A stretch of 37,207 bases of DNA from positions 1 through 37,207 of the forward strand of contig JAETRI010000034.1 of the NCBI GenBank assembly GCA_021770245.1, given 5' to 3'. The notes beneath the pieces are model-generated. The model searched no databases. It saw nothing but the letters and a program-made list of their open reading frames with translations, and had not been told where the DNA came from. Position 1 is the first letter of the stretch, and each line of letters starts with the position of its first letter. Below, in pieces: positions 1 to 37,207 of this stretch. The position numbers and the translations under genes are program-made. The DNA comes from Lachnospiraceae bacterium (lineage in GTDB: Bacteria > Bacillota > Clostridia > Lachnospirales > Lachnospiraceae).

Positions 1-223
1 CCTTAACCTCCAAAAGGTTATTTCTGCCAACAATCATGAAAAACACTTAATGTATGAAATTTTCAAGGTACTAAGAATTTGAATGGTCGAAGATCTTTTA
101 TTCGACCCCAACATCACCTTTATAGGAAATTCCGATGTTAGGAGATGTATAAAAAATAGAAGCCTATCGAACATGTGTTGGAAAGGCTTCTGTCTTGGGT
201 ATGACAATAAGAGGGGCGTGATT
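1..223. other. Left edge, no gene; terminator for leftward transcripts
   Basis: I see no credible gene here. The one clear structure is an inverted repeat, AGAAGCC at 158-164 with GGCTTCT at 185-191. Read on the minus strand its stem is followed by a T-run (complement of 150-157), so it looks like a rho-independent terminator for leftward transcripts such as the YdeI-type gene. Short open frames on both strands in this stretch have no ribosome binding site and resemble no family I know. Confidence 0.5.
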
Positions 224-343
224 TTAGAAGATATAGAAACCTTCCACACCCGCCCCGTCATCAATTTTGGCAATACCCTCGATTTCATGATAGTCCCGGC
301 TGGCGAGCAGGACGACGGGAATATTCGCAGCAATAATCTGCCG
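224..343 (-). pseudogene. Degenerate fragment of a LacI-family regulator
   Basis: Read on the minus strand, this stretch encodes a piece of a LacI-type ligand-binding domain that includes IPVVLLASRDYHEIEG. It closely matches the intact LacI protein at 4418-5455 (IPVVLLANRDYHEIEG), and the DNA is also very similar to 4970-5065. There is no DNA-binding domain or start, and the frame ends at a stop at 224-226 soon after similarity is lost. It begins just downstream of the stop codon of the YdeI-type gene. It is best read as a leftover of a duplicated or recombined regulator gene and is not expected to make a functional protein. Confidence 0.75.
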
Positions 344-350
344 GCAGAAA

Positions 351-911
351 TCACATCGGCTTTAAATTTTTATTAAGCCTGTCCACCATCCAGGCGATCC
401 GTTTTTCCCGTCCTGCATCCGTCTTTGCGTCAAAATAAGCCCGCGTGTAAGTTTTCTTCACGGATAAGGGCATTGCCTTAAAATTCGTGCAGGCGGGCTC
501 ATGTCCCTCCAGCAGTACGGAAAGCCGGGCGATCTGTTCCTCCGTAATCTCCATGGGCTTAGGGGCATACCACTGGCCGTTCTTTTGGGCTTCCTCTATT
601 TTCCGCCGACCGAAATCGGTCATGAGCCCCCGCTCCTCGAGGCTTTTGGCCAATGCCTTATTTGCCTCCGACCACTTGCTCTTCTCTCTGCGGATAGAGA
701 AATATTTCTTATAAGTTTTATCGTCAATGCTTTGCATCTGGCCGTCAATCCATCCGAAGCAGAGCGCTTCCTCCAGCGCTTCTTTGGCTTTTATGGTTTT
801 CGGTCCGCCGGCTTTGCCGAACAGAAGCCAAACGCCGGCATTAGACAAACAGTGATCGGAAAGCCACTTCCTGAATTCTTCTCTGTTGGCAAATTCCATA
901 ATATCGCTCAT
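351..911 (-). CDS. YdeI/OmpD-associated family protein
   Basis: A protein of 186 residues that resembles the YdeI/OmpD-associated family (often labelled bacteriocin-protection proteins); the biochemical role of the family is not settled. Recognisable features are the N-terminal EFRKWLSDH segment, the FGWIDGQMQSID block (family signature around a conserved GWIDG), the Arg/Lys-rich RREKSKWSEANK segment and a C-terminal helical part ending in a basic tail. No signal peptide or membrane segment is seen, so it should be cytoplasmic. The start at 911 is chosen because GGGAG lies a few bases upstream; an in-frame ATG at 923 would place that ribosome binding site inside the gene. The IS element sits 57 bp upstream and may have separated the gene from its promoter. 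Confidence 0.75.
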   Translation of the reverse strand: MSDIMEFANREEFRKWLSDHCLSNAGVWLLFGKAGGPKTIKAKEALEEALCFGWIDGQMQSIDDKTYKKYFSIRREKSKWSEANKALAKSLEERGLMTDFGRRKIEEAQKNGQWYAPKPMEITEEQIARLSVLLEGHEPACTNFKAMPLSVKKTYTRAYFDAKTDAGREKRIAWMVDRLNKNLKPM

Positions 912-964
912 GATTGCTCCCATCTGCGCACAAAGCACACGCCCTTTAGGTAAATGAATTCTTT

Positions 965-968
965 CTAA
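965..968. repeat. Target-site duplication of the IS, left copy (CTAA)
   Basis: CTAA immediately left of the terminal repeat matches CTAA at 2256-2259 on the right. A 4-bp CTAR-type duplication is characteristic of IS5-family insertions, so the element arrived by simple transposition and its flanks have not been rearranged since. Confidence 0.8.
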
Positions 969-997
969 GGAAACACTGATTAAATCAACGCTTTGGC

Positions 998-1026
998 TGT
1001 CCATCCGCCACCAAATATAGTATAAT
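998..1026 (+). promoter_or_regulatory. Probable transposase promoter
   Basis: A perfect TATAAT at 1021-1026 lies 35 bp upstream of the transposase start. The best -35 at 17-bp spacing is TGTCCA at 998-1003, which is weak; TTGGCT at 993-998 is closer to consensus but too far away. Confidence 0.5.
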
Positions 1027-1060
1027 GTAAGTATCATAAATACTAAGGATGGTACATGGC

Positions 1061-2053
1061 ATGAAACAACAAACCTTTAGCGATATTGAATATTCCAACC
1101 GCCGGAAAAAGACCAAACGAGAGGAGTTCCTTGATTCCATGGATGAAATGATCCCATGGGACCATTGGGTAGGCATCATCCGCCCATATTATCCATCAGG
1201 AAAGCGGGGACGGCCTCCGAAAAGCATCGAAGCCATGCTGCGCATGTATCTTATGCAGAACTGGTTCAACCTTTCGGACGCAGGAATCGAAGACGCCATA
1301 TATGACAGCTATGCGATGCGGAGTTTCATGCATCTTGATTTCCTTGCACAACAGGTGCCGGACGCCACGACCCTTCTCCATTTCCGGCACCTGATAGAAG
1401 AGAACGGGATCGGTGAAAGGATATTTGCTGACGTAAAGGCCAGGTTTGATAGGGCTGGCCTGATCATGCATGGCGGGACAATCGTGGATGCCACCATCAT
1501 CGCTGCCCCAAGCTCCACCAAGAACCAAGAGGGCAAGCGGGACCCGGAGATGCACCAGACCAAAAAGGGGAACCAATGGTATCATGGAATGAAAGTCCAC
1601 TCTGGCACCGATGCGGGAAGCGGATATGTCCACACAATCACCGGAACAGCTGCCAATGTCCATGATATCGACGAAGCGGCAAAACTCATCCGGGAAGACG
1701 ACGTAGTCGTCTATGGAGACTCCGGGTACAGCGGGGTGGAGAAACGGGAGGAAATCAGGAAAGACGGACATCTTTCAAGTGTTGAGTTCCGTACCAACAA
1801 ACGATCGTCCAGCATCAGGGGCTGCAGCTCTTACAAAGGAATCAACTGGGACAGGGAAATGGAACAGCGGAAGTCGTCCACACGCTGCAAAGTAGAGCAT
1901 CCATTTCTGATCGTCAAGAAGTAGTTCGGTTATGCCAAGGTCGCGTACCGGGGCATAGCCAAGAACATGAACCGGTTCCATATCCTGTTCGCCAGCGCAA
2001 ACCTGGTCATGTGCGCCAGGGCCGGGCGGAGCAGGGAATTTTGTATGGCATAA
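1061..2053 (+). pseudogene. IS5-family transposase interrupted by an amber codon
   Basis: The frame encodes an IS5-type DDE transposase. Visible parts are the N-terminal MKQQTFSDIEY segment, the GRPPKSIEAMLRMYLMQNWF helix region and catalytic acids D143 (TIVDATII), D220 (VVYGDSGYSG) and E279 (CKVEHPF). A TAG at 1922-1924 stops translation after 287 residues. The same frame then continues with the conserved C-terminal family sequence (FGYAKVAYRGIAKNMNRFH and on) to TAA at 2051-2053, which would give about 330 residues. Relatives usually have QFGYAKV here, so a single CAG-to-TAG change explains the break. All catalytic residues precede the stop; only the last 43 positions are lost. The start at 1061 follows AAGGA at 1045-1049; an in-frame ATG at 1049 overlaps that site. 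Confidence 0.85.
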
Positions 2054-2151
2054 GTGTGCCCATTGGGGGAAATTCCCCATAAGGAAATGGAGATTCTGGG
2101 GACTTTGCAGGGTATTTGAAGGTTCTTTCTTATGTTTGGGTATGATTGATG

Positions 2152-2180
2152 AAAGCAGGTATGAAAAACCTGCTTTTTAT
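2152..2180 (+). terminator. Hairpin with T-run at the 3' end of the IS
   Basis: AAAGCAGGT at 2152-2160 pairs with ACCTGCTTT at 2168-2176 around a 7-base loop, and the run of T continues to 2178. This looks like an intrinsic terminator for the transposase transcript, placed inside the right end of the element. Confidence 0.7.
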
Positions 2181-2292
2181 ATGAAGCCAATATCGCTAAA
2201 AATTTAGCTATCAGGGTAATTGGGGATGTTAACCACGTTATTAATCAGCGTTTCCCTAACGTTCATCTTATCATAGGTAAGCACAGAAATCC

Positions 2293-3810
2293 ATGGAATT
2301 TGTCCGAATTTCGCCTGGCCCAAGAGAAATCGCAAAGCCAGTTTCTGATGTGAATGACGTAACAGTCACCATCACCCCGGTAAGCGGGGCGGAGTATAGC
2401 TTTGACGGCGAAACATGGTCGGATGTCAATGTAAAGACCGGCGTCAGCGTCGGGGAGACCGTGACCGGGTATAAGCGGTATCGGGAAACGGATGATTACA
2501 ATGCGGGCAGTGCAGTATCTGCAAAAGAGACAATGCCGAAGTTCACGGTAAAGACGCCCGTGATTTCCCCGGCAGGGGGAAGCTATACAGGCAGCGTCAG
2601 CGTGGCCATTACCTGCGCATCGCCGGATGCGGAGATCTATTACACCACGGACGGCAGCACGCCGGGCCGCAGCTGTGCACGCTATACAGGGGCATTTACG
2701 GTATCAGTCCCGGCAACGGTAAAAGCGGTTGCCATAAAAGACGGACTGAATGACAGCGCCGTTGCAGCAGTTTCCTATACGAAGAAAAGCGGAGGCGGTT
2801 TTGGCGGAAACGGCGGCAGTTCCGGCGGGAATGAAAACAACGGCGGTTTTGGCGGCAATGAGGAAGGGCAGGGCAGCGGCGGCAATGACCGCACGAATCC
2901 CGGCAATGGAAATACCACGCCGCAGCCGTCCGTGACACCGCCCACGGACACAACTGCCAATCCGGGGAATGAAACCGAACCGGGAACAGGGACAACGCCG
3001 ATGAATCCGGGCAATGGAACGACGGCAGGACCGAAAAGCGCGCCGGGCAGCGGCGCAGGCACGTCCGCAGAGGGGATCGGGCAGCCGTTTATTAAAGATG
3101 CAGACGGCAAGATCGGCTGGGACGTGATCCGTGCCGAGGAAGAAAAGGCAGAAGAAGGCAGCGTTATCAGCGTGGATATGAACGGCTCTACCGTGGTTCC
3201 CGGAGATATTTTTGACAGCATCAGAGGAAAGGACATCACCATTACCTTTGATATGGGCAACGGCATCCTCTGGAACGTGGACGGAAAGAGCATCACCACT
3301 GACAAGGCGGGCGACATTGACTTTACCGTAACAACAGGAACAAATGCCGTCCCGGTGGATATCGTGAACAACGCCGCCGGGAAGCGTTACAGCATCCAGA
3401 TAAGCCTGTCCTATGAAGGGGAGTTCGGCTTTACGGCAGTGCTTTCCATAGGCCTTGGCAGGGAGAACGCCGGATATACGGCAAGCCTGTATTACTACAA
3501 AGAAAGCACCGGGGAGCTTGAATTTATCTGCTCGGATGAAGTTGCAGAAGACGGCACCGTATCGCTTGCCTTTACCCATGCGTCGGATTATGTGATCACG
3601 ATAGACGGGGATGGGGAAGAAGAAAGCGGCAGTCTCACGGAGCCTGCACAACCGGAAAAACAGGACGGAGATAGTACCAAACCGGCAGAGGAAATCCCGC
3701 AGGCCGGACAGGCGTGGAGGCCGTGGCGGCTTATCGTGGCCGGTGCGCTGGTGATCATCATGGGAATCGGTATATTCTTTGTGATGAAGAAGAAAGGGGA
3801 TAACGAATGA
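2293..3810 (+). pseudogene. 3' part of a wall-anchored surface protein, N-terminus missing
   Basis: The frame codes for up to 505 residues with the layout of the C-terminal half of a large surface protein. It has a repeat-type module (YSFDGETWSDVNV), then a chitobiase/hexosaminidase C-terminal-like module (TPVISPAGGSYTG, EIYYTTDGSTP), then a Gly/Asn/Pro/Thr linker of about 110 residues, a beta-rich domain, and an anchor of IPQAG, a hydrophobic helix (LIVAGALVIIMGIGIFFVM) and a KKKGDNE tail. IPQAG would be a non-standard sortase site. There is no signal peptide, no good ribosome binding site before 2293, and an in-frame TAA at 2278-2280, so the 5' part is missing. The IS next door has intact ends and target duplication, so its insertion alone did not cause the truncation. 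It is probably not expressed as a working surface protein. Confidence 0.75.
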
Positions 3811-4417
3811 CGGCATCCTGAAGCTGTAAATGCGGTAACAGAGTTCATTTCAGGACGGTACAGGAAAACGGCAGGATAGAAATACCTGCGGCACTAATGG
3901 AAGGGGGCTGATAAAAGCCCCTGTCCTGGTGGCCGACCGGCAGTATGACAGTACAGAGAAAACAGCCGCAGCCAAAGCGGGACGGATTGCGATCTTCCCC
4001 GATGAAGGAATAAAACCGGGCTCGAATATGGTACATATCTGAATCTTATCGGAAGTGTTATCAAACTATAAATCCTTTTTTTGGCTTGCTTTTCCCAAAT
4101 AAACCAGACTAATATTATCCACATATTCTTATCCTCTAAATCCGGATTTGTTGAATCGCGCAACGCTGCCATTTTACCGCAACCGCACACACAATTCCAT
4201 TAAATTTGCTTGATCTCCTTTTGCCCCATTATTAGCAATCCTCATCTGTCTTGCCCGTTCCCTCTGTTCTGCGCTGACTATCCTTAGCTTATGGCAGCTG
4301 ACATATGGCTTCGGAAACGAATAGGTCTTGGATGCCTCGTCCTGCCCTGTCAGCTTGGATCAGTCGTTCCATGCCTGTGGCCGGAAGCGTCGGAACGAAT
4401 CAATTCGGCAAATGTTT
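3811..4417. other. Gene debris between surface-protein fragment and LacI gene
   Basis: No intact gene is visible in these 600 bp. A plus-strand frame open from 3839 to 4042 without a start encodes a plausible protein tail (APVLVADRQYDSTEKTAAAK, then RIAIFPDEGIKPGSNMVHI), family unknown. A minus-strand remnant at 4174-4359 is listed separately. A hairpin GGGGCT/AGCCCC at 3904-3921 lies 94 bp after the surface-protein stop and could end its transcript, though it lacks a T-run. The stretch reads as a deletion scar with several old gene ends. Confidence 0.5.
4174..4359 (-). pseudogene. Remnant of a small accessory protein, unrecognised
   Basis: On the minus strand a frame of 61 codons, open after a stop at 4360-4362 and ending at TAA 4174-4176, has the look of real protein: TGQDEASKTYSFPKPYVSCH followed by KLRIVSAEQRERARQMRIAN. 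The pattern of a Pro/Lys/aromatic segment followed by an SAEQRERARQM helix resembles short proteins seen on phage and conjugative elements, but I cannot name a family. There is no start codon in a sensible place, so it is a decayed gene end. Confidence 0.35.
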
Positions 4418-5455
4418 CTAAAGTTTCAATAGTTCTTTTGCGGATGCGCTGCTTTCCCGTTCGATGAGACAGGTAGGAAAGGTAACGGCAGGAGGAATTG
4501 TGTGATGTTCAATCATGTTTTGCAGCATTTCAATGGCTGCTTTTGCGATGGCCGGCCTTTGGATTTCCATGGTGGTAATCGCCGGCGTGCAGAACTGGCT
4601 CAATGTGGAATTGTCAAATCCGACTACTTTGACATCCTGAGGAATCCGGAAACCGAGGCCCTGTACCTTTTGCATGGCAATGCAGGCGAGTTCGTCATTG
4701 CGTCCTAAAATGGCGTCCACGGGATTTGTCCGGATATACTGCTCCACCTTGCGGGCAATGCCCTCCCGGTCGCAGCATCCCGTAATGACATTTCTTTCCG
4801 GAGCGGAAGATAGACCAAGCAGCTTCATTTCTTCCGTAAATCCGCGGTAGCGCAGATCGTTACCGTCACTGAAATGTCCGTTGCGGCTGAAACGGTCGAT
4901 ATAAATCATATTTCTGCAGCCTGCATGAAACAGATATCTGACACTTTCCTTTGTCCCTTCATACAATCCGCTGTCAATTTTGGCAACACCTTCTATTTCA
5001 TGATAGTCCCGGTTGGCGAGCAGGACGACGGGAATATCCGCATCAATGATCTGTCGGATATATTTGTCGGGAAAGCTGATGGAGCTGATGATAACGCCGT
5101 CATAGCATCTGCTGATGATATCGCTTACAAACTGCTGCGTATTCCGGTTCCCGCACAGAGAAATGATATAGCCAAGATCATAAGCGCTTTTTTCCAGCTC
5201 GTTCAGAAGCAGACTGAAATGCTCGGTAATAATCTGGTCGGTGATAAAGATGATATGGTTTGTTTTCTTCCCCTTCAGGGCGCGTGCAATGGAATTGGGA
5301 CGATAGCCCAGCCGGCTGACCGCCTCCAAAACCCGTTCCCTCTTTTCTTTATCCACATAACGGTTGTTGTTCATGACGTAAGATACGATGGTTTCACTCA
5401 CACCCGCTTCCAGCGCAACATCTTTTCTTGTGACCGGTGTATGCCTGTTGTCCAT
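4418..5455 (-). CDS. LacI-family transcriptional regulator
   Basis: A 345-residue LacI/GalR-type repressor. Residues 6-60 form the helix-turn-helix and hinge (VTRKDVALEAGVSETIVSYVMNNNRYV, then GYRPNSIARALK). The rest is a periplasmic-binding-protein-like sugar-sensing domain with typical segments such as DGVIISSIS, IPVVLLANRD, AILGRNDELA and VKVVGFDNS. The start at 5455 follows GGGAGG eight bases upstream. A frame extending to 5581 would add 42 residues unlike the family and run through the promoter. The gene has its own promoter (5504-5532) and lies back to back with the sulfatase, whose promoter carries an 18-bp palindrome, so the sulfatase is its likely target and a sulfated sugar or its product its likely ligand. 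That target and ligand are inferred from position only. Confidence 0.9.
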   Translation of the reverse strand: MDNRHTPVTRKDVALEAGVSETIVSYVMNNNRYVDKEKRERVLEAVSRLGYRPNSIARALKGKKTNHIIFITDQIITEHFSLLLNELEKSAYDLGYIISLCGNRNTQQFVSDIISRCYDGVIISSISFPDKYIRQIIDADIPVVLLANRDYHEIEGVAKIDSGLYEGTKESVRYLFHAGCRNMIYIDRFSRNGHFSDGNDLRYRGFTEEMKLLGLSSAPERNVITGCCDREGIARKVEQYIRTNPVDAILGRNDELACIAMQKVQGLGFRIPQDVKVVGFDNSTLSQFCTPAITTMEIQRPAIAKAAIEMLQNMIEHHTIPPAVTFPTCLIERESSASAKELLKL

Positions 5456-5503
5456 GCAGATGACCTCCCGGGTAGAAACTGCTGAAAATGCATATTTGTT
5501 TTG

Positions 5504-5532
5504 ATTATATCCGTAAATGATTGTTAAGTCAA
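5504..5532 (-). promoter_or_regulatory. Promoter of the LacI gene
   Basis: On the minus strand TTGACT (complement of 5527-5532), a 17-bp spacer and TATAAT (complement of 5504-5509) form a near-consensus housekeeping promoter about 50 bp upstream of the LacI start. Confidence 0.8.
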
Positions 5533-5574
5533 ACGGAGCTGCAGAAGCGGCCAGGGCAAATGCAGACAAATGAA

Positions 5575-5603
5575 TTGACAATAAACAAAAATCGGGTTAG
5601 AAT
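5575..5603 (+). promoter_or_regulatory. Promoter of the sulfatase gene
   Basis: Perfect -35 TTGACA at 5575-5580, a 17-bp spacer and -10 TAGAAT at 5598-5603. It is divergent from the LacI promoter, with about 40 bp between the two -35 boxes, and is followed directly by the operator-like palindrome. Confidence 0.85.
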
Positions 5604-5608
5604 CAGGA

Positions 5609-5626
5609 TATACACACGTGTTTATA
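5609..5626. promoter_or_regulatory. Probable LacI-type operator
   Basis: TATACACACGTGTTTATA is an 18-bp palindrome with 8 of 9 base pairs matching and a central CG. Length and symmetry are typical of LacI/GalR operators. It begins five bases after the -10 box, where a bound repressor would block initiation. Binding by the adjacent LacI protein is an inference. Confidence 0.7.
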
Positions 5627-5644
5627 CTGGCATAGGGAAAATTT

Positions 5645-5678
5645 GTGCCAGGTAACACGGAAGTGTTACCTTATGCAC
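5645..5678 (+). promoter_or_regulatory. Hairpin in the sulfatase 5' leader
   Basis: GGTAACAC (5651-5658) and GTGTTACC (5663-5670) form a perfect stem with a GGAA loop. Outer GTGC (5645-5648) and GCAC (5675-5678) can extend it. It lies between the operator and the start codon; it could be a second protein-binding site or an RNA structure. Confidence 0.5.
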
Positions 5679-5700
5679 GAAAGTTTTCTTTGAATTGAGA

Positions 5701-5734
5701 GCCGCCTTGCGGCGGCAGAATGGGGGTTAAGATG
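5701..5734 (+). repeat. Hairpin-RBS leader module, copy 1 (subtype B)
   Basis: GCCGCC (5701-5706), loop TTGC, GGCGGC (5711-5716), then AGAATGGGGGTTAAG and the sulfatase start ATG at 5732. It belongs to a dispersed family with eight copies in this window, all oriented with the downstream gene. The subtype-B tail is shared with the copies before trmK and the DUF1385 gene. Confidence 0.75.
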
Positions 5735-7210
5735 GACAAAACAAATAGGCGCAATGTCATAATCGTATATGCGGATGATTTGGGATTCGGGGATTTAGGC
5801 TGCTACGGCAGTCACCGGATCAATACGCCCAATCTGGACCGGCTGTGCGAGGAGGGGCTTAAATTCACCAACGCTTATGCAACCTCTGCGGTATGTACGC
5901 CCTCCCGCTACAGCATTCTGACAGGACGGTACCCGTTTCGAAACAATAGGGCGCACATACTGCCGGGGAACGCAGGATGTATTATAGAGCGTGAGCTCGA
6001 CACCATGCCCCGGCTTTTTCAGCGGGCCGGATATCATACGGGGATAGTGGGGAAATGGCATCTTGGATTAGGAGACGGAAACAGCCCTATCGACTGGAAC
6101 CGGGAAATTAATTTAACCCCGATTGATCTTGGATTTGACGAATCCTTCATTTTTCCGGCGACGGCTGACCGGGTCCCCTGTGTTTATGTGGAAGGGCGTT
6201 CGGTTATGAATCTGGATCCGGAGGATCCCATTGAAGTATCATATGAAGACGAATGTCCGTTTGACGATATTCCGACGTATCACAAAAATCCGGAACTGCT
6301 GAAAATGTATTCTTCCCATGGCCATGATATGAGCATTGTGGGAGGCATCGGAAGGATCGGATATATGCGCGGCGGGAAAAAGGCGGTCTGGAAAGATGAG
6401 GAGCTGGCGGAAACCTTTCTGAACAGGGCAGTTCGTTTCATAGAGGAAAGCCAGGGCAGAAATCAGCCTTTCTTTTTATATTATGCGCTGCATCAGCCTC
6501 ACGTGCCCCGGGTACCGTCCGCCCGTTTCCGCGGAGCGACCGCACTGGGCCCGCGCGGTGATGTCATTGCCGAATTGGACTGGTGTGTCGGGGAATTGAT
6601 CAACAAACTGAAAGGGCTGGATATCTGGGAAAATACCATGATCATTTTTTCAAGTGACAACGGGCCGGTACTGGATGACGGATATGTGGACAGAGCCTTT
6701 GAACTGAACGGTACGCATCGGGCAGCGGGGCCGCTGCGCGGCGGAAAATACAGCAAGTTTGACGGGGGAACGAGGATTCCGTTTCTTGTGACATGCCCGA
6801 ATCTGGTTCGAAAGGGCGTATCCCATGCGCTGGTGAGCCAGGTGGATTTGTTTGCCTCCTTTGCGCATATGCTCGGTGTGCAGCTTACGCCGGACAGCGC
6901 GGTTGACAGCCAGGATATGTATGCAGCCCTGATCGGGGAGGATCCTGCCGGAAGGCAGGAGCTGATGGTGGAAGATGTGTCCTGCGGGAAAATGCTGCGG
7001 CGGGGGAACTGGACTTATCTTTCTCCAAGCGAGGGCCTGCCGTATATGGGCAACGTTCGGATTGAAACGGGTTTGTCCGAAGACCCGCAGCTGTACAATA
7101 TGGATTATGATATCGGGCAGCAGACAAATGTGGCATGGGATTATGAAGAGGTAGTAAAGGATATGGAAGAGCGCCTGCAGGCAATTATAAGGAGCAGGAG
7201 AACCCGATAG
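5732..7210 (+). CDS. Type I (formylglycine) sulfatase
   Basis: A 492-residue sulfatase of the alkaline-phosphatase fold that hydrolyses sulfate esters. The CTPSR motif at residues 55-59 supplies the cysteine that must be oxidised to formylglycine. Metal-binding acids are visible in YADDLGFGDLG (residues 13-23) and FSSDNGP (residues 306-312), and GKWHLG at 107-112 is also typical. There is no signal peptide, so it should act in the cytoplasm on imported sulfated sugars. The start at 5732 is preferred over in-frame ATG 5720 because GGGGG lies five bases before it and 5720 is part of the conserved leader module. The divergent LacI gene and operator suggest substrate induction. No sulfatase-maturating radical-SAM enzyme or sugar transporter is in the window, so maturation must come from elsewhere. 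The exact substrate cannot be told. Confidence 0.9.
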   Translation: MDKTNRRNVIIVYADDLGFGDLGCYGSHRINTPNLDRLCEEGLKFTNAYATSAVCTPSRYSILTGRYPFRNNRAHILPGNAGCIIERELDTMPRLFQRAGYHTGIVGKWHLGLGDGNSPIDWNREINLTPIDLGFDESFIFPATADRVPCVYVEGRSVMNLDPEDPIEVSYEDECPFDDIPTYHKNPELLKMYSSHGHDMSIVGGIGRIGYMRGGKKAVWKDEELAETFLNRAVRFIEESQGRNQPFFLYYALHQPHVPRVPSARFRGATALGPRGDVIAELDWCVGELINKLKGLDIWENTMIIFSSDNGPVLDDGYVDRAFELNGTHRAAGPLRGGKYSKFDGGTRIPFLVTCPNLVRKGVSHALVSQVDLFASFAHMLGVQLTPDSAVDSQDMYAALIGEDPAGRQELMVEDVSCGKMLRRGNWTYLSPSEGLPYMGNVRIETGLSEDPQLYNMDYDIGQQTNVAWDYEEVVKDMEERLQAIIRSRRTR

Positions 7211-7224
7211 CGGAAAGGAGAGGT

Positions 7225-7256
7225 ATAAGATTGAAAATCAAAATTTTCAATCTTAT
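7225..7256. terminator. Perfect AT-rich hairpin after the sulfatase gene
   Basis: A 14-bp perfect stem (ATAAGATTGAAAAT, 7225-7238, with its complement 7243-7256) around a CAAA loop lies 14 bp after the sulfatase stop. It has no T-run, so terminator function is uncertain. Its sequence resembles the AT-rich hairpins at 19442-19465 and 33990-34010. Confidence 0.5.
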
Positions 7257-7269
7257 GGATTTGGGCCTA

Positions 7270-7299
7270 TTCCCGTTTTGGGAAGACCCAAAACGGGAA
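7270..7299. terminator. Second perfect hairpin before the methyltransferase
   Basis: TTCCCGTTTTGGG (7270-7282) pairs perfectly with 7287-7299 around an AAGA loop, 13 bp after the first hairpin. No T-run follows. The two consecutive perfect hairpins may end the sulfatase transcript or structure the leader of the next gene. Confidence 0.5.
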
Positions 7300-7374
7300 A
7301 GGCATGGGTATAAGTATGATCACGATGTACTTAGCCGTTATCCGGCACGCTTGCGATGAGAAGGACGATTGACC

Positions 7375-8103
7375 ATGAAAAATGAATATGATAACGAAAA
7401 GTTTTTTGAAGAATACGGGAAAATGCCCCGCAGCAGAGACGGCCTGAGCGCTGCCGGAGAATGGCACCGGTTAAAGCCTTTGTTTCCTTCGCTCCGGGAG
7501 AAAACCGTCCTTGATTTGGGGTGCGGCTATGGCTGGCATTGTGCCTTCGCGGCAAAACAGGGAGCGGCAGGAGTGCTGGGGCTTGACTCGAGCATAAAAA
7601 TGATTGAGGAAGCAAAAAAGAGAAATGCAGGAAAACAAATCGAATACCGTGTCTGCGAAATAGAGGAATATGAGTACCCGGAATGTATGTGGGATTGTGT
7701 CGTTTCCAATCTGGCCCTGCACTATATTGAGGATATTGAGAAAATCTTTCAAATGGTACATAGGACATTGAAGCCGAAAGGCGTGTTCCTTTTTAACATG
7801 GAACATCCCGTTTTTACCGCAGGAGTCGGACAGGACTGGATTTATACAGAAGCGGGAGAGCCCCAATATTGGCCGGTTGATCGTTATTTCATTCCGGGAG
7901 AGCGAAACACACGCTTTTTAGGGTGCAGCGTAGTAAAACAGCATCACACACTCACACAGATATTGATGGGCTTACTGAATAACGGCTTTGCGCTTGAAGC
8001 TGTGGTGGAGGCGGAGCCGCCCGAAGAAATGATGGACGTTCCGGGAATGAAAGACGAATTACGCCGCCCAATGATGCTGTTGGTAAAAGCCATAAAAAAA
8101 TAG
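7375..8103 (+). CDS. Class I SAM-dependent methyltransferase
   Basis: A 242-residue methyltransferase of the small-molecule (UbiE/YcgJ-like) type. The SAM-binding motif is TVLDLGCGYGWHC near residues 45-57, followed by LGLDSS (motif II acidic end), a central VVSNLALHYIEDIE segment, and LKPKGVFLFNMEHP before the variable C-terminal substrate part. It is cytoplasmic with no membrane segment. The start at 7375 has AAGGA nine bases upstream; a TTG at 7369 in frame is too close to that site. The substrate is not evident. It sits between the sulfatase and a convergent MATE gene, separated from the sulfatase by two hairpins, so it is probably its own transcription unit. Confidence 0.85.
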   Translation: MKNEYDNEKFFEEYGKMPRSRDGLSAAGEWHRLKPLFPSLREKTVLDLGCGYGWHCAFAAKQGAAGVLGLDSSIKMIEEAKKRNAGKQIEYRVCEIEEYEYPECMWDCVVSNLALHYIEDIEKIFQMVHRTLKPKGVFLFNMEHPVFTAGVGQDWIYTEAGEPQYWPVDRYFIPGERNTRFLGCSVVKQHHTLTQILMGLLNNGFALEAVVEAEPPEEMMDVPGMKDELRRPMMLLVKAIKK

Positions 8104-8154
8104 ATTCCTGCGGCAGGGGAGGGCATGACCTTCTTATCGTATATAGATGATATG

Positions 8155-9486
8155 CTAGGGCGTGTTTTCCCAGGTGCCCCGTCTGTAGAATCCGATAGAA
8201 AGTATGGCGGCAGCACACCATCCGATTGGCCATGCACACCAGATGCCGGTTGCACCCAGCGCTGTTTTGGATAAACAGAAGGCAAGCAGTACACGCAGGA
8301 TTAAATCCGTAAAAGTCGCTATCATAAATTTTTTCATCATGCCGGCTCCTCTTAAAATTCCATCCGCCACTAACTTTGCGGAAACCACAAAATAGAAAGG
8401 GGACAGAATTTTCAGACAGGCAATGCCTGTGTGGATGGCAAGCTTAGTTGGAGTATCCAAAAAGAGCTTTAACACGATGCTTCCTCCGAAGAAATAGAGG
8501 AGGAACAGAGGAAGGCCCAGCATCCATACCAATTTTACACCGACGCCAAAGCCCTGCCTTACGCGGCCGGGCTTCCCGGCGCCGAGATTCTGTGCCGTAT
8601 AATTTGAAATCCCGTTCCCAAGCGTGGTAAACGAGGTGATTACCAGGTTATTCAACTTTATGGCCGCAGAATATCCGGCCATGACAGGTGCACCGAATCC
8701 GTTAATAATGCTCTGGATCATGATATTTCCTATGGAAATGAAGCTCTGCTGCAAAGTGCTTGGAACGGCAATCGCTACGATTTGTTTAAAAAGCCGCAAA
8801 CTGAAAAGAGGAGCTCTTTCTTTCCTTTCAACTTTGGATAGCCTGAGGAATACTGCAATCATTGCCAGAATGCAGCTGATTCCCTGACATAGAAACGTTG
8901 CCCATGCCACTCCGGCAACTCCCATATGAAATGCCTTGACAAACCAGATATCCGCTGCAATATTGGATAGGGAAGACACCATCAGAAAGTAAAACGGCGT
9001 TTTGGAATCCCCGAGCGCAGAGAAGATACCGGTAGCGATATTGTAGAAGAATACAAAAGGTAATCCCCATGAATAAATATCCAGATACAGCTTTGAATCC
9101 GCAAATACTTCTTTCGGAGTCCGGATGAACCGAAGCAGCATACCGGATCCGGCTATCCCGATGAGCATTAACAGGGCGCATACAAAACCGCTGAAAATAC
9201 AGGCAGTATAAACTGCGGTCTTCATTTCTTTATAGTCCTTGGCACCGAATAGCTTTGAAACGACTACGGAACATCCCATGTTGCAGCCGAAGGCAAAGGC
9301 AATAAAAATCAATGTGATTTCATAGCTGTTGCCTACCGCTGCAAGTGCATTCTCCCCTATGAAATTTCCGGCAACCAGGCTGTCGGCAATATTATAGAGC
9401 TGCTGAAAGATAATGCTGCCAAATAAGGGCATACAGAATTTCCATAGTACGGTCTGCGGCTTCCCCGCGGTCAGATCTTGATTCAT
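8155..9486 (-). CDS. MATE-family multidrug/small-molecule exporter
   Basis: A 443-residue integral membrane protein of the MATE (DinF/NorM-like) family, which uses a sodium or proton gradient to export compounds. The N-terminus has the family start LTAGKPQTVLWKFCMPLFG and the FQQLYNIADSLVAGNFIG loop. About twelve hydrophobic segments follow, with the internal repeat beginning near IAVPSTLQQSFISIGNIM. The start at 9486 is supported by AAGGAGG nine bases upstream; longer in-frame starts run through its own promoter. It is divergent from a LysR regulator, with 161 bp between them, and that regulator is the likely controller. Substrate unknown. Its stop lies 51 bp from that of the convergent methyltransferase. 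Confidence 0.9.
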   Translation of the reverse strand: MNQDLTAGKPQTVLWKFCMPLFGSIIFQQLYNIADSLVAGNFIGENALAAVGNSYEITLIFIAFAFGCNMGCSVVVSKLFGAKDYKEMKTAVYTACIFSGFVCALLMLIGIAGSGMLLRFIRTPKEVFADSKLYLDIYSWGLPFVFFYNIATGIFSALGDSKTPFYFLMVSSLSNIAADIWFVKAFHMGVAGVAWATFLCQGISCILAMIAVFLRLSKVERKERAPLFSLRLFKQIVAIAVPSTLQQSFISIGNIMIQSIINGFGAPVMAGYSAAIKLNNLVITSFTTLGNGISNYTAQNLGAGKPGRVRQGFGVGVKLVWMLGLPLFLLYFFGGSIVLKLFLDTPTKLAIHTGIACLKILSPFYFVVSAKLVADGILRGAGMMKKFMIATFTDLILRVLLAFCLSKTALGATGIWCAWPIGWCAAAILSIGFYRRGTWENTP

Positions 9487-9568
9487 TTCCAGAGGCCTCC
9501 TTTTCTTTAAAACAGTCGTCGTCAGACTGACAGTTCCAGAAAGCAGATTGTTTTTTCCAATCGGCAGT

Positions 9569-9597
9569 ATTATAATTCGTAACAAGATATGTGTAAA
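9569..9597 (-). promoter_or_regulatory. Promoter of the MATE gene
   Basis: On the minus strand TTTACA (complement of 9592-9597), a 17-bp spacer and TATAAT (complement of 9569-9574). The region up to the LysR start at 9648 should also hold the LysR binding sites; I could not pick a single convincing T-N11-A box by eye. Confidence 0.75.
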
Positions 9598-9647
9598 ATA
9601 TAAATTCTGCGATTGTGATATATGAAATTGACATGTGAGGAACGTCA

Positions 9648-10553
9648 ATGAACATCAGCTATGACTATTACAGAGTTTTCTATTATGTCGCAAAATACAA
9701 GAGTTTCACCGGAGCTGCCAAAGCACTTTTGAACAACCAGCCTAACGTTACCAGAATGATGAAAAAACTGGAAGGAGAACTGGGGTGTACATTGTTTGCA
9801 AGGCATCGACACGGTATAAAACTGACTCCGGAAGGGGAAAAGCTGTATGCGCATGTTTCCGTCGCCTTTGAACATATCCTGTGCGGAGAGGAAGAAATAG
9901 CCAGAGATAAAAGCCTGCAGTCAGGAATTGTTACGGTGGCAGCCAGCGAAATTGCGCTGTATTGTGTACTGCTTCCTGTTTTGAAAACCTTTCGGAAGAT
10001 TTACCCGGGCATCCGTATCAGGATACTGAACCAATCTACGCCGCAGGCAGTTGATGTGTTAAAAAAGGGACTGGCAGATTTCGCGATCGTAACGGAACCC
10101 TTTGAACTTTCTAATGGATTGGGGTCAAAGGTACTCCGAAGCATCCGGGAAGTGCCGGTATGCAGCGCGGCTTTTTCGCTTCCTGCAGGTACGATTCTTA
10201 CAGAAGAGCAGATAAAAAAATATTCATTGATCGGACTGGGGGAGCAGACTGCTTCTTTTCGCTTTTATTCCGATGTTTTCAACAGAATGGGTCTTTCCTT
10301 TATGCCTGATGTAGAAGCAGCTACGGCAGATCAGATTTTGCCGATGATAAAATCTGATCTGGGGATTGGCTTTGTGCCATTGGATTTCCTGAAAAAAGAA
10401 GAAATGGGGAAGCTGGTGATACTCAATATGAGACCGGAGATTCCTGCGAGAAATATATGTTTGATAAAACGGAAAGGGATTTCGCTGAGTCTTGCGGCTT
10501 CCGAATTGGAACATCGGATTTTATATAGGGATATCGATCCCTCCCCTACATGA
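9648..10553 (+). CDS. LysR-family transcriptional regulator
   Basis: A 301-residue LysR-type regulator. Residues 3-62 form the winged helix-turn-helix (YRVFYYVAKYKSFTGAAKAL, then TRMMKKLEGELGCTLFARH and LTPEGEKLY). Residues about 90-295 form the effector-binding domain, with VTVAASEIALYCVLLP and DFAIVTEPFE as typical strands. The start at 9648 has GAGGAA six bases upstream. It is divergent from the MATE gene, the classical arrangement in which the LysR protein controls both promoters and responds to a compound linked to the transporter. The effector is unknown. Confidence 0.9.
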   Translation: MNISYDYYRVFYYVAKYKSFTGAAKALLNNQPNVTRMMKKLEGELGCTLFARHRHGIKLTPEGEKLYAHVSVAFEHILCGEEEIARDKSLQSGIVTVAASEIALYCVLLPVLKTFRKIYPGIRIRILNQSTPQAVDVLKKGLADFAIVTEPFELSNGLGSKVLRSIREVPVCSAAFSLPAGTILTEEQIKKYSLIGLGEQTASFRFYSDVFNRMGLSFMPDVEAATADQILPMIKSDLGIGFVPLDFLKKEEMGKLVILNMRPEIPARNICLIKRKGISLSLAASELEHRILYRDIDPSPT

Positions 10554-10581
10554 CGCAGGCGGGGGCTTTGACCCGCCTGCG
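10554..10581. terminator. GC-rich hairpin after the LysR gene
   Basis: CGCAGGCGGG (10554-10563) pairs perfectly with CCCGCCTGCG (10572-10581) around an 8-base loop and starts at the LysR stop codon. It lacks a T-run, so it may be a weak or rho-assisted terminator. Confidence 0.5.
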
Positions 10582-10783
10582 GGGTGCCTGAACCGCTGCC
10601 GGAATATGTCCGAATTTTGCCTGGCAGCCAAAGATTCATTGCATTTAAAAGGAGGAACGGATATACTATAAGCAATGCAGGCGGGCTGCCAAGACAGGCG
10701 GAAGGGAAGGACGGGAATGACAGGGAAAATCGGCATCGGAAATCAGGGCCGTTCATACATTTGGCTCGTGCCGGATCCTGCCA
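10582..10783. other. Spacer without a supported gene
   Basis: I see no credible gene here. An open frame from 10584 has no ribosome binding site and overlaps the promoter and leader of the next gene. About 24 bases around 10602-10624 nearly repeat 2294-2317 (two mismatches), which may mark an old shared sequence. Confidence 0.4.
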
Positions 10784-10816
10784 CGGCTTGCGAAAGCCGC
10801 AGGCATATGTTAGAAT
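10780..10816 (+). promoter_or_regulatory. Promoter of the GH13 gene with an inverted repeat on its -35 box
   Basis: TTGCGA (10788-10793), a 17-bp spacer and TAGAAT (10811-10816). CGGCTT (10784-10789) and AAGCCG (10794-10799) flank a GCGA loop and overlap the -35 box, with TGCC/GGCA outside. That could be an operator for a repressor encoded elsewhere. Confidence 0.6.
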
Positions 10817-10841
10817 GATTTCAATGGATGGTGAATGGAAT

Positions 10842-10875
10842 GCCGCCTGACGGCGGCAGATTGAGAGGAAAAATG
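10842..10875 (+). repeat. Hairpin-RBS leader module, copy 2 (subtype A)
   Basis: GCCGCC (10842-10847), loop TGAC, GGCGGC (10852-10857), then AGATTGAGAGGAAAA and ATG at 10873. Compared with the rpoD copy the spacer has TTG where others have ATG. Confidence 0.75.
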
Positions 10876-12753
10876 ACACAGGAAATCACGATGAAAAGCA
10901 CCCTGCGGGAGGTATATGCCCATCCGGTGGGAAGGGACATACTCAAAAAGATCCTGCTTCAGGCCGGAATAGGGGAACAGGCGGTCATGGGCAGGCTGAC
11001 CGGAGGCATGACCCTGCGGGCCGTGTCGGCCCTCACCGGGAAATTCCTGGACAAAGCGTTCTGGAAATCCTTTTTAGAGCTGATGAACGGTGAGGCGGAT
11101 GTCCCGGAGGAAGCGCCTCTGGCTGAAGTCAGCCGTAAATGGTGGAAGGAAGCGGTCTTCTATCAGATCTATCCCAGAAGCTTTGCGGATTCCGACGGGG
11201 ACGGGATCGGCGATCTGGACGGGATACGCGGGAAGCTGGATTATCTGAAAAGCCTGGGGGTGGACGCGCTGTGGCTGTCCCCGATCTACGATTCCCCCAA
11301 TGATGATAACGGCTACGATATCAGGGACTACTACAAAATCATGGATGAATTCGGCACCATGGAGGATTTTGACCGGCTTGCGGGGGAAATCCATGCCCGG
11401 GGAATGCGGCTGGTGATGGATCTGGTGGTGAACCACACTTCGGATGAGCATATGTGGTTTAGGGAGGCGGTTCACAGTCCCTACAGCCCATATCATGATT
11501 ATTACCTGTTCCGGGAAAACGAAACCGGGAAGTCGCCGAACAACTGGACTTCTTTTTTCGGCAGGGGAGAGTACGGGGACGCCTGGAGGTATATTCCGGA
11601 AAACGACGAATGGGCCCTGCATCTTTTTTCCAAAAAACAGATGGATCTGAACTGGGATAATCCCAGGATGCGCGCCGATGTGATCGCCATGGTGAAGTGG
11701 TGGCTGGACAGGGGCGTGGACGGCTTTCGGCTGGATGTGATCAATTATATTTCCAAGACGGACGGACTGCCTGACGGAAACGAAAGTGTGGGAAAACTGA
11801 TCGGGTATGTGGGGATCGAGCATTATTTTTACGGCCCCCGTCTGCATGATTACCTGCGGGAACTGCGGGTAAAAGCCTTCGATCCCTACGATGCGTTTTC
11901 CGTAGGCGAGACGCCGGGGGTGGGGATGCAGATGGCAAAGCTTCTGACGGGAGAGGGACGCCATGAGCTGGACATGGTTTTTTCCTTCGACCATCTGGAA
12001 ACGCCGGGGCATACCCGCTTCGAGGATTATCGATATGACCTGAATTATTTGAAAAGCTATTATATGGAATGGATGGAGCAGTATGCCGGCCGTTATTGGA
12101 TGTCGCTTTTCTATGAGAACCATGACAACCCCAGGATGATCTCCAAGGTCAACCCGGATCCCGGGGTGCGCATGGCGCTGGGAAAGCTTTTGGGAACCAT
12201 ACAGTTTTTCCTGAAAGGGACGCCCTTTGTCTATCAGGGACAGGAGCTGGGGGCCGTAAACGGTACGTTTACGGATATTTCCCAGATCAGGGATGTGGAG
12301 AGCCGGAACCTGTATGAGGAATTTTGCAAAAGCATGGGAGAGGAAGAAGCCTTTGCCAGAATACTCGCGGGGACGAGGGACCACGCCAGGATCATGATGG
12401 ACTGGCAGGAGGCGGCCGTCCAGAGAAAAGACAGGGATTCCATGTATTTCTACTACAAGAAACTGATTGCGCTGCGGAAGAAATACCCGGCGCTGGTCTA
12501 TGGGGACGTGGAATTCGTATACGCGAAGAAAAAGGATGTTTTCGCCTGGTTCCGGAAGCTGGACAAAGACGTGTGGTATGTGGAATGCAATCTGAGCGGC
12601 AGGCGGATCAGGCGGCCCGCCTGGCCGGAGGGCACGGACGGGGGAAAGAGCCCGGATCGGGGCGGATTCCGGGGCGTACTGACGAATGCGGCGCACAGGG
12701 AGAAGGGATGGATGCAGCCCTACGAGACGGCGGTATATCACAGAAGCTTATAG
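10873..12753 (+). CDS. GH13 alpha-glucosidase (oligo-1,6-glucosidase type) with extra N-terminal domain
   Basis: A 626-residue enzyme whose residues 90-600 form a GH13 alpha-amylase-fold hydrolase of the oligo-1,6-glucosidase/alpha-glucosidase group, releasing glucose from short alpha-glucans in the cytoplasm. The opening WWKEAVFYQIYPRSF and all catalytic regions are present: DLVVNHTS (183-190), nucleophile D288 in GFRLDVIN, acid/base E346 in FSVGETPG, and D418 in ENHDNP. No signal peptide. Residues 1-88 precede the barrel and are unusual for the family: a small helical domain (VGRDILKKILLQAGIGEQAV, MTLRAVSALTG) resembling segments seen in some Lachnospiraceae glycosidases; its role is unknown. 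The start at 10873 follows GAGAGGA in the leader module. The GH2 gene follows 124 bp downstream. Confidence 0.9.
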   Translation: MTQEITMKSTLREVYAHPVGRDILKKILLQAGIGEQAVMGRLTGGMTLRAVSALTGKFLDKAFWKSFLELMNGEADVPEEAPLAEVSRKWWKEAVFYQIYPRSFADSDGDGIGDLDGIRGKLDYLKSLGVDALWLSPIYDSPNDDNGYDIRDYYKIMDEFGTMEDFDRLAGEIHARGMRLVMDLVVNHTSDEHMWFREAVHSPYSPYHDYYLFRENETGKSPNNWTSFFGRGEYGDAWRYIPENDEWALHLFSKKQMDLNWDNPRMRADVIAMVKWWLDRGVDGFRLDVINYISKTDGLPDGNESVGKLIGYVGIEHYFYGPRLHDYLRELRVKAFDPYDAFSVGETPGVGMQMAKLLTGEGRHELDMVFSFDHLETPGHTRFEDYRYDLNYLKSYYMEWMEQYAGRYWMSLFYENHDNPRMISKVNPDPGVRMALGKLLGTIQFFLKGTPFVYQGQELGAVNGTFTDISQIRDVESRNLYEEFCKSMGEEEAFARILAGTRDHARIMMDWQEAAVQRKDRDSMYFYYKKLIALRKKYPALVYGDVEFVYAKKKDVFAWFRKLDKDVWYVECNLSGRRIRRPAWPEGTDGGKSPDRGGFRGVLTNAAHREKGWMQPYETAVYHRSL

Positions 12754-12799
12754 AGAAGATCATGGGGATAGCGGGAGCCGGATGCGGCATGTCGGTTAG

Positions 12800-15961
<3,162 letters not shown>

Positions 15962-15992
15962 AAGAGGCCGCCGGAGCGGCCCGCAGGACATC

Positions 15993-16021
15993 AAAAAGAG
16001 GCCGCTTCGGCGGCCTCTTTT
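15993..16021. terminator. Bidirectional terminator between GH2 and phosphoesterase genes
   Basis: AAAGAGGCCGC (15995-16005) pairs perfectly with GCGGCCTCTTT (16010-16020) around a TTCG loop, with A-runs on the left and T-runs on the right, so it can stop transcripts from both sides. The stop codon of the leftward phosphoesterase gene lies within its right edge. Confidence 0.9.
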
Positions 16022-16883
16022 ACGATGACAGACCCGCTTCTTTCAGGGACTGCCGCCAGTACTTTTCGGGGATATCGGGCCAATGGCATGCACCTTCGCT
16101 TTCTTTGCATAGTTCCATGGCCCGGATCAGAGGGCCGGAATGATCCGGCGTGCCGTACCGCAGGAGATGCTGCGTGATTTGGCACCAGCAGGGCGCCTTT
16201 TCATTAAGACCGGTGGTATGCATTTCATCGATTACGGCTTCCACGTCATAGTCCAGACTTTGAAAATCGGGTATAAAACGGCTGTTCTCTCCCCGGAGGA
16301 TCAGAAACTGGGCTTGTCCGCCGCTGCCGGAGGGCATACCGACGGAGCCCGGATTCAGCGCCTGCTTTTCTCCGTGCCGGATCATTCCCTGCCTGTGGGT
16401 ATGGCCAAACAGAATATAAGGATGGATATTTCTCTCCATGAGGGCCAGGGTATCGGGGCAGTTTGGCTGCATTTTTTCGTTGACCCGGTTCGGAGAGCCG
16501 TGACACAGCGTCATGGGCGGCAGCCCGGGAAAGGCGAGCTCCATTTTGTAATCCAGGCTTTCGAAGAAATCCAGATCTGTGGGAAGCAGATTGTGGTAAG
16601 TATAAAAAAGGCATCCCGTGGTGGAATCATATTCCCGCCAGCCCTTTTCTTTGCTCTTCCTGTAATTGATCCAATATTCTTCTTTATTCCCCTTTATAAA
16701 ATAACAGGAATAGCTTTCTTTCAGGTCATATAGGATTTCCAGCGTCTTGCGCGGAGAGGCCAGCTCCCCGTTATAATCGCCCAGGAAGAGAAAGGTACGT
16801 ACGTTTTGGGCCAAAGCCGCGTCGATACACCGCTTCAGGGCAACATAGTTGCTGTGGATGTCGGAAATAACTGCGATCTGCAT
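16020..16883 (-). CDS. Calcineurin-like metallophosphoesterase
   Basis: A 287-residue YfcE-type metallophosphoesterase, a dinuclear-metal hydrolase of phosphomono- or diesters. Metal-site motifs in order: SDIHSN (7-12), FLGDYNG, GNKEEYW, CHGSPNR and GHTHRQG. The third motif is GNKE, not the GNHD/E of classical members; related small family members also vary here, so activity is likely but the substrate is open. It is a soluble protein of simple one-domain length plus a C-terminal extension of about 70 residues. The start at 16883 follows GAGAGGA in a leader module; an in-frame ATG lies 12 bases upstream inside the module. It is convergent with the GH2 gene and upstream of nothing else, so it is probably monocistronic. 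Confidence 0.85.
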   Translation of the reverse strand: MQIAVISDIHSNYVALKRCIDAALAQNVRTFLFLGDYNGELASPRKTLEILYDLKESYSCYFIKGNKEEYWINYRKSKEKGWREYDSTTGCLFYTYHNLLPTDLDFFESLDYKMELAFPGLPPMTLCHGSPNRVNEKMQPNCPDTLALMERNIHPYILFGHTHRQGMIRHGEKQALNPGSVGMPSGSGGQAQFLILRGENSRFIPDFQSLDYDVEAVIDEMHTTGLNEKAPCWCQITQHLLRYGTPDHSGPLIRAMELCKESEGACHWPDIPEKYWRQSLKEAGLSS

Positions 16884-16914
16884 GGTTCCTCTCATTCTGC
16901 CGCCGTCCGGCGGC
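16881..16914 (-). repeat. Hairpin-RBS leader module, copy 4 (subtype A, minus strand)
   Basis: In gene orientation: GCCGCC, loop GGAC, GGCGGC (complement of 16899-16914), then AGAATGAGAGGAACC and ATG at 16883. This is the only minus-strand copy in the window and it again points with its gene. Confidence 0.75.
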
Positions 16915-16977
16915 TTTTCGTTCAGAGGCATTTGTGCGGCAGCTTAAATGCCGGGTTTGCCCTGTGAGAAAAAACTC

Positions 16978-17006
16978 TTTCTATTTTCAATAAAATAGTA
17001 TATAAT
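16978..17006 (+). promoter_or_regulatory. Probable rho promoter
   Basis: Perfect TATAAT at 17001-17006; at 17-bp spacing the -35 position is TTTCTA (16978-16983), a weak match. It lies 330 bp upstream of rho, which implies a long leader. Confidence 0.55.
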
Positions 17007-17335
17007 TAGAAAAGCAAAGTCAAGCTTTGCATCTATATATCAGAAAACATATCTCGTTGGTGTACAGGATACTCCTGTATGCCATCAGGCAGGCACGGAC
17101 GGGGCAATGCTGTATTTGGCTCCGGCAGGGCCGGTTTTCCAGATTGAATCACCACATTTTATCAGACGTAAGAAGTTTGGATGTAAACTTCCAAACTTAC
17201 TATTGGCAGCAGTACCGCGGGCTCTGCCTGCGGTATGCAGGGGTATAAAAGAAATACCGGACGTGTTTTCAGGAAAATGAATGCGGACTATATTCCGGAT
17301 TCGTAAATCTGCGGGAGAAAGCAGGGAGGAACAGC
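17007..17335 (+). promoter_or_regulatory. Long structured leader of rho
   Basis: No supported gene lies in these 330 bases. Inverted repeats include TACAGGA/TCCTGTA (17063-17079, perfect, loop TAC), AAGTTTGG/CCAAACTT (17173-17198) and TACCGC/GCGGTA around 17213-17235. The rho ribosome binding site GGGAGG is at the end. Rho is autoregulated at its leader in several bacteria; the structures here fit such control but that is an inference. I did not recognise a known riboswitch. Confidence 0.45.
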
Positions 17336-19432
17336 ATGAGTATGAGGGAAAAATATCAGTCTCTGGCACTTGTGGATCTCAAAGAGATCGCAAAGTCCAG
17401 GGGAATCAAGGGAACCTCTTCTATGAAAAAAGCGGACGTCATCGATGCGATGGTCGCGTTGGACGAAAAAGAAAGCGAGCGCAAGAGCGTTGAATCCGTA
17501 CCCGGACAGGGCAGGGAGTCCGAGGAGAAAAAAGAAGGGGCGTCGGGCAATGAGGCGGCAGCCAAGGAGGACAGGGCGTCGGACGGACAAGCGTCTGGGG
17601 AAACAGGCCTGCGGAGGGGAAGCAGATCAACGGGCAGGGGGACATCCGATGATAAGATATCCGGTGCGAATGCCAGGCAGGCATCCGGCGAGAAAAGCGG
17701 GACCGGAGAGAACGCGGCGCAGAGCGCAGAGCGGAGTAAGGGCCGTCAGTCTTCCGGCCGTGGGATGGGCCGTCAGCCTTCCGACCAGGGGGTGGGCCGT
17801 CAGCCTTCCGACCAGGGGGTGAGCCGTCAGCCCTCTGAGCAGGGCATGGGCCGCCAGAGCGTGGACCAGGCGCCGAGCCGCGTCGGCGCGGATCCGGCAG
17901 CATCCCGTCAGAGCGGCCCGCAGACGGAAAACAGGAGGCCTATGCCCAAAAAGCAGGATACGTCCGGCAGGGCAGAGAATCATCCCGCCGCCCCGGAGCG
18001 CGGAAACGGCTCCAGAACGCAGGGCGTGGGGAACGCCCCATACAGAAACGGGGACAAGCGTACGGTGCGCAGATATCCTCAGGGACAGCCGGAAAACGGA
18101 CAGCGCAGGTATCCGGAGACGCGCAATGCTGCGGAGACGGGGGGAGCAGCGGAAACGAAGACGGTTTTGGAGGCGAGAACCGCTGTACCGGCCGGAGAGT
18201 ATACGGAGGTGCGGAATCAGCCGGAAACCGTGCGTCAGGAGGGCGCGGTGTTTGCCGGAGGAATTCCCTCCGGCAATGAGGAGGAGCGTTTCCCTTCCGA
18301 ATTGGACAGCGGTATATCCGCCAACGGTATCCTGGAGGTCCTGCCGGACGGATACGGATTTATCCGCAGCGCAAACTATCTGCCCGGAGATAACGACGTT
18401 TATGTGGCGCCCAGCCAGATCCGCCGGTTTGGACTGAAAACAGGGGATATTGTGGTGGGAAATACCCGGGTTAAGACGCAGAACGAGAAGTTCAGCGCTC
18501 TGCTCTATGTGAAGTCCATCAACGGACAGGCCCCCGACGAGGCGACGAAAAGATTTAATTTTGAAGATATGACGCCGATCTTTCCCAACGAGAGAATTCG
18601 TCTGGAATTGTCCCGTTCCTCCGTATCCATGCGGATCATGGATCTGATGAGTCCCGTGGGAAAGGGGCAGAGGGGTATGATCGTATCCCCGCCTAAAGCC
18701 GGTAAAACCACCCTGTTAAAGCAGGTGGCCCAGTCGGTGAAAACGAACCATCCGGACATGCATTTAATCATCCTGCTGATCGACGAGCGCCCGGAGGAAG
18801 TGACGGATTTCCGGGAGGCGATAGAAGGGCCGAATGTGGAAGTGATCTATTCCACCTTTGACGAGCTGCCGGAGCATCATAAAAGGGTAGCGGAAATGGT
18901 GATCGAACGGGCCAAGCGCCTGGTGGAGCATAAGAAGGACGTGATGATCCTTTTGGACAGCATCACCCGTCTGACGAGGGCCTATAACCTGGTTATCCCG
19001 CCCAGCGGCAGGACGCTGTCCGGCGGTCTGGATCCGGCCGCCCTGCATATGCCCAAACGCTTTTTCGGTGCGGCGAGGAATATGCGGGAGGGAGGAAGCT
19101 TAACGATCCTGGCGACGGCCCTGGTGGATACGGGCAGCCGGATGGATGACGTGATCTACGAGGAATTCAAGGGGACGGGCAATATGGAAATCGTCCTGGA
19201 CCGGAAGCTTTCCGAAAGGAGGATTTTCCCTGCCATCGACATCCCCAAGTCCAGTACCAGAAGAGAAGACCTGCTGCTCTCCCAGGAGGAGCTGGAGGCT
19301 ACGGGAGTGCTGCGTAAAGCGCTTAACGGCCTAAAGCCGGAGGAAGCCGTGGACAAGATCCTGGACATGTTTACGCGTACCAGAAACAACGTGGAGTTTG
19401 TAAATGTGGTCAAGAAGATGCATTTTGTATGA
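17336..19432 (+). CDS. rho: Transcription termination factor Rho with long disordered insert
   Basis: A 698-residue Rho, the hexameric RNA helicase that ends transcription. Residues 1-42 form the N-terminal helical domain ([18 protein letters not shown]). Residues about 43-320 are low-complexity Gly/Ser/Gln/Arg/Glu sequence with five 9-residue repeats at 136-180 (two exact GRQPSDQGV). The RNA-binding fold follows ([14 protein letters not shown], near 328), then the ATPase with Walker A PPKAGKTT (K457), the [12 protein letters not shown] segment, [15 protein letters not shown], the Q-loop region [11 protein letters not shown] and the R-loop region near [11 protein letters not shown]. The core is normal; E. 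coli Rho has 419 residues, so the extra length is the insert. The start at 17336 has GGGAGG upstream. A MATE gene follows after a tandem repeat. Confidence 0.95.
17741..17875 (+). repeat. Five 27-bp in-frame tandem repeats within rho
   Basis: Units at 17741, 17768, 17795, 17822 and 17849, each 27 bp. The second and third are identical and the outer ones degenerate. They encode nine-residue units such as GRQPSDQGV and SRQPSEQGM. Repeat number is likely to vary between strains. Confidence 0.9.
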
Positions 19433-19572
19433 CGGGAGCAAGAATGAAAATTGAAATTTTCATTCTCCCTGATTGAAATGCGTGCCGTGCACGCGGACGG
19501 GAGCAAGAATGAAAATTGAAATTTTCATTCTCCCTGATTGAAATGCGTGCCGTGCACGCAGACGGGAGCAAG
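19431..19572 (+). repeat. 65-bp tandem repeat between rho and MATE gene
   Basis: Units 19431-19495 and 19496-19560 are identical except for the last base; a third starts at 19561 and is cut after GACGGGAGCAAG. Each unit holds GGGAG, a perfect AT-rich palindrome (GAATGAAAATT with its complement), CTCCC and a GC palindrome (GCGTGC CGT GCACGC). The first unit overlaps the rho stop codon by two bases. The last GGGAG serves as ribosome binding site for the MATE gene. Confidence 0.9.
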
Positions 19573-19582
19573 TAAAGAAATG
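19530..19582 (+). promoter_or_regulatory. Leader able to sequester the MATE ribosome binding site
   Basis: CTCCC (19530-19534) can pair with GGGAG (19564-19568), enclosing the stem TGCGTGC (19544-19550) / GCACGCA (19554-19560). GGGAG is 11 bases before the MATE start. The same layout, with a different inner stem, precedes the PHP gene at 34012-34062. Regulation by masking the ribosome binding site is an inference. Confidence 0.5.
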
Positions 19583-20950
19583 TTAAATGATAAGGCGGAA
19601 CTTTTTGAACGGACTCCGATTCCCCAAGCGGTGGCTAAGCTGGCCGTGCCTACGATTCTCAGCTCCCTGGTGATGGTGCTGTACAATCTGGCGGACACTT
19701 ATTTCGTGGGGATGATGAACGATCCGGTACAGAATGCGGCGGTGACGCTGGCGGCTCCGGTACTTTTGGCTTTCAACGCGGTAAACAATCTGTTCGGCGT
19801 GGGGACCTCCAGCATGATGAGCAGGGCGTTGGGGAGGAAGGATTACGATACGGTATATGCCAGTTCTGCTTTCGGTTTTTACTGTGCGCTTTTCAGCGGT
19901 ATCCTCTTTTCCTTTTTCTGCAGCATCGGGAAAACCCCTCTGTTGAGCCTGCTGGGGGCGGATGCGGTGACTTTGGAGGCCACGGGAGCTTATATGAGAT
20001 GGACTGTGACCTTCGGCGCGGTTCCCGCCATCCTGAATGTGGTGCTGGCGAATATGGTACGGGCAGAAGGATCGGCGTTTCATGCGAGCGCAGGCACCAT
20101 GAGCGGGTGTCTTCTGAATATCCTTTTGGATCCCTTTTTTATCCTGCCCTTCGGACTGAATCTGGGGGCGGAGGGGGCCGGACTTGCCACGTTTCTGTCC
20201 AACTGCGTGGCCTGCGCCTATTTTCTGGTATTGTTGTTCATGAAAAGGAAAAATACCTATGTCTGCATCAATCCCGCCAAATTCACGCTGCGCAGCGGCG
20301 TGGTGCTGGGTGTGTGCGGCGTGGGAATCCCCGCTTCCATCCAAAACCTTCTCAACGTGACGGGAATGACCATCCTGAACAATTTTACCTCTTCCTATGG
20401 GCCGGACGCGGTGGCGGCCATGGGGATTTCCCAAAAGGTCAATATGGTTCCCATGTATGTGGCCATGGGGGTATCCCAGGGGATCATGCCGCTCGTGAGC
20501 TATAATTATTCCAGCGGCGACCATAAGCGGATGAAGGATACTGTTTGGTTTGCGGCCAAGACCGTCCTGGGATTTATCCTGGCGGCAGCAGTCGCCTATT
20601 ATCTGGGGGCAGGCCGGATTATTACCCTGTTTTTGGACAATGAGGCTATCATCGCCTACGGGACGCGCTTCCTGCGGAGCTTCTGCCTGGGCCTTCCTTT
20701 CCTGTGTCTGGACTTCCTGGCCGTGGGCGTGTTCCAGGCGGTGGGAATGGGAAAGGAAGCGCTGATCTTCGCAATTATGCGTAAGATCCTTTTGGAGATC
20801 CCGGCGCTCTACCTGCTGAATTTCCTGTTCCCCCTCTACGGACTGGCCTATGCGCAGTTTGCGGCGGAAGTGGTGCTGGCGGCCGCTGCCGTGGTGGTGC
20901 TTTGGCGCCTGTTTAAGGGGCTGGAAAAGCAGCGGGAGCAGACGGAGTAA
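19580..20950 (+). CDS. MATE-family exporter, second copy
   Basis: A 456-residue MATE-type membrane exporter. Typical features are ELFERTPIPQAVAKLAVPTI at the start, the VLYNLADTYFVGMMND loop after the first helix, about twelve hydrophobic segments, and the second-half repeat beginning near VCGVGIPASIQNLLNVTGM. It differs clearly from the MATE protein encoded at 8155-9486, so it is a distinct subfamily and not a recent duplicate. The start at 19580 is the first residue of the family-like sequence; GGGAG at 19564 is its best ribosome binding site. It lies directly downstream of rho with only the tandem repeat between, so it may be read from the rho transcript. Substrate unknown. Confidence 0.9.
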   Translation: MLNDKAELFERTPIPQAVAKLAVPTILSSLVMVLYNLADTYFVGMMNDPVQNAAVTLAAPVLLAFNAVNNLFGVGTSSMMSRALGRKDYDTVYASSAFGFYCALFSGILFSFFCSIGKTPLLSLLGADAVTLEATGAYMRWTVTFGAVPAILNVVLANMVRAEGSAFHASAGTMSGCLLNILLDPFFILPFGLNLGAEGAGLATFLSNCVACAYFLVLLFMKRKNTYVCINPAKFTLRSGVVLGVCGVGIPASIQNLLNVTGMTILNNFTSSYGPDAVAAMGISQKVNMVPMYVAMGVSQGIMPLVSYNYSSGDHKRMKDTVWFAAKTVLGFILAAAVAYYLGAGRIITLFLDNEAIIAYGTRFLRSFCLGLPFLCLDFLAVGVFQAVGMGKEALIFAIMRKILLEIPALYLLNFLFPLYGLAYAQFAAEVVLAAAAVVVLWRLFKGLEKQREQTE

Positions 20951-20957
20951 AAGATTC

Positions 20958-20986
20958 TTTTCAGGCTGTATCGATCGTGTTATAAT
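20958..20986 (+). promoter_or_regulatory. Promoter of the FtsA-like gene
   Basis: TTTTCA (20958-20963), a 17-bp spacer and a perfect TATAAT (20981-20986), 55 bp before the start codon. Confidence 0.7.
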
Positions 20987-21040
20987 TAACGTTTAGCAAA
21001 AAACAACAAGACACTTTGCGAAGGGTTCAGGAGGACGCAT

Positions 21041-23251
21041 ATGGCTGGCGGAGTGACGAAGAGGACGCAGGGAAAAAAGTCGCAGGCAAGGGGTACCAAG
21101 GCGACGCAGAAGAAGAGCACCGGGGTGCAGACGAGAAGGATGCCTTCCCAGGCGGAGAACGTGGTATTGGCCATGGACATCGGGACGCGCAGCATCATCG
21201 GTATGGTGGGCCGCGTGGAGGAGGGCCGTGTGAAGATCATTGCCATAGAGCGGGAAGAGCACGCGGAGCGGTCGATGATCGACGGGCAGATCGAGAACAT
21301 AGACAAGGTATCAGCCCTGGCCGAAAAGGTCAAAAAGAGGCTGGAGGACAAGGTGCGCTTCAAGCTGAACCGGGTCTGTGTGGCGGCCGCGGGACGGGCC
21401 CTCCGGACGAAGAGGGCGGAATACGAGATGGAGCTTCCGGGTACTCAGCTGATCGATGATGAGATCATAAGCCGTCTGGAGGCGGGGGCGATCGGACGGG
21501 CCGAGGAGGCCTTCGATGCGGAAAGGGAAGCGGGAAAGGACACCAGGCGGTTCTATCTGGTGGGATATACGGTCTGTCAGTATTTTCTGGACCAATACCC
21601 CATATCCAGCCTGAAGGATCATAGGGGACATCATATCAAGGCGGATCTGATCGCCACCTTCCTGCCCAGCGAGGTGGTGGAGAGCCTTTATACCACCATG
21701 AACAAAATCGGGCTGGAGGTGGCCAGCATCACGCTGGAGCCGATTGCGGCTATCAATGCGGCGATCCCGGAAAATCTGCGCCTGCTGAACCTGGCCCTGG
21801 TGGATATCGGAGCGGGCACGTCGGATATTGCGGCCTGTACGGGAGGCAGCGTGACGGGATATACCATGGCTACCGTGGCGGGAGACGAGGTCACGGAGAC
21901 GCTCATGCGGGAATATCTGGTGGACTTTCCCACGGCGGAGGGCATCAAGGCCAGGATCGGCCAGGAGGAAGAGATTTCCTATACGGATATCCTGGGATTT
22001 GAGCGGAAGCTTTCCGCACAGCAGGTGGCCGGATGCATCCAGAAGACCTCAGACACCCTGTGCGCAGAGATTGCGGACAAGATCGTGGAGATCAACGGAG
22101 GCGCTCCGTCGGCCCTGTTTCTGGCAGGAGGGGGGAGCAAACTGGCAGGGCTGCGGGATTCGCTGGCGTCGGCCCTCCAGATGGATGCCAGCCGGGTGGC
22201 CATCGCAGGGAATTATTTCCAGGCCAATGCCTATTCCGAGGAATATGATCTGAACAATCCGGAATATGCCACACCGCTGGGCATTGCCATTTCCTCCGGC
22301 CTGAACCTGATCAATGACAGCTTCCGGGTGATCTTAAACGGCCGGCCTGCCAAGCTGTTCCGCAGCGGCAGCTTCACGGCGCTCAACCTGTTGATGATGA
22401 ACGGATACAGTTTCCGGGACGTGCTGGGCCGTTCCGGCGCGAATCTGACCGTGACGGTGAACGGGCAGCGGAAGGTATTTTACGGCACGCCTGCCCGCCC
22501 GGCCAGCCTGTTGATCAATAAGCAGGAGGGCCAGTTATCCGCTGTCATCCATGCGGGCGACAACATTGATTTCGAACCTGCCGTTTCCGGCGCTGCTGCC
22601 AAAGCATGCCTGCAGGATGTGGAGGGTGCCCGGGAAAGCAGGGATATCACACTGAACGGGGTACGTGTCCCTTTGCACACACCGCTGAAAAACGGGGATG
22701 TGATACGGATGGAGCCGCCCGGAGGGCAGGAGCCGGCCGGAGAGCCGCGGCAGGAGGAAGGCACAAAGGAAGAGAATGAACCGGCCGTGACGGCAGGGCG
22801 GGAAGAGGAAGATCAGGCAGGGAGGACGGAAGAGGACAAAGAAACGCAGAAGGCAGCGGGCGGGCAGGAAAGCCCGGAAGCGGTCATCCCGTCCCAAGCC
22901 GTCGCAGGAGAGCCCGCCCCGCGGCCTGTGGAGCCCCGGGAAATCCCGCAGGACGAGCCGGTCGTGACATCTTCGAAGGAAGCCTCCGCACAGGAGCCCG
23001 CCGGGAAGGAGGGCGCGCCCGTTCGGACGCAGTCCCGGGAAATCCGGTTCCGGCTGAACGGCATGCCTCTTGACCTTCCTCGGAAAGAAGACGGCAGCCC
23101 GTATTATCTGATGGATTTGATCCAATATTCCGGAATCGACCTGGATCATCCAAGGGGGACGGTCCTGCTGCTCGTGAACGGTATGCCGGGGATGTTCCAG
23201 CAGGCTTTGCGCGAGGGGGACCGGGTGGATATTAAAGAAGAACTGAGCTGA
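21041..23251 (+). CDS. FtsA/PilM-like actin-fold ATPase with C-terminal beta-grasp-like modules
   Basis: A 736-residue protein. Residues 1-38 are basic and probably disordered. Residues 40-400 form an actin-fold ATPase of the FtsA/PilM type: phosphate-1 motif VLAMDIGTRSIIGMV (42-56), an SHS2-like 1C region, phosphate-2 NLALVDIGAGTSDIA near 254, and adenosine motif SALFLAGGGSKLAG near 360. Residues about 420-555 contain strand-rich repeats ending in DNIDFEP and GDVIRMEP; an acidic Glu/Pro-rich linker follows (555-660), and then a last module (FRLNGMPLDLP to GDRVDIKEEL). The latter resemble beta-grasp (ThiS/TGS-like) folds; that reading is mine. FtsA is about 420 residues and ends in a membrane helix, which I do not see, so the function may not be classical FtsA. 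The start follows CAGGAGG. Confidence 0.8.
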   Translation: MAGGVTKRTQGKKSQARGTKATQKKSTGVQTRRMPSQAENVVLAMDIGTRSIIGMVGRVEEGRVKIIAIEREEHAERSMIDGQIENIDKVSALAEKVKKRLEDKVRFKLNRVCVAAAGRALRTKRAEYEMELPGTQLIDDEIISRLEAGAIGRAEEAFDAEREAGKDTRRFYLVGYTVCQYFLDQYPISSLKDHRGHHIKADLIATFLPSEVVESLYTTMNKIGLEVASITLEPIAAINAAIPENLRLLNLALVDIGAGTSDIAACTGGSVTGYTMATVAGDEVTETLMREYLVDFPTAEGIKARIGQEEEISYTDILGFERKLSAQQVAGCIQKTSDTLCAEIADKIVEINGGAPSALFLAGGGSKLAGLRDSLASALQMDASRVAIAGNYFQANAYSEEYDLNNPEYATPLGIAISSGLNLINDSFRVILNGRPAKLFRSGSFTALNLLMMNGYSFRDVLGRSGANLTVTVNGQRKVFYGTPARPASLLINKQEGQLSAVIHAGDNIDFEPAVSGAAAKACLQDVEGARESRDITLNGVRVPLHTPLKNGDVIRMEPPGGQEPAGEPRQEEGTKEENEPAVTAGREEEDQAGRTEEDKETQKAAGGQESPEAVIPSQAVAGEPAPRPVEPREIPQDEPVVTSSKEASAQEPAGKEGAPVRTQSREIRFRLNGMPLDLPRKEDGSPYYLMDLIQYSGIDLDHPRGTVLLLVNGMPGMFQQALREGDRVDIKEELS

Positions 23252-23565
23252 TTTCCCAGAAAAAGGGACCCCGGAATACACCCATACGGCACCCGTGTAC
23301 GATGCAGGATCCGCCGTATTTCGCTTTCGGTTCCTTTTATGGTACATAGAAAAAAGGAATTGGGCTTTTGACGTGGAATAATAAAGTAGTGGAGTGCCGC
23401 GAAACGGCGCGGGGATGTTAAAAACGAAAGGAATTTGACGCGTCCGTCCGTTCAGGAAAGACTGCGTCCAAAAGACGGTCGGACGGAATGGCCGGAGGGC
23501 GGCTGCGGTATGGGGCCGCAGGCGGCCAAAGGGTATCAGGCATATGAGATAGAAGGGGTAGGCGG
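23252..23565 (+). other. Intergenic region with terminator and GC hairpins
   Basis: The first 90 bases hold a terminator (listed separately). The rest has no gene. It contains CCGTCCG/CGGACGG arms around 23445-23490 and a CTGCGG/CCGCAG hairpin around 23505-23523, close to the dGTPase-like gene, so its leader is likely structured. I did not find a convincing promoter, although one must lie here if the terminator is effective. Confidence 0.5.
23261..23338 (+). terminator. Long terminator after the FtsA-like gene
   Basis: AAAAGGGACC (23261-23270) pairs with GGTTCCTTTT (23329-23338) with one G-T pair, and inside it ATACGGC (23284-23290) pairs with GCCGTAT (23313-23319). The structure ends in a T-run and lies ten bases after the stop codon. 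Confidence 0.7.
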
Positions 23566-24576
23566 ATGGCGGTAATTCGTGAGAATTTGGAAAAGTGGGA
23601 GTCGGAGTATCTGAGCCCGTATGCCTCCCTGAGCAGGAATTCCCTGGGAAGGATGAAGGACGAGGAGCCCTGTGATATCAGGCCCGTTTTTCAAAGGGAC
23701 CGGGACCGGATCCTTCACTGCAAGTCGTTCCGCAGGCTGAAGGATAAGACCCAGGTATTCCTGGCGCCCCAGGGGGATCATTACCGGACGCGGCTGACCC
23801 ATACGCTGGAGGTTTCTCAGAATGCGAGAACCATAGCCAGGGCGCTTCGGCTGAACGAGGAGCTGGTGGAGGCCATCGCCCTCGGCCACGACCTGGGGCA
23901 TACGCCCTTCGGCCACGCGGGGGAGAGGGCGCTGGGCCGGGTATGCCCCTATGGGTTCGAGCACAGCGAACAGAGCGTGCGTACCGTGGACGTGCTGGAA
24001 AAGGACGGGCAGGGGCTCAACCTGACCTTTGAGGTGCGCGACGGGATCCGCAACCACCAGACAAAGGGGATGCCGGCGACGCTGGAAGGCCGGATCGTGC
24101 GGATTTCGGACAAAATCGCCTACATCCATCACGACTGCGACGACGCTATCCGGGCGGGGATCCTGAAAGAAGAGGATATCCCCCGGGAGATACAGGAGGT
24201 GGCGGGGCGGACCACCGGGGAACGGCTGGACCGGTTTATCCACGATATCGTGACGAACAGCTTCGGGAAAAACGAGATTGCCATGTCCCCTGCCGTGGAG
24301 GAAGCCATGAAAAAGCTGCGCCGTTTTCTCTTTGAACACGTTTACACCAATCCCCATGCCAAGAGCGAGGAGGGAAAGGCGGAGATCCTGGTGGAAACGC
24401 TTTACGATTATTATCTCCATCATATGGAAAAACTGTCTCCGGAGCTGCGGGGGCTGATGGAGAGAGGGGAGGCAAAGGAGCGGCTGGTATGCGATTATAT
24501 CGCGGCGATGACGGACCGCTTCGCTATCGCCCGGTATGAGGATATCTATATTCCCAAAAGCTGGGTGGTCATGTAG
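23566..24576 (+). CDS. dGTPase-like HD-domain triphosphohydrolase
   Basis: A 336-residue HD-domain protein of the deoxyguanosinetriphosphate triphosphohydrolase-like group, which hydrolyses dNTPs to nucleoside and triphosphate. Visible are FRRLKDKTQVF, the first metal ligand in RLTHTLEVSQ, the HD pair in ALGHDLGHTPFGHAGE, and the later Asp in RISDKIAYIHHD. It is of the shorter Firmicutes type, not the 500-residue E. coli Dgt. The start has GAAGGGG upstream. It directly precedes dnaG and rpoD, the usual order in Clostridia, so it may link dNTP supply to initiation of replication. That link is an inference. Confidence 0.9.
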   Translation: MAVIRENLEKWESEYLSPYASLSRNSLGRMKDEEPCDIRPVFQRDRDRILHCKSFRRLKDKTQVFLAPQGDHYRTRLTHTLEVSQNARTIARALRLNEELVEAIALGHDLGHTPFGHAGERALGRVCPYGFEHSEQSVRTVDVLEKDGQGLNLTFEVRDGIRNHQTKGMPATLEGRIVRISDKIAYIHHDCDDAIRAGILKEEDIPREIQEVAGRTTGERLDRFIHDIVTNSFGKNEIAMSPAVEEAMKKLRRFLFEHVYTNPHAKSEEGKAEILVETLYDYYLHHMEKLSPELRGLMERGEAKERLVCDYIAAMTDRFAIARYEDIYIPKSWVVM

Positions 24577-24644
24577 CGGCGAAAAGGGGTGAAGACCTCG
24601 GATTTGGTGACGTTTTTTGTCCCAAAGCTTTCGCTGATTAAAAT

Positions 24645-24678
24645 GCCGCTTACGCGGCGGAATGAGAGGCAGCATGTG
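24645..24678 (+). repeat. Hairpin-RBS leader module, copy 5 (subtype A)
   Basis: GCCGC (24645-24649), loop TTAC, GCGGC (24654-24658), then GGAATGAGAGGCAGCAT and the dnaG start GTG at 24676. Here the module's ATG is out of frame with the gene. Confidence 0.75.
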
Positions 24679-26448
24679 TATTATCCGGATGAGCTGATAG
24701 AAGAGGTGAGGACAAGAAACGATATTGTGGAGGTGGTCTCTGGGTATGTGCACCTGCAGAGAAAAGGCGCGAACTATTTCGGTCTGTGTCCTTTCCACAA
24801 CGAGAAATCCCCCTCCTTTTCCGTATCGCCCGGAAAGCAGATGTATTACTGCTTTGGCTGCGGAGCGGGCGGAAATGTGTTCACCTTCCTGATGGAATAT
24901 GAGAACCAGACCTTTCCGGAGGCCGTGAAAACGCTGGCGGACCGGGCGGGCATCAGTCTGCCCGAGGCGGAGTATTCCGAAGAAGCGAGGCGGGCGGAGG
25001 GAAAGCGGGCCCGGCTTCTGGAGATCAATAAGGAAGCGGCGAAGTATTTCTATTTTCAGCTGCGCGCAAAACAGGGGGAGGCAGGATACCGTTATCTGAG
25101 GGGCCGGGAGCTTACGGATGAAACCATCAGGAAATTCGGGCTGGGCTTTGCCAACAAGACCAGCGACGATCTTGTCTCCTATCTGAGAAGCAGGGGGTAT
25201 CCGCAGGACCTGATCCGGGATGCAGGACTGTGCAACGTGGACGAAAAGCAAGGGATGTATGACAAATTCTGGAACCGGGTTATGTTCCCCATAGAGGATA
25301 TCAACCACCGGGTCATCGGTTTCGGCGGCCGGGTGATGGGAGACGGAACGCCGAAATACCTGAATTCGCCGGAGACGCAGATTTTCGATAAGAGCCGGAA
25401 TCTGTACGGGCTGAATTTTGCCAGGACATCCCGAAAGGGGAACATCATCCTCTGTGAAGGATATATGGATGTGATCGCCATGCATCAGGCCGGATTCGAC
25501 CAGGCGGTGGCATCCCTGGGAACCGCTTTCACGCCCGGACAGGCGGGCTTACTGAAGCGGTATACGAAGGAGGTTCTGCTTTCCTACGACAGCGACGGGG
25601 CGGGGGTAAAAGCGGCCCTGCGCGCCGTCGGTATCCTGAAGGAGGCCGGGCTTTCCGGTAAGGTGATCAGCCTGGAGCCCTATAAGGATCCGGACGAATT
25701 CATCAAGAATCTGGGGAAAGAGGCCTTTCAGGAGCGGATCGATCAGGCAGAAAACAGCTTCCTCTTCGAGATCCGGATGATGGAGCGGGAATACAACTTA
25801 TCCGATCCGGAGGAAAAAACCGGATTCCATCGGGAAATCGCCAGGAAGCTTTGCGAGTTCCCGGAGGAGGTGGAGCGGGAGAATTACATAGAGGCGGTGG
25901 CGGAAAAGTACCACATCGGTTATGAAAGCCTGCGGAAGCTGGTGGGGAGCACGGCGGCCCGGACAGGGCTGGTAAGGCCCGTGGAGAGGCCGAAATCCGG
26001 AATACAGAAAAAGAATACGCCAAAGGAAAACGATAAACGCACCCAGCGGCTGCTTCTAACCTGGCTGGTGGAGGAACCCCAGGTTTATCCGGCCGTTTCC
26101 CGGTTCCTTTCCCCGGAGGACTTTACGGAGGAGCTGTACCGCAAGGTGGCATCCAGGCTCTTTGAGGGGCTGGAAAAGGGAGAGGTGAATGCCGCGGCGG
26201 TGATCAGCATGTTTCCGGAGGAAGAGGAGCAGAGGGAGGTTGCCTCCCTTTTCAATACGAAGCTGATCGAGCCCGAAACCAGGCAGGAGAAGGAAAAGGC
26301 ATTCCACGATATCCTGGTCCGGGTCAAAAGAATCAGCTATGAATACAACACCAGCCGCATGGGCGGGGATATGGAGGCGCTAAACCGCGTGATTGCGGGA
26401 AAAAAGGCCCTGGAAGAACTTAGCAAAACGCATATTTCCATTGAATGA
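24676..26448 (+). CDS. dnaG: DNA primase DnaG
   Basis: A 590-residue primase that makes RNA primers at the replication fork. The N-terminal CHC2 zinc finger uses C38, H41, C59 and C62 (CPFHNE, YYCFGCGAGGN). The catalytic core has the TOPRIM acids E261 (CEGYMD) and D305/D307 (YDSDGAG). A C-terminal helicase-interaction domain follows, from about residue 455 after a charged linker. Length is normal for Firmicutes. A GTG start at 24676 is chosen: GAGAGG is seven bases upstream and the protein then begins YYPDELIEEVR, as in relatives. A longer in-frame frame from 24589 would include the leader hairpin. It forms the dgt-like/dnaG/rpoD group. Confidence 0.95.
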   Translation: MYYPDELIEEVRTRNDIVEVVSGYVHLQRKGANYFGLCPFHNEKSPSFSVSPGKQMYYCFGCGAGGNVFTFLMEYENQTFPEAVKTLADRAGISLPEAEYSEEARRAEGKRARLLEINKEAAKYFYFQLRAKQGEAGYRYLRGRELTDETIRKFGLGFANKTSDDLVSYLRSRGYPQDLIRDAGLCNVDEKQGMYDKFWNRVMFPIEDINHRVIGFGGRVMGDGTPKYLNSPETQIFDKSRNLYGLNFARTSRKGNIILCEGYMDVIAMHQAGFDQAVASLGTAFTPGQAGLLKRYTKEVLLSYDSDGAGVKAALRAVGILKEAGLSGKVISLEPYKDPDEFIKNLGKEAFQERIDQAENSFLFEIRMMEREYNLSDPEEKTGFHREIARKLCEFPEEVERENYIEAVAEKYHIGYESLRKLVGSTAARTGLVRPVERPKSGIQKKNTPKENDKRTQRLLLTWLVEEPQVYPAVSRFLSPEDFTEELYRKVASRLFEGLEKGEVNAAAVISMFPEEEEQREVASLFNTKLIEPETRQEKEKAFHDILVRVKRISYEYNTSRMGGDMEALNRVIAGKKALEELSKTHISIE

Positions 26449-26536
26449 GGATAACAATAGAAACAAGTGCAAAAGGGCGGAGAGCGCCCCGGCCGTAAAA
26501 CCGGAGCGTGAAGAAATGCGCGCCCTGATGTAAAGA

Positions 26537-26568
26537 CCGCCTGCGGCGGCAGAATGAGAGGAAAGATG
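26537..26568 (+). repeat. Hairpin-RBS leader module, copy 6 (subtype A)
   Basis: CCGCC (26537-26541), loop TGC, GGCGG (26545-26549), then CAGAATGAGAGGAAAG and the rpoD start ATG at 26566. An in-frame ATG at 26554 lies within the module. Confidence 0.75.
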
Positions 26569-27753
26569 GCAATCAAGGCACAGGAAAAGACGGAAGAGGG
26601 AAAGAAGGAAAATGTCCAGGCCGAGATGACTCCCGAGGAGCGGGCAGCGGTGGAGGCCCGTTTCCTGGAGAAGGTCAAAGGGATCATCCAGATCGCAAGA
26701 AAGAAGAAGAATATCCTGGAATATCAGGAAATCAGCGACTATTTTGCGGACATGCAGTTAAACGAGGATCAGTTTGACCGTCTGTTGGAGCTTTTGGAGC
26801 ACAGCAACGTGGATGTGCTGCGGATCACGGGGGATGAGGACGATATTCCGGACGAGGAGATCATCCTTTCGGAAGAGGACGAGGTGGATATGGAAAATAT
26901 CGACCTTTCCGTTCCTGACGGCATCAGCATCGAGGATCCGGTGCGCATGTACTTAAAAGAAATCGGCAAAGTGCCGCTTCTGTCTGCGGAGGAGGAAATC
27001 GATCTGGCCCAGAGGATGGAGACCGGGGACGAGGAAGCCAGGAAGCGTCTGGCCGAAGCGAACCTGCGCCTGGTGGTCAGCATTGCCAAGCGTTATGTGG
27101 GACGTGGCATGCTGTTTTTGGATCTGATCCAGGAAGGGAACCTGGGGCTGATCAAAGCGGTGGAGAAGTTTGATTACCGGAAAGGGTATAAATTTTCCAC
27201 CTATGCCACCTGGTGGATCCGCCAGGCGATCACCCGGGCCATTGCCGACCAGGCCAGGACGATCCGGATTCCGGTGCACATGGTGGAAACCATCAACAAG
27301 CTGATCCGGGTGAGCCGGCAGCTTCTGCAGGAGCTGGGGCGTGAGCCGGCGCCGGAAGAGATCGCGGAGGAAATGGGAATGCCCGTGGAGCGGGTGAGGG
27401 AAATCCTGAAAATTTCCCAGGAACCCGTGTCCTTAGAAACCCCCATCGGGGAAGAGGAGGACAGCCATCTGGGCGATTTTATCCAGGACGACAACGTGCC
27501 CGTGCCTGCGGACGCCGCCGCTTTTTCCCTGCTCAAGGAGCAGCTAAACGAGGTGCTCGGCACGCTGACGGAACGGGAACAGAAGGTGCTGCGTCTGCGT
27601 TTCGGACTGGATGACGGACGCGCGAGAACCTTGGAAGAAGTGGGAAAGGAATTCAATGTAACCAGGGAGCGTATCCGTCAGATCGAGGCAAAGGCCCTGC
27701 GGAAGCTGCGCCATCCCAGCCGCAGCCGGAAGCTGAAGGACTATCTGGACTGA
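26566..27753 (+). CDS. rpoD: Primary sigma factor RpoD (SigA)
   Basis: A 395-residue sigma-70 that directs RNA polymerase to housekeeping promoters. In order: region 1.1-like N-terminus, region 1.2 ([20 protein letters not shown]), region 2 ([20 protein letters not shown], then [18 protein letters not shown]), region 3 ([19 protein letters not shown]) and region 4 with the -35 recognition helix ([20 protein letters not shown]). The C-terminus SRKLKDYLD is standard. The start at 26566 follows AGAGGA; the in-frame ATG 12 bases upstream belongs to the leader module. The 117 bp after dnaG contain this module, so rpoD translation may be set separately from dnaG. Confidence 0.96.
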
Positions 27754-27787
27754 GCGGCCTTACGCAGAGGCTTCCTCTGGACAAAGA

Positions 27788-27830
27788 GCCGCATCGCGGC
27801 GGCAGAATGGCGGTTAAAGGGTTTCGATGA
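27788..27830 (+). repeat. Hairpin leader module, copy 7 (subtype B), upstream of trmK
   Basis: GCCGC (27788-27792), loop ATC, GCGGC (27796-27800), then GGCAGAATGGCGGTTAAAGG. Unlike other copies it is not joined to the gene start: its ATG at 27807 opens a seven-codon frame (MAVKGFR) that ends at 27828-27830, 50 bases before trmK. Confidence 0.65.
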
Positions 27831-27879
27831 TCGACTCCGGCCGGAGGGGCGTCGAAGCGGCGGAGTGTGGAAAACGGAT

Positions 27880-28668
27880 ATGGAATTATCAAAACGGCTT
27901 CATATGGTGGCCTCCATGGTGGAACGGGGCAGCGTGGCGGCGGATGTGGGATGCGACCACGGCTATGTATCCGTCTGGCTGGTGCAGGAGGGGATCTGCC
28001 CCCATGTGTTCGCGGCGGACGTAAATCGGGGGCCTCTCGCGCGGGCCAGGGAGCATGTGGAGGAAGCCGGTCTGACCTCTTACATAGATCTGATCCTTTC
28101 GGACGGGCTGGAGGGGCTGAAGGAAAAACCGATCGATACCCTGCTGGCGGCCGGGATCGGCGGCCGGCTGGCAGCGCGTATCCTGCAAGAAGGGGCCGAA
28201 AAGCTGGCCGGAATGAAACGGGTCGTCCTGCAGCCCCAGTCCGAACCCTGGCTGGTAAGGAGGGCCCTGGAAGAACTGGGATATGAGATCACGGATGAGG
28301 ATATGGTCCGGGAAGAGGGAAAGTTTTATGGAGCGCTGAAAGCGTCCAACCGCCGCTTCCTGTCGGAAACGGAACAAAAGAAAGGAAGGGCGGCGAAAAG
28401 GAGGCCGGAGGGCATGGATCTGACGGAAGCGCAGTGGATGCGGCTGTCGGAGCGATACGGCCCTTTTCTGATAAGAAAGGCACATCCCGTGCTGAGGGAC
28501 TGCCTGGAGGAAACGCTGCAAAAGCACGCGGGGATCCGTGAGAAAATCGGCCGTAATGCCTCCTGCATAAAGACGGCGGCGCGGCTTCATGCGCTGGAAG
28601 AGGAGGATGCGTGCCTGGATGCAGTATTGGGCTTTATGGATGCCGGATGGAAGAATGAATGCGGATGA
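27880..28668 (+). CDS. trmK: tRNA (adenine-22-N1)-methyltransferase TrmK
   Basis: A 262-residue enzyme that methylates N1 of A22 in tRNAs. The N-terminal Rossmann domain has the SAM motif AADVGCDHGYVSVWL and the segments FAADVNRGPLARA and LLAAGIGGRLAARIL. The C-terminal part is a helical domain typical of the family. The start at 27880 (MELSKRLHMVASMV) agrees with relatives. A GTG at 27865 in frame adds five residues, and neither has a strong ribosome binding site. Position right after rpoD is usual in Firmicutes. The common partner gene nif3/yqfO is not present: the next gene is the nucleoside kinase, 60 bp downstream. Confidence 0.9.
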   Translation: MELSKRLHMVASMVERGSVAADVGCDHGYVSVWLVQEGICPHVFAADVNRGPLARAREHVEEAGLTSYIDLILSDGLEGLKEKPIDTLLAAGIGGRLAARILQEGAEKLAGMKRVVLQPQSEPWLVRRALEELGYEITDEDMVREEGKFYGALKASNRRFLSETEQKKGRAAKRRPEGMDLTEAQWMRLSERYGPFLIRKAHPVLRDCLEETLQKHAGIREKIGRNASCIKTAARLHALEEEDACLDAVLGFMDAGWKNECG

Positions 28669-28728
28669 GGAAGCGCCTGCGCGGGTTTTGCAGAGCGGGG
28701 TTGAGACTCCCGATGTATGGAGGTGGCT

Positions 28729-30426
28729 ATGGGAACAATAAAAATAACGATAAACACAACACAAAAAGAATACAGGACTCCGCTGACCTATGAACAGCTT
28801 GCCGAGGAATATCAGCAAAAATATGCACACAGGATCGTGCTGGCGGTGGCCAATCAAAAGATCAGAGAGCTTCATAAGAATATCACCAGGGATGCGGAGG
28901 TTGCCTTTGAAACCATTGCGGACCGGGTGGGACACGACACGTATGTCCGCAGCGCCTGTATGCTTCTGATGAAGGCGCTCAGCGATGTGGCCGGATCCCC
29001 TGTTGGGGGAGAGGCCGCCATGGAATATACGGTGGGCCGGGGATATTACTGCATGCCGAAGGGAAGCCTGGCACAGCGGGTCGTACGGATGCAGGAGGGC
29101 GGAGAGAGGATTGACGAAGCCTTTGTGGCTCAGGTGAAGGAGAGGATGCTCCGCCTGGTGGAGGCGGATTTGGCCATCGTGAAAAGGGCTTACCCCACGG
29201 ACGAGGCGATCGAATTGTTCCGTGCGCAGGGAATGGACGATAAGGTGCGCCTGTTCCGTTACCGCCGCGGCTCCTTTATCAACGTATACTGCCTGGACGG
29301 CTATTATGATTATAATTACGGTTATATGGTACCCAGAACAGGATATCTGGAATATTTTGATCTGATCCCCTATAAAGGAGGGATGATGCTCCTGCTTCCG
29401 GACAGGACCCGCCCGGAGGAGGTGGATGCCTTTGAACCCCGTGAAAAGTTTTTTGAAACCCTGATGCGCTCCGGCAGCTGGGGAGGCAAAATGGGGATCG
29501 AGACCGTGGCCGACTTAAACGACCGGATCTGCGGCGGGGAGCTGTCGGAACTGATCCTGGTACAGGAGGCGCTGCAGGAACGCAGGATTGCCCAGATCGC
29601 GGGAGAGATCGCCGATCGGCAGAACGTGAAATTCGTCATGATAGCAGGCCCCTCTTCCTCCGGGAAAACCACCTTCTCCCACCGCCTGTCCGTCCAGCTT
29701 AAAACCCACGGACTGACCCCCCATCCCATCGCGGTGGACGATTATTTCGTGAACCGGGAGGATACCCCCCTGGATGAGAACGGAAATTATAATTTTGAGT
29801 GCCTGGGAGCAGTGGATGTGGAGCAGTTTAACAGGGATATGTCTGCCCTGCTCGCCGGGGAAAAGGTCAAGATGCCCCGGTTCAATTTCAAGACAGGCCA
29901 GAGGGAGATGAACGGGGATACCCTTCAGCTCGGAAGGGAAGACATTCTGGTGATCGAAGGGATCCACTGCCTGAACGACAAGCTCTCCCACTCCCTGCCC
30001 CTTTCCAGCAAATACAAAATTTATATCAGTGCCTTAACCAGCCTGAACGTGGACGACCATAACAGGATATCCACCACGGACGGAAGGCTGATCCGGCGCC
30101 TTGTGCGTGATGCCAGGACAAGAGGGGCTTCCGCCACCCATACGCTGCGCATGTGGGATTCCGTGAGGAGAGGGGAGGAGGAGAATATTTTCCCTTTCCA
30201 GGAGAGCGCGGATGCCATGTTCAATTCGGCGCTGATCTATGAACTGGCGGTGTTAAAACAGTTTGCGGAGCCGCTCCTATACAGCGTGGAGCGCAGTGCG
30301 CCGGAATATTTCGAGGCAAAGAGGCTGCTGAAGTTCCTGGAATATTTCCTGGGTGTGAGCAGCGAAGGGCTGCCGGTCAATTCCATCATCCGGGAATTCG
30401 TTGGGGGAAGCTGCTTCAGGGTGTAA
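28729..30426 (+). CDS. TGS-domain uridine kinase-like nucleoside kinase
   Basis: A 565-residue fusion typical of Clostridia. Residues 1-60 are a TGS-like domain. Residues about 60-230 resemble the second additional (editing-associated) domain of threonyl- and alanyl-tRNA synthetases, including HDTYVRSACMLLMKAL and GRGYYCMPKG. Residues about 300-500 are a uridine kinase/phosphoribulokinase-type domain with P-loop GPSSSGKTTFSHRLS and Walker B-like DILVIEGIHCLND. The expected reaction is ATP-dependent phosphorylation of a nucleoside; the synthetase-like part suggests RNA or nucleotide sensing, unproven. The start at 28729 follows GGAGG by five bases; an ATG at 28717 lies before that site. A strong terminator follows, ending the dgt-like to kinase unit. 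Confidence 0.88.
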   Translation: MGTIKITINTTQKEYRTPLTYEQLAEEYQQKYAHRIVLAVANQKIRELHKNITRDAEVAFETIADRVGHDTYVRSACMLLMKALSDVAGSPVGGEAAMEYTVGRGYYCMPKGSLAQRVVRMQEGGERIDEAFVAQVKERMLRLVEADLAIVKRAYPTDEAIELFRAQGMDDKVRLFRYRRGSFINVYCLDGYYDYNYGYMVPRTGYLEYFDLIPYKGGMMLLLPDRTRPEEVDAFEPREKFFETLMRSGSWGGKMGIETVADLNDRICGGELSELILVQEALQERRIAQIAGEIADRQNVKFVMIAGPSSSGKTTFSHRLSVQLKTHGLTPHPIAVDDYFVNREDTPLDENGNYNFECLGAVDVEQFNRDMSALLAGEKVKMPRFNFKTGQREMNGDTLQLGREDILVIEGIHCLNDKLSHSLPLSSKYKIYISALTSLNVDDHNRISTTDGRLIRRLVRDARTRGASATHTLRMWDSVRRGEEENIFPFQESADAMFNSALIYELAVLKQFAEPLLYSVERSAPEYFEAKRLLKFLEYFLGVSSEGLPVNSIIREFVGGSCFRV

Positions 30427-30433
30427 ATTTGTG

Positions 30434-30520
30434 TAACAGGCAAGCCACCCCGCAGGCCCCCGGACGCCGAAGCGCACAGGGAAGGATCCTGCAGGGTGGC
30501 TTGCCTGTTATAAATTTTTC
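30434..30520 (+). terminator. Very long perfect hairpin and T-run after the kinase gene
   Basis: TAACAGGCAAGCCACCC (30434-30450) pairs perfectly over 17 bp with 30494-30510. Inside, GCAGG (30452-30456) pairs with CCTGC (30488-30492) across one mismatch. AAATTTTT follows the stem. It is a terminator, although the stem is about twice the usual length. Confidence 0.8.
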
Positions 30521-30540
30521 CGAAAGATGGGAGAATATGC

Positions 30541-30569
30541 TTGCAATGCACCGGATGCTATGTTACAAT
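30541..30569 (+). promoter_or_regulatory. rpmE promoter
   Basis: TTGCAA (30541-30546), a 17-bp spacer and TACAAT (30564-30569), about 95 bp before the rpmE start. Confidence 0.75.
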
Positions 30570-30664
30570 AAAAAAGCTGTTTATGGCAGCTGCCCCGTGG
30601 GAAACGGGTTCGCGGATGAGAACAAAGTTATATTTTATGACAGGGAAATAGAAGAGGTGAAATC

Positions 30665-30877
30665 ATGAAAGAAGGAATCCATCCTGCCTATTATCAGGCA
30701 ACCGTAACCTGCAACTGTGGGAACACATTTGTAACGGGTTCTACCAAACCGGAAATTCACGTGGAAGTCTGCTCCAAGTGCCATTCGTTCTACACCGGTC
30801 AGCAGAAAGCGGCGCAGGCACGCGGACGTATTGATAAGTTCAACCGGAAATATGGTATGAATTCATCAAACGAATAA
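30665..30877 (+). CDS. rpmE: 50S ribosomal protein L31, zinc type
   Basis: A 70-residue L31 that bridges the ribosomal subunits. It starts [16 protein letters not shown] as in relatives and keeps both Cys pairs of the zinc-binding form (TCNCGN and [11 protein letters not shown]), so it is the zinc-dependent paralogue and not the zinc-free YtjA type. The C-terminus [12 protein letters not shown] is standard. GAGGTG lies upstream of the start. It has its own promoter and terminator. Confidence 0.96.
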
Positions 30878-30889
30878 GAATTACCAAAA

Positions 30890-30924
30890 AAGGTTGGGGT
30901 GTGAGCATCTCAACCTTCTTTTTT
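30890..30924 (+). terminator. rpmE terminator
   Basis: AAGGTTG (30890-30896) pairs with CAACCTT (30911-30917), followed by a T-run to 30924, 13 bases after the rpmE stop. Confidence 0.85.
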
Positions 30925-30969
30925 AACAGGAAGACGGCCGGGGGCCGCAGTCGGCCCGGGGAATTGCGA

Positions 30970-31003
30970 GCCGCCCTACGGCGGCAGAATGGCGGTTAGG
31001 ATG
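30970..31003 (+). repeat. Hairpin-RBS leader module, copy 8 (subtype B)
   Basis: GCCGCC (30970-30975), loop CTAC, GGCGGC (30980-30985), then AGAATGGCGGTTAGG and ATG at 31001. The tail is almost identical to copies 1 and 7. Confidence 0.75.
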
Positions 31004-31996
31004 CGTAAAAAAAAGAGAAAAAAATGCGGGCATTATTCTGGAATCGGCGGTCAGGCCGTCCTGGAAGGTGTCATGATGAAGAATAAAGAGGAGTATGCGG
31101 TATCGGTACGGAAGCCGGACGGCTCGATCGAGACGAAGAAGGAGCGTTATGAAGGGGTCTGGGGGGATCATAAGCTGACCCGCCTGCCGTTTCTGCGCGG
31201 AGTTTTCAATTTCATCGACTCTCTGGTGCTGGGGATGCAGACGCTCACCTGGTCGGCCGATTTTTATGAGGAGGAGACGCAGGAGGACGGAGCGCAGAAG
31301 GAATCGAAGGAAGGAGGGGATAAACTCATGATGGGGCTGACGGTGGCATTTTCCGTCGTACTTGCCGTGGGGATTTTCATTGCCCTTCCCTTTGGCATCA
31401 GCCTGTTATTCCGTTCCTATGTGAGAAATCAGTCTCTGCTGGCCATCCTGGAAGGGGTGGTCCGGCTGTCCATTTTCCTGATCTATGTGGCGGCCATCGC
31501 TTCCATGAAGGACATCCGGCGGGTGTACCAGTACCATGGGGCGGAGCATAAATGTATCAACTGTCTGGAAAGGGGAAGACCGCTTACCGTGAGAAACGTG
31601 ATGCGCAGCTCCCGCCTGCATAAGCGCTGCGGCACCAGCTTCCTTTTGTTTGTGATGCTGATCAGTATTCTCCTGTTTCTGTTCGTTCGGGTGGAGAGCC
31701 CGATCCTGCGGCTTGTGGTGCGGATCCTTCTGATTCCCGTGATCGCGGGGATTTCCTACGAGGTGATACGCCTGGCCGGGCGCAGCGACAATGTGCTGGT
31801 GAATCTGATCTCCAAGCCGGGCCTGTGGCTGCAGCGGCTGACCACCAGGGAGCCGGACGAGGCTATGGTGGAGGTGGCCATCGCTTCCGTGGAGGCCGTT
31901 TTTGACTGGAGGGCCTATCTGGAGGAGGAATTCGGACGCAGGGCGGACAGGCCGGAAAAACCGGACGGACCGGAAGGGGAGCCGGCGGTACAATGA
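31001..31996 (+). CDS. DUF1385 membrane protein (YqhQ-like)
   Basis: A 331-residue membrane protein of the DUF1385 family, function unknown. Family marks are IGGQAVLEGVMMKNK near the N-terminus, LRGVFNFIDSLVLGMQTL, and YHGAEHKCINCLERG, whose His/Glu/Cys residues look like metal ligands. Hydrophobic segments lie at about residues 104-135 and 145-165, and there is a long pair near 205-250. The start at 31001 (MRKKKRKKCG) is taken by analogy with other leader-module genes; ATG 30989 in frame is possible and adds four residues. The stop codon overlaps the prmC start by four bases (ATGA), so the two are translationally coupled. This gene next to prmC and prfA is a common clostridial arrangement. 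Confidence 0.85.
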   Translation: MRKKKRKKCGHYSGIGGQAVLEGVMMKNKEEYAVSVRKPDGSIETKKERYEGVWGDHKLTRLPFLRGVFNFIDSLVLGMQTLTWSADFYEEETQEDGAQKESKEGGDKLMMGLTVAFSVVLAVGIFIALPFGISLLFRSYVRNQSLLAILEGVVRLSIFLIYVAAIASMKDIRRVYQYHGAEHKCINCLERGRPLTVRNVMRSSRLHKRCGTSFLLFVMLISILLFLFVRVESPILRLVVRILLIPVIAGISYEVIRLAGRSDNVLVNLISKPGLWLQRLTTREPDEAMVEVAIASVEAVFDWRAYLEEEFGRRADRPEKPDGPEGEPAVQ

Positions 31997-32826
31997 ATTA
32001 TAAAGAATGCTATGAGTGGGGGAAGGAAAAGCTGGCGGAGGCAGGAATCGGGGAAGCGGGGCTGGACGCCAGGCTGCTTTTGGAAAGCGTGTGCCGGACG
32101 AAAGCGGGCGATCTTTTGGCGCATGGGGATGCGGCCGTGTCAAAGGACCGGGAGGAGGCCTATGCGAAGAAGATTCTCAGAAGGGCGCAGCGCATTCCCC
32201 TGCAGCATATCACCGGAGTGCAGGAATTCATGGGGCTGGAATTCCTGGTGAATGACAGGGTGCTGATCCCCAGGCCGGACACGGAGATCCTGGTGGAGGA
32301 AGTGATGCGCCACCTTACGGATCAAAGCCGGATTCTGGATCTGTGTACGGGCTCGGGCTGCATTCTGTTCAGCCTGCTGCATTATTCCAACGGATGTGCC
32401 GGAGTGGGAGCCGATCTGTCTTCGGACGCCCTGGCTGTGGCGGAGGCAAACCGGAAAAGGCTGGGGGTGGAAGGGGCCGAACTGATACAAAGCGACCTCT
32501 TTGAGGCGGTGGAGGGAAAGTTCGATTTTATCGTATCCAATCCGCCCTATATTGCCAGCGGTAAGATCGGGGAACTGATGGAAGAAGTCCGCCTGCACGA
32601 GCCGGTCATGGCTCTGGACGGCGGGGAGGACGGACTGCTTTTCTACCGCAGGATTCTGGAGGAGGGCCCGGCATACCTGAAACGGGGCGGAGGAATGTTC
32701 CTGGAAATCGGATATGACCAGGGGACAGCCGTGCGGGAACTGATGGAACGGGCAGGCTTTTGCGAAATAGAGGTTGTGCAGGACTATGCGGGACAGGACC
32801 GGGTGGTCTGCGGCCTTTGGTATTAA
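31993..32826 (+). CDS. prmC: Release factor glutamine methyltransferase PrmC
   Basis: A 277-residue methyltransferase that modifies the glutamine of the GGQ motif in release factors. It has an N-terminal helical bundle, then a Rossmann domain with SAM motif LDLCTGSGCILFSLL, GVGADLSSDALAVAEAN, and the glutamine-binding motif NPPY (N183 in VSNPPYIASG). The start overlaps the DUF1385 stop. The gene lies 67 bp upstream of prfA, its substrate's gene; in many bacteria the order is reversed. Confidence 0.94.
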   Translation: MNYKECYEWGKEKLAEAGIGEAGLDARLLLESVCRTKAGDLLAHGDAAVSKDREEAYAKKILRRAQRIPLQHITGVQEFMGLEFLVNDRVLIPRPDTEILVEEVMRHLTDQSRILDLCTGSGCILFSLLHYSNGCAGVGADLSSDALAVAEANRKRLGVEGAELIQSDLFEAVEGKFDFIVSNPPYIASGKIGELMEEVRLHEPVMALDGGEDGLLFYRRILEEGPAYLKRGGGMFLEIGYDQGTAVRELMERAGFCEIEVVQDYAGQDRVVCGLWY

Positions 32827-32842
32827 TATTGTAGAAGGAAAG

Positions 32843-32864
32843 AAAGCCCCGCGGCCGGGCGGGG
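32843..32864 (+). promoter_or_regulatory. GC hairpin between prmC and prfA
   Basis: CCCCGC and GCGGGG form a short stem around GGCCGG in the 67-bp gap. No T-run follows, so it is more likely a processing or leader structure than a terminator. The prfA ribosome binding site AAAGGA lies downstream. Confidence 0.4.
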
Positions 32865-32893
32865 ATCGGATACGGAGAAAGGAATGATCGGAT

Positions 32894-33967
32894 ATGTTTG
32901 ACAGACTGGAGGATCTGCTCCGGCGCTATGAGGAGATCATGAACGAACTGAATGAACCCTCGGTGACGGCGGATCAGGAGCGGTTCCGGGCCCTGATGAA
33001 GGAGCAGAGCGATTTGACGCCCCTCGTGGAATCCTATCGGGAATACAAGAAGGCGAAGCAGGACGAACAGGACAGCCTGTCCATGCTGGAGGAGGAGAAA
33101 GACGAGGAGATGCGGGAGCTTCTGAAGGAAGAGCATGCGGAGGCGAGGCAGCGGATCGGGGAACTGGAAGAGAAGCTGAAGCTCCTGCTCCTTCCCAAAG
33201 ACCCCAACGATGAGAAGAGCGTGGTGGTGGAGATCCGCGCAGGAGCGGGCGGGGACGAGGCGGCCCTTTTTGCCGCGGAAATGTACCGCCTGTACGTGAA
33301 ATACGCGGAAGGGCGCCGCTGGAAGGTGGAGACCGTGGGAGCGGACGAGATCGGGATCGGCGGCATGAAGGAGGTCAGCTTCATGATCAACGGAAAGGGC
33401 GCCTATTCCCGTCTGAAATACGAGAGCGGCGTGCACCGCGTACAGCGGGTGCCGGAGACGGAATCCGGCGGCAGGATCCATACCTCCACCGTCACCGTGG
33501 CGGTGATGCCGGAGGCGGAGGAGGTGGATGTGGTGATCGACGAGAAGGATGTGCGGATCGACGTGATGCGCGCCTCGGGAAACGGCGGGCAGTGCGTCAA
33601 TACCACGGACTCTGCGGTACGTTTAACCCACTACCCCACAGGGATCGTGGTATACAGCCAGACGGAGAAGTCCCAGCTGCAGAACAAAGCCAAGGCCTAT
33701 GCCCTCCTGCGCGCCAAGCTGTACGATATGGAACAGCAGAAGGCCCATGATGCGGAAGCCCAGCTGCGCCGCAGCCAGATCGGGACGGGGGACCGGTCGG
33801 AGAAAATCAGGACCTATAATTTCCCCCAGGGCCGTGTGACGGATCACAGGATCAAGCTGACCTTATACCGCATCGACGATATCATGAACGGCGACATCGA
33901 CGAACTTCTGGACAGCCTGATCGCGGCCGACCAGGCAGCCAAGCTGACCAGGATGAATGAAAATTGA
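32894..33967 (+). CDS. prfA: Peptide chain release factor 1
   Basis: A 357-residue class I release factor that reads UAA and UAG. The catalytic GGQ is at residues 231-233 ([10 protein letters not shown]). The codon-recognition tripeptide is PET within [16 protein letters not shown], the PxT form of RF1, not the SPF form of RF2. Length and order match E. coli RF1 (360 residues). AAAGGA is ten bases upstream of the start. Encoded next to PrmC, which methylates its GGQ glutamine. Confidence 0.95.
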
Positions 33968-33989
33968 GAAGGGACAAGGGTATAAGAGG

Positions 33990-34062
33990 GAAAGATTTTT
34001 CCAATCTTTCACTCCCTCTGATTTGTATGCGCGCCAAGACGCGCAGACGGGAGCCGAAAATG
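33990..34062 (+). promoter_or_regulatory. Structured leader of the PHP gene, RBS-masking type
   Basis: First an AT-rich hairpin, GAAAGATT (33990-33997) with AATCTTTC (34003-34010). Then CTCCC (34012-34016) can pair with the ribosome binding site GGGAG (34049-34053), enclosing TGCGCG (34028-34033) / CGCGCA (34040-34045). GGGAG is six bases before ATG 34060. The order of parts and the GAC between inner stem and GGGAG are the same as before the MATE gene at 19580. Confidence 0.55.
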
Positions 34063-35052
34063 AGCGATTTTTATTTACTGCCCAGGGACGGGCAGTTCTA
34101 CAAGGCAAACCTGCACTGCCATACGGTGCTTTCCGACGGAAGCTTAACGCCCGAAGAGATAAAGGAGGAATATCGGAAAAGAGGATATTCCGTCGTGGCG
34201 TTTACGGACCATGACCATTATGCGTGGCACAGGGAGCTGGACGATGACGGCTTCCTGGCTCTGGCAGCCTATGAGACACAGATCGAACAGTACCCGGCCT
34301 GTGAGTCGGACTGGCCTAAGCTGAAGGTTTACCATCTGAACCTGTATGACAGGCACCCGGAAGAAAGAAATCCGGATGCAAAGCCGCCCGCGCTGCCCGA
34401 GCGGCGTTACGAGGATTTGGACTATATCAACGGATATATCAGGCAGATGGGGGAGGAAGGCTTCCTGGTCTGTTATAATCATGCCTACTGGTCCCTGCAG
34501 ACCCATCGGGACTACAGCGGGCTGCAGGGTCTGTGGGCCATGGAAATCTATAATCACGGTTGTGAGCAGGACGGCCTGTACGGCTATACACCCCAGGTCT
34601 ACGACGAGATGCTCCGGTCAGGGCAGCGGTTATATACGGTGGCGACGGACGACAACCATAACCGGGATCCCTTCGATTCCCTGTTATGCGATTCCTTTGG
34701 CGGCTTCGTGATGATCAAGGCGGAAAGCCTTACCTATTCTGCGGTTATGGGAGCGTTGGAACGGGGGGAATTCTATTTTTCCTGCGGCCCGCAGATCCTG
34801 GAGGCCTATATCCATGAAAACAAGCTGCGGGTCAAGACCTCGCCTGTGGAAAAGATCTATGTAATTCAGGAAGGGCGGGACTGTTACAGAGAGGCGGCGG
34901 CTCCGGGAGGAACCATAACGGAAGCGGAATTCACCCTTACGGGGCATGAGGGATATATCCGCATCGATATCCGCGATTCAAAAGGGCGGCATGCTGGGAC
35001 GAACAGCTATTGGATGGAAGATATCCTCGCGGCGAAACTGTCCGAAGGATAG
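34060..35052 (+). CDS. PHP-domain metal-dependent hydrolase
   Basis: A 330-residue PHP-family protein, a metal-dependent phosphoesterase fold. Metal ligands are visible in NLHCHTVLSDG (H19, H21), AFTDHDHYAWH (D50, H51), CYNHAYWS and TDDNHN near the end of the barrel. The C-terminal 70 residues are a beta-rich extension (VIQEGRDCYREAAAPGGTIT). It is soluble, with no signal peptide. It is followed after 29 bp by the GH20 gene, so the two are probably one operon and the PHP protein may act on a phosphorylated sugar or a similar product. The substrate is not known. Confidence 0.85.
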   Translation: MSDFYLLPRDGQFYKANLHCHTVLSDGSLTPEEIKEEYRKRGYSVVAFTDHDHYAWHRELDDDGFLALAAYETQIEQYPACESDWPKLKVYHLNLYDRHPEERNPDAKPPALPERRYEDLDYINGYIRQMGEEGFLVCYNHAYWSLQTHRDYSGLQGLWAMEIYNHGCEQDGLYGYTPQVYDEMLRSGQRLYTVATDDNHNRDPFDSLLCDSFGGFVMIKAESLTYSAVMGALERGEFYFSCGPQILEAYIHENKLRVKTSPVEKIYVIQEGRDCYREAAAPGGTITEAEFTLTGHEGYIRIDIRDSKGRHAGTNSYWMEDILAAKLSEG

Positions 35053-35081
35053 AAAATAAAAAAAAGAAGGAGGATGGGACG

Positions 35082-36947
35082 ATGTATCTGATACCGAAGC
35101 CACAGACAATCACTTACGGGGAAGGGAATTTCCGGCTCACCTATGAAAGCTATCTCGTGCTGGATCCCGGCTGTGGGGAAAGGCTGACCCGTCAGGCGCT
35201 CTTAACGATCCGGGCGCTGGAAAAGGAGCTGGGGTTTGCGCCGATGTTAACCAGAGGCGAAGCCAGACCGGGGGATGTGCTCCTGAAGCGGACGCAGGCG
35301 GAGGAAGAGGAGGGCTACAGCCTGAAAATCGACAGGGATAACGTGACGATCACAGGAGGGGGAGCCGGGATCTGGCACGGCATTCAGACTCTTTTGCAGA
35401 TCGTGGAGCAGTGCGGCCCTCTGCTTCCGGCCTTAACGATCGAAGACAGGCCGGATATCCCGAACAGAGGATTCTACCACGATATCACCCGGGGAAGGAT
35501 TCCCAAAGTATCCTTCTTAAAGGAACTGGTGGACAAGATGGCCTATTATAAGCTGAACCAGCTTCAGCTCTATGTGGAACATACCTATCTGTTCCGGGAT
35601 CTGAGCGAGCTGTGGAGGGACGATACGCCGCTCTGTGCACAGGATATCCTGGAACTGGATGCATACTGCGCAGAAAGGGGCGTGGAGCTGGTGCCTTCTC
35701 TTTCCAGCTTCGGCCATCTGTATAAGCTTCTTTCCTCCCCCAGCTATGCCCACCTGTGCGAGCTTCCCGATGCGGACAGCCTGCCCGTATCCCTGATGGG
35801 GCGGATGTCCCATCATACCATCGACGTGACCAACCCGGACGGGATTGCCCTGGTCAAAAGGATGATCGCGGAATTCATGCCCCTTTTTTCCTCCAGGCAG
35901 TTTAACATCTGCGCGGACGAAACCTTCGATCTGGGCAAGGGCAGGAGCAAGGCCGCCGCGGACGAGAAGGGCGTGGACCGGATTTATATCGACTATGTCA
36001 AGGAACTTTGCGAATTCGTGGTGGAAATGGGCAGAAGGCCCATGTTCTGGGGGGATATCATCTGCGGCTTCCCCGAATTGGTCAAGGAGCTTCCTCCGGA
36101 AACGGTCTGCCTGAACTGGGGGTATGATCCAAAGCAGAGAGAGGACGAGTCCAGATGGCTTAGCGACGCGGGGGCGGTGCAGTATTCCTGCCCGGGCGCA
36201 GGAGGCTGGAACCATCTTCTCTACCCCATCTTTTCTTCCTATGAAAATATTCGGCGGATGTGCGGCTATGCCGGCAAATACGGGTCCATAGGCGTGCTGA
36301 ATACGGACTGGGGCGATTTTTTGCATGTAAACCAGCCGGAGCTGGGCATCGTGGGAATGATCTACGGGGCGGCTTTTTCCTGGAATAAGGAAATTCCGGA
36401 GTTTGAGGAAATCAACAGGCAGATTTCCAGAATCGAATTCCGGGACGACACGGAGAGCGTGGTCGGCATACTGGCGGAAGCGGAGGAGGGCTGCTGCTTT
36501 GACTGGGCCAGGGCCGTGCGCTTCATGGAGCTGCATACCATATCCGAATTCCGGGAGGAAAACCGCGAATATGTGGAAGAGGGCAGGACAGCCATGGAAA
36601 GGGCACAGGAGGCGGATGAAAAACTCCTGCAGATGACCAGGAAGCTGTACACCATCCTTCCCCGCCTGCACGGAGACAAAAAGGTGATGAAATCCTGCCT
36701 GGTGGGCGCGGACGGAATCCGCCTGCTGAACCAGGTGGGAAGAGTGGTCTATGCGCAGGAATACGGGATGAAATTCCCGGCCCTTCCGGACAGGCGGCTT
36801 CTGGCGGAAAGCCTGGAAAAATGGCTGTATCATTATAAAGAAATCTACCGCAGGGTAAGCCGCGAGTCGGAGCTCACCAGGCTGCAGGCGATGATCCTGT
36901 GGTATGCGGACTATTTGAGATGCGGGACGGAAGCGAAGAGGCCGTAG
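35082..36947 (+). CDS. GH20 beta-N-acetylhexosaminidase-like glycosidase
   Basis: A 621-residue enzyme. Residues about 1-120 form the alpha/beta pre-domain common in GH20 (EGYSLKIDRDNVTITGGG, then WHGIQTLLQI). The catalytic barrel follows from RGFYHDITRGRIPK. The catalytic pair is D279-E280 in NICADETFDLG, as expected for substrate-assisted cleavage of N-acetyl-hexosaminides. YVEHTYLFRDLSELW and LSSFGHLYKLL are barrel segments. The last 130 residues are helical. No signal peptide, so it should act on imported amino-sugar oligosaccharides. The start follows AAGGAGG; longer frames overlap the PHP gene. The barrel is somewhat divergent, so substrate preference is open. Confidence 0.88.
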   Translation: MYLIPKPQTITYGEGNFRLTYESYLVLDPGCGERLTRQALLTIRALEKELGFAPMLTRGEARPGDVLLKRTQAEEEEGYSLKIDRDNVTITGGGAGIWHGIQTLLQIVEQCGPLLPALTIEDRPDIPNRGFYHDITRGRIPKVSFLKELVDKMAYYKLNQLQLYVEHTYLFRDLSELWRDDTPLCAQDILELDAYCAERGVELVPSLSSFGHLYKLLSSPSYAHLCELPDADSLPVSLMGRMSHHTIDVTNPDGIALVKRMIAEFMPLFSSRQFNICADETFDLGKGRSKAAADEKGVDRIYIDYVKELCEFVVEMGRRPMFWGDIICGFPELVKELPPETVCLNWGYDPKQREDESRWLSDAGAVQYSCPGAGGWNHLLYPIFSSYENIRRMCGYAGKYGSIGVLNTDWGDFLHVNQPELGIVGMIYGAAFSWNKEIPEFEEINRQISRIEFRDDTESVVGILAEAEEGCCFDWARAVRFMELHTISEFREENREYVEEGRTAMERAQEADEKLLQMTRKLYTILPRLHGDKKVMKSCLVGADGIRLLNQVGRVVYAQEYGMKFPALPDRRLLAESLEKWLYHYKEIYRRVSRESELTRLQAMILWYADYLRCGTEAKRP

Positions 36948-37088
36948 GGCTGTTCCTATGCTTTTTTTGTGGCATAAACCTTCAAAAGCGCTTCTGTCCG
37001 GGAAATTTCCGACGGAAGCGCTGAAAAAAAGGAGGAAGCCAGTATCCGCACCGGATACTGGCTTAAGTTATGAAAAAGAGTATTTATT
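36948..37088. other. Intergenic hairpins after the GH20 gene
   Basis: Two inverted repeats. AGCGCTTC (36987-36994) with GAAGCGCT (37015-37022), read leftward, is followed by TTTTG and could end leftward transcripts. AAGCCAGTATCCG (37036-37048) pairs perfectly with 37052-37064 around a CAC loop and may end the GH20 transcript, though no T-run follows. Confidence 0.55.
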
Positions 37089-37207
37089 ATGAAAAAGGTA
37101 TTCAGCTCTTCTATATTTTTAGTCTACATGATAATTATGACCTGTTTATGTGAAAGTATTGAAGAAATTGTGAACCCAATTAAAAAAAATCATGAAGTAT
37201 GTTACGC
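37089..37207 (+). CDS. Start of an open frame, possibly exported, cut by the window edge
   Basis: From ATG 37089 the frame stays open to the end, giving 39 full codons that begin MKKVFSSSIFLVYMIIMTCL. A Lys-Lys start and a hydrophobic stretch ending near a Cys look like a signal peptide, perhaps of a lipoprotein. There is no clear ribosome binding site and the DNA is much more AT-rich than the genes to its left, so it may be foreign or non-coding. Confidence 0.25.
   Translation, partial: MKKVFSSSIFLVYMIIMTCLCESIEEIVNPIKKNHEVCY

Follow-up and report, generated by a model that had tools for sequence, protein, structure and literature searches.

The window, 37,207 nt of a Lachnospiraceae genome, contains eight copies of a short hairpin module that ends in a ribosome binding site (RBS), here called class 1. 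As the first-pass annotation had reported, each copy points in the same sense as its own gene (Table 1). Pfam matches, sought for seven of the genes, agree with the names given there to all seven (sulfatase, GH2, phosphoesterase, dnaG, rpoD, trmK and DUF1385). At trmK the next candidate start is GTG 27865, 55 nt past the AATG that follows the hairpin. The window also holds cassettes of two further classes. The tandem class-2 units run up to the start codon (ATG) at 19580, and the class-3 cassette lies 88 nt upstream of the gene at 17336, breaking the rule of proximity to a start codon. No Rfam family matches the window at its gathering score.

Table 1. Hairpin units and associated leader features in the window.
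Positions	Strand	Feature	Downstream gene
5640..5685	+	Companion hairpin H2, AATTTGTGCC-AGGTAACAC-GGAA-GTGTTACC-..GCACGAAAGTT, part of a class-1A composite	sulfatase
5701..5734	+	Class-1 hairpin, tail GGGGTTAAG, ATG	sulfatase
10842..10875	+	Class-1 hairpin, AGATTG, SD AGAGG, ATG	called GH13 in the first-pass annotation
12850..12880	+	Class-1 variant (5-bp stem, AGAACG), SD, ATG	GH2
16881..16914	-	Class-1 hairpin, SD AGAGG, ATG	phosphoesterase
17187..17247	+	Class-3 cassette: palindrome, TACCGCGGGC..GCCTGCGGTA, TGCAGGGGTATA	
19444..19579	+	Two tandem class-2 units: ATGAAAATT..AATTTTCAT palindrome, GCGTGC/GCACGC hairpin, GGACGGGAGCAAG	gene at 19580
24598..24675	+	Leader repeat with class-1 variant hairpin (24645-24664) and SD AGAGG, up to GTG 24676	dnaG
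26537..26568	+	Class-1 hairpin (3-base loop), SD AGAGG, ATG	rpoD
27788..27820	+	Class-1 hairpin, tail GCGGTTAAAGG, then a further imperfect palindrome	trmK
30970..31003	+	Class-1 hairpin, tail GCGGTTAGG, ATG	DUF1385
33996..34062	+	Class-2 cassette (..CTCCCTCTGATTTGTATGCGCGCC..) and ATG	gene at 34060

We identified 52 matches to the exact class-1 core GCCGCC-N4-GGCGGC-AGAATG across the genome and none to the reversed pattern. A start codon lies 9–10 nt downstream in sense orientation in 35 of these (9 nt from AATG in 31 examples and 10 nt in 4). Ten others continue into a palindrome that opens a further unit, and the remaining seven are neither adjacent to a start codon nor followed by such a palindrome. 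Many copies are extended at the 5' end into a longer composite repeat; the class-1A composite with companion hairpin H2 recurs at many of the 52 loci, and two tails are frequent, G(N)GGTTA.. and AGAGG... The window is rich in the module, with eight copies in its 37 kb compared with two matches (E<1e-3) in the 140 kb of contig C71. Congeners carry an AGAAAG version of the motif, mostly with a start codon 8–13 nt away. A leader peptide read in frame from AATG, as the 9-nt spacing would allow, seems unlikely, because the spacing is 10 nt in four of the 35 gene-adjacent copies, the frame of DnaG differs, and congeners have AGAAAG at a distance of mostly 8–13 nt.

Class 1 is one of approximately five classes of dispersed hairpin repeat, each terminating in an RBS of its own. 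The units are roughly 45–140 bp in length and consist of short palindromes, a final GC hairpin and then the RBS. A GC hairpin ending 12–17 nt 5' of the start codon precedes 34 of the 292 genes called in 392 kb of this genome (G000), compared with 1.6 in shuffled sequence. The same placement is found for 18 of 120 genes in 164 kb of a sister species (G011) and for only 6 of 1092 genes in 74 other Lachnospiraceae loci, and none of 148 genomes from other genera contains the modules. Both the 392-kb sample and the 52 exact copies show the excess at gene starts and the consistent orientation that the first-pass annotation had anticipated. Of the five class-3 matches in G011, two are followed after three bases by an ATG at which the gene probably does not start, and these were left out of the count. 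A search of 20 array loci against Rfam produced a single match, a T-box in L169 at 407-663, which is away from the units. No phage or plasmid record matches a 135-bp stretch covering the companion hairpin, the class-1 hairpin, the tail and about 20 bases of the gene. One exact class-1 pattern match does occur in a viral contig (L133). We take it for a chance match, since it has no SD tail, the nearest ORF is about 90 nt further on, and the other unit patterns find no match there.

Orthologous start codons were compared in depth in one sister species, G011, using metagenome assemblies and a home-made gene caller. In G011 these start codons are often preceded by a unit of another class or by no unit. 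The class is swapped at the same start codon in seven ortholog pairs and in others besides, a count that comes from reading the listing by eye, as pattern-based class labels were erroneous in some rows (two class-1 leaders were labelled 4, for example) and were re-assigned in the same way. At the ATG of the DUF1385 ortholog G011 has GCCTGC..GCAGGC-ATGGAGGTTAGG instead, a different hairpin lies 5' of the start codon orthologous to that at 19580, and the ortholog of the GH13-named gene has no such hairpin at that place. At sites 10 and 6 one of the two species has a unit where the other has none, and sites 5 and 15 are less clean examples. Units are stacked head to tail, and different classes are stacked at sites 31 and 16 in G011 and at site 16 in the genome studied here.

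Other features of the leaders are shared between the two species. The presence of a unit is correlated, with 8 shared sites versus 7 and 10 unshared. The class is unchanged at dnaG, rpoD and other genes; the rpoD hairpin is retained in G011 with altered loop and stem letters, and the dnaG leader repeat has 14 further matching places in that genome. Stems are maintained through compensated changes. The bases at -1, -3, -4 and -5 match more often than in shuffled pairs even though the leader is replaced, a statistic to which same-class pairs contribute part. Leaders also diverge in 29 of the 56 ortholog pairs that have no recognised cassette. At site 34 a class-2 unit lies upstream of a native RBS.

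The first-pass annotation suggested that the module could be a mobile mini-element delivering an RBS. This suggestion is well supported by the dispersed copies, the filled and empty sites, the stacking, and the exchange of classes between the sister species. Judging from these sequence comparisons, the class-1 module is one class of RBS-bearing mini-units that have probably spread by insertion or copying just 5' of start codons. Given the filled and empty sites and the stacked units, insertion appears to have taken place just 5' of the start codon with older RBSs left behind. A unit would be inserted or copied to a point approximately 1–5 nt 5' of the start codon, where its RBS would take over so that the gene remains translated. 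Repeated landings would strand older RBSs upstream and produce arrays. The stems may be maintained as folded DNA or RNA, either because movement requires them or because they are required within the mRNA.

Several observations run against mobility. These include the seven misplaced exact copies, the unit upstream of the native RBS at site 34, the class-3 unit 88 nt from its gene, and the divergence of leaders that contain no cassette. A MITE moved by a DDE transposase would have terminal inverted repeats and a target-site duplication; no duplication was seen at site 10, the one clean simple site, and the ends of the other classes are not fixed. Searches for Y1 and IS110 transposases and for reverse transcriptases did not reveal a moving agent. 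IS110 is not supported as the mover, with none in G000, G011 or G007, and neither is reverse transcriptase, with three in G000 and none in G011.

The first-pass annotation also considered that an RNA-binding protein or nuclease might bind the module at all of these genes. The hairpin would then belong to a cis-regulatory mRNA leader, either bound by such a factor or shielding the 5' end of the mRNA, and its copies would have arisen by recombination or rare duplication and been maintained by selection. The strict sense orientation, the nearly fixed spacing to the start codon, the unchanged class at genes such as dnaG and rpoD, and the correlated presence in the two species are all consistent with this explanation, as are the compensated stem changes. 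However, the two sister species often have different classes in front of the same gene, no function is common to the eight genes, and the modules are missing from the other genera. In addition, folding predictions showed no effect of the hairpin on opening of the RBS; for the RBS and start codon, predicted openness is 0.529 with the hairpin and 0.511 when the hairpin letters are shuffled (p 0.30). We consider a regulatory leader unlikely.

A still less probable explanation is that the units are REP- or BIME-like elements, moved by a Y1 transposase of the IS200/IS605 or RAYT type, that by happenstance now lie at start codons. The hairpin-RBS repeats are indeed short GC palindromes, extragenic and high in copy number, and site 10 lacks a visible target duplication. 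However, REPs are described as lying near the 3' ends of genes (PMC3733652), and Y1 (PF01797) matches are absent from G000 and G011, the two genomes richest in units, whose assemblies are 96–97% complete and may be missing one further copy family. Matches occur instead in the unit-poorest genomes (G001, G002 and G012) and in G007, G009 and G010. The lack of Y1 transposases in both element-rich genomes argues against a REP/RAYT system. Finally, chance GC palindromes or intrinsic terminators are extremely improbable, despite the resemblance on inspection of the linked palindromes TTGAAAAATGACC..GGTCATTTTTCAA to bidirectional terminators, as the reversed-pattern and shuffle controls rule them out for class 1 and the hairpin is followed by an SD and start codon and not by a T run.

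The mini-units share features with several known repeats. The TAACTGA direct repeats of marine Beggiatoaceae are likewise dispersed, mostly forward, and located within several nucleotides 5' of the starts of functionally unrelated genes, with some examples in other phyla (PMC4679880). However, these are 7-bp tandem repeats, mostly without an SD and with no hairpin in the published description consulted, whereas the units described here bring their own SD. The BOX, RUP and SPRITE elements of Streptococcus pneumoniae are also small, interspersed, clustered and inserted into one another, and have been judged parasitic (PMC3049150); the account drawn on here does not describe them as linked to start codons or as RBS-bearing. 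REP and BIME sequences resemble the units in being short palindromes, many per genome, intergenic and clustered, but carry a defined tetranucleotide tag and are linked to a Y1 transposase (PMC3733652), unlike the units at gene starts in two Y1-free genomes. As far as the cited accounts describe them, the known bacterial interspersed repeats used for this comparison keep away from gene starts or else carry no RBS. An open-access library, to which the search was confined, yielded nothing on hairpin-RBS elements of this kind.

It is conceivable, though we hold this only tentatively, that the mini-elements target the translation start itself, that they comprise several classes moved by an agent outside the tested families, and that they have rewritten more than one tenth of the sampled leaders. 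The initiation site or ribosome-bound mRNA might then direct the elements to their targets, with an RNA intermediate as one conceivable route. If so, a family of elements with start codons as landing sites and an RBS of its own would be a natural means to rewire translation and to part overlapping genes. Its targeting would be of an unusual kind, and it would offer ready-made leader parts. The units have a bearing on leader evolution and on start-codon annotation in this gut lineage. For DnaG, the start is most likely GTG 24676, which is in a different frame from ATG 24674, as the predicted protein then begins like its relatives.

The eight copies of the class-1 hairpin-RBS module in the window lie where the first-pass annotation had placed them, and each is oriented with its gene (all positions checked). 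An exact search for the core GCCGCC-N4-GGCGGC-AGAATG, which excludes both the RBS and the gene start, identified 52 matches in the 4.28-Mb genome (27 forward, 25 reverse); the reversed core, used as a control, has none in the same genome. A start codon in sense, counted only if its ORF has 75 codons or more, follows the AATG of 35 copies, at a spacing of 9 nt in 31 of them and 10 nt in the other 4, and ten copies are directly followed by a palindrome opening another unit. The other seven do neither; among them, one is cut at a contig end, one precedes a 31-codon ORF and one an imperfect palindrome. A covariance model, R1 (14 nt, the stem and AGAATG), built from 46 sequences, finds at least 132 copies in this genome at E<=0.01. 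In a contiguous sample of 392,592 bases (contig C118, 140 kb of contig C71, and the window), R1 has 22 matches at E<1e-3. Nineteen are immediately 5' of a start codon on the sense strand, two precede a further palindrome leading to a gene, and one weak match does neither, with positions judged by eye where the gene caller had picked a different start. The anticipated enrichment at gene starts and sense orientation are thus borne out by both searches.

Further classes of unit were assigned by simple sequence patterns (table). The opening palindrome often starts with NTGAAA or similar (TTGAAAAA..TTTTTCAA, GTGAAATC..GATTTCAC). Full 6-bp pairing, taken as the best of three loop lengths, occurs in 52 of 103 class-2-like sites picked by their flanks, compared with 16.1 when the 3' arms are redealt. 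The main class-2 stems, GCGTGC/GCACGC (n=18), GCCCGC/GCGGGC (n=16) and GCGCGC/GCGCGC (n=11), differ from one another in both arms. Fewer than five pairs form in 34 of the 103 sites, and several poorly paired sites look like chance matches within coding DNA. The TAG stop of the upstream gene, or the ..TTAG of a preceding unit, lies directly 5' of some units (L052, L186, and on the minus strand L033 and L182), hinting at a short left target.

Unit classes, and locations of units, arrays and orthologous pairs (L, fetched loci)
Feature	Location	Sequence or arrangement
Class 1		tails AGAATG-AGAGG.. or AGAATG-GNGGTTA..
Class 2		TGATTTGNNT-GCGCGC..GCGCGC-AGATGGGAG
Class 3		TTGGCGGCAG-TATCGCAAGC..GCTTGCGATA-TGCAGGGGTATA
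Class 4		..GCGGCATGGAGG
Class 5		..GGGCATGGGAATAAAT
Distant class-3 unit	window 17187-17247	88 nt 5' of its gene
Long intergenic runs of several different palindromic units	L048:1540-1900, L028:1459-1700, L008:1290-1580	include types beyond classes 1-5, e.g. ..ATTTGTGCCGC-AGGCGGCCCAAAT.., GACATGAAATCGC..GCGATTTCATGTC
Pairs with different classes	C118: 111826, 144665, 153456, 177721, 178531, 193385, 206516
Pairs with same class	128083, 176456, 179552, 18925, 141058, 196777, rpoD
Tandem three-hairpin arrays before genes, other Eisenbergiella	L169:702-909, L170:814-934, L171:343-558, L163:760-973	step ~86-90 bp; stems differ in sequence yet stay palindromic
T-box leader (RF00230)	L169:407-663	5' of a unit array

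Hairpin position was also examined irrespective of sequence, using any GC hairpin (stem >=5, loop 3-6) and the distance from its 3' end to the start assigned by an in-house gene caller that scores SD motifs favourably. An initial count at 12-17 nt gave 54 hairpins compared with 2.8 in shuffled sequence. Such hairpins precede 34 of 292 genes in the 392,592-base sample (shuffled 1.6) and, in the sister species G011, 18 of the 120 genes on its contig C1 (shuffled 0.6). By comparison, they precede one gene among 62 from five loci of Eisenbergiella (shuffled 0.2) and six among 1092 from 74 loci of other Lachnospiraceae (shuffled 2.8); as all comparison loci surround dnaG, this gene sample is non-random. 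The excess in this genome and G011 argues that the start-proximal position is a property of the lineage, beyond one single sequence.

The in-depth comparison covers one sister species, G011, in which eight main syntenic pieces are 81–89% identical to window positions 16001-36000 and a ninth 73%. A class-1 cassette is kept at dnaG and rpoD in both species with changed loop or stem letters. The hairpin differs before the same start codon at the DUF1385 gene and the gene at 19580, and in the L027/L203 pair class 1 faces class 2. By eye, different numbered classes occupy seven orthologous pairs, and at least seven retain the same class (table). Across 88 orthologous starts, 8 have a perfect hairpin in both species, 7 here only, 10 in G011 only and 63 in neither. 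This co-occurrence exceeds chance (p 0.002) and is partly common descent.

Some orthologous start codons, numbered as sites, are filled in only one species. At site 10, GGAACA and GAAATG flank a 74-bp class-3 unit here, where G011 has GGAACAGAAATG; at site 6 a class-1A composite separates stop and ATG here, and G011 reads TAATG. Two less clean sites are filled in G011 and empty here: site 5 (class 2), where the sequence here is similar to the tail of class 4, and site 15 (class 3), where the upstream gene end differs. Units are also stacked, as in G011 at site 31 (class 1 with a full RBS, class 2, ATG) and site 16 (class 3, class 2, ATG), and here at site 16 (class 1B, then class 5). Exceptions are the distant class-3 unit (table) and site 34, where the native RBS is downstream of a class-2 unit.

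The junction was examined in 27 orthologous pairs that are <60% identical at -45..-12 and in which one or both species carry a cassette. Base -1 is identical in 67%, compared with 30% of shuffled pairs (0 of 2000 shuffles as high). Agreement is 41% at -2 (not significant), 59% at -3, 63% at -4, 48% at -5 and 33% at -6; farther upstream only -9 and -15 exceed shuffles (~0.03-0.04). Part of this agreement is common descent, because some pairs share a class. Class 3 has exactly three variable bases between TATA and ATG in all five copies here with a called start and in three G011 copies. Leaders have turned over in 27 of 32 pairs with a recognised cassette and in 29 of 56 elsewhere (p 0.003).

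As judged from sequence, we have shown that the units are multi-copy and oriented, end in an RBS and lie at start codons, and that they can be exchanged, stacked or missing from a site. We infer that they insert, or are copied, into the RBS-start junction, where the RBS that each unit restores would make insertion tolerable. Among the metagenome assemblies analyzed, neither PF01797 (Y1) nor IS110 has a match in this genome or G011; Y1 is matched in G001, G002 and G012 and in the array-bearing G007, G009 and G010, and RVT_1 has three matches here and none in G011. A role for the hairpin in the mRNA is possible. Predicted openness of the RBS and start is not raised by the hairpin (0.529, compared with 0.511 when the letters of the hairpin are shuffled, p 0.30; 0.496 in genes lacking it).

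Rfam has no matches in the window, and its sole match in 20 array loci is a T-box located away from the units. The nearest published systems are the TAACTGA repeats that precede start codons in Beggiatoaceae (PMC4679880), pneumococcal BOX/RUP/SPRITE (PMC3049150) and REPs (PMC3733652). Unlike the present units, none of these, in the available portions of those papers, delivers a hairpin together with an RBS to start codons, and searches of an open-access library listed no account of such units.

This Lachnospiraceae bacterium falls near Eisenbergiella, its DnaG being 95% identical to that of MAG L053 and 84% to that of Candidatus Eisenbergiella stercoravium. The pattern GCCGC-N6-GCGGCAGAATG occurs 57 times here, 17 times in G011, once each in six further congeners, and not at all in five congeners or 48 genomes of other genera. 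At E<=0.01, R1 finds 84 copies in G011, 20–44 in eight congeners and 0–2 in G001, G002 and G012, which have the largest genomes of the set. With E<=1e-4 and stricter filters, matches among 150 family genomes, a draw without other congeners, were confined to this genome and G011. In 20 fetched congener stretches the tail is mostly AGAAAG. Several of these stretches carry the hairpin repeatedly, in tandem units spaced ~86-90 bp, and here too the units end at an SD and a start codon. In orthologous promoter-leader regions of three congeners (L156, L164, L165), one or two unit copies lie 3' of the same TATAAT box.
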